Positions 1-64,000 of a stretch of DNA of 64,000 nt are shown here, piece by piece. The position numbers and the translations under genes are program-made. The stretch spans positions 744,001-808,000 of the forward strand of contig JAFCMP010000401.1 of the NCBI GenBank assembly GCA_017506865.1, given 5' to 3'. How positions within the stretch are numbered: the stretch's first letter is position 1; the number at the start of each line of letters is the position of its first letter. The notes beneath the pieces are model-generated. The model searched no databases. It was not told the origin of the DNA and saw only the letters and a list, made by a program, of their open reading frames with translations. Source of the stretch: Tribonema minus. Taxonomy: Eukaryota; Sar; Xanthophyceae; Tribonematales; Tribonemataceae.

Positions 1-481
1 CTTGATTGGCATCGAAAGCTCATCAACATCCTCCAAGTTTATTTGGGCTCGAGCGGCATCAGTGCTCACCAACATGAGGTATTCTGGGATGCCGCGCATG
101 GTGACGTACAAGTCTCTGTAGCCTCCTCTTCGGTCTGCCCAGCCCTGCATATGCGAGCAGCCAAGCGCACGCGCACATCGATCGTCACCTTCCGCACCCC
201 GCAAACCATTCTATTCACCACACATGCCAGCCTCACACTTGAAGAAGCGCTCAATCCCCCCCCCCCCCTCCCCCCCCCTGCTCTCTCCGCGCACCCCCAC
301 AGGCGGCCTCTTCGCGGAGGACTGGATGACCGTCGTCCCCTTGAAAGCGGCGCTCATGAAGAAGGTGCAGCCGAACCCCTCGGCGTTCACCACCGCCATC
401 ACGCCGCGCGGCGCGTGCCTCAACTATGGCAAGCCCGTGTGCCCGTTCGTGCCCGCCGCGACCGCCGCCGCCGGCCTCTGA
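1..481 (+). CDS. 3' end of an unidentified gene (partial)
   Basis: The clearest coding part is a terminal exon at about 303-481, ending in TGA. It follows a long C-rich pyrimidine tract and an AG, and reads GLFAEDWMTVVPLKAALMKK onwards, with a C-terminus rich in Pro and Ala. I do not recognise the family. Bases 1 to about 78 are open in two frames and are followed by a GT, so they may be an upstream exon, but neither open frame joins to the last exon in phase; another exon or another splice site may be involved. The gene begins outside the window. The coding call for the last exon rests on composition and on the acceptor context only. Confidence 0.45.
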
Positions 482-484
482 GAC

Positions 485-2189
485 GCGAGTCCCCCGAGTC
501 CTTGTACCATTTCTTTCGACGCATTTTAATGGGGAGCAGTGCGTGCGTGTGTGTGGTTGTGAGTGTGCGTTGTTTGCGGTCTTCTCAGTGCTAGTGCGTC
601 GGACGCGCATGCCCGGCGAGCGGGGGCGCGACGCACGACGCATCAGCGCTCCGACGGGGCGCGCGCAGAGTGCAGAAAACAGAGGGCGCGTGTGCGTACG
701 CGTGATGCCCGTCGTGCGCCTGCTGCGCCTCTGCGGTTTCTTTTCGACGGTCCGCCGCTGCGTGCGCGGTCTCCTCTGCGACCGCTGCCGTGTCCCTACG
801 CCACCACTGCGTGTCTGGCGTGGTCGAGCGCTGCAGCGGTTGTCGCGGGTCTCTCTCGGACCCGCACCTTGTCCATAAGCACATGACCATTTCGGAAAAG
901 TTGTTGAATACACGAGTGCTGTCAGATCGCCCGCCGTCGGTCTCCCTTGCTTCTTGATGGGTGTGTGTGAAGAGTGACATGGAAAGTACCAGTCGCTGGA
1001 TGCGCTTGCCACCCGTGAAGATTGATCTTCCGTATTTTTCATGCATGCATTTGCTGACATGCTGTGGGTGGCTCTGAGCTGACATCCAATTGCGAAGTAG
1101 GTCCTGCAGCGCGCAGAGGCTGACCAGTATCCTGAAGATAACCACCTGTTGCAATTGTTTACTTGTGCAAGTACAGAAACAGTATTTTGATCCACCAGTG
1201 AATTCATTCATGAGTCCGGGTGCAACACTATGTATGCTAATACTCAACTGATTTTAAGCGCATCCAAGCCTCTGTGCAGGGTGACATGAATGACAGATGC
1301 ATGCCCATGCAGCAGGCGTCGAGCAGGGACAAGTCAGGTACATACTGCCGTGTGAGAATGACAGGGGGACGGCGTGCAATGTCAACGAGCAGATCTCGTG
1401 CATCACCTTGTCTCCCACTCCTGGAATCTCGAGGGCCTTCACGCATGTAGTAGGGTCCCAAGTTGAGAAGGACCCGTCAGACACTTATGTGTAACGGGCT
1501 TGACACCAGGACAGATCCCCCATGATATTTTGATCGAAATGCAACGTTGCGAGGTTACGAGCACATTGATAGTGTTGTCCTGATGTGTAGGCACAGGTTT
1601 GATTTTTTTGAGATGTTTCAGCAAATGAGAAAAAAGCACATGTTTCATTATGTACCAGGGATTCCTCGACAACGCTAGTCGCGTTGGAGTATCAACTGGG
1701 CTACCGTGCCCTGGCGAAATTAGGTGCTGATTTGGTAATATGACCACGTGTTTGATCACATCAGCAGGAGCACGCGCGCCAACGTGTGGAGGCAAGGCAT
1801 ACTTCACAGCTGTACAGTGAGTTGTAGGCAACAAGCTCCGTCACCGTCGCCTGCGTGTAAACTTCTCGGCATCCATTTCCAATCTGCCTGCGCAACGTCA
1901 CAACTCTGGCCAATCTCAAGCGCGTGATCAACTGCAGTCGAACTTAGCTGCTTTAGCCAGGTCGAAGCCGCAGGTAGCTTTAGCCAGCCACAGAGCAGGT
2001 GACTGTGACACAGCACGTTGGTCAAAACACTCAAGAAGTTTATGCAGTATGTAATAAATTGCTTCACAACCATTGATGCTGTGTCGGCGAGAAACCTACG
2101 GCAGACACAGAGTACACGTCAGCGCGGGCCCCGCTGGTGGCTGCCGTTACATCGAGAAAGTGGCGCAAAAAAAAACGAGGTCTCCTGCG
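485..2189. other. Intergenic stretch without recognisable gene
   Basis: Open frames on both strands in 485-900 are GC-driven and lack protein-like composition. From 900 to 2189 the base composition falls towards that of introns and flanks elsewhere in the window, and I see no splice-bounded exon. The start of this stretch probably contains the 3' untranslated region of the preceding gene. Confidence 0.4.
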
Positions 2190-2740
2190 GCTCAGTTGAG
2201 GTACTCTTGCGTGTGTGCTCCCTTTGGAGGCGCCTGTGGCTCAATAGTGAGGTACTCTATTGGCTCAGATACTTTCTTGCGTGTGTTATCCTTGGGGAAG
2301 GGAGGCGCGAGCTCGTGCTGGCATCGATCAGCACTCAGGACGTGGAGTTCCGGCGGCTTGGAGCGGTCGCAAGATGAATGGCGGTGGCTCCGTGGGATGA
2401 ATTGCACGATCACACCGCAGCCCCTCCCCTACCGCAATAGCAGCACGATTTGATGGCCAGACCGTCGTACATGAAAGTCACGTCCTCGCAGTCTCACAAA
2501 GGATCACATGCAGGTTGTTGCTGACAAGAACGTGAGGCTTTTCATGATCGTCACGCAATCGTTCCTAGGTGGACTTGCTCTACCAGGGAGCATAAGTGAC
2601 TGGTGCTCACAACGCACAGAGAGAGCAGCAGCTTATGTATACTCATACAAGAGCGCAGCAGAAGTTGAACACGTGGGCCTGCACCATCAGCAGGGTTAGC
2701 TTAGACAATAGGAAGCTTCCCAGGGATAAGGCTCCCTTGA
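2190..2740. repeat. Dispersed repeat, copy 1
   Basis: This segment is strongly similar, by eye about 80-85 percent, to 6745-7265 in the same orientation. Shared landmarks include a GGCGCCTGTGGCTCA block near the left end, a block around 2455-2510 containing GATGGCCAGACCGTCGTACA, and a CACAAAGGATCACATGCAGG block. The two copies lie on either side of the P-loop ATPase gene. No terminal inverted repeats, target-site duplications or coding capacity are apparent. It could be a non-autonomous mobile element or a duplicated flank. Confidence 0.7.
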
Positions 2741-3508
2741 CAGTGCATAGACTGTGAGCATGCCGAGCATCGACGGTGGCGGTTGCCAAGTGCAATGGGG
2801 AGAGGCGAACTGCCAAATAGGTAATGGTCACCGGTCTGCTGCACGCGTTGCTGAGGGACGGGCAGCAGTTCCCTCTCAGTGCCAACAATCAGGATGCAGC
2901 TCTGGCTGCGGCCACAGAGCGGTGCTGCCAGTGGTCAGCTGCCATGCTATCAGAAGTGGTCCCGCTGGAGATGCCAAAAAGGCAGGTCGCAGAATTTGCT
3001 GGACCACTCACAAGCTAACATTAAGGCTGATGTGGCGCCGCCGTATGGTGGAGCAGCAGGTGCAGGTGCCACGGTTGGCGCTGTGCTGGGTGCGTATGCT
3101 AGAGCGTGCAGTGGCAAGAGCGCATTGTGTTCACGTCAGCGATGAGCCTACTGGAAGGAGTGTCAACACGACCTGGACACGTATAGCTGCGCACTACTAA
3201 AGCACATGTACGTACTGCAGTATGGAGAGCACAATGTACAATCGCAGCCGCTCAGCTGCTGCGGTGCAGGAGGACAGAACCTGATGCACTGAGAGCTCAC
3301 CACTACGGTGATTTTGTGTCTGTGGTGTTGCACACCTGATGAACGGTACCCAACACTGGTCAAGCCGTGATACTCAGGAAGTATTTCTACGAGTGTGTAC
3401 TTTTTATTAATTCTCGCTCAGGGCGCGAAAAAGCCCAGATGATTGGCATCTAGCTGTAAGGAATCTACATGTCGTATGACAGTCTGAAAGTGTCGCAACG
3501 ACAACCAC
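2741..3508. other. Intergenic stretch, no gene seen
   Basis: Several open frames of 60-150 codons overlap here but none shows protein-like composition, splice borders or a known motif. A 42 bp segment at 3395-3436 recurs in inverted orientation at 8571-8613. Confidence 0.4.
3395..3436 (+). repeat. Short dispersed repeat, copy A
   Basis: About 42 bp matching the reverse complement of 8571-8613 with only a few differences. The core TTCTCGCTCAGGGCGCGAA is identical in both. Copy B lies inside the intron just downstream of the RING-CH exon. The function is unknown. Confidence 0.65.
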
Positions 3509-3780
3509 TCAAACGCCGCCGCCGCCAAATGGCATCTCGGGGTCCTCCCCTACGTCCTCCTCCATGTGCCCCCCCCCCCTGGATTCTGCCATGTGTGTCA
3601 TGACACGGCCAGAGTACGCCATGTGGAGCGCTGCCGACAGTGCCGAGCGTAAGCGCGCCAGGGCGATGCCCTTGAGAGCTTTAGGGCGCGCTCCTCCGGG
3701 CACTGACATCCTGTTGGCATACTCCGTCGCCACAGCCTCCAGCAGCTTCCGCGCCTGCTCCCCGATGCTGCCAAATGACC
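3509..3780 (-). CDS. Possible terminal exon of an unidentified gene
   Basis: On the minus strand an AG at about 3781-3782 is followed by 272 bp of open frame ending at 3509. The translation starts GSFGSIGEQARKLLEAVATE, contains a helical Ala/Leu/Arg-rich middle part, and ends with an acidic Gly-Pro-Phe-Gly tail. The composition is more protein-like than in the surroundings. No partner exon is visible upstream, so this may be a stranded exon, a pseudogene piece or the end of a decayed mobile element. I assign no function. Confidence 0.3.
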
Positions 3781-3784
3781 CTAT

Positions 3785-4734
3785 TGCCAAAGTGGCAAGT
3801 TTGTAGCAATTCTGATCATAATGACCAGAATAGTGGGTACTTTGAAAAGTATTGCTACGTAGTAGGTTTACATATTGCCACGTAGTAAATAAGTTCACAT
3901 GTGGTGGTCATGGAGACGCAAGTGGCTGTGGATGTTCCCTCGACTAACACTCAGATGTGCTTCAAGTAATATTATCATAGTAATGTGAGTAATGCCAGGT
4001 ACAGTTACAGCAGGTAAAATCACACAGACACAAAGTGGCAGGAGGCAGCGCATAAAGAACCAAGCACAAGCCAATTCCTGCATTGATACACTGCAGTTGC
4101 TTCTGCCATGTGTTCCAGCAAACATACATGGCACACATGCATGTGTGTGCACGCAAGCAATAATGTGTATGCAAACAAAGCATCCAGGGTGGTGACCAAC
4201 GTGCACTCCTCTTCCACATGGCCCGTATCCAGGAATTCCTTAAGTGTGTATGTATGGCCCACATGTGTGCACGTGGGCATTTTGTGGACATACGAGCTCC
4301 AGAGAATGCGGAACTGAAGTTCCTGTGCAACCACACACGCACAAGATGAGTGTATCACGCGCACCATTGAGATAGCAATTAGCAACTTGTGCTGCCATTA
4401 ACGCCATGCCGACAAGGCAAGCAGCTTGTCCCCATACACCATGCAATGAGCGACAGCAGCTACGTCTATAAGCGACGACCACTGCTGGCAACGTTCACCA
4501 TAATCATGAACTACGTGACACGTGACGCAGGGAAGCAATTGCTGGCGAAGCACCTGCAACTCAGTGGACCGTATGAGCAGGGCACAGCACAACTTTGGCC
4601 ACAACAGCAGCTATAAACTTGTAACAAGAGGCGTCAGCCAAGATCTCATGGGTGAAAACAGTGTGACCATGCACATGTGCATTTACATCGAATGCGCATT
4701 CGTTATTCGTTCACTGCCTGCCTTTCTGCGACAA
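3785..4734. other. Intergenic stretch, no gene seen
   Basis: This is AT-richer sequence with many CA/TG-rich words (for example around 4100-4270) and no splice-bounded open frame. The right end would contain the 3' untranslated region of the ATPase gene on the minus strand. Confidence 0.4.
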
Positions 4735-6513
4735 TCAGCGCTTGCTCTGCTGCTCCTCCTCTGCCTTGCGCTGCTTCTCTGCCTCTGCCTCTTGCCACAC
4801 CTTAACCTGCTCTGACATGGCCTGCTGCGCAAACACTGAGGCTGCGCGCACCTCGCCGGTGCCAGGGTTGACGGTAAAGGGGTGCTCACCTGACCCAGTG
4901 CTTAGATTGAGCTCACTGAAGTCGTCATCGCTTACGCCGAATGCTGCAGCAACATGCGCTAGTGCAAGCATGTTCAATTCACTGTTGTCGCGTGCCGCAA
5001 GCTGCGACAGAACCTCACACTGTTGCGCACGACTGCCCGCCGCTGGCACCGCAGCCAGAAAATTGCGGAGCCCTCTTGCTGCTACCGTGATATTTTCTGC
5101 CGCGTAAGTGTTTATGGCGTCAGTGAGTTGGGACGCCGTGTCAAGGTTACTCCAGAGGTCATAGCACAGCTGCCTGAGCTCCAGCGGCCGAGTGCCGCAC
5201 TTCCTGACCATGTCCTGGATCAGCTGCTGCTCCTCCGGTACGGCACCGTGCTTGCCGCGCCGTGCGTCCACTGCGGCTTTGATGAAACACTTGGCCTCCT
5301 CCTGGGAGAGGTCGCCCACCTCCACGACGCTGACGCGGAGAAGGCGCAGGGGTGTGCATACGCCGACGGCGGTGTGTGCAGCAGAAAGCACTACGACAAA
5401 CTGCGCTAACGAGTCGTTGCTGCCAAGCTGTTTGCACAGGAGCAGCAGCGCCGCGAGGTGCGCCGGAGTGCAGTCAGCGTCGACGTCGATGATGAAAACA
5501 GGCCGCTGCTTACCGCTGCGCTTGATCTCCTGCAGCGCCTCCTCCACCACGGGCAGGGGGTCCTCCCCCTGTGGCGCCCCCTGGTGCATGCCCAGAGCGC
5601 CCAGCACCTTTGATGCCCAGCGTGCAGCGATGGACGTTGTGTCGGTGGGGCCGAAGGACAAGCTTGTCCGCACCACTCCTTTCTGTTTCTTGAAGGCGTT
5701 GATGGCAGCCGTCGATTTGCCGGCGCCACGGCCGCCAGTGATGAGCAAAGTGGTAGGGTTCTTGGTGCGCCTGTCAACAGAGAAGCGCTTTGTGACCTCG
5801 GGCCTTGGGAGGAGGGGGCCTTCCACCTCGGCGAGGGGGGCATCGATGGTCGCCAGGGCCGTTGCTGCATGCAGCACCCTGCGTGTGTGACTTCTACTCC
5901 ACCACTCGTAGACAGCAAGAACCCCCACGACCACCAAGGCGACCGCCGTACCGAGAGCACTAACGTTTTTGACGTTGAGCGATGAGGGCGGAACGCCAGC
6001 GCCGCCGCTGCTGCCATCGCCGCTACCACCGCCGCCTGCGCCGCCGCCGCTGCTGTGGCCAGTGTCGCCGGTGCTGCCACTGTTATCGCTGCCGTGGGCG
6101 CCGGCGTCGCTGCTGCTCTTTCCACCGATGCTGTCGCCGCCGCTCGCCGTGCTGTTGTCACCTTTGCTGGTACCAGGAGGGCCGTTGCCGTCGCTCGCCG
6201 TGCCGTTGTTGCCGCCGGCCATGCCGTTTTCACTGCCCGCCCTTCCATTGCCGCCGCCCGCAGCAGGCGGCTGCTGCTTGTATGGCTGCTCCTTGGCGAC
6301 GACAGAGGGCAAGGGGTGCGGCTGATGAGGGTGCTGCGCGCCTTTTCCGACGGAAGCAGCAGTGCTGGTCGCCGGGAGGCGCGGTGGTTGTTTGGCATTA
6401 GCGCCACCAGACTCCCCAGCGGCAGCACAGCGGCGCCGGAACAACTGCTGCTGCTTCCTGGAGAGAGCCCCGGTCCTCGCCAATGGCGCCAAGCCCCTAC
6501 TCATTCGGATCAT
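4735..6513 (-). CDS. Membrane-anchored P-loop ATPase, intronless
   Basis: An uninterrupted 592-residue frame starts at ATG 6513. The N-terminus (MIRMSRGLAPLARTGALSRK) is Arg/Ala/Leu-rich and lacks acidic residues, resembling a mitochondrial presequence. Residues about 80-175 are a Gly/Ser/Asn-rich low-complexity linker. A single hydrophobic segment (LGTAVALVVVGVLAVYEWW) lies near 187-205. A Walker A motif, GGRGAGKST, is at about 260-268, and RPVFIIDVDAD near residue 340 fits Walker B. The rest resembles AAA/STAND-type ATPase modules found in membrane-anchored proteins of fungi and algae. The tail is a charged Glu/Lys/Gln helix. Inference: an organelle-membrane ATPase of unknown substrate. It is the longest intronless gene in the window and lies between two direct copies of a dispersed repeat. 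Confidence 0.8.
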   Translation of the reverse strand: MIRMSRGLAPLARTGALSRKQQQLFRRRCAAAGESGGANAKQPPRLPATSTAASVGKGAQHPHQPHPLPSVVAKEQPYKQQPPAAGGGNGRAGSENGMAGGNNGTASDGNGPPGTSKGDNSTASGGDSIGGKSSSDAGAHGSDNSGSTGDTGHSSGGGAGGGGSGDGSSGGAGVPPSSLNVKNVSALGTAVALVVVGVLAVYEWWSRSHTRRVLHAATALATIDAPLAEVEGPLLPRPEVTKRFSVDRRTKNPTTLLITGGRGAGKSTAAINAFKKQKGVVRTSLSFGPTDTTSIAARWASKVLGALGMHQGAPQGEDPLPVVEEALQEIKRSGKQRPVFIIDVDADCTPAHLAALLLLCKQLGSNDSLAQFVVVLSAAHTAVGVCTPLRLLRVSVVEVGDLSQEEAKCFIKAAVDARRGKHGAVPEEQQLIQDMVRKCGTRPLELRQLCYDLWSNLDTASQLTDAINTYAAENITVAARGLRNFLAAVPAAGSRAQQCEVLSQLAARDNSELNMLALAHVAAAFGVSDDDFSELNLSTGSGEHPFTVNPGTGEVRAASVFAQQAMSEQVKVWQEAEAEKQRKAEEEQQSKR

Positions 6514-6744
6514 GGCAAGTGATGCGGCTGATGGCCATGGGTTCGACCCTTAGCCGCTGCGCAGTCCAGTAAATCCCTCACCAGTGTCGCAGTTCGCGAG
6601 ATACATTTTACCAATCAGCTGCGCCCGTGAGGCAGGCTCCTCGTGAGGCAGGCGCTCTCGTTATGCCAGAGCACCAAGAATAAATCGACAGGAGTTGAAG
6701 TAGCGCGAAACGCACTAATTCTCTCAATTTTGAAGCGCTTGTGG

Positions 6745-7265
6745 CTCAGAGAGTTGCTGTTGCGCGTGTTCTCCCTTTGAAGGCGCCTGTGGCTCAGTAA
6801 TTAGGTACGCTTGTGGGCTCAGATACTCTTGTGCGTTGTCCCTTTTGAGACGCGAGCTTGAGCGCGATCAGCAGCACTCAAAGCGTGGGGCTTGGAGCGG
6901 TCGCGCAAGGTGAATGGCGGTGGCTTCGTGGGATGAGTTGCACAATCACACCGCCGCCCCCTCCCCCTACCGCTATAGCAGCACCATTTGATGGCCAAAC
7001 CGTCGTACATGAAAGTCACGTCCTCGCATTCTCACAAAGGATCACATGCAGGTTATTGCTGGCAAGGTGTGAGGTTTTTCAAAATCATCAAGCAATTTCT
7101 TCTAGCAAGTGAGCATGTAAACTTGCTCAACTGATGGACAGAAGTTACTGGTGTTCACGACGCACACCAGACAGCAGCAACTACCGCACTCACACAGGAG
7201 CGAAGCAGCAGAAGTGGAGCACGAGGGTCTGCACCACGGTTAGGCTCGCCTTTGACACTGCTCAA
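6745..7265. repeat. Dispersed repeat, copy 2
   Basis: This is the direct-orientation partner of 2190-2740. It keeps the order of the conserved blocks but differs by many substitutions and small indels. It lies about 230 bp upstream of the start codon of the ATPase gene (which is on the minus strand), so it could contain promoter elements for it. I saw no coding capacity. Confidence 0.7.
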
Positions 7266-7838
7266 TCAAAGCTACACCATTGCGGCATGCAGGCAACAGA
7301 GCGCGAAAGTCTTCAAAGAACCTCCTCTGCCTCTTTCAAATGCAGCTGGATTATCAGCACGGCACTGAGAGCACGTGGCTCCCATCGCAACGCCCCGAGG
7401 GGCACATATGTATAGCCGAGCGCGCAGCACTGCACACGCGGCAGCATATTTACAGAATGCGATCACTGTGCCCCGCAGCGGCGGCGGCGCTCCACGCGCG
7501 CGCTGCATGCACCGCCGCTTGCGCAAGGCGCGCGCCGCGCCGGCAACGCTGCGACGCACAGAGCACAGATGCTCTGCGCCGCGCGGTCGTCCACAGACCG
7601 CAGCATTGTTGAGCGCTGCTGAGCCGTTGCAATGAGCAGTCTGCGCGTGCGCGTCGCTGCATCTCTTCGTGACGTGTCTCGACCGGAGGGGCGCGAGCGG
7701 GCGCCTCCTCATGAAAATAGGCCTGCCGCACCACTGTGATGAAAGGCAGGGAGGCGGGGGGGGGGGGGTGCTGTGCCCACCGCAGGGGCGCATCCGTTTA
7801 GGGGTTGTTCCCGCACGCTGTGCAGTGCGCGCGGCAGT
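7266..7838. other. 3' flank of the RING-CH gene, no other gene seen
   Basis: The sequence is very GC-rich with a G-homopolymer near 7747-7759. Open frames on both strands overlap one another and have skewed Ala/Arg/Cys composition typical of GC-rich non-coding DNA. It probably contains the 3' untranslated region of the gene ending at 7839. Confidence 0.35.
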
Positions 7839-10800
7839 TCATGACCGCACGCCGACGGCAGCGGCGGCGGCGGCAGCGGCGGCGGCGGCAGCAGCAGCGG
7901 CGGCAGCAGCGGCAGCGGCGGCGCGCTCTTCAAAGTACAGCTCCCCGCGGCAGGCGGGGCAGTAGCTGTGGTGCTCCAGCCACCTGTGATGAACGAGAGT
8001 GGCATGGCGTTGAGCATCGCTGCACTTGTACTTCAGAAGTGGTATATCAGAAGTGGTATAGTACAACTCGTTGGCGCTGCATGGAGGCTGCACATGATGT
8101 CACACAGTCGCTGCGCGGCATTACGCGCAGGTGCATGCGGGCGATGCACTGTGTATGTACGTTGCTATGGCGTGATGTCAGTGCTCCGCTGAGGATGCGC
8201 ACACCGCGGATCCGCCGTTGGTCCTACGTCAACCACGCCTCCGCTGACGCCAGCATGGATGCAAGCATAGAACAAGCTGATCGTGTGCGAACGTGTGTTG
8301 TACGTAGGGACAGGTGCCATGTCATCACGGCAATACGCAGTTCTGGCAGTTGGCGATGCTCAGCACACACACATCCGTTGCTATCGTGGCACAACACTTG
8401 TGGCGATTAGTGACGGCGGAATATGCTGTTCTAGCAGTTGGCGATGCTCACCGGAGCAGGCAGCATGTACACAATACTTCAGAAGTGATCGGCAACGCGC
8501 ATTGTGACACTTTCCAGGTGTTCACAAAGACACGTGTAGATTCTGATTGCAAGCTGCACATCCACCATCAGGGCTTATTCGCGCCCTGAGCGAGAATCAA
8601 CATAAAAGTACACAACACTTTTTTGGCAATTAGAGGCGCTCACCCGAGTAGGCAGGCGTAGTGAAACGCCGTCTTGTTCATGCCGCACGAGCACAGCGTC
8701 AGCACCTCCGGGTCCTCCTTGGTGAACTCGCCGAGGCACATGACGCACTGAGAATACAAAGACAAGACAGATGCAGTGCCGGGTTGAGCAGAGGCTGATT
8801 TGTGCTACCTTCCCCATGCTATAGTATACACTAAGCACATGCCTACGCGTCCTGATGCAGCAATACTGCATAATGGAGAATGATGTACTTCCAGTCAAGC
8901 ATTTGGAGCTGCGTGTGCCATTCGTGTTTGCAAAGTCCGAGAGTTGCTCTGTCGGCGATCACATGTGGTTTGCAACTTAAACACTAAGTAGCACACGTTC
9001 CCCCCTAAAGCAACGCACAATCTGTGCTACCACAGTGCTATGCAATTGCGTGTGTGCGCAGGTCTTGTTAGTGTTGAATTCGTGGAGGCTGCCAAGATTG
9101 CATCTACATAAGGTTCCTGCAAGCAGCAAGCTGATACATGAAACCTCTCTTCTGAAACAGCACGAGCACCAAGATGTACACGGAGGCTGCATCGATGTCA
9201 CACACCAGTAGTGTTTCCCACAATGTTGATGTTATTGAAAGATGTTGAAGTTTGGCACATGGATGTATGAAGTTGGGCATGCATTTGATTGAACACCAAC
9301 CAGTGTATCCCTGCGGTTCCCAAGCTGACGCAAGCGGAGTCTGTTCCTATACCGCAAGGGGAGTGGTACCTTGTGTGAACCTGACGTGCCATGGAACACC
9401 ATCTCCCTGCTCGAGGTGCTTCTACTTCAAATGTGACTGTCACTGTGCGTGTGTTAAGCATCGGAAAGCAACACCCTGACTCAAACAGTGTCATGTAGTG
9501 ACTTGCCTTAAACAACGTCATGTGCCACTCAATCCCAGAATACTCAGCGTCACTGAATCGCCACTCGCCACTGCATCGCCTGACTCGGTTCAGCATCAGA
9601 AGCCCCATGGAATGCCATCCTTGTCTTGCCATCAACTAGCATCCCGCGGCCGTATGCATGTACCGCAGTGCCACAGTGGGCGCGTCACCTCTTGAACTGT
9701 GCGCTATGAGCCTTTGACGGTACTTGGCACATTCTGCAAACGCGCCTCCTCGTCACGCCCACTGAACTTCGCTAGGAATTCAAGGTGGAAGCAAGCGCGC
9801 GATCAGCCGCCGCCTGGAGCTGCACCTGCAGGTGTGACAATCGCACCAACTTCAACCATGGTGACCGCAAAAACTTCAAGTGCTGATGCTCACCTCGCTT
9901 TCGCCCTCGTCCGGCGCCAGCGTGCCCGCGGGCGCGCGCCCCCCTATTCCCCCCGCCAGCTGCTCACGCGTGCGCCGCGCCAGCGCCAGCTGAGCCTCGC
10001 TGCCTGGCACTATGAACTGCCCTCTGCTTGCATGGGGGGGGGGGGGGGGATTGAGCACACACGCTGTCAGCACCGCACTCGCGTATTGTAATTGTCTGAG
10101 AATCGCACGCAAACAAACGCACGTTCCATGACAGCAGCTATGGCGGCAGGCACCGAGCGCAGGATGACTTTGTGTTGACGGGGCCTTCGCGCTTTTTCTC
10201 TTTGGCAGCCATCTGTTCGCATGTGATGATGAACACACGCGCTGTCAGCGTGCGTGCAAGAGGCCGCGGCTTTGAAATGTGTGCGTTGAAGTGCGCAGAG
10301 CGACGACTGGGACAATCCAGTTCTCTCAAGGGGGACTGTATAGGCAGCAGATTTGACGCTGGCACACGTGTACACGCTCTTGAGCATCCATCATTACGCA
10401 CATAAAGGTCGGCATCGACAAAGTGTCCATCTTTCAGCAGCAGCTGGGAGGCCAGCTTAAAAACATACCTTAGCCAGCGCCAGCTCAGCAGCCGAGCTTA
10501 TGCTAGTGGTTGAAGTAAGGTATCAATATCATAACCACATGTGCGAGTGCAGAGGCAGGCAAAGCAGGCTTCATTGAAATAACGTTTGCCGCATCCATGA
10601 TGACCGTCCTGATCGATGGCCCATCCCATGAAGGTCATTGACAAGGGGAGGATGATGTACTATCACACAATACAACAAAGCTCGCAGCAAGCTGGCAGTT
10701 CAAAAACGTATCATATCAATGTTGTCCGAGCTGTAGAACCTGTTGGTCTTGTCACAGTGTAGCAGTAATTGCGGCAGGCGCAGGCTTTGCTGCCCTGGCA

Positions 10801-12404
10801 TGAACTCAGAATGGTCTCTCCCAGACATGTCAGTGGTTGCCATCGCCAACTGCCATCGTGTCACAGGCTTATGTGATTACTGCAAACACTCACTTGTTGA
10901 AAAGGCTGCTGTCTTTGCCCATCTTTTCGCCAGCTAGTTTGCCAAGCTCCAACAGTCGCGCGTTGCTGTCCACGCTGTCCGTTTCGCTGTTGGGCGTTAA
11001 TGGCGCTGGCCCTCCGGTGGGTGCGCAGCAGCACATGGACTTGCAGCATCGACTGGCTGCGGATGTTGAGCGAGCACGGGGCAATATGTTTCAACTACCA
11101 TGTACAGGAGAGGAGAGCAGCATGTTGTTGTGTAGGCGACTTGGTTGATGTTGAAAGCAGACGCCAACAGCATACAGCTGAGCGTTTGGTGACTGTAGAT
11201 GTTGTGCCTGCAGCTAACAATAGTTCTTGGCTGGCCGCAAATCACAACTGGCTATGCTGTATCTTCGTGCCAGCTTCTGCGGCTCGCCTGATTTAGGAAT
11301 GCAGAGACACTGCAACTCAAGGCTGCACCATATTTGACCCATGTGCGGGCATACAATGTACAGTTACTCTCACTCACGTCTTCGTCTGCTGCTGCAGAAG
11401 TGAATGGCCCGCCGTCGCTGCTGCTGATGTAGTTCTTGCCCGCTACTGCTGCTGGTGGACTGTCGTGCCCCCATAGTGGCGGCGAGAGTTCTGACGCGGG
11501 GTTAGTCTGCTGCTGCTGCTGCTGCTGCTGGTACTGCTGTTCCAGGGCGCGCTACTGGGCGGGATGGCCGAGCAACGAACCCACGTCGTCGTGAGGTGCG
11601 TCGTGCGTAGCTGGAGGTTTCACACCCCAAAGAACGGTGAAGTGAAAGTGCTCGGAAATTGCTGAGTTGAAAGTGAAGATGGTGATTAAAAAAGCAAGTC
11701 GAAACACTGCATCATCTATAGGGGCTGCTGCTGCGGTGACGTGCAGTCTGCCCAGAGAATCATCTTGAAGTTGTGAAGTAGTGAAGAGTGGAATTATATA
11801 CTGTAATTTTGGAGTCTGTGTGACGTAGTACGGAGATGCATGAGCTGCGACACACCTGTGAGCTGCCTATGACTCAATGAGCTGCACTGGCAATAATGTC
11901 ATGCCACCTTGAGCAACAGGAGGAAAGCGTGAAAAAGCTCTGCATATTGAGGCCACAACATTGCCATGTACAGCGGAGGCTGTGTGCAGACACACGTTGT
12001 CTGCAAGTGGTGTGCTTGTGGCGCTATAAACAACACAAAAATTGGTGACCAGCTTACATCGCAGCTGATGCGTCATTGACCACCGAGGACGTCGATGCAC
12101 CCACAAAATGCCCGCTGTGGGCGCGCACGAGCGCGCTGGCAGCAGATCGCCAATCAGCAGCAGCAGAGCGGAGCGATAGTTGCAGCAACGCGAGCTGCGC
12201 CGGCGGCATGCGTCTGTCGTCGTCAGCAGGCCGCCCCTGCCTTGCGTGCTGCGCACCACCACAGAGCGCTGCACGCACGCGGCCACAAGATCCAAGGATA
12301 CTCGATCGTGCTGCCGCCGCCTTGGCAGCATGTGCACATGGCGTCGCTGCCATCGCCGCTACTGCCGCGAGCCCCCTTGCTGCCGCCACGCACGTCATGG
12401 CCAC
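7839..12404 (-). CDS. RING-CH (MARCH-type) E3 ubiquitin ligase-like protein with polyalanine tail
   Basis: The diagnostic exons are 8747-8644 and 7983-7839. Spliced together in phase they give C-x2-C-x14-C-x1-C-x7-H-x2-C-x10-C-x2-C, close to the RING-CH (RINGv) spacing, with CVMCLGEF at the first Cys pair and WLEHHSYCPACRGEL at the last. After a short linker the protein ends in about 23 consecutive Ala and VGVRS. The upstream exon 10023-9894 joins in phase (GESE|CVMC), and an exon ending at 10894 (LLELGKLAGEKMGKDSSLFN) joins to it in phase. An exon at about 11550-11371 is Gln-rich, and a possible first exon ends at about 12060 with a GTAAGC donor, but the phases of these two are not settled. 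The role as a ubiquitin ligase is inferred from the zinc ligands only. No membrane segments, usual in MARCH proteins, were found. Confidence 0.65.
8340..8475 (-). repeat. Exon-edge echoes of the RING-CH exon 3' border
   Basis: Two degenerate copies of the border region lie downstream of the exon ending at 8644, near 8340-8375 and 8430-8470. Each shows GCAGTTGGCGATGCTCA followed by sequence resembling the exon end (plus-strand GCTCACC-GAG-AGGCAG). The spacing is about 95 bp between copies and about 190 bp to the real border. Confidence 0.5.
8571..8613 (-). repeat. Short dispersed repeat, copy B
   Basis: This is the inverted partner of 3395-3436, located in the intron between the two RING-CH exons. 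Confidence 0.65.
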
Positions 12405-12512
12405 TGCTCGTCACTGCCCGCCGCCGTAGCCGCCTCTGCCGGCGCCGCTGCTGCCGCCGCCGTCCGCTGCTCTACCGCCCGCGCGGCACCGCCGCTGCCG
12501 CCGCCTGCTGCG

Positions 12513-15500
12513 CTATTGCTGCGCGGCCTCAGCGTTGCTGCCGCTGCCCTCCACGGCGCGCACGGACCACGCGTGCCGCACGCGCCCGTACTGTATGTCG
12601 CGCAGCGCGTCCCACAGGCGCTGCGCGAAGGGGCCGATGCCGTCGCCGCCGCGCGCGCAGACCAGGTCCTCGCCGCGGTACTCTATCGCGTGGATGGGCG
12701 AGATGACGGCGGCGGTGCCGGTCGCGAAGGCCTCCACGAGGCGCCCCTCACGCGCGGCGTCGCGCAGCTCGCGCATGCCGACGTCGCGCTCGCTCACGGC
12801 GCAGTCGCCCCAGCTGCGCGCGAGGTCGAGCCTGGTGTGTGTGTGGGGGGGGGGGGGGGGGGGGTGAGGGCGTTGGCAACGAGGGCGGAGAGAACAACAC
12901 ACCTCAGAAACTGGTGTTGTTGAAGTATCTGTAAGCTGTTGGTGAGACAACTCGCTCACGACGCAGTCGCCGCAACTGCGCGCGAGGTCGAGCCTGGGGG
13001 GGGGGCGGCGAGGGGGTAGGGGGTAGAGGGGGGGTGGAGGAGGGCGTTGGCAACTAGGGCGGAGAAATCAACACACCGCAGAAACTGGTATTGTTGAAGT
13101 ATTAGTGAGCTGTCGGTGAAATAGCGACGTGTACCAACCAGCGGGACGATGCACACAATGCTGCACGGCTTGTGCAAGTCTCGGATGGCCAGTGATGCCC
13201 CCACCTGCACTGTACGCCGAGTGAACGACCAAACTTGGGATGCCAGGGGGAGGAGTCAATGTACCTTGAACCAAGCATCAGCAAGCATGAGCGAGCCAGA
13301 CCGGCCGACCTTGCACTCGCAGGCATTGCAATGACTTTGGCTCCGACTCTGGCGCTCAAAGCTGTAACTGGCAATGGGGGACAAAGCGGCGGGGGGGGCT
13401 GATCGGCTAGCACAGTGCTCACAGTGCCCACCTGCAGGACGCACTCCATTCCTGAAAGAGTTACTCAACTACGCTTCTCGATGGAAGCCAACACCACAGC
13501 TTGGAAGTGCTTCTAAGTACGTGACAGAAGATGTCACTGCACCTGCAGCAGCAGACCCTGCCATGGCAGCGCTCGGTGCACCTCCAACCTCAAATTTGAA
13601 GTATACAGTTGAAAATGGCCGCAAGGACACTCACACGCTGGCCCGCGTGACGCCCGCCAGTATGTCCCTGCGGTCGAGCGTGGGCGTGACGAGCTCGAGG
13701 CGCGACGGGTCGCGCGCGTCGCGCAGCAGCGCAAAGAAGTTCATGGCGCCGACCTCCGTCACCAGGTCGTCCTCGCCGTACAGCCACAGCACCTGCGCAC
13801 GCGCGGCGGCAGCGGCGGGGGGGGCGCGAGAGAGCGGCGCACTGTGCTGTCAGCGCGCCATCGATATGAGCTGTCTGGCGTGTGCCGCTGCTGCTGCCGT
13901 GCGCGCTGCTGCTGCGCACGCAGGCGTTGACGCTGCGCGTCGCGGCATTCGTGCTCGACACGAGTCTGACGACGCTGGCACGAGTCGAGGCGCGCTGCGG
14001 ATCGCGCGGCGCGCGCGTTGCGAGCATGTAGGTATGAACGCGCTCTGTGATCGGCACAGCATGATCGAGGGAATCCAGCGTCATCACTGGGGGGGGAGGG
14101 GGTACATGAGTGCCAATTGGCAGACCAGTATTCATAACTGTTTTATTGCTAGGAATTTGTCAGCATGAAACTTGCGTACTGCGCTCGTGCCCTTCAGCAG
14201 TTCACTGTTCTGCTGCTGTGGCATACATGGATGACCCACCGAACCAGCCGCCATGGGGTGAATGCATAGTAAGCTCGTGGCTAAAGCAAGGTAGGCAGTG
14301 ATGCAGTGCGCACGTTCTCAGCGGTAATTTCAGATGTGGATACGCGCACACACACAATGTAAGCACTTCGTGCATATAAATGTGTCGAATAAGCGCGAAA
14401 GCTCCAGGCGAAAGCTCCAGGCGACGCCACATGTTTAAAATACCATGAGTTTGCGTCACACTCCATGCTGCCTTTTGCATCAAAATGTCACAGCAAGCTG
14501 CACACGCGCGAGCACCTCAGCGCAGCAGCATGGTCCCCAGAGTGTGAAAACACTCAGGTCAAGGGTGCCTACGACTCGCCATAACTTCTGCTACAAAGCC
14601 CCGTCTGTGCAATCAATGAACTTCAACTTCAACTTCACCTGTGAGCACCCCCGCTTCTGTGCCTCGGCGGCGGGGAAAATGGTGGGTGCGTAGTTGCCGC
14701 CCGTCTTGGTGTACCCTGCGCCCCCCGGCCATGACCGTGTGTACGTGGTGTCGGCATAAAGCTGCGAGGGCACCAAATTGACATCGTGGCGTCAGACGTG
14801 TAGCAGCACAACTAAGAGTTTGAAATGCGTGTGCGTATCATCTGGTGTGTGCTGAACTCCACGGCTGCATAGGTGCGTGCAATGCCGACATGAAGTGGTG
14901 GGGTGACATGGTGATTCTCGATGTCACTATGGTATGCATCACAAGCGGAAAGCGCGCGTGCTACGCGTGCCCCCGCAGCCACCACGCATACGTGGCCTTG
15001 CTGCGCCAGCTGCACAATGACACCGAACGCTTGGTGCATCTTGCATGTGACGCACCGCATGCTGAGCGACGTCACACCACATGACCAAAGTGAGCGGTAG
15101 CTGCGTGCAAGTTGCCTGCGAAATGTTGACGATGCTCAGCGAGAGAGCCATCTGCCACAGCCACAGCAAGCGATGACCGGCACGTGTACCCGGTGTAGGT
15201 CAACCGCTCGACACTCAACCGCTCGACACGTCGGAGCCAACCTCAACTCTGACCCTAGCCCTTGCCCTGCCTCTAGCCATAACCCTAACCCTACATATGC
15301 CAAACGAGCGTGCGCAGGTGCGCACCTTCACGGGCACGAAGCCCTCCTTGTAGTACGGCCCGCACGGGCTCGCGATCACGTAGAGCTTGACGCGGCGCGC
15401 CGGCGCCACCCCAATAGAGGGCATGAAGCACTCCTTGAAGTTCGACTCTGACCATAACCCTAACCCTAAATGAGATGAGCGCGTGCGCGCACCTTGACAG

Positions 15501-17413
15501 GCACGAAGCCCTCCTTGTAGTACGGCCCGCACGGGCTCGCGATCACGTAGAGCTTGACGCGGTGCGCCGGCGCCACCCCAATGGAGGGCATGAAGCACTC
15601 CTTGAAGTTCGACTCTGACCATAACCCTAACCCTAAATGAGATGAGCGCGTGCGCGCACCTTGACAGGCACGAAGCCCTCCTTGTAGTACGGCCCGCACG
15701 GGCTCGCGATCACGTAGAGCTTGACGCGGCGCGCCGGCGCGACCCCAATGGACGGCGTCGTCGAGATCGCCGTCGGCCGCAGGTACAGCGCGTAGCCCTC
15801 GCCGCGCGGCACCCAGTCGGCATCCACGCTCAGCAGCTCGGCGATGAGCGCCTGCAGCTCCGCGGCGTCGAACGTCGGCATGCGCAGGCGCTTGAGCGAC
15901 GCGTTGAAGCGCGCGAGGTTGAGGTCGGGGCGGAAGAGGAGGACGGCGCCGTCGGGCGCAGCGTACGCCTTGAGCCCCTCGAAGGCTCTGCGGGGGGGGG
16001 GGGGCGAGGGGGGGCGGGGGGAAGGGGTGTGGGGGGGGGGGGGGGTAGGGTTGGCTGCGTGGCGCATCGGGCGTCTGAAATGTTGTTTGGTTTGGGAGCA
16101 CAGTGTTGAGCTTACGGAGAATCGCGACGCCTTGGTGGCACTCAGCAGGCCTGCGGCGGAGGTGAGAGTGCGATGGAAGTTTGCTGCGCCAGCCAAACAG
16201 GCTTGTCCACCGTGGCATTGGCGTCATGGTCAGGCACTGGTCCGAACTGTGCACGTTGGAGACCTGACTGAGAATAACAGCTCTGCATGCATCTGCACTG
16301 ACAAGCTCAGATACGGCTTTCCAATTGGCGCCGTTTGGCATTTCCACATATGCCTGAGGACCATCTTGAAATCATGCTCCTAATGATGCAAGAGTGAATT
16401 TCCTGATTGCAAACCTGTTCATCATCCTGCCTATCCAATCGAACATCAACCAGACAGAGAGACAGCGGGCCACCTGCAAACATCAAAACTTGCTGATGGC
16501 ATGCACATGAGTAGCTGTATCGATGCATCAAAAAGGTACTACAACAGCCAGCTGGGTTGTCCACCGCCTGCTGTCCATGACAACATGCATTGTAAGGTCA
16601 CAAGCGCAGAGCGACCGCTTCAAACCAATGGGCAAGCACATAGCAGTCGGTGCAGCTCACAGCAGGCACTTTGCATCTCAACATGACAAGGAAGCCGGAC
16701 CACTCACTCTAGTCCATAGTGCAGCACGGAGGCAGCAGGGCTCAGCTCAAGGTCATGGAAGGGCACGATCTCTGGTGGGTGCCAGCCGGTCTCATCATCC
16801 CAGTCCACCTCGAGCATGTGGTCCGAAAACGTTGCACCTGCACGCGATGCATGAATAGAGAGCCACAGTGAAGCATCAGGCATCGTCGCCGTGTGAGTTC
16901 TTAGGTAACCAAGGAAACCGCCAACGTCTGTCACGTGCGCCTGGATGCAGATGCTGCTGCCGACTATAGCAGCATGCTGCTGTTGACACCAGCAGCATTG
17001 AAGGTCATGCCGGGAAGGCAGCAACAGCATTCAAACCCACACTGGGAAGGCGCAGGCGATGCCCTGCGAAATGCAACTGCAAGCGTCCGCTGCGTCTCAC
17101 CCCAGATCAGCCCCTCCTTGGCGGGCTTCGGTTTCGGCTCCGTGGTGTGCTCTATGCTGAGCTTCGTTGAGTCCAGCGGTGTGAGACCTTGGAAAGGGTC
17201 GTACACATCCTCGAGTGGATCTGTGAAGATGCTGGTGCTCGGTGTGTCCTCCGTCGCTGCTGCTGGCGATTGCCGCTCCTCTGTTGCAGTGGCGCCGCCC
17301 CTGCTGCCAAGAGCCGCCAGCCACCGCCTATCCAGGGGCTTGCACTCCGCTGTGCAAGCCAGCAGCAGCGCAGCCGCAATCAGCTTGGAAACATGTTTTC
17401 CTCGTAAGCGCAT
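12513..17413 (-). CDS. Branched-chain amino-acid aminotransferase
   Basis: Six exons join without phase conflict: 17413-17101, 16837-16708, 15987-15660, 14761-14639, 13792-13635 and 12831-12513, giving 456 residues. The enzyme is a PLP-dependent transaminase that interconverts Leu, Ile or Val with their 2-oxo acids. Family signatures are visible: GATFSDHMLEVDWDD, HYGLEAFEGLKAY, the PLP-lysine region YTKTGGNYAP (Lys at about residue 276), VLWLYGEDDLVTEVGAMN, ELVTPTLDRRDILAGVTRAS and AFATGTAAVISP, ending with the DIQYGR region. An N-terminal extension of about 100 residues opens with a hydrophobic stretch (LIAAALLLACTAEC), suggesting entry into the secretory route, possibly to a complex plastid. 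Introns 3 and 5 contain echoes of the neighbouring exons. The gene is divergent from the synthetase gene to its right. Confidence 0.93.
12832..13115 (-). repeat. Exon-edge echo of BCAT exon 6, 5' border
   Basis: The start of exon 6 with its acceptor is copied about 162 bp upstream in the gene: the real border is at 12831 and the copy at about 12993. Plus-strand words CGCGCGAGGTCGAGCCTGG are identical in both. The intron part is also duplicated, with GGCGTTGGCAAC-AGGGCGGAGA and CAGAAACTGGT-TTGTTGAAGTAT present at 12870-12935 and 13040-13105. Each unit carries its own G-run (a poly-C tract on the sense strand) before the acceptor. Confidence 0.85.
15310..15660 (-). repeat. 167 bp tandem echoes of BCAT exon 3, 3' border
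   Basis: The exon 3 donor at 15660 is repeated at 15493 and 15326, an exact 167 bp period. The copies are nearly identical and encode VKLYVIASPCGPYYKEGF and VPVK followed by GTGCGC, as in the real exon. The 5' part of each copy differs from exon 3: it has a CAG and then SNFKECFMPSIGVAPA, so each unit looks like a complete cassette exon with both splice sites. Between units are telomere-like AACCCTAACCCTAA words. These are the youngest echoes in the window. Confidence 0.92.
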
Positions 17414-17763
17414 CGGGGAAGTGTATTGTGTGCACAACGAAGGGAACTTCTGCCGTAGTAGGGCAGCGGCAGCTCACTGTAAGGTTGTAGGCGCTCACAG
17501 CTGCGGCAGCACCTTCAGTTCCCGAGTTCCTGGATCAGCCGCCGCCGGCGCGTTCTCCAGGTGAGGTTGAGGTTGCGGGAAGTTGGCGCTCTGGCTCGCG
17601 CTCCGCAGCAGATTGCTCTGAGTGCTAATCTGGGAGCAATCGGCAAGTGATTTGCGAACACTTGGAGGTTTTCCTCAGCCGGAGGAGTGCGCGGCGAGGA
17701 GTTGATCGTCAAATAGCCAGACCACACATTTGCCGGTGTGTGTGAGGGAGCGAAAGCCCAAAC
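17414..17763. promoter_or_regulatory. Divergent intergenic spacer (likely bidirectional promoter)
   Basis: 350 bp separate the start codons of the aminotransferase (minus) and the synthetase beta chain (plus). Transcription of both genes must start within or near this spacer. No TATA-like box is obvious. The assignment is from gene arrangement alone. Confidence 0.5.
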
Positions 17764-20700
17764 ATGCCCACGGTCGGGGTGGTGAGGGATGATCTCTTCA
17801 AGGCGCTGGGCAAGGAGTACACTGAGGAGGAGTTTGACGAGCTCTGCTTCGAGTTCGGCATCGAACTGGATGAGGTGACCACGGAGCCAGCGGAGGCCCC
17901 TGGACAGGAGCCCACCATCATATATAAGCTGGACATCCCAGCCAACAGGTAAGGCGCTGTAGCAGCCACTTATATTACCCTTGAATTGTGAACTTGCAGC
18001 AGATCTGATTATAGTAATTTACTCTGCTGCCTTCTGCCTCTACTAGTTGTGGCAAGTCGGACTAGAAGTGGATCATGTTTCAATTGCCGGCTTTAGTGCC
18101 GGCTTTACATGCGAAACAGCAGGGTTGGTGCCATTCTAGAATGTTGTGGGAGCTGAGCTGAAGTTGAACAGAGACCCAGCGCGTGTTGATGCTTCAGTAA
18201 AGAATGCCGGGCTCACAATCAATTGCCTGAATTATACATGTTCAAGCTCAGGTATGTGCAGATCTGATGCAAACCAAGCTGACAGCCGCATGCAGACTGC
18301 AGTTGATTGCGGCAGCACGCGTAGATGTGTTACCAACTGTCAACAGGGGTGTTGCACTGTAGCAGAGGCTCAGAGCCAGATTCAACCAGGGACGAAAGAT
18401 GCACACAAAATGGCCTTTCGGTAGCAAACATCAGCAGGAATACTCCTCGAGTTGTCGTTTCCTCGATGATGCGTTTGATGCCGTGTGCTCCAACTGAGGT
18501 GGGAGTCGCATTGGTCTTGGACTCGAATTCTTGCAGTCCGCAAGTGTCCCAAAGATTGCTTTGAGGTCTGCTGACTGGGCAAAGTGGTGTGCGAGCACGG
18601 CCGCCCACGTAATGCCGTAGCCGCAGCCGTGGTCGCTCCAGGCTGCAGCGCATACATATGGCAGATCGTATAACATCCGATCCAAGAGCCTCAAATCCAG
18701 TTGACGCGTGGCCTTGGATTAATGGCCGGCAAGCTGCTGGTGCATCACTCATCACAAGTTGAGGCTTTCCTCAAGATTTGAAGTTTTCAGTCCCTTCCTG
18801 TGTGTCTCGGTGTGAAAACAATGTGGAAACTCACTGAGACATCTTTTTCAAGTCTCAAAAGATTGGCCAATTTCTGCCAGAGTGTAAGAGCAGCGCTGTT
18901 CTTAGCCTTCGCGGCAGACAGTACCTGGACCACCTGTTCAACATTAGGATATGATGTACGCTGCAAGTGCTGCGAGCCACAGTACTGTGTTGAGGCCTGT
19001 TGTGTCAAAAAGCCCAGTTTCTGCACTTCAACTCTAACTTCTTTCACATTAGCGACAAGCGTGCGGTTGCCAGGCAGTGCTGCATGCAGTGTTCGCTGCA
19101 ATGGTGTGTCGGCAAATCCATTGTCATTCTCACATAGCACTCAAGCACCAGAAAGCAATGCGCTGGAGGCTAGAGCGGTGTTAATTTCAGCACTGCGTGT
19201 ATCGCAGACATCACACAGCACCACCTCTACCACATTTGAAGCACCATCTTAAGATGCACTCAGGCACTACTGCTGCTGCCACAGTGTACAATGATGGACC
19301 ATCACTGATGGTCGAGTTGGCGCAGGTTCTGCAACTTCAAGGCAGCGTGAGGCGCTGTTTCCGGGCGCGCTTGCTCAGCCATCTCCTTCACTAGCACATG
19401 TCAGCTTATAACGCGAGCTCGTACCACAACATATATAGCGGCGATTGCCGTTTGTCAGCCGTGCGTGCCATCCCTGGCACCGTGACCTCGTGCAGGCGCT
19501 GGGCTGTGCACGCCCGCCCTATGCCAGCGCTAGCTAGCGCTGATGCGCTGTGCACAACAAGTCGCTGACGCCTGAGCGCCATGGTCTCGCTTGTGCTGCT
19601 ATCGAACAGTCTGATCGCACTGCAGGGATGTAGGGCTAGGGCCAGCATCAGGGTCAGGAGCAACTGAATCACGGCACTGCAGAGCATGGTTTATTACTGC
19701 GCAACTGGCGGCGCTACCGCCGCCGCCATTGTACGCGCGCTTCATTTTCGGTACCTTGGGGTCTGAAGCTCACGCCTGATGCGTTCCTTCCCTGGCGCCG
19801 AACCTCTTGCCACAATGTGGTTGCTAATGCTCGCTTTTGGTTCTTTACGCTGCGCATCATGGCGCTGCCCCCGTCGCCGCTCCGCGCCGCAGGTTTCATC
19901 TGCTGTGCCTGGCGGGGCTCGCGCGTAATCCTACCCCTAGCTCTGACCGTACCCCTCAGGCACAATGCGCTGTGCTTGGATAAGCGCTTGCACAAGCCTC
20001 GCGCTGACCCCCATTGCAATCGCAAACTGACCGACGCGCAATCGCACCCTGCAGGAACGATCTGCTGCATCCGGAGGGATCCGCGCTTTTTCTAACCCCA
20101 TCAGTCACGGCTCTTGCTGAACGTCACCCCTGCCTAAACTTACCCCAGCCCCAGCTCCAATCCTACCCGGGTGCGATCGTGCTGTGCCTGAAGGGGAAGC
20201 CTGACCCTGATCCTTATCATAACCGCTACTTCTAAAGTACCTGAGAAGTATCACCAAGCATAACCCCACCCAGGCAGATACAATGTGCTGCGCCTGGAAG
20301 AAAACCTTCACTCAGACCCTGACCCTACTACCCCCAACCCTGACACCCCTCTGTACCCCAACTGTACCCCACCTTCCCGTGCAGGTACGACCTGCTGTGC
20401 CTGGAGGGGCTCGCGCGCGCGCTCAACATCTTCCTCGGCCGCGCTTCCCCGCCCGACTTCCGTCTCGTCGAACCGGCCAGCGGGCAGCGTCAGACGATCA
20501 CCGTCAAGCCCTCCACGGCGCAGATCCGGCCGTACGTCGTGTGCGCGGTGCTGCGCGGCGTGACGTTCGACGCGCGCACGTACAAGAGCTTCATCGACCT
20601 GCAGGACAAGCTGCACCAGAACATCTGCCGGCGGCGCACGCTCGTGGCGATCGGGACGCACGACCTCGACACGCTCGAGGGGCCCTTCACGTACGAGGCG

Positions 20701-23700
20701 CTGCCGCCGCAGGATATCGAGTTTGTGCCGCTCGTGCCGTGCGACAGGTGCGTGCGGCTCTGCTCAGGATTGATGTCGGCACTGCTGGTTGTCAAGTTTT
20801 ACGCGAGGCTCTGCTCAGAATTGGGTGTCGGCGCTGCTTGTGGTTAGGTTAGCGGTTACGAGGCGCTGCCCCCGGAGGATATCGAGTTTGTGCCGCTCGT
20901 GCCGTGCGACAGGTGTGTGCGGCCCTGCCCGGGATCTGTCGCAGGGGACCCCTAGGGTTAGGTCAGCGGTTACGAGGCGCTGTCGCCGGACGACATTGAG
21001 TTTGTGCCGCTCGTGCCGTGCGACAGGTACGTCTGCTCTGGATAGGTGTTTGGGGCTGCATAGTGTGGGGCCGCTAATGGTTAGGTCGGCGTTTATGAGG
21101 CGTTAAGTAGCGGTTATGAGGCGCTGCCGCGCGACGACATTGAGTTTGTGCCGCCCGTGCCGTGCGACAGGTGCGTGTGGCCGTGCTGAGGACCTGTTGC
21201 AGGGGCCCCTTAGGTCTAGCTCAGGTATTAGGTTTACAAGGAGTGTCAAGGATTGTGCCGCTCGTGGTGTGCAACAGGTGAGCGCGGCGCCGCTTAGGGC
21301 TAGGTCTAAGGGCCTACTTAGGGTTTGTGTGAGGGCCTAGGTTTCGCTCCAGGGTTAGCGTTGAAAGCAGGCTTGTCCCGTTTTTGGAGTGCGTCAGGTG
21401 TGGGTGCGGCGCCGCTCAAGGTTAGCCGTTGCGGATAGGGTTAGGGTCGTGGTACATGCTGCATTTGCGGCTGGTCACTCGGATGATGGCAGACGCACAT
21501 GGACTGGAAGCACTTCGAGTCACTCGCCATCGTGCCTGGCCTGGCTTACCGTGCTTTGCACCTCAGATGACACTGAGCCATGGATTTCAACCATGTCAGC
21601 CATAGATACCATTTACTTTAGAGTCACTGCGCCTGCACATGACACGGCGCTCGCAGTCCCTTCAGGTCCATCCTGAACCACACCATGACTTCGATTGAAG
21701 TCATGAGAGAGGCTCTTTTCATGTTGGCCGACCCATGTAACTGTAGCCTGCGTTTGCCTCTCAGCGGCGTGCGCAGGGGCGCATTCCATACCGAGGTGCT
21801 GCTGGACCTTTACATTTCGAGTGCATACTTCAATTTGAAGTCATGACAGAGGGGTTCCGATTTGAGCCAACGCATGTACCTGGTGCCGCGAACTTCAACT
21901 CTCAAGTCACGAGAGACCTTCATGTTGGGCCGCCACAAGAAACTGGAGCCTGTGTCTGCCTCTCACGAGATGCGCGCAGAGGCTCATTCAAGTCCAATGC
22001 GCTGGATCTGCACCCTATGTACTTCAATCTGAAATCATGAGAGAGACTTGGTGTTCTTGAGCTGACCGATGTAACTGGTGCTTGCGTCTTTGCTCCACGC
22101 GCCACTTCGCAGGGGCGCCTTCAAGGTCAAGGCGCTGCTCGACCTGTACACTATGTACTTCAAAAATTTGAAGTCTCGAGAGAGACATTTTTTCACGAGC
22201 TGACAGATGTAACAGGTGCCTGTGTCTGCCCTTCGCAGGGGCGCCTTCAAGGCCAAGGCGCTACTGGACCTGTACAACACGGACGTCGCCGTCAAGCACC
22301 TCAAGCCGTACACGGGGATCATCTACGACTCGCCCGTCTACCCCGTCGTGCTAGACGCGCGCCGCACCGTGTGCTCGCTGCCGCCGGTGATCAATGGCTA
22401 CCACAGCCGCATCCAGCAAACGACGCGCAACGTGTTCATCGAGTGCACCGCCACAGATCTGACGAAGGTGAGCGTCGCACAGGTCTGCAGTGGGCTGCGT
22501 AATTGTAGTGTACATGTATTTCCACATTATTATGCACTGCCGCAAGTAATAGTTGCCACCACAGCCGCATCCAGCAGATGGCGTGAACACGTGTTAATCG
22601 AGTGCACCGCGACGGATCTCACAAAGGTCAGCTTTGGTGGGTGCTCTGGTGAAGAAGCGCGCTGTTGAAGTAGACGCGCTGCCGCCGGTGATCAGCCGCT
22701 GCCGCAGCAGCCGATGCAGTGGACGATGTGTGATGTGTTCATTGAGTGCACCGCGACGGACGTCGCAAAGTTCGTCATGTTTGAAGCAAGTAGTTGAAGT
22801 GAAGCACGATGCATCGCGTGCTTGCTGCCCCCGGTGATCAACGGCTACCACAGCCGCATCCAGCTGACGATGCGCAACGTGTTCATCGAGTGCACCGTTG
22901 ACCTGACCAAGGTGAGCGTTGCTGCTACCGTTGAAGCAACATTTGAAGCATGCAGGTGACGATGAATTGCATTTCCAGTTCGTTTTCAACGGCAAGTGCA
23001 CAATGCGCTTGCCGCCACGTGGAAACAGTGGGTTCCGCAATCGCACCCAAGTTGATGCAGTGGTTGGTGTTGAAGCGTGCTGCGCAGGTTGCACCGATGT
23101 GCAGCACGTTCAACTGGTGTTTTACGTCAGTGACGGTAACGTCACTTAGTCTAGAGCAGCGCAGGTGGTGCTCTCGCTGCAGCAATGACGCATGCATGAC
23201 GCTGCAACGCACACCGTTGGTCCTTCTGTCAGCAGCGCCCTGACCACAACACCCCCCCCCCCCCTCGCCCCCCCCCCCCCCTCCCCCCCCCCCCCACCCC
23301 AGGCCAACATCGTCCTGGACACCGTCGTGGCCATGTTCTCGCAGCTGTGCGCGGACCCGTTCACCGCGGAGCCCGTCGACGTCGTCTACGAGGCCACCGG
23401 CAACACCGCAACCACGCCGCTGCTGAGCAGCCGCACGCTCGAAGTCGCCATGGCCGACATTCGCGGCATCCTCGGCGTCGACATGGCGCCCGAGGAGGCG
23501 TGCCGCCTGTGCGCCAAGATGCAGCTCGGCCCCGCGACGGTTACGCAGGGCGGCGCCGCCATCGCCGTCACCGCGCCGCCGACGCGCTCCGACGTGCTGC
23601 ACGCGGTCGACGTCGTGGAGGACGTCGCGATCGCGCACGGCTACAACGCGCTGCCGCTGCGCGCGCCGCGCGCGCACACCGTCGGCGCGCCGCAGCCGCT

Positions 23701-26700
23701 CGCCGCCGTGTGCGACCTGCTGCGCGCCGAGGTCGCGCGCGCAGGCTACGCGGAGCTGCTCACGCACGGGCTCTGCGACAGGCGCGACCTTGTTGCAGTC
23801 GCGCGGTGCGAAGGTGCGCGCAGAAGTTGAAGCTGAAACTCGGGCACATTTTTGCAGGCAAAGATGCACGAGTTGGAGTTTTGATGTTGAAGTTCACAGT
23901 AAGCGTCGGTGCCTGCACGGAGGTCGCGCGCACAGGCGGTGTACGAACAAAGCTGCTCACGCGACAGGTGCGGCCTCGTCGCGGTCGCGCGGTTCGAAGG
24001 TGCGCGGCGGACGTTGAAGTTTTTCATATTGTTTTTCATATTGAAGTTTGTGTGACTGTGGGTTGCACTTGCGTGCACGGCGGCCGCACGTGCGTGGTGC
24101 GCGGAGCTGCTCCCTCACGGCCTGCTGGGCATGACCTCGTCGCAGTTGCAATCGCGCGCTCGGTGTGAAGGTGAGCTCAGGAGTTGCAGTTTGTATGTTG
24201 AAGGCCACATCGTGTTGTTCATGCGTAGGGCGGTCATGCGCAGCGGCTACGCACAGCTCCTTACGGCGCGGGCTTTGCGACAAGCGCGGTCCTCGTTGTA
24301 GTGCAAGGCGCACAGAAGGTAGTTCACAAGTCAGAAGCTGCGGTCGCAGCAGTCACATTCGCGGGCGACTTCTCCATGCTCACATACAGAGCCTGCGCGG
24401 CACGCACGAGCTCATCGTAGTGCAACAGGGTCTCTTGTCCGACTTCACAAGGTGACGTGGAATCCGCTGACTTGAAGGTCGCGCGCGCGGCATGCGCGGC
24501 TTCGCGGAGCTACTCACAGTGTATGCACAAGCATCCCTGCAGCACTCCATCACGTACACATTGGGACCCATCAAGAGTAATCGCGCGCCTACCCGCGCCC
24601 CTCGCGCGACAGGCGGCGAGGAGGGGCCACAGGCCGCAGCGCTGCTCAGCCAGGCGGTCGCTGCCTCATCAGTGGGTGCCACCGTATTCCATGCCGCCCC
24701 ACGCGCAGCATTCAACTAACCCCAAGCTTTGTGCCTTAAATCACGCGCCTCTTCCATCATGTGACAGGGGCGAGGAGGGGCCGCAGCCCGCAGCGCTGCT
24801 GAGGGGCCCATGCACCAGCACCCCTGCACCGCTCCACCATGTACATTGGGACACATCAAGCGTCATCACGCGCGCGCCTCTCGTGCCTACCTCCCTCAAT
24901 GTGACAGGGGGCGAGGAGGGGCCGCAGGCCGCGGCGCTGCTCGGCCAGGCGGTCGCGCTGGGCGACGCCGACTACGAAGTCGTGCGCACGACGCTCCTCC
25001 CCGGCGTCCTCAAGACGCTGCAGCACAACCGCTCGCTGTCCGTCAAGGACGGGCTGCGCCTTTTCGAGGTGCGATGCGCGCGCACGATTCTCTCTGTGAA
25101 TGTATTTAGTTGTTGCTTGATGTGTTGGTGTGGTCAGCACATGGCGCCGCACCGAGCTCTGTGAGCGCGCGTGGTTTGTGCTTGGCGTGCGGGCGTGGTC
25201 AGCGCTCAATATCGCGTCATTGCTCAGCATGCAGGGCCTGCCGTTGCTCAACGCGAGGGCAAATACTTCGAAGTACTTGTTGCTGCTCGGCACGTAGGTA
25301 GGTGTTGAATTGGTCATCACGCAGGGGCCGAGTCGCTGCGCAAATTGCTTGCGCGTTCAGGCATCGCTGAACATGATTGCATCGTCATCATTTTTGAACC
25401 ACCGTGTAGGTGCAGTCATTCCTCAACACGAAGCTGCAGTCATTGCTGAATGCATGGGCAAGCAGTGAGTAAGCAACATCATGTAGGAGCCTCACTGCTC
25501 ACCATGCTCATGGTTCATCCCCGCGTGTGTCGGTTCCTTGCATAGGGACCGGGCTGTCCTGCAATGTGCACTGCAAGACCGTATGCCGGTCCATGTTCTC
25601 ACGTAGTCCGCCATGAGAGGTTTTCAAGGCTCTTCCTCTTTGCCATCACTTGCAGCACTGTTTGTCTGTTGGGCAGATTTAGCTCTCAGCGAGGCTGCCA
25701 TCCTAACATAGCAGATGGTACATCAGCAGAAGCGACTGGGGGATGTCCTGCTGAATGCTGCAGACCAAGTAGCGTCAGCGCTGTTTCGCAAGGGCCCCTA
25801 CTGACTGGTATGCGGTCATCACACAATATGTTTCGACAAATCACTCACAAGCAAGCAGTGACCGCGATGCTCTTGTCACCGACAATTTCCTTGCTGCGTA
25901 AACCACGACGACATAGCCTTTCCCAGCTGCAATGCCATTCCTGACACAACTGACTCAACAACCGCCGTTTCGTTCGTGCTGCGCGTGCGCAGATCAGCGA
26001 CGTGGTGCTGCAAGACCCCACCACCGACACGGGGGCGCGCAACGTGCGGCGCCTGTGCGCGCTTTACACGGGCAACACGGCGGGCTTTGAGATTGTGCAC
26101 GGCCTCGTGGACCGCGTCATGCAGCTGCTGCAGGTGAGTCACAGTTTACTGTCTCGCTGAAGCGTGACGCTCACGCAGTTGTGGGCACTTGATGCAGCTG
26201 CTGCAGGAGACTACTGAAGTCGTCTGCTGGTCACATTGTGAAGGTTGCAGGTATGTTTGATGGGCACGGCGTCTTGGACCGCGTCGAACAGCTGCTGTAG
26301 GGTGATGCTCCGTCTTGTTTGTCGCCATGTCCTTCAGCGCATGACGCGCATGGTCTTGTGCAGGTCATGCGTCACTCCTGTGGAAAATCTCGCTGCTCAA
26401 TCGCCCACACCCTAGGTGCCAGCGCGCTCTGTGACGCAGTGGCAGTGAGGCGCACCATACAACAACACAGCACATACAATGTCACATTCCAATCTGTGCA
26501 TCACCACTTGCACAGCACCTTGTGCTCAACTTGAAGTTCCAATACCCCTCAACTTGAACTCTGATCCCCCTGAGGGCAGGTCGTGCCAGCGGCGTCCTAC
26601 GCCGGCGCGAGCGTGAGCAAGGCCGCGGGCGGCGCCATTGAGGGCGGCCCGTGGCGCGAGGGCCTGGAGTACTTTGTGCGCCCCGTCGACAACCGCACGT

Positions 26701-26888
26701 TCTTCCCGGGGCGCTGCGCGGACGTCGTGCTGCGGCGCAGCGGCGGCGGCAGCGGCGGCGGCGGCAGCGGCGCGGAGGAGGTGCGCCTCGGCAGCTTCGG
26801 CGTGCTGCACCCGGAGGTGCTGCACGCGTACGAAGTAGGGGAGTACCCGGCGTCAGTGTTAGAGATGGATTTGGAGCCGCTCATGTGA
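17764..26888 (+). CDS. FARSB: Phenylalanyl-tRNA synthetase beta subunit, cytosolic type
   Basis: Seven exons join with consistent phases: 17764-17948, 20385-20747, 22239-22467, 23303-23813, 24908-25068, 25993-26133 and 26580-26888, giving 632 residues (animal homologues are about 590). The protein pairs with the alpha chain to charge tRNA-Phe. Signatures: [17 protein letters not shown] at the start, [14 protein letters not shown] and [14 protein letters not shown] at the end of exon 3, the B5 region with [20 protein letters not shown] in exon 4, [18 protein letters not shown] in exon 5, [20 protein letters not shown] in exon 6 and [16 protein letters not shown] near the C-terminus. The archaeal/eukaryotic-type arrangement fits a cytosolic enzyme, and no targeting leader is present. 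Exon 7 has a Gly/Ser-rich insertion. Five of the six introns contain decayed copies of neighbouring exon borders. Confidence 0.95.
19889..20384 (+). repeat. FARSB: Exon-edge echoes before synthetase exon 2 (5' border)
   Basis: Four degenerate copies of the exon 2 start precede the real exon: near 19889, 20051, 20168 and 20271, with the real acceptor at 20384. Most keep a CAG or CGG followed by words like ATCTGCTGTGCCTGGCGGGG, matching the real TACGACCTGCTGTGCCTGGA. The spacers contain degenerate AACCCT-type words. The first copy extends furthest into exon sequence (through GGGGCTCGCGCG). Confidence 0.85.
20852..21282 (+). repeat. FARSB: Exon-edge echoes after synthetase exon 2 (3' border)
   Basis: Three good copies and one poor copy of the last 55-60 bases of exon 2 with its donor lie at about 20852-20920, 20963-21033, 21106-21175 and 21232-21282. 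The first three read [38 protein letters not shown] and [19 protein letters not shown], each ending CGACAG|GT as in the true exon ([19 protein letters not shown]). Spacers contain GGTTAG and TTAGGG words. Confidence 0.92.
21685..22238 (+). repeat. FARSB: Exon-edge echoes before synthetase exon 3 (5' border)
   Basis: Three copies of the acceptor plus the first 40 or so bases of exon 3 lie near 21770, 21975 and 22115; the real acceptor is at 22238. Each shows CGCAG-like sequence, then GGGCGC-TTCA and GCGCTG-TGGA-CT. The intron part is also repeated: an ACTTCAA-TTTGAAGT palindrome, TCATGAGAGAG, a GATGTAACTGGTGCC-like block and a TGTGTCTGCC pyrimidine tract, in that order in each unit. The period is about 140-200 bp. 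Confidence 0.88.
22555..22925 (+). repeat. FARSB: Exon-edge echoes after synthetase exon 3 (3' border)
   Basis: Three copies of the exon 3 end lie at about 22558-22640, 22675-22785 and 22828-22925. The last is closest to the real exon: CCGGTGATCAACGGCTACCA through GTTCATCGAGTGCACCG and a GACCAAGGTGAGCGTT donor. The middle copy has lost its GT donor (GCAAAGTTCGTC). Confidence 0.92.
23900..24515 (+). repeat. FARSB: Exon-edge echoes after synthetase exon 4 (3' border)
   Basis: At least three and perhaps five decayed copies of the last 90 bases of exon 4 lie near 23910-24005, 24085-24175, 24225-24315, 24385-24465 and 24478-24515. The first keeps CGCGGTCGCGCGGTTCGAAG followed by GTGCGC, like the real end. 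Decay increases downstream. Confidence 0.78.
24500..24907 (+). repeat. FARSB: Exon-edge echoes before synthetase exon 5 (5' border)
   Basis: Two copies of the exon 5 start lie at about 24605-24665 and 24764-24805, with the real acceptor at 24907. All share GACAGG-GGCGAGGAGGGGCC followed by GCAGC-CGCAGCGCTGCT. The intron segment before each is also duplicated (TGCA-AAGCA-CCCTGCA, CATTGGGAC-CATCAAG), so the unit spans intron and exon, with a period near 145-155 bp. Confidence 0.9.
26180..26365 (+). repeat. FARSB: Exon-edge echoes after synthetase exon 6 (3' border)
   Basis: Short decayed copies of the exon 6 end (real: GTCATGCAGCTGCTGCAG then GTGAGT) occur at about 26185-26210 (TTGATGCAGCTGCTGCAGG) and 26255-26305 (CTTGGACCGCGTCGAACAGC), with a weaker one near 26335-26365. 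Confidence 0.7.
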
Positions 26889-28170
26889 TTGACTGAGGCG
26901 GGTCGCTGGGTGTAGGCAGTCTGGGTCAAGCCCTTGGTAGAGGGCTGAGTGCAGGCTCCTTTGGGTCTGCAACTGCCATATGGGTTGGAAGGGTGTCTCT
27001 GTCAGGGGCAGGGGTTGGGAATTGCCTGCGCCCCTTGGTCTAGGAGCTTTAAAAAGAAATCATCACATGAAGAGCACTGACACACGTGGTAATAATTGCG
27101 GCCTCTTGTCTCTTGCGCGTGTTGCTGTGTCAACACTTCGGGCTTAACACCTGAAGCAGACTTGAAACGCATGGTATGCTGGTCGCAGAGTGACACAACG
27201 CGCTGCGGCCTTCAAATTGACCACATGGTGTGGCATGTACAGCAGCAGCAGCAGCAGCACCTCTTTGTACAGCATTAGACCGCTCGTCGTAGCATATGCA
27301 GCACGATATGCTGCCGCCCTAGGTCCTGGCTGCCATGCCCTGTCTGGCCTGCGTTGTTGCATGCCAGTTTCTTGCTGCCACATGCGGACAGGCTTGCAGA
27401 ATCTTGTCACATGCATGCACTTGAACACAATTGTCTGCTATCTATGAAAAAAAAAAAGAAACCTGTGTGCACATGCCATAGGCACTTTCACTTCCCTTCT
27501 ACTACCCCCATTCTTTGATACAGCTAGCATGACTCGAGCAGGGCAGAGAAGGACAGCACCAGAAGCAAAGCAAGCGGAGTGGCAGGTGCAGCATAAACTG
27601 CTGTGTGTGTATTGATGATGTCCAAAAGTTCCAAAGGCTGCTGCTGTTGCTGTGCGCCTGGGTGTACGAGTGCGTGAACGGAGGAGGAGTTGCATTGCGT
27701 GCACCAATCGTGCTGCAGTGCCCCATGCTATACATGTGTATTTACAAAGGTGGTCGATTCATGACAGCAGGCACAGCAATCACGTGCTGAGCGTTGTTGC
27801 ACGCTCGCAGACTTACTCACATAAAGCTTGGCCTCTTTTTAAAGCAAAAGACAGACAGACAGGGCGTCAGTTGCTTCCGGTCCTCTACCGCTGGCGGTGT
27901 ACTGCACAGACACGAGCAACAGCCCACCATTGTCACCCACTGGCCTTGGGCATGCCAGTGGCGGGCGCCATTTGCGCAACGGCAGTGCTGCTGCTGTACA
28001 TACAGCGCGTGTCGTGCCGTCAGCTCACCTTGTCGCCTAATGCGCGCAAGCCGCGCTTGCATCTGCTCGGCTGATGTCAGCTTCCGCAGCAGACGCTCGA
28101 CCGCCACCACGCACCAGCGTCGAGCTGCGCAGCTGTGAGATTTGTACAAGTAAACATAGAAGTATGCAAG
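26889..28170. other. Intergenic stretch between convergent genes, no gene seen
   Basis: The spacer between the synthetase (plus) and the membrane protein gene (minus) includes both 3' flanks. A short CAG repeat lies at about 27240-27260 and an A-run at 27445. Open frames overlap each other and have no recognisable content. Confidence 0.4.
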
Positions 28171-31100
28171 TCAACACAATGCCGCTCGCTGTAGGGCGGC
28201 ACCACTGGTGGCGCATGGACTGGCCGGCGCCGCTTGCACGCCACGCTCCGCGGCGGCCGGCAGGGAGAACAGCGCGCTGCTGAAGCGCCGCGACGGTCCC
28301 TCCACCTCCCTGACCCAGACGTTGTGGCTGCTCGCCGCCAGCGAAGGCCACCGGCGGGTCCGAGTCGCTGGCTGCCCTGCCGCAGCCTTGTCCCCCGTCT
28401 TGGGCCCGCGCAGCGTGGCGGCGCACACCACCAGCGCGCCCAGCGCCGCCAGCGCGAGGTTCACGTACATGAAGGCCTCCGACGCGGCGTCGGACGGCGC
28501 CGTGAAGCTCATGCTGACGAGCGCCACCACGCGATAGGCGCCCTGGCCCAGCGCGTCCGCCCTCACCCACGCCTTGGTGCTGTCGCCGCCGTCGGGGTTG
28601 GAGCCCGCGGCGCCCACCTGCGTCACCACCAGCAGCGCGGCGGGCGTGACGATGGCGAAGAAGGACAGCGCGGCGGCGGCGGCGCGCGCGGCGCGCGGCG
28701 GCGCCGCCTTGCCCAGCACGTGCATCAGGTCCTTGCGGCTCGCGTACGTCGCCAGCACGGCGATGAACGTCAGCACGATGTTGATGAGGCCGCCGTACGG
28801 CGTGAGCACGGCGTCCGTCACGGCGAGCTCCGAGGCGACGCCCTCGTGCAGCAGCACGGCGGCCATCGCGATGACGTTGTCGACGCCGGAGCGCAGCGTG
28901 TCGAACACGATGTGCAAACTTAAAAATTTGTATAAACATTGTACTACCTTCAAAGAAAACGATTAATAAACACATCATGGTTGATCGTTTTTGGATTAAA
29001 TCTTTATTCTTTACTTTATAAGACTAGATAATTGTTATTAATTTTTTGGATTCCAAGGTAAAACCAAAAATAATTCCCAAGAAAAATCAAATATGTAGCT
29101 CTCATTAAAAATAGATTTTGCAAAAAAAGAAATCCAAGATATATTATAAGAACCCCAACAAGAAAAAGACATAATTCTTTGTGTGTGAACCAAGCTTATA
29201 CTTAGGTACAATTGTTGGACTACTAACAAGTGCGATTGGGATTTTATATTATCTTCGAGTTGTTAAATTGATTCATTTTGAACGAGATGGAGATTAAATC
29301 CTTAAAAAAACAATTATCTTTGCAAGAACAAATTTATGAAAATAAAAAAAAAATTGTCACCGTACCCTGCGATTCTCTTGACGCCGCGAATGGAGCCGTC
29401 CATGACCGCCCATGTGGGCGACATCAATTTGAACATGGCAGCTCCGCTCGGCGCCTCCCCAGGCGGCTCCTGCCCCTCGGGCCACACGCTTCCAATACCA
29501 AGCGCTTCCACGAGCTGCAGTCGGCGAGCAGCCGCGGGTCGCCGCCACCGGGGGGCACCGCGCTGGCCAGGAGAAAGCCTTCGCCGTGCGCGGTTTCGAA
29601 GGATTCGGCGTCCGTGAGGTTGTACTTGCACGGCAGCCCCTCGCCTTCAGACGCAGTCGCCATTGCCGCCAGCGCCAGCAGCGGCCGCAGCGCCTGGCGT
29701 TCCACGCCCTCGCCGTGCGCGCCAGTCTCCGAGTCGGTGAAAATCCTGTTGTGAGCATCCGGGCCCTTCAGCGTATCCTCGGTGATGTCCCACGCCGCGA
29801 TGACGGGGCCGCCGGCCGTGCCGAGCGTGAGCATCGCCGCGGGATTGGTGTCCTGCTCGCTGCCGTCATAGCCGCAGACGGTATGGCGAAGCGTTTCGCA
29901 CGTGTGCTCGCCCGCGACGGCGGCACTCTCGACGTTCCGGAACATGTCCTGGCGGCACAGCAGGCATGCGCCCCAGTCGCCAACGACGGTCTGCTGCTTG
30001 TCCTGCGCTGAGTACAGCGTCCCCTGCGCGGACGCTGCGGTGTGCAATTTGAAAATGTAGGGATAAGCGGTTTACTGGCCGGCATCTTCATATGGCTCCG
30101 ACCTGAGGTACGGCCACTCCAGCAGCGCCTCCGTCATGTACGAGGAGAAGATGTACGTGCGCGTGGGCGTGCACGCGTCGGACTGGCCCCAGCCATGGCC
30201 GTCCATGAACCTGCTCTTAAAACTGATTATTGTTGCGCATGCTGCCTTGCCGGTTTGCTCGTCCACGACCCTGTACTTGCCCATGCGCAGGAGATTGAAG
30301 TCAACATGAAGTTCACCTGCTTGGCACCCAGGGTCAGCAGCCGCGTCACCCCGCCGAGCTCCATGAGCACCGGGTTGCCGTACATGTAATGAGCAGTATC
30401 CGGCGTGGTCCAGGACACCTGCAAGGCAGAAGTTTTAAGTTGTGATTGTGTGCATGCAGTTTGCGAGACACACAATGGAAAGTGATACACGGTCTCGTCT
30501 CGCAGCGCGCTTGGTGTGCTGCCCAGAGTCTCGTCTAGAATGTTTTAGGGGAAACATGCGCTGTTGCAAAGCTGTGCCTGACTGCAGCAATGCTCGTACA
30601 GATAAGAGCAGGCACAAAGCCAACGCATGGGCTTGACAACCTTACAGTATGTGCTGTCAACTTTCTGCAGCATCACAGCCGCCCTGCAGCACAGAAGCCG
30701 CGACATGCGAGTGCAGACAAGCTACCTGCCATCACAAGCCTGCAATTGCCATGCGATGCACGCACCCGTGAGGCAGTCATCGCCTTGCTGTCACCACGCG
30801 AAGACTGAAGCGCCGCCTTGCCCGTGTACAGCGATCTGATGTACCCGCTGCTAGAGCTGACGTAGCGCGTTGGCATCCCAGCACTGCTCAGCGGCATTCG
30901 CAGGTAACCCATGGCCAAAATGGCTGCACTGGCCGCTTCCTCTGCACTGCCAGCAGCACCAGCGGTGCTTTCAGGCAGCACATATGCCAGTCTCCAATCA
31001 CCGTGCATGACGCGTCCACGCAGAGGAATAGGTCCACCTGGTGGTGCGCGGCGCGAGCAACAGGCATTTGCACCGTCAGCCTGAGCCAGCTGTGCCCTTA

Positions 31101-31700
31101 GCTGCAGCACAGTGATGCGTGAGGCAGCAAAGGGGAGCGTCACTACACGCTGTAAATCTGCAAGTATCAGAGTTCGGCGCTGTTCACCAGAGCAATGTCA
31201 AGCACCGCAATCGCTGACTACGCGATGATCATTCCAAGAAAGCAGTGCGTATCACGCGTCAATGAGCCTCAACGGCCCTCCAAAGTGCACCCAGCAGCAG
31301 CATCTCTTGAACGCGTTCTGCGTGCTGACCTGGGCAGAGCCAGAGATGTATTTGGCTTCGTCAAATCTGGTAGAGCTCCTTGACACCTCGAGAATCACGT
31401 CCGCCATCACTCCAGGCACGTTTGGTTTACTGCTAATCGCTTGTGCGCGCAGGTCAAAGTCTTGGTACCGGGCCGCTGAGAGCAACCCTGCCGCGCTCTG
31501 CATGGGATAGCCGCTGCCTACGATGCCGCAGATGCCAGCCTGCTGACCTGTGCTGATGGCCTGACCACACACGAGGTTCTCGGCATCTTGAAAACTGGTT
31601 TCCAGTGTGTCTGCAGTGGCTGGGTGTCGGCTGCACTGCTGCAGTCGGCAGTCAACTGGAACACCAACACCGCAAACGACCAAAGCAAGGGAACGTCCAT
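28171..31700 (-). CDS. Multi-pass membrane protein with a lumenal or extracellular N-terminal region
   Basis: Likely exons are about 31700-31330, 31149-30795, 30420-30325, 30285-30105, 30034-29366 and 28918-28171. An ATG at 31700 opens a signal-peptide-like sequence (MDVPLLWSFAVLVFQLTADC), but the downstream part of exon 1 is open in another frame. Middle exons read VSWTTPDTAHYMYGNPVLME and DNFVKY-like Cys-containing segments such as HTVCGYDGSEQDTNPAAMLT. The last exon has three or four hydrophobic segments, including GGLINIVLTFIAVLATYA, ALSFFAIVTPAALLVVTQVG and FMYVNLALAALGALVVCAAT. The 30034-29366 exon needs a one-base shift near 29510-29560 to stay open, perhaps an assembly error. Some splice joints are unresolved. 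I do not recognise the family. Confidence 0.6.
28919..29365 (-). mobile_element. Mitochondrial DNA insert acting as an intron (NUMT)
   Basis: This 447 bp block is strongly AT-rich, in sharp contrast to the very GC-rich exons on both sides. On the plus strand 29202-29297 encodes LGTIVGLLTSAIGILYYLRV and then VKLIHFERDGD, the C-terminus of NADH dehydrogenase subunit 2. Another open frame of 63 codons runs on the opposite strand (29038-29229) and is not identified, so the insert may be a mosaic. On the gene strand, GCAGG|GTACGG at 29366/29365 and TTTTTAAG|TTTG at 28919/28918 would remove exactly this block and join the flanking exons in phase (Gly codon GG|T). Confidence 0.8.
29202..29297 (+). 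pseudogene. nad2: nad2 3'-end fragment (mitochondrial origin)
   Basis: 31 codons and a TAA remain. The motif ILYYLRVVKLIHFE matches the conserved end of mitochondrial NAD2 (pattern YYYxRIIKIMxF in many eukaryotes). The frame is closed upstream at about 29172, so only the end of the gene is present. It lies inside the intron-like insert, antisense to the host gene. Confidence 0.75.
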
Positions 31701-31757
31701 TGCTCTGGTATGCCTCGCCAATGTCTGGGTTGGTTGTTCGCAGATCCATGATGTCCC

Positions 31758-32530
31758 ATGGCTGATTTAGGCGAGGATCTTTACGAGGATCTTTCCAAAG
31801 TCATATTTCTCCGAAGGTCTCGGAACGTCAACGCACAGGACGTGCAGAGCGGCGGCGGCGGCGGCGGCGGCTACGGCGGCGGCGGCGGCGGCTACGACGG
31901 CGGAAGCGGCGGCAGTAGCGGCGGCGGGGGGCGAGCGCTGATTCTTCCCAGCCCCCGCGGACACTGCCGATGACGCGCGCGACCTGCTGCCGCAGCTGGA
32001 GCACTCGCCATGGCCATGGGCGCGATGCCGCACAGCCGCGTATGGGCGACAGGTACGTGCAACGGCGGCGGCGGCGGCGGAGACGGATTCGGCGGCAGTA
32101 GCGGCGGCTCCGGGGGCGGCGGCGTCGGCGACTGCTGCGGCTAGTGCACTCGCGCGCCGTGGCCATCTAGTGCACTCGCGCGCCGCGGCTTCGGCGGCGC
32201 TGGCGGACGAGCGCTGGCTCTGTCCCGTACCCGCGGACGCTGCCCATGACTGTTGCAGCAGCTAGGGCACTCGCGAGCCGTGGCCATGGACGCGCCGCTG
32301 CCGCCGTCGGCACAGGCCGCGCATGGGCGATAGGCACGTGCAGCGGCTTTGGCGGCACAGACGGAGTCAGCGGCAGCGGATCCGGCGGCGGTGGCAGCAA
32401 CGGCGGTAGTGACTTCGCTGACATCACAGTCAAGGATGCTCGTGGCATGGTGAAGTGGGCTCTGCATCAGCAAGCACTCAGCACCTGCAGGGCTGCACGC
32501 GCATCTTACATTGTGTCACTGAGGGTTTAG
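31758..32530 (+). CDS. Possible small Gly-rich protein gene in GGC repeat DNA
   Basis: An ATG at 31758 starts MADLGEDLYEDLSKVIFLRR and then a Gly/Tyr/Ser-rich stretch coded by a GGC-repeat, ending at 31973. A second open stretch at 32340-32530 is Gly/Ser-rich and ends with FADITVKDARGMVKWALHQQ and a stop at 32530. The two could be exons of one gene, but I cannot define the splice sites. The region 31930-32345 contains at least two imperfect direct copies of a unit of roughly 200-300 bp (CGAGCGCTG, CGCGGACACTGCC and GGGCGA-AGG-ACGTGCA in order). It lies just upstream of, and divergent from, the membrane protein gene. Confidence 0.3.
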
Positions 32531-33179
32531 CTACTCCTGATCATGGCTTTCGGGCATCATACGGCAGCATAGCAGCAACCACCACACACAGGCTTAGTAG
32601 TACCTGAGTGGGTTTGGTGAGCTCTACAGCATTAAACAGCAGTGACGTGGTTAGAAGCACTGCTTTGACATTGGTTCAGGCACATGTGGCTTCATGGGGC
32701 ACGATCTTGAGAACACTTTAAGCAACGTGCATCAGAGGTCAATCACAATGGCCGTCTGGCAATTTCATCGAAGCGTGACTGGCCGCACAGTGGGCCAAGG
32801 ACGCCAATGACTCGCGTCGCCGAGGAATGCATTCACACAGTCATTTGTGGGCGCTATGCACACGGTCACGTGGCATTTGTTGTGGCGACACAGCAGTACG
32901 GGTTGATGTCCCCGATGGTGTTGTGGTGATAATCATAAGCAGCACAATGACTGGTCATAGCATGGATTCGACAAATGTGTCTCCCATTTCTGAACATATG
33001 ATATGTTGTCACCATGGTGCGGGTGTGCGCGGCGCAGTTTCAACTGCCGTTCTGACCTTCAGCCACAACATCAGATCTGTTGATTTGTGTGTCTGCCTCG
33101 CTACTCACTTGACCCATCATCTTCACATAAAACATGACACATAACACCTTCAGGCACCATCGCCGGCGAGATGCCGCTA
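32531..33179. other. Intergenic stretch, no gene seen
   Basis: No splice-bounded exon or protein-like frame is apparent. The right end grades into degenerate copies of the last exon of the gene to the right. Confidence 0.4.
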
Positions 33180-33480
33180 CTGTAACACTGCAAAAACAAC
33201 ATCAACGGACACGCTCCGCTCCGCTCCGCGCCCAACCCAGCGCCGCGAGCGTGCAGTGCAGGTGCAGGCACCTCCAAACTTCAACAACAACACCAATCAC
33301 AGCCTCCCTCAGGAGCGTCTGTGCCTCCGCACACACCGTCGAAAAACCACGCCGCGCTCCGCTGCGCGCCTAAGGCGCCTCACGCAGCGCCGCGAGCGCG
33401 CTCGTGCCGAGCGCGTGCACGCCGCGGTGCGCGCGGTTTACGTACAGCACCCCCAAACTGCACCAACAAAACTCAGAGCA
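33180..33480 (-). repeat. Echoes of the terminal exon of the ARM-like gene, beyond its stop codon
   Basis: At least two copies of the 3' part of the last exon, near 33205-33275 and 33345-33450, lie downstream of the stop codon at 33562. Plus-strand words such as CGCTCCGCTGCGCGCCTA, GGCGCCTC-CGCAGCGCCGCG and GCACGCCGCGGTGCGCGCGG are shared with the true exon at 33545-33630. The second copy also duplicates the stop region (GCGCCTAAGGCGCCTC versus GCGCCTACGGCGCCTC). Confidence 0.8.
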
Positions 33481-33561
33481 TGAAGCCTGCCTCACAAGTC
33501 AGGGGAGGAGCATCTCTGCCTGCGCACACTGCCAGAAAAGCCACCGTGCTCCGCTGCGCGC

Positions 33562-36500
33562 CTACGGCGCCTCGCGCAGCGCCGCGAGCGCGCGCGCGCC
33601 GAGCGCCTGCACGCCGCGGTGCGCGCGGTGCAGGTACAGCGCGCGCCGCACCGCCGCCGCGCAGCCGTGCGAGCCGAGCGTGCTGCGCGCGGTGAAGGAG
33701 CTGCGCGCGAGCTGCGCGACGAGGCGGGCCGCCTGCTCCACCAGCGCGGCGTGCTCGAGCTCCTCGGCGAGGACGCGCGCGAGCTGCGGAGGGACCGATT
33801 GACGGCGCAGTTTCAGAAAGTTCAAGTTTGCGACTTGAGTGTGCGACTTGAACAGGTTTAGACTAGGGCTGCGGCGGGCGTTCGGGACTGGCAGCTGTTC
33901 AGAAACTTCAAGTGTGCGGCTGGAACAGCTTTAGACTAGGGCTGCGGCGGGACCGGCCTACGCAAGTCAGAAACTTCAAGTGTGCGTGTTGAACAGGATT
34001 AGACAAGGGCTGCGGCGGGACGGCCGACGGCGCAGTGTGGAAAAACAGGTTTGGACTGGGGGTCCGCCATCACGACGTGGTTGAGATTCTCAGCGAGGAC
34101 GCGCGCAAGAGCTGTGGCAGCGATCATGCAGCAAGTCCAGGTGAGGTCAGGAGTGGACGGCAAGACTCAATAGCGCCGAGTTTGCGCCGCAAGCCCTACG
34201 CAGCACTGTCTACACGCACAGCAGCCGCAGCAGCGCACGCCGATGAATACGGACAGTGCGTAGGTACATTTCATTCTGTGCTGCCGCTCAGATTCAACAA
34301 CCTCCCTCCCCTTCATCCACGTACGCCGCATGCAGCGTGGACTGTTCGATGAAGCGTAGCGCACCTGCTGCAGGCCACCGCGCGCCGCATAGCACTGTCT
34401 CAACGCACAGCAGCCGCAGCGGCGCACGCCCCGCTGAACACGAACCGTGCCAAGGTACATACAAAGCGCACGATTCTGCGCACCTGCTGCAAGCCGCCGC
34501 GCGCCGCGTACTCCTTGCCGGCGCCGGCGCACACCTCCTGCAGCGCGCACACGGCGGCGAGGCAGCGCCACTGCAGCGGCGCGACGCGCGGGTGCTCGCG
34601 CCCCGCGCGCACCGCCAGCTCCGCCAGCCTGCAGTGCACGGCCTCGTCCTCCAGCAGGCGCCACATGGCTGCATCGCTGCTCAGCGGAGCGGCATAGTGT
34701 TGAAGTTGAAGAGAAGTTGTGGGTTGGTTGAGTGCGATGGCTGCGGGGTTGTACTGTCGGGTCGTGTTGGCAAAGCACCTACCGGCGCGCTGCAGCGTGG
34801 TATACGGCGCTCGAGCGCGCTTCGGTACATGCCTACATACCCTGGCACATGTACACACCCTACACAGGCACCCATACATACCATACACCAGCCCCTACAT
34901 ACCTACCGCACGTAAGAGGGCCACCCGCCCCTCCTACACGCGCGCCAAAACAACGTACTGTACCTAGTGCATGCGCACCTGTGAACCAGCAGGCACGCAG
35001 CGTGCACGGCCTGCCACCCCGCCACCAGCACCGGCACGTCCGCGGCGTGCCACTCGAGCGCCTCCGTCACCGCCGCGACCGCGTCGGCAGCGATGAACGC
35101 TGCCGCAGCAGCGCTCGGCGCGGCTGCGCCATCGCTCAGCAGCGCGCGCAGCAGGTGCAGCGCCTCCGCGCACGTGGCGGCGGCGTGCGCTCTGGCGACG
35201 CCGTGCAGGCGCTGCTGCGGCAAGGCGCTGCCATAGCGGAGCAGCGCCGCCGTCGCCAGCTGCGGACGTGCAGCGACAGTGGTGGTGCTCACGTGTTTTA
35301 AGGTTGCCAAACGTGAGGCGCGTGTGTGATGATGGCCCAAAACCGCTGCAGTGCTGTTATGCGGCCTGCTTACCCAGCAACGCCGTCATGGGCTCATCCT
35401 CCAAGCAAAACCGACGTGGGACATGTTTCACCAGCAACTTTTGCGGCCTACGCAAAGGAAATTGTCAAAGAGGATCTGCAGTTGCGTGACGGCCACGTCC
35501 ACACAGTACAGTGCGCTGCTGTCGTACCTACTTCAGTGGTGCTGACGGCTCCTGCAGTCGCATGAGTAAGTAGAGGGCGGTCATTGCCAGTCAGTGGCCG
35601 ACAGCCACTGCCTCGGGCGCACCAGCTTCGCAGCCGCATCAGGTGACACACACACACCAGTTGACAGGGCTGTTGCATGAGCCATTCGACTGCACCTGAG
35701 AAGGGCAAAGCCCGCACACGAGCTTGAGATATAACTGCCGTATGGCTGCTGCAAGTACAGTACCAAGGGCTACGGTGTGCGCCCGCTGCTGTATCAGAAA
35801 CTCGCATGGCGCAAGAACGCAGCTCCAGGACTTTGACACACAGCAAGTGCCGCAGGCAGAGATAGTGTGCCCTTGCTTCAGCAAAACTGACGAGGCTTGC
35901 CAAGAAGTGCTATAGTGCATGCACCACTTGCGTCGGCTGCCTTATACTTATATGCCTCCTGACCTCAGCAAGGGGTCAGCTGGGACCAATCGTCATTCGC
36001 TGTACTTATGTCCATCACAAGCCCTCTCAACATATTCAGCCTTGAGTTTGGTTCGTCTGGGGACCTGCACGCCAACTTCACAATCCCATTATCCACACCG
36101 CCAAACTATACGTGACACTTCAAGTCAGCGAACACGCGCAGTGCCCACCTGCACGCACAGGTGGGCAGGCGCGTGCGGCCGCAGCCCCGGCGCGCGCAGC
36201 GCTCTCAGCCCCGCCGACTGGACGCCAGCGCTGCGCGGCCACGCCTCAAGCGCTCCTGTCACCGCTGCCGCCAGCACTCGCTGTTCGTCCACACACGTGA
36301 TGATTGTCGGAGGGCAAGAGCAGGTGCGCTGCGCACCAGAACAGGCCAGCTCCACAAGCGTTTCTGTGTGTGATGTAGAGATGACGCCTGCGAGGGCCAT
36401 AAGGGCGCCCGCCGCTGCGAACGCCGCCGCCGCTGCCGCCGCCGCCGCTGCGTCCGCCGCGCATGCTGCGCTCACGTGCGCCAGCACGCGCAGCGCAGCC

Positions 36501-37126
36501 GCCGCAGCCAGCGGCTGCCGGTCGTGGTCGCCGACGGCTGCGATGAGCATGGTGGCGGCGTCGAGCTGTGCCAGCAGCGCACGGCACTGCGCTGGCGCAC
36601 TGCACGTGGCCAGCTCGAGCTGCTCGAGGCAGTGCTCAACCACGAACGGCGCTTGGTCTGCGTCGCCTGCGGGTCCGGCGGCGGCGGCGGCTGCGCGCAT
36701 CGTCGCCAGCAGCAGCGCTACATCGCCATGGATCTGGGCCAAGTCGGAGCGGACTTGCTCAGGCAGCAGGCGGAAGGGGGGGCAGTGCCGTTGTCGGTGC
36801 CGCGACATGGCGTGTGCAACGTTGAGGTGGTCTTGGCGGGATGCTGCTGTGAGCCAGTCCGATTCCTCATCCGCCTCCGCCATTTCCTCGCAGCAGTTGT
36901 CTCGCAAGACAAATGCTGCCTCTGCGGCGACAATAGCAGGGTCCTTGACCTCTTGTCCTGCCATTCGAAGCAGTTTGTCTTCTGCTGCATGCCTCTGGTG
37001 AAGCTCATCCAACCGCTCCGTACGTGTGTACTTGCCATGTTGAGCTCTCTGCAGCAACGATGCATACGCTGCAGCGTCTGCTGCCTCATTTGCCTCTCTG
37101 ATTGCATCGTCAGCGGCGCAATGCAT
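33562..37126 (-). CDS. ARM/HEAT-like helical repeat protein
   Basis: Four exons join with consistent phases: 37126-36149, 35259-34979, 34676-34484 and 33783-33562, giving 557 residues from ATG 37126. The N-terminal third is charged and helical (MHCAADDAIREANEAADAAA). From about residue 130 the sequence consists of repeated two- or three-helix units rich in Ala and Leu, for example LLAQLDAATMLIAAVGDHDR, AALRVLAHVSAACAADAAAA, VTEALEWHAADVPVLVAGWQ and LVAQLARSSFTARSTLGSHG, which resemble armadillo repeats. Such proteins act as binding scaffolds, but the partner is unknown. The GC-rich, Ala-rich bias makes repeat assignment less certain. It is divergent from the coiled-coil gene at 37384. Confidence 0.75.
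34175..34483 (-). repeat. Exon-edge echoes after ARM-like gene exon 3 (3' border)
   Basis: The real exon 3 end at 34484 is echoed at about 34372 (plus-strand GCACCTGCTGCAGGCCACCG versus the real GCACCTGCTGCAAGCCGCCG), about 112 bp away. A further decayed copy lies near 34185. The intron part is duplicated as well: AGCACTGTCT-ACGCACAGCA and CAGCCGCAGC-GCGCACGCC occur at 34203-34245 and 34390-34430. Confidence 0.85.
35260..36148 (-). other. Long intron 1 of the ARM-like gene
   Basis: An 889 bp intron between exons 36149 and 35259, with GTGGGC donor and CGCAG acceptor on the gene strand. I see no clear echo or embedded gene. Confidence 0.5.
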
Positions 37127-37383
37127 CCGTGTGTGCGTGCCAGGCTATCAGCTAATTCGGAAAACACACTTCAACTGTTTACAGTTGAAGTGCCACCAAC
37201 TGTCACTTTTGTTGCGCTGATCGCCAAAGCACACAACAAGACACCCAACAAGGGCACTTGAAAGCGGGCTACAAGTTCGTTCACACCTTCTGATACACCA
37301 GGCTCAGCCGGCCTTGTATCGCCGCCTCACCAGCAGCAGCACGAGCGCACTTCACTCACACCGAGAGGGGTCAAACTACTACC
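37127..37383. promoter_or_regulatory. Divergent spacer between ARM-like and coiled-coil genes
   Basis: 257 bp separate the two start codons, so promoters of both genes probably overlap here. It contains the word CAACTGTTTACAGTTGAAG, which is partly palindromic (37168-37186). No TATA-like box is obvious. Confidence 0.45.
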
Positions 37384-39990
37384 ATGTCCCGTGCGCATCA
37401 CTCGACATCGAGGCCCCCCGTCAGTGCCAGCGAGCTATGGGCCATACAACTCGGCCTCAGCCTGGGACACGACAAATTTGTGACCGCATGCGGAGAGAGC
37501 ATCGACCTTGGTGCATATGGCCGCACCAACGTGGAAGGCGAGCTGCTCGACAGGATCAGGCAGCTAGAAGACGAGGTGCGGGAATGCAGGACTTCGCAGG
37601 GCGTGCTGGCGGACAGACTGGTAGAGAAGGCGGCGGAGGCAAAGCATCTCAAGTTTGCTCTGGAGGTGGAAAAGGTGCGTTCTCGGAAAATGGCAGTTGG
37701 AGAATGCGCTCTGATCTCGTTGCCGAGGCCTGCGTACACACGCTGTGCCTCGTGTTCCGGCCTGTCAGCATCTTTGCCTTCCTTGCACGCAAGTCAAAGA
37801 GGCAATTGCACAAGCATATGCACTGACCTCCGAAGAGGGCACGCGCAAGGCAGCCTCCCTATCGACCTGCACATCGCTACTCCGCATCGAGTACGCGTGC
37901 ACTGCATCGCGTCCCCCAGTGCCCATCATCACATGACACTCTGTCTTGTGCACCGCTGCAAAACAACACAGGAGAGGTGCAATGAGCTGCGCGCGATGGC
38001 GCCCAAGGCTGCGCTGAGCGATACCCAGGACCGCGCCGTGCGGGCACAGGAGCGAAGGAAGCGGCTGCAGGCGGAACGGCTCATGTCAGCCTACAAAGGG
38101 TGAGCGTCAAGCCCTGACTTGTGCGTATCCTGTGTGTCTGTGTACACACAATGGAGGAACATGATGTTTATTGCGTGACTGCGCCAGCTGCCACCGCCAC
38201 TTCAATCGCATGGCTGGCGACTCGGGGCATCCCCGTCTACCAGGCTCTTCGACAGTATGACTCGTCATGGAGCAGCAACAGAGAGTGTGAGGGCGCGCAT
38301 CGCTGCCTGTTGTAGAGTCGGCCAATGAAGCGAATGTCAGTGTCAGGCATAGCCTGCAAGGTGTAGTTGCAAAGCGACTCGCAATGCGGCAGCGAGAGCA
38401 ACGCATGTGCTGCGCAAAGCTGATGCATTGAAGGAGAGGACCTGCCACAGCGATACAACTGCCTGAGCTGCCCAATGCCACTCATTTGTACTCAGGGAAT
38501 GGCTGCAGTGAAAGCGGATTTCGTCAGCCTGTCTGTCAATGCTGCAATATGAGCAGGTGCTTTCACCAATGCAACGGTAGCGTTAACGGTGGCGGTGCTG
38601 CCGCTGTCATGGAGGCAATGCTGATTTTTGAAAGTGTTCAGTTGTTTTGAGTACTTTCTGACCGGTGTGGAGTGGTGTTAAGCGCTTATGAAAGCGGCAT
38701 TTTCCGTACAGCATACCTGAACGTGCTGAGCTCCTGCGCTGAAACGTTACACGTGAAGGTCAAGCAACGGATACTGCAACAAGAACGGAGTCGCGCAGGC
38801 TGGCCGCATCATACATAGCAAGTGACAGAAGCTGATGATGCCGCTTCAACCGCAAGCGAAAACCCACGTCGCTCACATGAGGCACGAGTTCACATCGCCC
38901 CAGCTGAACAGGCGTTCACCATACTCCCGATTCGCAGTTCCTGTCGCTGGCACAGGTGTATCAACTCGGCATACCTGCGCTCCGCTTGTGTACACGGCCA
39001 GCCTGCCATGTCTTTATCTTAAAAGCACGTTCTCAATGCGACGCTGCGGCTGCGACGCGCCTGCGCAGGCTGTACGAGGAGCAGATGCGCGCGGTGGCGG
39101 GCGAGGGGCAGCGCTACCGCACGCTCGTACGCAGCTACAGCAAGCTGTCGGCGGAGAACCGCGGCCTGCGCGCCCAGCTGGCGGAGGCGCGCAGCAGTGG
39201 CAGGGTTCAGCAGCAGCAGCGACCAGCGCTTCTGCAGCAGCCGCAGCAGCAGCAGCAGCAGCAGGGGGGAGAAGAGATGGGAGGGGTGGAGCTGGCGCCG
39301 CTGCCGCCGCTGCTGTCGCCGCATAGCCCACAGCAGCAGCAGCAGCGGTCAACATGCAGCAGCAGCGGCAGTCTGCACGAGGCGTCCGTGGCCACGCACA
39401 TTGAGCCGTGGAGCGCTGCTGACGAGCGCAGCACTCAAGACCAGCAGCAGCAGCAGCAGCGTCATGATGATGTGTTCCAGCAGCAGCAGCAGCAGCAACA
39501 GCATGTGCCCAGATGCGAGCAGCCGCCATCGCCGTCGCCCCTGCTTCAGCAGCAGCGGCGGCAGCAGACCGAAGCGTCCAGTGCGGCGCCGCTGTCACCG
39601 CAGCAGCAGCAGCAGCGCGCGCCGCGCTACGGCCACCGCAGCAGCGCTCATGACGACTCCATGGCGACGCACGTGGAGGCGTGGCGCGCGGAGTGCGACG
39701 TGACCGTGCGCACGGACGACGGGGAGGACGAGCACTGCTGCAGCGAGCTCAGCGCTCTGCACGACAGCGTCCTGGAGGCAGAGCCGCTGCGGGTTTCGAT
39801 GGCGGCGGCCCCGTGTGAGGGCGGGGGGCTCGCAACGTTGGCGCTGCCCAAGCGCTGCGCATCGCCCACGCTGTCGACGCCTATCGGCTGGTCCCTCGAT
39901 GACGACGTTGAGGTAGAAGTTGAAGTTGGTGGCGCAGATGGCGTTGCGCTGGGGGTGCGGGCGGGGGACGAGCGGCGATCGTGTCCTTGA
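37384..39990 (+). CDS. Coiled-coil protein with long poly-Gln region
   Basis: Exons 37384-37674, 37972-38099 and 39069-39990 join in phase, giving about 446 residues; a short extra exon near 37800-37855 (AIAQAYALTSEEGTRK) is possible. Residues about 50-190 are coiled-coil in character: DRIRQLEDEVRECRTSQGVL, ERRKRLQAERLMSAYKG, then LYEEQMRAVAGEGQRYRTLV and SKLSAENRGLRAQLAEARSS. The remainder is low-complexity with many Gln runs coded mainly by CAG, two similar segments (VATHIEPWSAADE and MATHVEAWRAECD) and an acidic stretch (DDDVEVEVEVGG). No catalytic motif is seen, and a structural or scaffolding role is only an inference. Intron 2 is about 970 bp. Confidence 0.65.
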
Positions 39991-39999
39991 TGCACTTGC

Positions 40000-40765
40000 G
40001 GCAGATGTGCCATTGCACAGCGGTAGTCAGCACAGCTATGAGCGTGTGGCTCTTGGGCCAGCACCACAAGCATCGGGCCTCATGCGCGCCCTAATCGCCT
40101 GATATCTAAATATATGAACCTGGTATGTGTTCCATTGGTATCATCTCATCATGTGCTGGAGCACCCCGCTCGTCACTATCCTGCTGTGATGCGTGAATGG
40201 TATGCTGCGCCCAAAGCCCTACTAGTATGGTTGCACGATTGCGCAGTGTTCTGGGTTTTGTTCAGTTACTGCGGCGCCTTCATGTCTATCGCACCATTGA
40301 CTATGCGCCTCTGGAATCACACCTCAACTTCAACTTCAACTTGAAGAACGAACCTCTGTGTGTGTGTGTGTGGTGTGCACGCGGAACGATGTCGTGGGCT
40401 GTGCAATGGGGCAGCGGAGGCGATGATCAGGTAGACAAAGCCAGACCTGCAGTGTTGATGTACTAGATCTACTGTAGTGCTCGGGGTGCTCTGGTTGCAG
40501 GATCATGAAAATCCAGGCCAGATCCCACCTAATGCTGATGGTCAAGAAAGAGACATATCCGAAAGTGAAAGAATCGTGCTTGAGAAGCGTGGTTGTATGG
40601 GATCCATAATGCACCTGACACTCGAGCTAGCCTGCATGCGATTGTCTACTGCTTGAGACCGGATGAGCTCTTTCGCACTCACGCTGCGCGCTCGAATCAC
40701 CCATCTCTTTGCGTGTGGCATCTTGGCCGGCTCACCCACTCTCGCTTTGGTTCCGCGACCCTCAG
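40000..40765. other. Upstream region of the propeller gene, first exon not found
   Basis: The first recognised propeller exon at 40766 begins at an acceptor, so a start codon and probably a signal peptide must lie upstream. I could not identify them in 39991-40765. A CTTCAACTTCAACTTCAACT run occurs at about 40323-40343. Confidence 0.35.
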
Positions 40766-43700
40766 GTCGTCGGCCTGAGAATCGACTCCCACGGCGACGC
40801 CCTCATTGGCGGACACAGCAGCTTTAGGGGCAAGACCCACAACGTCGATGCCTTCGCCTTGAAGCTGAATGGCACAACGGGGGGCACGGTGTGGGACACG
40901 TGGGCGGGTGTGGATGAAGCTCCGGACTGGGCTCTGTCCGCAGCGGTGGACGCCGGCGGGGACTTCTATCTGTCGGGCAACACCAGGGGCAGCCTGTATG
41001 CAGAGGTGAGAGCAAGGTGACAGGCCAACCGTTTGCCAGAGATGCTGCAAATCGTGTTGCTAATCTACTTCTGCGGGATCACAGTTCCGCACCTGTTACC
41101 GGCATAGAAGCTTCCTCCTTGAGAGCAGCAGCGTTGGTGATACGCGCTGCGGTATGCAGCATGAGTCATGCAGTCACAGGAACCGATGAGCTGTGGCGTG
41201 ACGATGCAGAAGGTGGCGACACGCGAGTTCAGCATGTTATGGTGCGCATGACCAAGTAACCGGCGACCCATGGCCGCCGACATTTTGCAAGGGCTTCCAG
41301 GACGTGGGCACACCCAGTCGCGCGGATGCGGAGCCTTGCGCAATAGAGACGGCGCCCCACAGCATTCTTCTCAAGGTGCGGGGGAGGCGGTCAGTGTCGA
41401 GGATCTGCTCGACACGTCCTCAGACGCTGCTGAGTTTGCTGACGCACACGTCGACAATGAGGGGGAGGACACGGAACCCTCTGCTGGCGTGGACGTGGCT
41501 CATGCCGATGTTAATTGCCATGGCACAGCAGACGCCGGGACCATGCAGCACGGCCAATAGCTGTGGCCCTGCTTTGCTGTGCTGAGTGACAGCCTGACCA
41601 ATGTCCACAGGGCGGCGACGCTGCGGCGTCAGCATGCCCTGGGACATCAGGCTGTCATTGAGCACAGCGCAGCAAGCCCTCAGCTGGTGGTCGCCGTGCA
41701 TGGCCACAGCATCTGCTGCTGACACCCGCTGATCCAAACAGCTCGCGGAGCGCGCAGTCCTCGCAACTGCCATCAGCCACGGCCAGGCCAGCAGAGCGAT
41801 CCTTGCCCCCCCCCTCACTGTCGCTGTCGATGTCAGCGAGCGCGCCACCGTCCGTAACAGATCGTCGACACTGACCGCCTCCCTGCACATTAGGATGCAT
41901 CCTGTCCGGCATCGTCTCCGTTGCGCAAGGCTCGCATCCGCGCGATGGGGTGCGACCATGTCTTACAGGCCCTCGCGAAGATGGCGGCGGCGGCCAGCGT
42001 AAGGGTCTCTGTCGCGCTGCTACACTCTGCAGCGGCATGCTTTATCAGCACCGTGACGTCCCGCTGCCCGGGTACTGCAAGCAGCTTCGACCACGCCTTG
42101 CAGTGCAGTGGCCCGTAGAAGCAGGATGTGCCACAGACTGCGCCTGTTTGTCCTGCGCCATCGCAACTGCAAAGTGGCGTCGATGGTCAGTGTACATCAA
42201 CAGGGGCAGCTCCTGAACTCTCATGCCTGCAGACAGGGAACTCGCTTGCAGCGCTTACTTGACTCTACTCAAAGCGCAGTGTCAAGATGACGCCTGACAC
42301 ACTCTTGCACTGAGTGAACGCATGCGCCACACCGCATGGCGTGCTGCCGCAGCGCCTCCGGGCGGTCACATGGTCCGTCGCAAGCCGCCAAATCTACAAG
42401 TCCAGCATGACGCATCCACAATGAGCCATGAAATACATCATTTACGTCAGGTCTCCAGCTGCCGAATGACTCGCCAATTCCTGCTCAAGCGCTGCAATGA
42501 CAGTGATGCCCCCCCCCTCCCCCCCCCCCCACATCCCCCTCATTCAGGGCCAGGGCTCCCACGACCTGTTCATCACCAAGTTTGCTGGCGCCGACGGCGC
42601 GATGCAGTGGGGCTACCAGTCCGGCACCGCCTACGAGGACTCAGCAGATGCCCTCGCCATAGGGCCCGATGGCAACGCCGTGCTGTGCGGCTCCGTGCGT
42701 CTCGCGCCGCCGGGCGGCCAGCGCGCGTTCTGCAGCAAGTTCGCTGGCGGCAGCGGCGGCAGCAGCGGCGTCGGCGCGCCGCTGTGGAGCGCGCAGCTGC
42801 CGCCGCTGCTGCGCGAGGCGCGGCGGCGGCGCGGCGCCGCTGCTGCTGCTGACGCAGCTGATGCCGCGCTGACTGTCACCGGCAGCAGCAGCAGCGGCGG
42901 CGGCAGCGGCAGCGGCGGCGACAGCCACGAGCTGAGCGGCGCTGCGGCGGTGGTGCCGCACGAGGGCGCGCTGGCGGCGGCGGTGGACCCCGCCAGCGGC
43001 GACGTGTTCGTGGGCGGTTTCGCGGCGGGCGGCTGGTCGCTGGCGCGGCTGCGCGGCGGCGACGGCGCCGTGCTGTGGCGCGTGGGCGGCGGCGGCGCGC
43101 CTCTCGCGGCGGTGAGCAGCGCGTCGCGCAGTTAGCGTGGGTGACAGCGCTCAGGAACTACATGCCCGTAGCACCTCAGACGTGCCTGGTCGCTATCGTG
43201 TACCCAGTTTGGGGTGCCAGTGGCTGTGTGCGGACAGCCTTGCATCCGGCAGCACTGCTCAGCGGCGGCGCCGATGCAGCGCAGCACGTTTGTGCAGCTG
43301 GCCCAGAGCATTCTTTCGGCAGTCAGCCCAGGTTTGCTGGCCGTGAACCACTGCAGCGTAGGCCGTTACCGGTGTTTAGACCTCCGGCGGCAGAGCGCGG
43401 ATGCACCAGTTGAGGTTGCCCCGGGGACTGAGCAGCAGCACTGCTTCTCAAACAGGCAACTTTTGTGAAACTGCCACTCCAGTACACCTGCAAATCCCTT
43501 CATCTCAACCGCGCTGCCGTGTCTTGCATGTCAGGTTAATGCACTCGCCGTAGACCCGTCCGGCGACATCATCGCGGGAGGCTACATGTCCGGCGGCGGC
43601 GGCACCGGCGCGGCGCTGCTCGGCAGCGGCGGCGGCTTCCGCGGCAGCACCGACGCCACCGTCTTCAAGGCCGAAGGCGCCAGCGGCCGCGTCCTCTGGA

Positions 43701-44753
43701 GCTGGCGCCTCGGCGATGGCGACAAGAACAACTATGTCAACGGCGTCGGCGTGGATCAAAGGGGGGGCGTTTACGCGTGCGGGCAGGCGGGGGGGCGGGC
43801 GGGGGGCCTGGGGGGGGAGCGGCGGGCGGGGGGGGCGGGGTCGCAGGCGTTCGTCGCGGGGCTTTCGGGGGACGTCGGGCAGTTGGTGTGGCTGGAGACG
43901 TTCGGGACGCCCATTCATGAGGACGCGGCGACTGCGATTGCTGTCGGTGAGTGCCGTCGTCTGGCGCTGTTGCACGGTTGCGTGTCAGCGCGCTGTTATG
44001 GTGGAGGTGGGCTGTAGGGTGTAGATGAGGGGGAAGGAGTATGAGCCCCCTCGCTGGCAGCGCTGTTGCCAGGTGTCGTGCATGGGCCGCTTGGGACTGG
44101 GTTTGTGCAGTTACAGCATGCACCTCCGTACACTTGGTGAACTGCACATGCCGTCTCAGCCTGCCTGCCCTCCCCCGTACTCACACACCCGCTCGCAGGC
44201 GCCAGCGACGGCAGTGCTCAGGAAAATTCCAGAGCATCCGTGTGCGCATGTAGCTCAGGGCAAACGAACACTGTGTCAGCCTGCCTGCACACTCTCCGCT
44301 ACCTGACACCACCGCCATCACACACACACACACACACACCACTAACAGCCACCACCGCCGCTTGCAGACACCAACGGCACGACGCTCTACGTGACGGGCA
44401 CCACCACAGGCGCACTCTTCGGCAGCGCCGGCGGCGAGCACGACGCGTGGGCTGCGCGCGTCCCCCTGCCCCCCAATGGCACCCTCGTTGCGGCAGCAGC
44501 GGCGCAGCAGGCGCGCGCCGCCGGCGCCGACTCGGTGACCTCGCACACGGCCGCGGAGCTCGCGCTGTTCATGGCGGCGGCGCTCGTTGTGCTGGTGCTG
44601 CTGTCGGCGGGGACGCTGCAGCAGCGGCGCGGCGGCGGCGGCGGCAGCGGCGCGGACGGCGGCGGCGGCGGCGCGTCGCCGCCCGAGGCGCTCGGCCGCA
44701 CCGCCAGCGACCTGGAGCTCGCGTCGCTGCTGCGGCGGCGCGGCTCTTCATAG
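40766..44753 (+). CDS. SBBP-type beta-propeller protein with C-terminal membrane anchor
   Basis: Exons 40766-41005, 42548-43111, 43535-43946 and 44368-44753 join in phase, with the 5' end missing. The protein contains repeated propeller blades of the SBBP type: VVGLRIDSHGDALIGGHSSF and DAFALKLNGTTGGTVWDTWA; DLFITKFAGADGAMQWGYQS and ADALAIGPDGNAVLCGSV; VNALAVDPSGDIIAGGYMSG; NGTTLYVTGTTTGALFG. In known SBBP proteins each blade carries such a D-x-x-G-N-x-Y-x-x-G pattern. Near the C-terminus AELALFMAAALVVLVLLSAG is a single membrane segment followed by a Gly-rich cytosolic tail with TASDLELASLLRRRGSS. Inference: a type I surface or lumenal protein with the propeller outside. Intron 1 contains a large inverted repeat. 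Confidence 0.8.
41278..41995. repeat. Large imperfect inverted repeat (fold-back) in an intron
   Basis: The left arm (about 41278-41605) matches the reverse complement of the right arm (about 41650-41995). Aligned words include GCGCGGATGCG-GAGCCTTGCGCAA, GGGAGGCGGTCAGTGTCGA-GATCTG, GCTGGC-TGG-CGTGGCT and TGACAGCCTGA. Identity is roughly 70 percent by eye. The centre near 41625 is itself palindromic (CAGGGC-GGCGACGC / GCGTCAGCATGCCCTG). The element lies wholly inside intron 1 of the propeller gene. It could be a decayed fold-back transposon or an inverted duplication. Confidence 0.75.
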
Positions 44754-46511
44754 CTGCTGGTGCGCGGGTGGGTTCGCGTGAGATGTTTCTATGGCAGCAG
44801 CGCTCATCGTCCAGGGGGCGCTGCAGCAGCAGTGCAGCAGGTGGCGGCAGCAAGCAGTTGGGCTGCACGCCGTCAAAGAGCCTTAGAGTTCTGCGTGGCT
44901 GCTGCTCTGTCGCGGGATGGTGTAGTGGCAGCGCATGCCAGCTGTGCCAGTTTCATGGGCGCCAGCGCCTTTCCTGTAAACCGCGGCGGTCGGTCGCACT
45001 GCGCAGTTGGAGGCACACAGCCGCAGCGCCCACGCCCTGAGGCCCGCTCTGCTGCTGCACCGGCACGGGCCCTACCAAAAGCGGCATGCATATTTGCATC
45101 TACGGTACAGCGATGCCAGTGACGGTGGCGCTGTCAGCGGAGGCCTGCACGGCAGCACATGGGCTCTGTGTGCGTTACTAGCGGAGCACTGGTGCACCGA
45201 CTGCGGCCACAGACCTGGCGTCGCTGCTGCACCAGCGCAGCTCAAGTCAGAGGCGGCCGCACCGGTGCACCAGCTGCTCAGCATTCATCGCGCCAGTGGC
45301 AGCATCGCACGCGGTCACCGCAGTGGCTCTGGTTCTCATCCAGAGTGCACACAGTGACGTTGTGATGCTGATGCTGCTGGTGATGTCGGCAACACCGCGT
45401 ATGTTGCCTGCGCTTCTATGGCCTGCAAGCTAGAGCACGGCGAGTCGACGCCGCCGTGCGTGCGACGTTGACTTGCCGTGCGCGCAGCTGCCACCTGCGC
45501 ACAGGGCTGTTGAGTGCTGCACGCCCTGCAGACTAGAGTGCCTGGCGGCGGTCATCACAGTTCAGGACGCAGCGGTGCACCAGTGTGCCGCGCGCACGCA
45601 GCAGCAGCAGCAGCAGCAGCGTCGGTGGCCGACGGGGGTCGAGCGGCACCGTCGCACAAACACGCATGACATCGAGGCGCCCTTGGTGCGCGCAGCACGA
45701 ACGCGCACGGCTGCCGCTGTGCCGCGTTGTCACCGCATTCATGACACGGCCGTGGCATCAACCTGGTGCGCTCGGGCGGCAGTCCTCCGCTTGCAGCATC
45801 AACGTGCAGCAAACTGCTGGCGCAGTCCTCATTTTGCCGTGGCGCGCGGCGCCAGATCTGCATTGCGGGGGGCGCGCCGTGTTGGACTGCCCGTGGTGGC
45901 AGGAGGCAACGCTCATCAGCGGCAGCGGCGCGCACAAGCCGTCATCACGTGTGAGCCGCGTGCGCCTCGTGAACGCAGCGACATGCACATATTTGCATGA
46001 AGTTTGCCTGCGAGGCAGCTGGCGCTGTGCGTTTCATTACGCCGCCCCTGCCGCTGCCGCTGGTGCGAACTGGGCGGTCTGCGGCGCAGCAGCTGCTCCA
46101 GCATGGCCAAGATTCAAGTTGCGGCCAGAGCCGTTTGGCAGCAATTCATGGACTGCAACGGAGTGTTGGCAAAGTCTCAGGCGTGCGCGAGCACGTGCGA
46201 AATGCTCTGCACAGCACAAGGGGCTCGTTGGTGCTCTTTGCTTGGGACCGCCGCAACATAAGGCAAAGACATGTCGCCGAGCGCCCGTTGCTGCATCGTG
46301 TGATCTGCTTGTTCCTGCGAAAGCAACACGCATGTGCCTGCTTTGCAAGCTTGCAGGATAGCCTTTGCAGGCAGACATGCATCGTTGTTCTCGGCGACAA
46401 GCAACAAGTCCACGAGCACGCATACACGAAAACTGCCTGTCAGCACAGCACGTGTGCATGTATTCACATGACACTTGTGATCCTCTCCATGCATGGTGCA
46501 GCACAGCGACA
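44754..46511. other. Intergenic stretch, possible decayed echoes of the propeller gene 3' end
   Basis: No splice-bounded exon is seen. Some words resemble the end of the propeller gene, such as GACCTGGCGTCGCTGCTGC at about 45213 versus GAGCTCGCGTCGCTGCTGC at 44717, which may be old echoes, but the match is short. A CAG repeat lies at 45598-45619. Confidence 0.35.
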
Positions 46512-47660
46512 TCAAGTGCTGCCTGGTAGAAGTATGTGCTCGACGGAAGCCGCGCGTGCACCTGCTGGCGGCGGCACGACATGCGGGTACTCCGCTGGCA
46601 ACGTCAGCACCTGCAGGCCGGGCAGCAGGCGTCCCAGCTGTTGCTTGAATGCTTGTCCTAATTGCAGCGCTTTCAGGCCTACTGGCAGTTCGCCCAGCGG
46701 CTGATTGAACTCTGGTGAGTCCTCCAAGTCTAGCACCTCAAGAGAGTCTGGGAGGGCACCTAGAGGGTGATCAATGTAGCAGCTTGCAATACGCAGCACT
46801 GTCAGACCTTCGGGCAGTGCACCTATGTCGTCTATGCTGGGGTCAGACCCTGAACCGTCCTGTATGATCGTAAGCGACCGCAAGCTGGCAGGGTACACCA
46901 TGCGGGTGGTCTGAATGCACTCTTCAAATTTGAGAGTGAGGAGACCGTCTATGTCAGCAGCGTATTGCAGTAGCTCAGAGCTCACCGCATGCTTGAGGTG
47001 AAGATGCTGCAAGCCCGAGGGCACATGCGCCGGTACCAAGTCAGCCTCCAACTCCAGTGTCTTCACGGTATCGGGCACCGCCACTGTGATCGCAGTATTT
47101 TCCACTTGCGGAAGCCCCAGTGCTCCCGTTGAGCTTGACATGCGTAGGGTCTCCATGCCCTCTGGGACGGCAATGGGCCTCGTTTCCTCTATGCTAAGGT
47201 CCGCGTGGATGTTGAGATCGCCGACAGAGCAGCGGTGCAGTCCTTCGAGCAGGTGCCGCGCCCATCTGCCCCCCTCTGTGGCTACAATGGTGAGCCTGTC
47301 AATGCGCTGAACATCGGGAATTTGGGGGGGGGCAACCGGCTCCGATGCCTCCTGCACGTGCCATGCCTTGAGGTGCTTGGGAAACGAGGGAAGAGGCGTT
47401 CCTATCATGTCGAACATCTGCAGCCGCAGGATACTCTTGGTCAAAGCCACTGATGCGTAGTGGTCGAGGTTCGATTTCTTCAGCGTCATGCTCACCGCAG
47501 GCTTCAATCGTAGCCTCATGTCCCTGTTGAGCGCCCACGCTGCCTTCGGACAAATCTGGTTTGCTGCCAGGATGTACAGGATCTGAGATCTGTCCGAAGC
47601 GCCAGCAAAGGGCCTCAGGCGCCGCGTGAGGTCAACACTATGCCCTGTACTGCTGGTCAT
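46512..47660 (-). CDS. FNIP/leucine-rich repeat protein, intronless
   Basis: An uninterrupted 382-residue frame starts at ATG 47660. The C-terminal half shows repeats of the FNIP/LRR type: LPEGLTVLRIASCYIDHPLG, ALPDSLEVLDLEDSPEFNQP, LGELPVGLKALQLGQAFKQQ and LGRLLPGLQVLTLP, i.e. the L-G-x-L-P-x-G-L-x-x-L-x-L pattern. Earlier repeats (VPEGMETLRMSSSTG, VPDTVKTLELEADLV and VPSGLQHLHLKHAVS) are more diverged. The N-terminal part (residues 1-110) is globular and unassigned. FNIP repeats are known mainly from Dictyostelium, giant viruses and some algae; the function is generally unknown, with protein binding likely. Base composition is less GC-extreme than in neighbouring genes. Confidence 0.8.
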   Translation of the reverse strand: MTSSTGHSVDLTRRLRPFAGASDRSQILYILAANQICPKAAWALNRDMRLRLKPAVSMTLKKSNLDHYASVALTKSILRLQMFDMIGTPLPSFPKHLKAWHVQEASEPVAPPQIPDVQRIDRLTIVATEGGRWARHLLEGLHRCSVGDLNIHADLSIEETRPIAVPEGMETLRMSSSTGALGLPQVENTAITVAVPDTVKTLELEADLVPAHVPSGLQHLHLKHAVSSELLQYAADIDGLLTLKFEECIQTTRMVYPASLRSLTIIQDGSGSDPSIDDIGALPEGLTVLRIASCYIDHPLGALPDSLEVLDLEDSPEFNQPLGELPVGLKALQLGQAFKQQLGRLLPGLQVLTLPAEYPHVVPPPAGARAASVEHILLPGST

Positions 47661-47940
47661 TGCTGTTCACACCGCAGTTTCCAACCGATATTCAAGTACG
47701 ACTTCGCAGTTCAAGTGGGAGCGTCACGGCTTTCAGCGCCAAAGCCACGGGGAGCACTGACCACAAGGTGACAGGGTGACCACGAATAAGCAAGGCACAG
47801 CGGCACGACAAGCGCACGCAAAAGCTGGCGGCATACATGATCCTCTGTCTGCTATTTACACACGGCCATAAACCAAGGTCGGCCGCAATCGCACGCGCAC
47901 TCTTCTCGATTATACAGAATACCTGACACGCACAATAGCC

Positions 47941-48292
47941 TCATGTAAGGTCAATCTCATCGTCGTCGTCAACATGCGTGTCCTCATGCAGAGCGCCGCT
48001 AGCCGCCTCCGCTTCTTCGTCGCCGTCCCCCGCCGCCGCCTCCGCCTTTGCGCGTGCGATCTCCGCATCCAAATCCACATCGTCCAAGTCACCGCCGTCG
48101 TCAATCGCCAGGTCATCGAGCCCCAGATCCACAGGCGCGTGATCGTCGTCACCCTTCGCTGCTGCGGCGGCGGCAGGGGCGCTCCGCGGCGGCAACGCTG
48201 GCGGCGCCGCTGCTGGCGCTGGTGACCGCGGCGGCGGCGGCGGCGGCGCGGCGGCTGCTGCAGCTGGCCGCGGCGGCGGAGACGCAGCGGGC

Positions 48293-48328
<36 letters not shown>

Positions 48329-51300
48329 CCCGCTGTCGGCGATGCAGGTTTGGCACCTGGCGCCGCCGCTGCCGCTGCGCTGCCGCCGCCGCCGGCGAGC
48401 GCCGCGATGCGTGCGCGCGCGTCGGACAGGTTGCCGAGCTGCGGGCCCTTGCTGGCGGCGGCGGCGGCGGCGCTGGCGACGTTGGCCGTCATGTCGCCCA
48501 TGCCGTCAATCGTGAGCGCCTGCGCGAGGCGCACGGCGGGCGCGTCGAGGCGCAGCAGCGCTCGGCTGCGCTGCGTCTCCGCGAGGAGGTCCGCGTCGTA
48601 GTTCTTGAAGGCCGTGAGCAGGTCCTCCTCCACCTGCGCGCATGTGGAATGCGGTGTTGAGGTTGAGGCCGACGCAGGTGTACATGGCGCGCTGCCACGT
48701 GATGGGTGATTGAAATGGAAGCGGACGACGGAGCTTGGCATGCGAGACGCATTGAAAGCGTGAAGTGCTGGTGCAGCGACGCTTGGCTAGTCAAGTACGC
48801 AGCCCCAGTGTCCGCACCCACTTCAACCGCCGCCTACTTCTGCCTGTGACGCACCTACCTTGCACTTGGGCGCGCGCAGGTACTCCGAGTCCTGCAGATG
48901 CGCGTCGCGGTACGCAACTACACCGACTTCAAATGCCGCCAACTTCCGCCAGTGACGCACCTTGCACTCGGGCGCGCGCAGGTACTCCGAGTCCTGCAGG
49001 TGCGCGTCGCGGTACGCGGCGTCGGCGGCGACGTAGTCGCCGCGCGCGAGCAGCACCACCGCCTCCGTCAGGAACAGGCGGTGCAGCGTGTGCGTCGCGC
49101 GCTCGCTCTCCAGGAAGATGCAGTAGCGGCGCAGCACGTGGAGCGCGTCGTCGAGGCGGCGCGCGCCCAGCAGGAAGCGCAGCGCCGCGTCGAGCGTCTC
49201 GCGCGCGCCCACGATCTTGATGAAGTCCGTCGTGTACGGGTTCACGCCCTCGGGGATCATGGCGTCGGCTGCGGCCCTGCGAGGCGGGGGAGTAGGGGGA
49301 TCGACGGGGGGGGGGGTTTAGGGTTTGGTGAAAATGGGGTTGTGGTGCGTGTTGCCATAGGCTGTGGAAACTCACGCGTGCCCATGATCTTGATGAAACA
49401 CATGGTGTATGGATTGACACCCTATGAACTCATGGCGTCGGCGGGGGGCGGCTTTGTGGTTGGTGGTGAATGTTTGGGGGGCAGAAAGATCGTTTCTTGT
49501 GAAAGAGTGGGGGGTCAGCAGTGTGTCCGTGTACTGGATGGGAAGCGCAGGGCACACTTGTTTGGGCACACAGTATTCAAGAAGCCTGACATCAGGTGAA
49601 TGTCTATAGGGATCGTGGAGGCCGCAGCAGCCGTATTTTGCCACATGCATTCAGCGGAGGGATGAGGGGCAAGCACTAAGTCCATGGTGATGGTTAGGGG
49701 GTTGGAGTCAGAGTCAGGGGTAGAGTCAGGGCCATTACCAAGGTTTGTGTGGCAGCGTAAACACCGCCAGCGCTGCCGTTTCGCAGGCAGATTGACGTTT
49801 TTTCTGCTCCGACTGATGCGCACTGCGCGACAGCCTAAATCAACTACAGCAGCACATGAGACACGAGGGACTGGCCGCTCCTCGCCTGTCCTTTTTTGGA
49901 GGAGGAAGCGCGTCTGTCGCCTAACCCTGGCCTCAAAACTAACCTCACACCTAAGCATCCCTCCGTGCAACCTGCAGCTGCGCCGTGTTCGATCCTCTCG
50001 CACTTCCAGACTCAAGTTATGTCCATTCCAGGTGATGCGCACTGCGTGACAGCCTTACTCAATTACAGCAACACAGCTACAATGGGCCTGGCTCCTCCTA
50101 GCCTTTCCTGTCCTGTCAAGTCTGGCCTCACAACTGCCCTCATGCCTCAACATCCCATCAGGCAAACCTCAACTGCCTGCAGCTGCGTTGTGTTCAATCC
50201 TCTTGCACTTCAAGGCACACGTCTTCAGATGTGTGCCCGTGTGCAGCTCACGCACTACGTCTCAGGTGCTCACTGCAACTCCTCCTGTGCTCACTTGACC
50301 ACAATCTGTATTCCTCCTGTTCTCACTTGTACTCCTCCGCGGCCCTTCCTCATCAATGCCCTCCAGCACCTGCGCCGCCTTCCTGCTGCTGCTCACTTGT
50401 ACTCATCCTGTACTCGCTTGTATCGTTCTGCACATGCTGTATTCGCTTGCCCTCGCTTCTCCTGCGCTTGGCGTGCACTCCTCCGTACTCGTCATCCATC
50501 CATCCTGTTCTCACTTTGTACTCCTTCGTACTCATCATGAACTCACTTGTACTCCTCCGCGGCCCTGTCCTCGTCAATGCCCTCCAGCACCTGCGCGGCC
50601 TTCCCCAGGTACTCCCCGGCCTTCCCGGGCTCCGCGCCGTTCATCCACGACGTCGCCGCCGCTTTGAACATCTGCACACAATCAGTTGAAGAAGGCAGCG
50701 CTCAGCACATTCAGTCCAGAAGCTGTTGAGTGTGCTCGCAGCTGCGACTGTCGGGTGATGGAAGCTCGCAGACCACGCATCATCGCTCAGCCGCGCAGCG
50801 CTGCAGCACGCACCACGAGCGGTGGCGCCCCTGGCATGACCAGACTCACGGCGTACGAACCTCAACGGCCTTGGTGTCCGCGCGGCACGTGAGCGCGAGC
50901 TGCGCGGCCTCGCACTCGCGTACATACCACGCATCACCGCTCAGCTGCGCAGCGCTCAGCGCACATGACCAGACTCATGGCGTACGAACCTCGACCGCCT
51001 TGGCGTCCGCGCGGCACGTGAGCGCGAGCTGCGCGGCCTCGCGGTAGTCGCGCGCGGCGAGCGGCCACGCCGCGTTCTCGTCTTGGCACTCCCCCGCCTG
51101 CGCGTACGCCATGAGCGCCGCCTCCTCCTGGCCGCACGCGCGGTACGCCGCCGCCGCGCGCTCAAACAGCGGCGCCGCCGCGAAGAAGTCGCACGTCCAC
51201 TGCTTCCACGTCTTGGTGATGAGCTTCGCCGCCGCGGCGCGCGCCTCGTCCGCCTCGCGCCGCTGCTGCTGGTGGCGCTCCTGCGCCGCCGCGGACTGCG

Positions 51301-51380
51301 CGGCGCTCGCGGTCACGCCGGCCGTCCTGCTGCCAGCGGCGGTGCTGCCGCCGGCGGCGGCGCTGGCAGTGGCGGCGGGG
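47941..51380 (-). CDS. Gamma-SNAP (NSF attachment protein)
   Basis: Exons: about 51380-50990, 50671-50547, 49276-48961 and 48633-47941, with consistent phases. The start codon is not fixed; an acceptor-like CCGCAG near 51380 suggests a short first exon upstream. SNAP proteins are TPR-like adaptors that recruit NSF to SNARE complexes for disassembly. Family features: WKQWTCDFFAAAPLFERAAA and AYAQAGECQDEN (first helical repeats), MFKAAATSWMNGAEPGKAGE, RFLLGARRLDDALHVLRRYC and ARGDYVAADAAYRDAHLQDS, close to gamma-SNAP, then VEEDLLTAFKNYDADLL. The C-terminus is extended by about 120 residues of Ala/Pro-rich linker and an acidic tail (HEDTHVDDDDEIDLT). Echoes of exon borders occur in all three recognised introns. 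Confidence 0.85.
48845..48960 (-). repeat. Exon-edge echo of gamma-SNAP exon at 48961 (3' border)
   Basis: The end of the exon is copied once, 102 bp further on: plus-strand CCTTGCACTTGGGCGCGCGC at 48858 versus CCTTGCACTCGGGCGCGCGC at 48960, followed by an identical AGGTACTCCGAGTCCTGCAG. The copy runs some 50 bases into the exon and then into intron-like sequence. Confidence 0.93.
49378..49455 (-). repeat. Exon-edge echo of gamma-SNAP exon at 49276 (5' border)
   Basis: Plus-strand TGATCTTGATGAA-CAC-TGGTGTA-GG-TT-ACACCCT followed by TCATGGCGTCGGC repeats the first 60-70 bases of the exon (49208-49276), about 180 bp upstream in gene direction. The copy is decayed by substitutions. Confidence 0.8.
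50280..50400 (-). repeat. Exon-edge echo of gamma-SNAP exon at 50547 (3' border)
   Basis: CTCACTTGTACTCCTCCGCG and GCCCT-CCTC-TCAATGCCCTC, then CAGCACCTGCGC-GCCTTCC, at 50324-50392 repeat the exon end with its donor (50541-50605). Shorter repeats of the CACTTGTACTC donor word lie between them (around 50395 and 50415). Confidence 0.88.
50735..50930 (-). repeat. Exon-edge echo of gamma-SNAP exon at 50990 (3' border)
   Basis: The sequence around 50835-50920 repeats that around 50970-51040: CATGACCAGACTCA-GGCGTA, CGAACCTC-AC-GCCTTGG and GTCCGCGCGGCACGTGAGCG, followed by CGAGCTGCGCGGCCTCGC. The offset is about 129 bp. The donor (GTTCGTACG on the gene strand) is kept. Confidence 0.92.
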
Positions 51381-51419
51381 CTGCGGCGGCGGCGGCGGCA
51401 TGTGGCAGCAGGTTGTGGG

Positions 51420-53508
51420 CACCAATGAGCAGGAATTTAGTGATTCAGGTCACGAGGCTGGTTGGTAAAGTCAGACTGCTTGTTGCAGCCAGGTTTTCTT
51501 GTGTGGTGCAGCAAGGCGGTTTTCTTGTGTGGTGCAGCAAGGCGCGCGTGAGGGCAGAGGCGCAGTTGAGCTGTGCGGCGGTTGCGGGAGCGATGCTGCA
51601 GCTGGCAAGTGCGCTCGCCGCCATAAAGTATAATGATGAGGTGGCCAGACGGTAAGCATGAAACCTTCGAAATGCAACAATGACCTCAAGTAAGCGCACA
51701 TGAAGAAGCCAAAAAACATGCAACGAGCGATTATTGCCGCGACCTCAGTATCCACAGAACTGGGCAGTCGTGAAGGGCTCAAACGGGATGCGGTATGACC
51801 TCAACACCTTGAATCCAGGGCATCTGTGCCTTGGCACAGCCGTGTCAGCTATCAAGAAAATGGTAGCACGCATATGCTGCGATGCTTGTCTAGTCTCAAC
51901 ATTGACCCGTCATTGTGTGCAAGGCAGGAGCATACAGTCAGACACCTGTTCGGAAGTGCCAATGATGAACATTGGTCCGCTGCCGAGGATGCACCACTAC
52001 CACCAACACAGATCCAGTCAGCCACGCACCGAGCAGTTGCTGGAGTTGGTGCTGCGGGTCTAGCAGCACCAGCGCCTGGCTTCGCTGCTCCCTTCCCTGA
52101 GCTGCCGAACAGCTCATTTTTCTCCTGTGCGTGCATGACGCTCCGCAGCAGGCAGATCGCTCAGCTTTGTGTGCCGTTTCGGGCAACTTCAACTCCAGAA
52201 AATTATGAACTTCAACTCTGGTACTTGGGGAAAAGGAAAAAACACACCCCAAACAATTCATCAACTCTGTAAAGGTCGACAGTCGACTGCATGACAGAAG
52301 GTCCTCTCATGACTGCAGTTTTCCAGGAGCGAGAACATCTGGTGAAGCCGGACAATCTCTGCATGAAACAGGACCCTCAGCTGGACAACCTTTGCATGAC
52401 ACCATGACGCAGTACTCTGGTCTCTGGAGCGAGAACATATAGTCACCTCGACCAGCGCTCAGCTGGTTGACTTGTTACAACATAATGTGTGGCAAGAGTC
52501 CTGGTTGCAGCCCTGAAACACCACGGTTGCGAACACAGAAATTTCTGGTCTAACTACCTGGTCGTGCATCTGCCATGGTGGCATGGTAAGCCGGTTGCAT
52601 GCACTTGCATGGATCATATGATGATGATGATATGTTGCAGGAAGAGGTTACACATCATCTCTGTCAGATGCACTTGACAGCAGCATCCACTTCTCCATGT
52701 GTTCGGTGGACCAAGCGGGATCAAGGCATGTGCGTGGACATGCACAGTTGCCAGCCGCAATCAAACTGCATATTTGGGGGCTGCTGAAAGCTGAACGGAA
52801 TGAGCTGAAGTAGTAGCAGTAGTAGGAGAGTAGGTAGTGTGTTGGTATTGGTTGCTGAAGAACAACAAGCTGTCACAATTTGCGTATTTAAAGCTGCATG
52901 TACAAGTGCTCGTGCTGCATCGATATATCATGACGCAATAGTGTGCATATATTGTTGCTTGTGCACAGCCACGTAGTGCATGATCACCAAAACGCGCTTG
53001 ACGGCGTATCAAGTGCTGGCTGTGTTCTCAAAGGTTCCAGGGCCACGCCTAGCTAAAGGCAGCAACACTGCTGTCGCGCTTGCAGCTGGCTGCATAAATG
53101 ATGTCAGCCCTCGCTGCCAGCTACCAGACCACACATCAGCTCTGCGAGTTCATCTTCGCGCCACGCGGTGAGCGGCTGGCGGCGGCCCCGGCAATCATCA
53201 TCGGTTGTGTTGCATCGGTTATGTTGTGGCCAGCAACGCCGACCCTAAACTCTCTCCGTTCTCCATAGCTTGCGGTGACGCGAGGAGAATAACTCCTGAG
53301 CTGAGACTTCTGATCGGTCACGGCGGTTTTCGCGTCAGCAAAAATGCTCCGTTCTTTCACGCAAAACTTCACCTTCAACCGTGGCCTTCGTGACGTTGGC
53401 CAAATGCCGCCCTGCGCATGCAATTGGACAAACTCCGCTTTCAGATGCACCCTGCAGCAGACATGCACATCATCGCTCGTCTCCGTGTTTGCGCAGTGCT
53501 GCAGAACG
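51420..53508. other. Intergenic region, no gene seen
   Basis: This is the spacer between the divergent gamma-SNAP and methyltransferase genes. It may hold the missing first exon of gamma-SNAP. A near-exact direct repeat GTTTTCTTGTGTGGTGCAGC lies at about 51491 and 51519. No protein-like exon is visible. CTTCAACT words occur near 52190 and 52210. Confidence 0.4.
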
Positions 53509-55913
53509 ATGAGGCTGCAAGCTCTTGCTGTGCTTTGCCTGCTGGTGGAGACACTTGCCTTTGTGCCAGCCTCGAGATCAGCACAAGGCTGCGCCAGCAG
53601 CAGGAGGATCGCATCGCGAAGCAGGCCCCCCGCTCATGCGATAGCCTCGACTTCCGTGCAAGACCCTCTCGGCTCCAGCACCGATGACAGCGCCAGCAGC
53701 AGAAGCACAGGCAGCAGCAGCACCAGCGCCAGAAGCAAAAGCAAGGTTGCTACCACCTCCGTCAGGTCTAAGGCAGACACACTAGCATCCGGCTGGTCGG
53801 ATTCAGTGGTGAGCGCAGTGGTGAGCAGTCCTCTGTTCCCGGTCCTGCTGAAGGGCGCACGGTCTCGCATCAAGTCGCAGGTGGCCAGGCTAGGAGTGCA
53901 GTGGGACGAGACCGTGCAGGAGCGGCTGGCGGCAGTAGACTGGCAGCAGGAGGTGGACAGAGTCGTGGCCACTCGCCCCGACCTGCGCATCCCCGAGTAC
54001 TACCTGCGCAAATTCCACGCCTATGCCGACGGCAACCTTTGCCTCGAGGCCGCCCTCGAGCAAGACCTCGCCGCCATCGCCGTGGGCCTGCACAGCTTCC
54101 CCGAGGACGGCCTGCAGGCGGAGCGGCGCCTGCGCGACGCCTACAGCGCGTGCCTGCACACGCTCGGCGCCTCCGCCGTGCCCGCCGGCGCGCTGTTGCT
54201 GGACCTCGGCTGCGGCACCGGCATCAGCACCGTGGACCTCGCCGCCGCATACCCCCACGCCGCGCGCGTCGTCGGCGTCGACCTCAGCCCGCACATGATC
54301 GCGGTGGGGCAGCACCTGCTGCCGGCGCGCGACGCGCGCCTCCAGCCTCAAGTTGAACTGCGCTACGGCGACGCCGCGGAGCCGCTGCTGCCTGCGGAGA
54401 GCGCCGCGCTGGTGAGCATCGGGCTCGTGCTGCACGAGCTGCCGGACGGTGCGCGGCGCGACATCTTTGCGCAGGCGCTGCGCGTGCTCAAGCCGGGCGG
54501 AGCGCTGTGCATGCTGGACATGGTGAGCGCAAGAGCGGGGTTCGCAGTCGGTTTTGGCGCATCTTGTGTCTGGCTGTTGTCTGCGGGTGGCTTGCGTGTG
54601 CTGAACGTCAGATGCGTGGATGCTGGGCCCTGAGTAATGCCAGCCGGTTGCGACATCGTTGCGTGGGATTGTGCTGCTGAAAAAGAGAAACAGATGGTCT
54701 GCATGTGCAAGTGATGGCACAGCCTGCAACGCTGAGACGCTAGGTGAAGTTTGTTGAGCTTGTGAGCTGCTGCGTCTCAGCAGTAGTCCTTGCGAGCGCA
54801 GCTCAACATGCGGCAGCATACATGACATGGCCAGTTTGGTCTGGTTGGGTGCGTTGATGGATGTGCTTTCCTGCCGTGACGTCAACTAGCAGGATGATGA
54901 CCATCCGCTCTGGCACCACGGTGCTTAAGGGCATAGTAGCAAGCAGCAGCAGTAGCTGCATGACTTTAGCAGCACCAGTTTGCGGTATTGCAATATGTAG
55001 CACTTCCGGGACAACACGGTCTCCCTGGCACTCATCGGACCAGCCATTTGGCGAGCACCATCTGCGCTACCCGTGGTGCTGACGCAGTGCAAGCACTGGT
55101 GCTGTGCTGACTGCGCTTATCGTTTTGTATGTGCGCGACACCTTGTTCTGTATATGAAATGACAGGACCCGGAAGGCCCCGACAGCCGCAGGGTGCGCAG
55201 CAACGTGGTGGCCTACTCCATCCTCAAAAGCACGGAGCCGTACTTGGACCAGTACTTTGCGGCGGCGCCCGCGCTACGGCAGGTAAGTCAAGTCAACCGT
55301 GCCTTTCTCGACAAGCGTGCAGCACTGTGCTTTGGTGTAGGGCGCAGGTGCTCGCCGCGCCCCAGGTCGCAGGTATAACATGTGATAGTGCAATGTCGGA
55401 AAGTGGTCGCGCGGGGGGGGGGGGGGGGGGGGGGGGGGGGGCTGGAGCAGCAAGGCCGCATTCGAAGTGCCACTGCATCTGGGCACCATGTGCATGACAG
55501 CGCGCCTGGATATGTCAGACCTCTCAAGGTACAAGCTCTGTCAGCACAAAGTTCACGATTGTACAATCCAGGCGTAAACACAAGTAGCTGCAGCGCTGCG
55601 CCTGTTTGATGGCGTGCTTCTCGTTCTCGCGTCATCCTTGATGCTGCACGCATGACAGCGTGCGGCAGTGGCCAGCGTCGATTACATGCCCCCTCAGCAG
55701 CGTTCAGCCCCCCTCCATCCCGCATACGTGGGCCAGCCCAACTGCACATGTCATCGTGACTGACAGCACCTTGTGCGCCCCGCGTGCTGCCCTGTGCAGG
55801 AGCTGACGGAGTGCGGTTTTGCGGTGGTGCGCGAGGCAGCGGTCAGTCCGCGCCTCAAGGCTGTCGTCGCCATTAAGGCCGGCACCACTGACCTGCGCAC
55901 CGCGTCGCGCTGA
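53509..55913 (+). CDS. Plastid-targeted class I SAM-dependent methyltransferase
   Basis: Three exons join in phase 0: 53509-54522, 55166-55282 and 55800-55913, giving 414 residues. The ATG at 53509 starts MRLQALAVLCLLVETLAFVP, a hydrophobic signal peptide followed directly by Phe-Val-Pro and then a Ser/Arg-rich transit-like stretch, which is the bipartite leader used in red-lineage complex plastids. Residues about 140-230 hold a region (YYLRKFHAYADGNLCLEAAL) seen in plant and cyanobacterial relatives. Motif I is LLDLGCGTGIST at about 231-242, the acidic loop VVGVDLSPHMI follows, and VLHELPDGARR with LRVLKPGGALCMLDM are later Rossmann motifs. The acceptor substrate is unknown. The last exon forms the final strand (CGFAVVREAAVSPRLKAVVA). 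Confidence 0.88.
55411..55440 (+). repeat. Poly-G homopolymer
   Basis: A run of about 30 G lies inside intron 2 of the methyltransferase gene. Its length may be unreliable in an assembly. Confidence 0.85.
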
Positions 55914-57307
55914 ACGCAGCGACAGCGGCAGCAGCAGCGGCGGCAGCAGCAGCACAAATGAGAGGGTGTCGCTGGCGGCGGCGGCAGCGGCGGCACCACG
56001 CAGCAGAAGCCTCAAGTAGAGGGCAGAAGAAGATCACATAGCGCCGCCTGTGCTTCAGCAGCGGACACGCAGCAAATTTTGTAGTGTGTGTGCATCACAT
56101 GTAGCTGGCAGCAGCGCGAGCCGCCGGCGATACACCTGTCAGTCCGAGGCGACCATCGCAGACAGCGCCAGGCTGCGACAGCGTCGAACACCGTAGCGGA
56201 GCGCTGTCACAGCATGTGCGTATACTCCACCCGGCGAATGCACCGCTTACGTGCACGATGAATCGGCGGCGGCTGCGCACCTGCACCTTGAGTGCGTCCG
56301 CCATCGCCTGTGTCCCAAGAGGCCACGTCGGCCCTGGCTGTAGAGATGTACATGCGACTGCCGTGCGCGCCTCGCTCAATGGCCAACACAATATGACGAT
56401 TGTATCTTTTGAGTAGGCGGTTTTTTGGTGCGGGGGCCTGGTGTTTGCCCGTGTTGGTTGCTGTTTTCACTGCCACTTGCTCACCCTGCTTCGTTCCCGC
56501 CAGTCCTGCGGTCCACCGAAGGTATGTGGCATCTGCAATGTATACTTACCTAGCTGGCGTCGGTGGGTCACTGCAAGCGAGCGCTGCTGCAGCTGCAAGG
56601 CCCTTTCCCCCAAGTCTCATGTTCAAGGTCAGCAGCAATGTGAGGCACGTAAATTCACAGAATTGGCGTGTGCCAATTTCAGCCATCACTGAAAGCGCCA
56701 CGACATTCAGATCATTGTGTGCCACCCGCATGCCCTCTGCCCTTGAAGCTCATTTTCATGAACTTTGTGATGCAGATGCACGTGTGCTGTCAGCACTGGT
56801 GACAACTGCTGCCATCGCAACATGTACATGCTGCAGGCATGTGCAGGAACGAAGGCACTTGCGCTCGATTTGTAGCAGTGGGTGCTTCACAAGAGCTGAC
56901 ACACAAGGAAACACGCACACCAACCAAACGCTGCTTGCGGAACGCAAAGACATGGCTGACATTTGCAGCAACGAAGCAAGCATTGTGCACAGCGCAATGG
57001 TTGCTCAGCAGTCTCCTCTAAGCACGATAATTGTGCAATGAATTCATTCATGTCTTCTGTGACTGTGCTTGCTGTTGTAGGCACCAGGTTGCAGCATGTT
57101 TGTCAGCAAAGCACTGGGTTTCCATCAACGATGCCGCGCGTGCATGTGCTTGCACGGCGCGCATCACCCCAATGCACACGCACGGTGACCTGCCACCAAC
57201 TCAATACACTTCTATACAGCGGGGGCCGCTTATGCGCCGCCCCTCCCAGCATCATAAGACACAAAGCGTAAGGATCTTCCATCTGTCGCCTTCGCTTCGC
57301 GTATCAC
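55914..57307. other. Intergenic stretch between convergent genes, no gene seen
   Basis: The spacer between the methyltransferase and the coiled-coil gene contains both 3' flanks. Overlapping open frames show no protein-like content. Confidence 0.4.
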
Positions 57308-60300
57308 TCAGGATGTGCGGCCCTGCCCCCGTCGCCGCACGCGTGTGGCGCCGCCGTTGGACTGCTCTTTCTGCGCCTGCGCGGCGCGCGCGCGCGCGTC
57401 GGCGGCGCTGCCGCAGCGGCCCAGCGTGTGCGCCGTCGCCGCCGAGGGCGCGGCGCCGCTGCTGCTGCTGCGCTGCGCAGTCTCCGTTTGCGACACCTGT
57501 GCGCAGAGCGCGTGAGTGGCGGTGCCAACGCGACACACGTGAGTACATGGACACGTGCTGCAACTAGTGAAGCGTGAGCAACTCCATGTGCGGAACGAGC
57601 GGCCCAGGTTGGCAAGCGACGCAGCAAAAGTACTGTTGATGGGCAGCAGCTGATGTGGCCGTTCGCCTCTACCTCATGTGCAACAGGGCACTTGTATTGC
57701 AGCATGCGCTCATGTCAGCGCGTGCATGATTGAAGACTCACCGCTGAAGGGTTCAAGGTCTGCAGCGCAGCTCGGCGCACCACCCGCTTCGCGCCTGCCG
57801 GCAGCCTGGCCTCCGCCGCCTGCCGCGCAGATCGCCCCGTTGCCGCCGCCGCTGCAGCTGCAGACGAAACCGGCGCTGCGCCATGGTCCACATGTCGGTG
57901 GGCCAGTGCATTGCTTGCGCCATCACTGTAGCGATCGCCATAGCCACCAGCATCAATTACGCCACCACCGCCGCCGCTGCCGTTGCCCTCATCATATCTA
58001 CCATCGTCCGCCGCTGTCGCGAAGCCGTTGCCGTCGTGCCACTCGTACACCTCCTCGACATACTGCTGCCGCTGCGCAGGCGGCGACGGCGGCGGCGGCG
58101 CGTCCGCAGCGCTGCCGCCCCACTCGCGCGACGCGCGCAGCGACGGCGCGAGCGACGACGCGTTGCTGCGCGGCACGATGTTGGCAGCGGCGGCGGCGCG
58201 AGCATCGTCGAGCATCGCTGCGGCGGTGGCGGCGGCGACGGCCTCTTGCGCGGCGGCGAGGGCGTCTCTGAGCTCTGCCGCGGCGCCGCGCTCGCGCTCC
58301 AGCTGCATGCGCGCGCGCGAGGCGTGCTGCTCCAGCTCGGCCTGGTCGGCAGCGCCACGAGAGGAGTATTTGTTTAGTCACTGGAGGGTTGCTGTACAGT
58401 ACCATTGGCATGAAGTGAAATAAAGGTGATGCGCTTCCACGCAGGAAGTGTTGTCATCACGGTGGGGCCAAGCATCCTGACACTGTTTTGACATCACCCA
58501 AACCGTTAATTGCATCGAAATACATGAGGCATGTCCTGAGACCAGTCACCTCTCCCCCTCATCCTCCGAGCTGAGCAGCCGCTCTTCACTGCCATGAAGC
58601 AGGGTTAGTTCACTAAGTAAACCAACATGACCCGAACACTTACCCCAAGCCCTACCTCATGCTAACCCTAGGCACTCCTCATCTGGTCACTCACCCTCTT
58701 GTCCTCTGAGCTGAGCAGCCGCTTGCGTGTCTCCGCCAGGGACTTGGACAGCATGTCGCGCTCCTGGATCACCTCAGCCAGCTGCGCATCCAGGAACGCC
58801 GCCTGCAGCACAATTGAGGCGTTGGTCAAATGTAATCGTGTTGAAGAGTGACGCACAGGACCTGAGGATTACTTTAGGTGAGGGTTGCCATCAGGGTGAA
58901 AGGAGTTACAGTTAGGGTTGGGGATAGCATGTCACGTCAGCGAAGCTCCCACATCAACATCATGTATGCACGATGTACACATTTGCAGCCCGCATGAAGT
59001 GCTCCTTCTTGCAGGTACCGACCGTCAACACGACGCACACACCGAATGATCATCAAAGAGCCTTCGTGCGCTGAAGCGCCTCATCCCTCTGTGCTTGCGC
59101 CACTGCACCACACCCTATACATACATCAGTACATACATGCATACCTTGTGCTTGTACGCGCTGCGCTCCGCGTGCAGGCGCGCGCGCGACGCCTCCAGCC
59201 TCACTATCCGCGCCTCCATCTCCACCATTGCGCGTGAGGCCGCCATCTTGGCGTGCGCAGTCTCGCGCCGCGCCGCGTCCGCCTCCGCCTGCAGCTCCGC
59301 CATGCGCGCGGCGCTTGCTGGCGCGGCGGCGGCACTGCTGAGGGAAAATACATGTGGTGATGCAGTCATTTAGATGCATTGTGTTTCTGTGGACAGGCTC
59401 TCGATGTGGCCGTGGGAGAACGCGGTGCGCCTCTGGCAGTGAGGGTCAGAGGTGGCTGAAGGAGGATGATTCTCGTGCGTCGTTGTCTGCATGCCAGCTC
59501 ACGCGCGCAACCAAGGGGCGTATGCGGCGACGTGGCGAGCTGTTGCGCACCAGGTTGCCCGCTCCTGACACAACATGTTTGGTTTGACGCCGCCACCACC
59601 ATCTGAGTTGCACAATCACAGCCACCATGCACCGTTTAAAACGCACCCTACGCACACACACACGCAGATATGCACACACTACACAGACGCACTCCCTCAC
59701 AAACCCGTGCACTCCGCACGCAACGCAAGCATGCATTCGCACAGACAACTCGCCCGTTGGGCGTGCTGCCGCCGTCCAGCAGTGCCAACCCGCCGCCGCC
59801 GCTGCCGCCGCCGCCGTCGCTGCGCGCAAGCCGCTGCAGCAGCGCTCGCCCGCTGCCCCGCACTTGCAGCCCCTCAGCATCAAACGAAACCTCCTCCACG
59901 CGCGTCTGCGCATCGTGCCCGCCGCGCCCGCCGCCGCCGCCGCTGCCGCCGCCGCCGCCAGCGTAGCTGCTGCTGATGCCATTGCCCCAAGGAGCCGCCA
60001 GGCCCGTCAGGCGCGCATTCTCTGCGAGCAGTTCGCGCAGCGCCTGCGAGTCGCCCGCCTCGGAGGCGGCGGCGGCGGCGCTGGCGGCGGCAGCGAGCTC
60101 GTCGATCTGCAGCTGCGCGCTCTGCTGCTGCGCGGCGCATGCAGCAAAGGCGTCGTCGCGCTCTGCGCGCGCCTGCGGTGGCGGCAGCCAATGAGATTAA
60201 GTTGCCAAGGTCAATTGTGATGCCCAAATGCGCGAAGTTGAACGCGCTGGAGTGCAGCGTGTGCGAGATGTCATGGGCGTGCGCAGCAAACCCATTTGGA

Positions 60301-63300
60301 AAAAGTGTGCATGCGTCATGGTCAGCAGACATGGAGTCAGGGCCAAGGTGGTTGAAAGCTGCACTGAGCGGTGGTAATCCATCAATGCACAATGGCGCTT
60401 GATATGCCTGAGCACAAGAGGCATTTGTCTCTCACGTAAGTAGCAGGACCATATGGAGTACTTGCATGATGGCTTCGAAATGCTTGGCAACTGGCAAGTG
60501 GCTGACGTTATGGCAGAACCGTATATAGTACTCACTGGCGTGCCGCGGCATGACAGAGTCCGCTAATGCCGACAGCAAATCCAACGTGTGCGGGATTGCT
60601 TCAGAAACGGTAACAGGGCCCGACCTTGAACCAAAACCCGGTGCGATGTCAGTACCGCCGAGGATCTGATTTCACTAGTACACAGACTTCACAAACCATG
60701 ATAGCATACTACCTCAAGCAGTATGATGCCGCCAACTGCAAAGCCTCCCCTCCCCGCTCACCTGGCCCAGCTCGCGCTCTGCGCGCTCGCACCGCACCTC
60801 CAGCGCCGCGCACGCCGCCGCCGACGCGGAGCGCTGCGCCTGCACGTCGCGCATCTCCGCCGTCAGCGCCGCCGCCTCCGACGCCGCGCGCGCGCGCCGC
60901 TCGTCGAGCTCCGCGCCCAAGTCGCAGCGCTCCGCGCGCAGCCTGTCGTAGTCAGCGCTCAGCCTGTTGTACTCGCCGCTCAGCGCGTCGAGCTTGGCGC
61001 GCAGGCCGTCGCACTCGCCGCGCGCCGCCTCCAGCGCGCGGTGCTGCTGGTGCTGGTGCTGCTGCTGCTGCTGCTGCTGGCGCAGCGCGTCGCGCAGGCC
61101 CACGCACTCGCGCCGCGCCGCCTCCAGCGCCTGCGCCAGCTCCCGCGCGTCCACGCCGCCGCCGCCGCTGCCGCCGTGCTGCACAGCCCGCGGGGACTGC
61201 GGCAGCGGCGACTCATGCTCGCGTTCCCACTGCTGATGGTGGTGGTGGTGGCGGTGGTGCTGCCGCTGTGACCGCGGCGGCGTCTGCTCGAGGCGCCCCT
61301 GCTGCGGGGACGCAGGCGACGGCCAGCCTGCCTCTGCAGCAGCGCCGCTGCCGCGCGCTGCCGCTGCAGCGCCGCCATCTGCTGAGCGGCGCTGCACGTG
61401 CCGCGCGCGCAGCAGCTCCAGCTGCGCCACGCGCGCCTCCAGCAGGCGCAGCGCGTCGGCAAGGTGCGCGGCGCCGCTGCTGCCGGCGGCATCGCTGCGC
61501 TGCTGCTGTTGCTGCGCGTGCTGCAGCGGCGCGCCGGCGCCTTGGTCCAGCGAGGCCACAGCTGCGGCGGTGGTACCACGGCATGGAGACGAGAATTTAA
61601 AATGCCGCTGCGAGTCGGTCCGCATCGCCTCGTGCTACGCAAATATCGTGTAAGAACGCACCAGCAAGCAGTGCTCACTGATTTAGGCCCGATTGTGATC
61701 AGGGACCAGGTGGAGCAGGTGGTGAGGCATTTTTGTCGCTGCTGTAGCTGCGTATGCGGACCGATCTCCAGCACGTGCTACATGAGCAGAATCAGTGACA
61801 TTGATGACACATCAGCTTCCACTGAACTGATGTGTCGTACCCCCTGCATTGTTGTGACACGGCATTTGCAGACACAGCAAGTCTCTCTCTGCACCGCGCT
61901 ACGGTCCGCCGCCATCTCAGCAGCCGCTCCAAGGAAGCATTGGCACAGCACACGGAAACCAAACCCCCCACTCTGCTTGCAAACTTGGTGTTTTTTGAAA
62001 CATTTCAAGCCTGCATCTGTAATGCCCTCACCTGCCGCCACCTCATCAACGGCGCCCGCGTCCGCCATGTGCCGCAGCTGCTCTACCCTCGCCAGCGCAG
62101 CCTCTGCCTCAAGCGCGCCCCCACCCCCCCAGTGTGCGCCGCCGCTGCCGCTGCCGCCACCGCCGCCACCGCCGCCAGCAGCTGCGCCAGCACCCGCACC
62201 GCCTCCAAAACACCCGAACCCGCTGTCCAGGCTGCCGATGCCGCCGTCGCCGCCGCTGTTGAGGCTGCCGCCGAATGTGTTGGTGGCAAAGGTGCCGACG
62301 CTTCCGCTGCCCTCCAGCGCGGCGAGCAGCGAGTCCGAGCGCTGCCGCTCGCGCCGCAGCTGCTCGGCCAGCGCCGCCGCCTCCGCCGCCGCCGCCACCG
62401 CGCGTGCGTCCGCCGCCGCGGCGCCGCTGCTGCCGCCGCGCGCCGCCGCCGCCGCCTCCGCCAGCTCCCTGCTGAGCGCGTCGCACCGCAGACGAAGTGC
62501 TGCCGCGTCGTCTGCGAGCTCGTGCAGCCGTGCAAACTCGGCGCGGGCAGCAGCGATGGCGCCGCGCGCCGCTGCCGCCGCCTCCAGCGGCCCTGCGGCT
62601 TCACGCACGTTCGTGGCGGCGGCGGCGGTCGGCGTCGTTGACAGCAGCGCCATCAGCGCATCGCCGACGTCGCTCAGCACGCGGCGCAACTCCGCCATCT
62701 CCTCCTCCTGCTGCGCCGCCGCCGCTGCTGCCGCGAACGGCGACGTGCTGGGCGTCGGCGCTGCCGCAGTCACTGCCTTGGCGGGCGAAAGCGGCTGTGT
62801 TGCAGTTTGCTGTTCCTGCTGCTGCAGTGCAAGCCTGGTCGCAGCATGCCATCGCCGCAACCACGACCGTGCAACGCTGCGCTGCAGCGCATGCGCTACC
62901 ATGCGAGCTGTGCGCCGCTGCTGCCGCGCCAGCGCCGCCTCCAGCCGCCACCGCGCGAAGCCCGCCTCCATCGACGCACGGCGCACGCGCGCTTCGGCGG
63001 CAGCAGCGGTCACCCCTGCAAGCGCCGCCGCCGCTGCATGCGCCGCCGCGTCCGCGCGCGCCGCCGCCGCCGCGCTCTCCAGCGCCGCAGCGCTCGCCTC
63101 CGCGCGCTGCGCACGCGCCGCCGCGCTCGCCCGCGACCAGCTGCCGAACGCAAACGCCAGAGCGGGACGCGCAGCGACAGGGCCGGCGGCGTGTGCGGCG
63201 AGGAGGCGCGCCAGCGCGCGCCGCGCCGCGCCGCGCCGCTGCTCGGCAACCTCCGCCTCCGCGGCGCGCGCGCGCGCGGCGGCAGCGCTCGCCTCGTCGC

Positions 63301-63433
63301 GCGCCGCCGCCAGCAGCGCCGCCGTCGCCGCGGCCTCCGCCTGCGCGCGCTGCAGCGCCTCGGCGACGTCGGCGGTGGTGGAGCGCGCGGCGTCGAGGTC
63401 GCCGCGCAGCGCTGCCTGCGCCTGCGCCGCGGC
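57308..63433 (-). CDS. Large coiled-coil, Sfi1-like protein (5' end outside window)
   Basis: Likely exons: 63433-62032, 61561-60762, 60172 to about 59743, about 59337-59145, 58802-58695, 58341-57742 and 57496-57308 (stop). Most phases agree; the joint between the third and fourth is unresolved. The first visible exon is Ala-rich coiled coil with Sfi1-like Trp/Arg helices: FAFGSWSRASAAARAQRAEA, MEAGFARWRLEAALARQQRR and RSVARSWLRRWHAATRLALQ, a pattern known from centrin-binding proteins. Later exons are heptad-rich (LSGEYNRLSADYDRLRAERC, MEARIVRLEASRARLHAERS and AQLAEVIQERDMLSKSLAET) with Gln, His and Gly runs between. Inference: a cytoskeletal or centrosome/basal-body protein. Heavy Ala bias could mimic coiled coil in places. 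Confidence 0.72.
58545..58600 (-). repeat. Exon-edge echo of the coiled-coil gene exon at 58695 (3' border)
   Basis: Plus-strand CACCTCTCCCCCTCATCCTC and CGAGCTGAGCAGCCGCTC repeat the exon end and donor at 58691-58735 (CACCCTCTTGTCCTCTGAGC, TGAGCAGCCGCTTGC), about 146 bp away. Degenerate CTAACCCTA words lie between the copies. Confidence 0.82.
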
Positions 63434-64000
63434 CTGCCGCGCGTGCGCGCACGCGCACACGGACGGCGATTACACAAGACGTTTAGGTTGGATGGCGGCA
63501 GCGTGTGCGGAGGGGGTGAATGAGCTTGTGCGGTGATTTGCTGGTGTGCAGCGTCACCTGTTGAAGCGGTGGTCAGCCGCGCTGCCTGAGCGGTGCCTGA
63601 GACTGACATCGCCTGCAGCGTGCGCATCACGGCAGGCGATGCGACGCTGTGTGAGGGGGCAACCCCCGGGCACGAAGCTAAGCCAGTGCTCGATGTGCTG
63701 ACAGCCAAACACTTGAAGGATGCACACTTGCTGCTAAGAAATGCAAGGCGGTGATGCGAGTGCATGGGAAAGTTCAAGTTGCTGCCATAGGAGAGCGCGA
63801 AGTTGATCCCGTGCACTTGATGGACGGTACCGCTCTTGCTGAAGCTGCACTACAAGGCCCCAGTCAAGACCGGTCATCGATCCGCGAATGCGGAAAACTT
63901 TATGAGCATAATCAAGCATGCCCCACAATCAACGGCGCGTACACAGCAACCCATCGTAACCCCTCTTACCTCCATCTGAGCATGTGCCAACGCGACCTGC
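63434..64000. other. Probable intron of the coiled-coil gene at the window edge
   Basis: The exon starting at 63433 has a CGGCAG acceptor on the gene strand, so the gene continues to the right. No further exon is recognisable before the window ends. Confidence 0.4.

Follow-up and report, generated by a model that had tools for sequence, protein, structure and literature searches.

Repeated exon edges in the window

The window, a stretch of 64,000 nucleotides from the yellow-green alga Tribonema minus (Xanthophyceae), encodes PheRS-beta on its plus strand and, on its minus strand, an aminotransferase that we take to be BCAT-like, a gamma-SNAP, a presumably ARM-like protein and a coiled-coil protein. 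In many introns of this alga the edge of the adjoining exon is repeated in tandem as decaying copies, which we call echoes, and the pattern is genuine. Self-alignment of the window returned 40 local direct-repeat pairs at offsets of 73-1376 (37 pairs in an earlier run). Direct copies next to their source segment, by which intron change through tandem genomic duplication is recognised, are present. In 32 of the 40 pairs a predicted exon is overlapped by one copy or both, although the predictor takes some echoes for exons.

The most recent echoes that we observed derive from the donor border of the aminotransferase exon at 15660..15987 (minus strand, placed by its reading frame). Two echoes of this exon's end lie at 15326..15589 and match its last 97 bases at 97% and 95%. 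They form an array of a 167-bp unit repeated 2.6 times with 97% matches, each unit combining the 97 exon bases with about 70 intron bases, and the outermost of the three copies is the true exon end. The last exon of the gene (12568..12831, minus strand, also placed by reading frame) has its acceptor border echoed at 12951..13119, at offset 162 and 82% identity overall.

PheRS-beta was delimited with P0106, a transcript-derived protein that is 98% identical and comes apparently from a close relative. Exon 1 (17764..17949, starting MPTVGV) matches its residues 1-62 at 100% by tblastn. The donor border of exon 2 (20385..20747, 98% identical to P0106; Pfam PhetRS_B1 on the reading frame at 26.7 bits for a cut-off of 26.8) is the source of four echoes, at 20857..20912 (96% over 56 bp, offset 165), 20971..21026 (91%, offset 279), 21115..21170 (86%, offset 423) and 21241..21277 (84% over 37 bp, offset 530). 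Exon 3 (22239..22467, from P0106, with Pfam B3_4 on its reading frame) is echoed on both sides, its start at 21777..22161 (offsets 462 and 126) and its end three times at 22537..22911 (offsets 159, 303 and 444; 82, 78 and 88%). The end of exon 4 (23303..23813, 98% to P0106, Pfam B5 on its reading frame) recurs at 23920..24318 (offsets 186, 357 and 505), beyond which lie two more matches, short or weak. Two echoes of the acceptor border of exon 5 (24908..25068, from P0106) lie at 24608..24803 (offsets 295 and 141), and a search of the following intron (25069-25992) found no echo. The end of exon 6 (25993..26133, from P0106) is echoed at 26261-26301. Because P0106 runs uninterrupted over the five junctions compared, four of them with echo-bearing introns, the echoes in those four are spliced out; PheRS-beta is the one gene for which former exon sequence is seen, through this protein, to be both intronic and removed. 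At one residue P0106 has E, as does the first echo of exon 2, where the window exon has Q, which we read as a change that probably affected the window exon after the duplication.

The remaining genes all lie on the minus strand. In gamma-SNAP, echoes occur at 48815..48915 (donor border at 48961), 49371..49442 (acceptor border at 49276), 50283..50383 (donor border of exon 50547-50671) and 50769..50913 (donor border of exon 50990-51380). The NCBI gene model P0226 reads through the first of these in frame, which may represent either occasional use of the echo or mis-annotation. The ARM-like gene has echoes within 33311..34510 of both edges of predicted exon 33566-33783 and of the end of 34484-34676, as well as a tandem array confined to an intron (33838-34029). 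The coiled-coil gene has one weak echo (58545..58583, 39 bp, 85%) of the donor border of predicted exon 58695-58802. A pattern scan found a single RING-like motif (8652-8747, minus strand), outside the range that the first-pass annotation had described, and neither of its edges is echoed. That annotation had named six genes; echoes were recovered in five of them, weakly in the coiled-coil gene, and none was found for RING-CH. Its claim that both 5' and 3' borders are concerned, on both strands, holds: donor and acceptor borders are both echoed, on the minus strand as in the aminotransferase and on the plus strand as in PheRS-beta.

A self-trained gene finder placed the exon edges of five window genes (aminotransferase, gamma-SNAP, ARM-like, RING-like and coiled-coil), and 10 of these 19 edges score as echoes. 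We rejected it as a source of borders for the statistics below, because it calls echoes exons. Annotators should be warned that in-frame echoes with splice signals are taken for exons by a gene finder, and that one stands in a public protein model.

Adjacency, size and turnover outside the window

An independent sample of 45 introns was drawn from 18 loci outside the window, bounded by matches to kinesin or aldehyde-dehydrogenase profiles; borders were refined by splice sites in 42 introns and kept at the profile ends in three. One donor, at L042, was mis-set in the family, size and exon-window counts and was corrected by hand for the ratio, decay and edge tests. Echoes of the adjacent exon edge were found in 17 of the 45 introns, and the pattern thus extends beyond the window, in line with the suggestion that it is a general property of the genome. 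Two loci showed doubled profile matches already at selection (L045 and L054, with 0/2 and 2/2 echo-bearing introns), and 15/41 introns bear echoes without them. Three further introns that we examined had no echo. Exon edges match their own intron in 23/90 cases, the remaining introns of their gene in 0/172 and the reverse complement in 1/90, so that adjacent matches exceed non-adjacent ones as had been predicted.

The sample contains 37 duplication families, of which 12 straddle a donor, 14 straddle an acceptor and 11 are intron-only. The last class contradicts the earlier statement that the duplicated unit always straddles an exon-intron border. The smallest offset per family has a median of 127 bp (10th-90th percentile 92-249). 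Introns with duplications are longer than those without (median 937 vs 592 bp, p = 0.0018), which supports the proposal that the process lengthens introns; the echoes themselves look like the outcome of tandem duplication. Windows more than 90 bp inside exons match nearby sequence in 5/164 cases, compared with 14/45 for donor-centred and 14/45 for acceptor-centred windows (threshold 20). The corresponding values are 108/777 in intron interiors and 19/262 in gene-poor contigs. Echo-bearing introns are clustered by gene (p = 0.0022). A uniform duplication rate predicts neither this clustering nor the fewer matches in gene-poor contigs, though the ages of the sequences differ. Among kinase loci, 10 of the 27 examined (of 30; L008, L010 and L020 were left out) have at least one repeat pair, some outside genes.

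Similar contigs give a view of recent change. Between two gene-poor contigs (C90 and C179, 40 kb each), 7 of 13 indels of at least 15 bp adjoin a close match, some within satellite-like arrays, which indicates that tandem change continues in this genome. A second pair (C144 and C223) is 95-98% alike for 5.5 kb, with no tandem indel of at least 15 bp there, and is poorly alignable afterwards. Neither comparison caught a polymorphic intron duplication, and a third candidate pair (C65 and C533) proved not to be allelic. A link between duplications and (TTAGGG)n was also tested and discarded, since 13 of the 38 repeat clusters fall within duplicated segments, vs 10.9 expected, and the mean distance of the clusters from breakpoints exceeds that of random positions (248 vs 99 bp; median 110).

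Probable position-blind duplication and its alternatives

Our results are best explained, with a probability of roughly three in four, by frequent and largely position-blind tandem duplication filtered by selection on exons. Small duplications of about 90-250 bp would be frequent in T. minus and would land more or less anywhere. Selection would purge those within exons and tolerate those that lie within an intron or cross one of its borders. Splicing would continue at the original 5' splice site, upstream, when the donor side is duplicated, and at the original 3' splice site, downstream, when the acceptor side is; we infer that the outer site is always chosen. The extra piece of exon would then remain intronic, escape selection and decay, and repeated duplication would build arrays and longer introns. 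The mutations themselves might arise by repair of staggered breaks or nicks, through fill-in by Pol alpha-primase/CST or through polymerase theta, as described for mouse and human cells (PMC8355091). What the evidence shows is the lengthening of introns and not their birth, and the echoes sit in introns that we take to be older.

Splice junctions might instead promote breaks or slippage themselves, through nucleosome edges, R-loops or AGGT motifs, so that units preferentially straddle them. The raw border/interior rate of 1.79 [1.06-2.68] seems to favour this, as do a few recent cases in which homology covers no more than about 8-20 bp of intron. Yet the preference vanishes on correction for detectability, since the exon half, frozen by selection, keeps old duplications recognisable: the ratio falls to 0.86 [0.42-1.22], a value whose interior windows include copies from border families, which favours an outcome without bias. 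The process would look border-specific for this same reason, exon-bearing copies staying recognisable longest. The intron-only families and the clean recent unit of the aminotransferase, with its large intron part, also argue against targeting. Families nevertheless leave some room: 26 of the 37 straddle a border, against 8.8-16.5 expected under uniform placement. With detectability correction the expectation is 14.6 at present-day intron lengths (P = 0.0001), so that some bias may exist, and at de-duplicated lengths it is 23.2 (P = 0.22). In some recent pairs (such as the nearest copy at L055) the intron part matches poorly, and these are therefore not plain contiguous units. A few cases suggested breakpoints exactly at splice sites, which was not upheld. 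A residual preference for splice borders may exist, but we consider a border-directed process unlikely as the main cause.

It is considerably less probable that echoes are alternative exons or spare splice sites maintained by selection, as had been proposed. Several keep their frame and splice dinucleotides, the gene finder treated some as exons and one is in frame within P0226. However, mismatches between exon and echo (0.106, 0.108 and 0.187 by codon position) show a third-position excess of 1.75, where 2 is expected of a neutral echo facing a constrained exon, and 62 alignments contain 39 frame-shifting gaps. GT is kept in 30/35 echoes (27.5 expected) and AG in 15/20 (14.8 expected). Decay of the echoes is thus neutral, without special retention of their splice sites, and the PheRS echoes are missing from the transcript-derived protein. 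Nor do we see whole-exon duplication with alternative use, as in mutually exclusive exons; the copies are partial exon ends. The decay had been described as progressive, which holds as a trend: in 36 comparisons the nearer copy is the more similar one, in 18 it is the less similar, and in 2 both are equal; the nearest exceeds the farthest in 12 families vs 4 (p = 0.077). The order of copies in arrays is not strictly an order of age.

Dispersed elements that make or fill introns are highly improbable as the source. Introners are present in 5% of the species searched (PMC9860276), and (TTAGGG)n is common to different introns. But a genome search that skipped very common words matched the aminotransferase array only to itself, the 18 matches between genes in a set of 51 introns are short and, where identified, of telomere type, and, within a gene, matches to an exon edge are confined to the adjacent intron. 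An artefact of collapsed or mis-joined reads is scarcely credible: contig pairs about 95-98% alike exist in the assembly, but the copies mostly differ by 3-30%, with a codon-position pattern, and are missing from non-adjacent introns.

If position-blind duplication is the cause, intron lengthening would become measurable as a process of mutation and selection, because an exon edge under constraint and its neutral echo form a pair that could give the age, rate and size of duplications per gene. More tentatively, T. minus, or xanthophytes generally, might have an unusually high, gene-clustered rate of tandem duplication of ~90-250 bp in transcribed DNA, with repeated border crossing as a main route of intron growth and possibly a residual preference for splice borders. 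Exons would then serve as frozen references for dating each event.

Relation to known systems

Introners resemble the present case as a lineage-specific change of introns at genome scale; they differ in that we found no dispersed family in T. minus and identified only telomere-type sharing among 51 introns. The word Tribonema is absent from the available text of the introner survey (PMC9860276). Small tandem duplications made by break repair in mouse and human cells, where overhangs down to 43 bp sufficed (PMC8355091), belong to the same class of mutation, whereas those of the alga, which may have arisen in this way, have units of mostly 90-250 bp. In the tandem genomic duplication model (Rogers 1989, Hellsten 2011, Gao and Lynch 2009; via PMC3443670 and PMC4974935), an AGGT-bearing exonic segment is duplicated to give an intron. 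There, as here, splice sites and coding-derived intron sequence come from local duplication, but the unit in T. minus takes in a splice border of a pre-existing intron.

A close parallel is the RdRp gene of potato, where a tandem duplication across a splice border accounts for a single event of intron gain (PMC4974935). In both cases the duplication crosses the intron-exon border and the exonic part of one copy turns intronic. Potato shows one event and a new intron, whereas T. minus has dozens of families in existing introns, with echoes in over a third of those sampled. The first-pass annotation knew of no named system with this pattern; a single splice-border case is thus already in print, and it is the density of such duplications that appears to be the unusual feature of this genome.

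Exon-edge copies in the window and their splicing

Self-comparison of the window, a check proposed in the first-pass annotation, gave 40 local direct-repeat pairs. In the PheRS-beta gene (identified by Pfam hits and named homologues), the exon that ends at 20747 has its last 37-56 bases, with the donor site, repeated four times downstream, at offsets of 165, 279, 423 and 530 and with 96, 91, 86 and 84% identity. Three of the four introns downstream of this one also contain echoes, as we call such decayed tandem copies of the adjacent exon edge; none was found in the intron at 25069-25992. On the minus strand, the exon ending at 15660 of a gene that we take to be an aminotransferase (BCAT) has two extra copies, which belong to a tandem array of 167-bp units and match it at 97% and 95% across the exon part. 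Echoes are also present in the gamma-SNAP gene (identified by the name attached to P0226, an NCBI T. minus protein model) and in a presumably ARM-like gene, and a weak one in the coiled-coil gene. The pattern had been described for at least six genes; it is seen in these five, and the one RING-like exon that could be located has no echo. The window also contains nested inverted repeats (41284-41979; arms of 47-72 nt, 75-77% complementary) and a methyltransferase gene (53494-54597), whose product matches a Tribonema minus protein at NCBI with 100% identity and 92% query coverage; we accordingly take the organism to be T. minus.

We joined six PheRS-beta exons without echoes and compared them with the transcriptome-derived EukProt protein P0106. 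The two are 98% identical over 570 residues, and P0106 is uninterrupted across all five junctions, apart from a single gap of 3 residues within a run of glycine and serine. Four of the five introns compared have echoes, none of which is contained in P0106. At one residue P0106 shares E with echo 1 where the window exon has Q, which would fit a change in the exon later than the duplication. The gamma-SNAP model P0226 reads past one donor site and takes in one in-frame echo (within 48815-49017), so that the peptide AYRDAHLQDSEYLRAP occurs twice.

To judge from their sequences, echoes look like decaying rather than maintained copies. Over 62 exon-echo alignments, mismatch at codon positions 1-3 was 0.106, 0.108 and 0.187, a third-position ratio of 1.75 (near 2 is predicted for a neutral echo against an exon changing mainly at third positions), with 39 frame-shifting gaps. 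GT was retained in 30 of 35 cases (27.5 expected) and AG in 15 of 20 (14.8 expected). This retention and the decay pattern lend no support to the idea that echoes are kept as alternative splice sites.

Echoes and duplication families at 18 other loci

We searched the 158 Mb genome (554 contigs; the window is C401, positions 744001-808000), defining introns from exon-by-exon profile matches (kinesin, aldehyde dehydrogenase) with no gene finder. Eighteen loci gave 45 introns whose flanking matches were continuous in the profile. Adjacent-edge scores were judged against 3,788 comparisons in which the edges came from other loci: 17 of the 45 introns lay above the 99th percentile of these, our threshold, and 10 above every one, bearing out the claim that the pattern extends beyond the window. 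Three introns fetched later had no echo (17/48 in total), and removing from the 45 the introns of two loci whose doubled matches were noticed at selection leaves 15/41. Adjacency was confirmed with 60-base edges, which matched their own intron in 23 of 90 cases, other introns of the same gene in 0 of 172 and the reverse complement in 1 of 90. By permutation, introns with echoes are clustered by gene (p = 0.0022). At two kinase loci (L005, L016), too, repeat pairs occur where the kinase match ends.

The 45 introns contain 37 duplication families, 12 crossing the donor, 14 the acceptor and 11 lying wholly inside the intron; hence, contrary to what had been stated, the duplicated unit does not always straddle an exon-intron border. 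At least one family occurs in 25 of the 45 introns and a straddling one in 19. The smallest offset per family has a median of 127 bp (10th-90th percentile 92-249), and families cover 24% of intron bases. Family-bearing introns are longer than the rest (937 vs 592 bp; Mann-Whitney p = 0.0018), which is no proof that duplication lengthens introns, because longer introns also offer more room for a family.

Copies were expected to decay progressively away from the exon. There is such a tendency, with exceptions: the nearer copy is the more similar in 36 comparisons against 18, with 2 ties, and in 12 families against 4 (p = 0.077), a trend that successive duplications starting at the border would produce.

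Border preference and alternative sources

A duplication mechanism specific to borders may seem indicated by raw rates (0.256 in 90 border windows, 0.142 in 779 interior ones) and by the 26 straddling families among 37, against 14.6 expected after correction for detectability at present intron lengths (P = 0.0001). Yet the first 60 intron bases would by themselves have revealed just 11 of the 23 border echoes, since the two copies of intron sequence both decay whereas selection holds the exon copy. Corrected for this, border and interior rates stand in a ratio of 0.86 (0.42-1.22 by bootstrap over loci), a value lowered by counting border-family copies among interior matches. The family count is less clear than this ratio, since with de-duplicated intron lengths 23.2 straddling families are expected (P = 0.22). 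We conclude that a border-specific mechanism is not required, though one may operate; geometry and survivorship can explain the first impression of a border preference.

Nearby copies are less frequent in gene-poor contigs (19 of 262 windows) than in intron interiors (108 of 777). Two contig pairs have the appearance of haplotypes left unmerged or of recent duplicates: the gene-poor C90/C179, about 95% alike, and C144/C223, 95-98% alike in their initial 5.5 kb.

That the echoes are an assembly artefact is unlikely, because their divergence is graded and has codon structure. No dispersed element was found as their source: in a search that passes over very common words the aminotransferase array matches the genome once, at itself, and a comparison of 51 introns gave 18 matches between genes, all short, those identified being telomere-type repeats.

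These (TTAGGG)n repeats, present in the window at 15458 and 15625, are strongly enriched in introns of the 18 loci, with 105 octamer matches in 40,170 bases of intron, spread over 18 of the 45 introns, and none in 20,607 exon bases or in 80 kb of C90/C179. The transcript carries the G-rich strand in 77 cases and the C-rich strand in 28, and the repeats are not tied to duplication breakpoints. The 7-mer ACTTCAA/TTGAAGT is also enriched in the window and these loci (125 vs 8.5 expected), with 46 matches in 40 kb of intron vs 6 in 20.6 kb of exon.

Relation to known tandem duplications

A general tandem-duplication model, with its counts, has been presented (PMC3443670), and tandem duplications made by repair have been described (PMC8355091). 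Titles and abstract openings, drawn from a literature in which subscription journals are mostly uncovered, report no genome with an echo density like that of T. minus. In the potato RdRp gene a tandem duplication across an intron-exon border has been described (PMC4974935), and the straddling families of T. minus likewise cross such a border.
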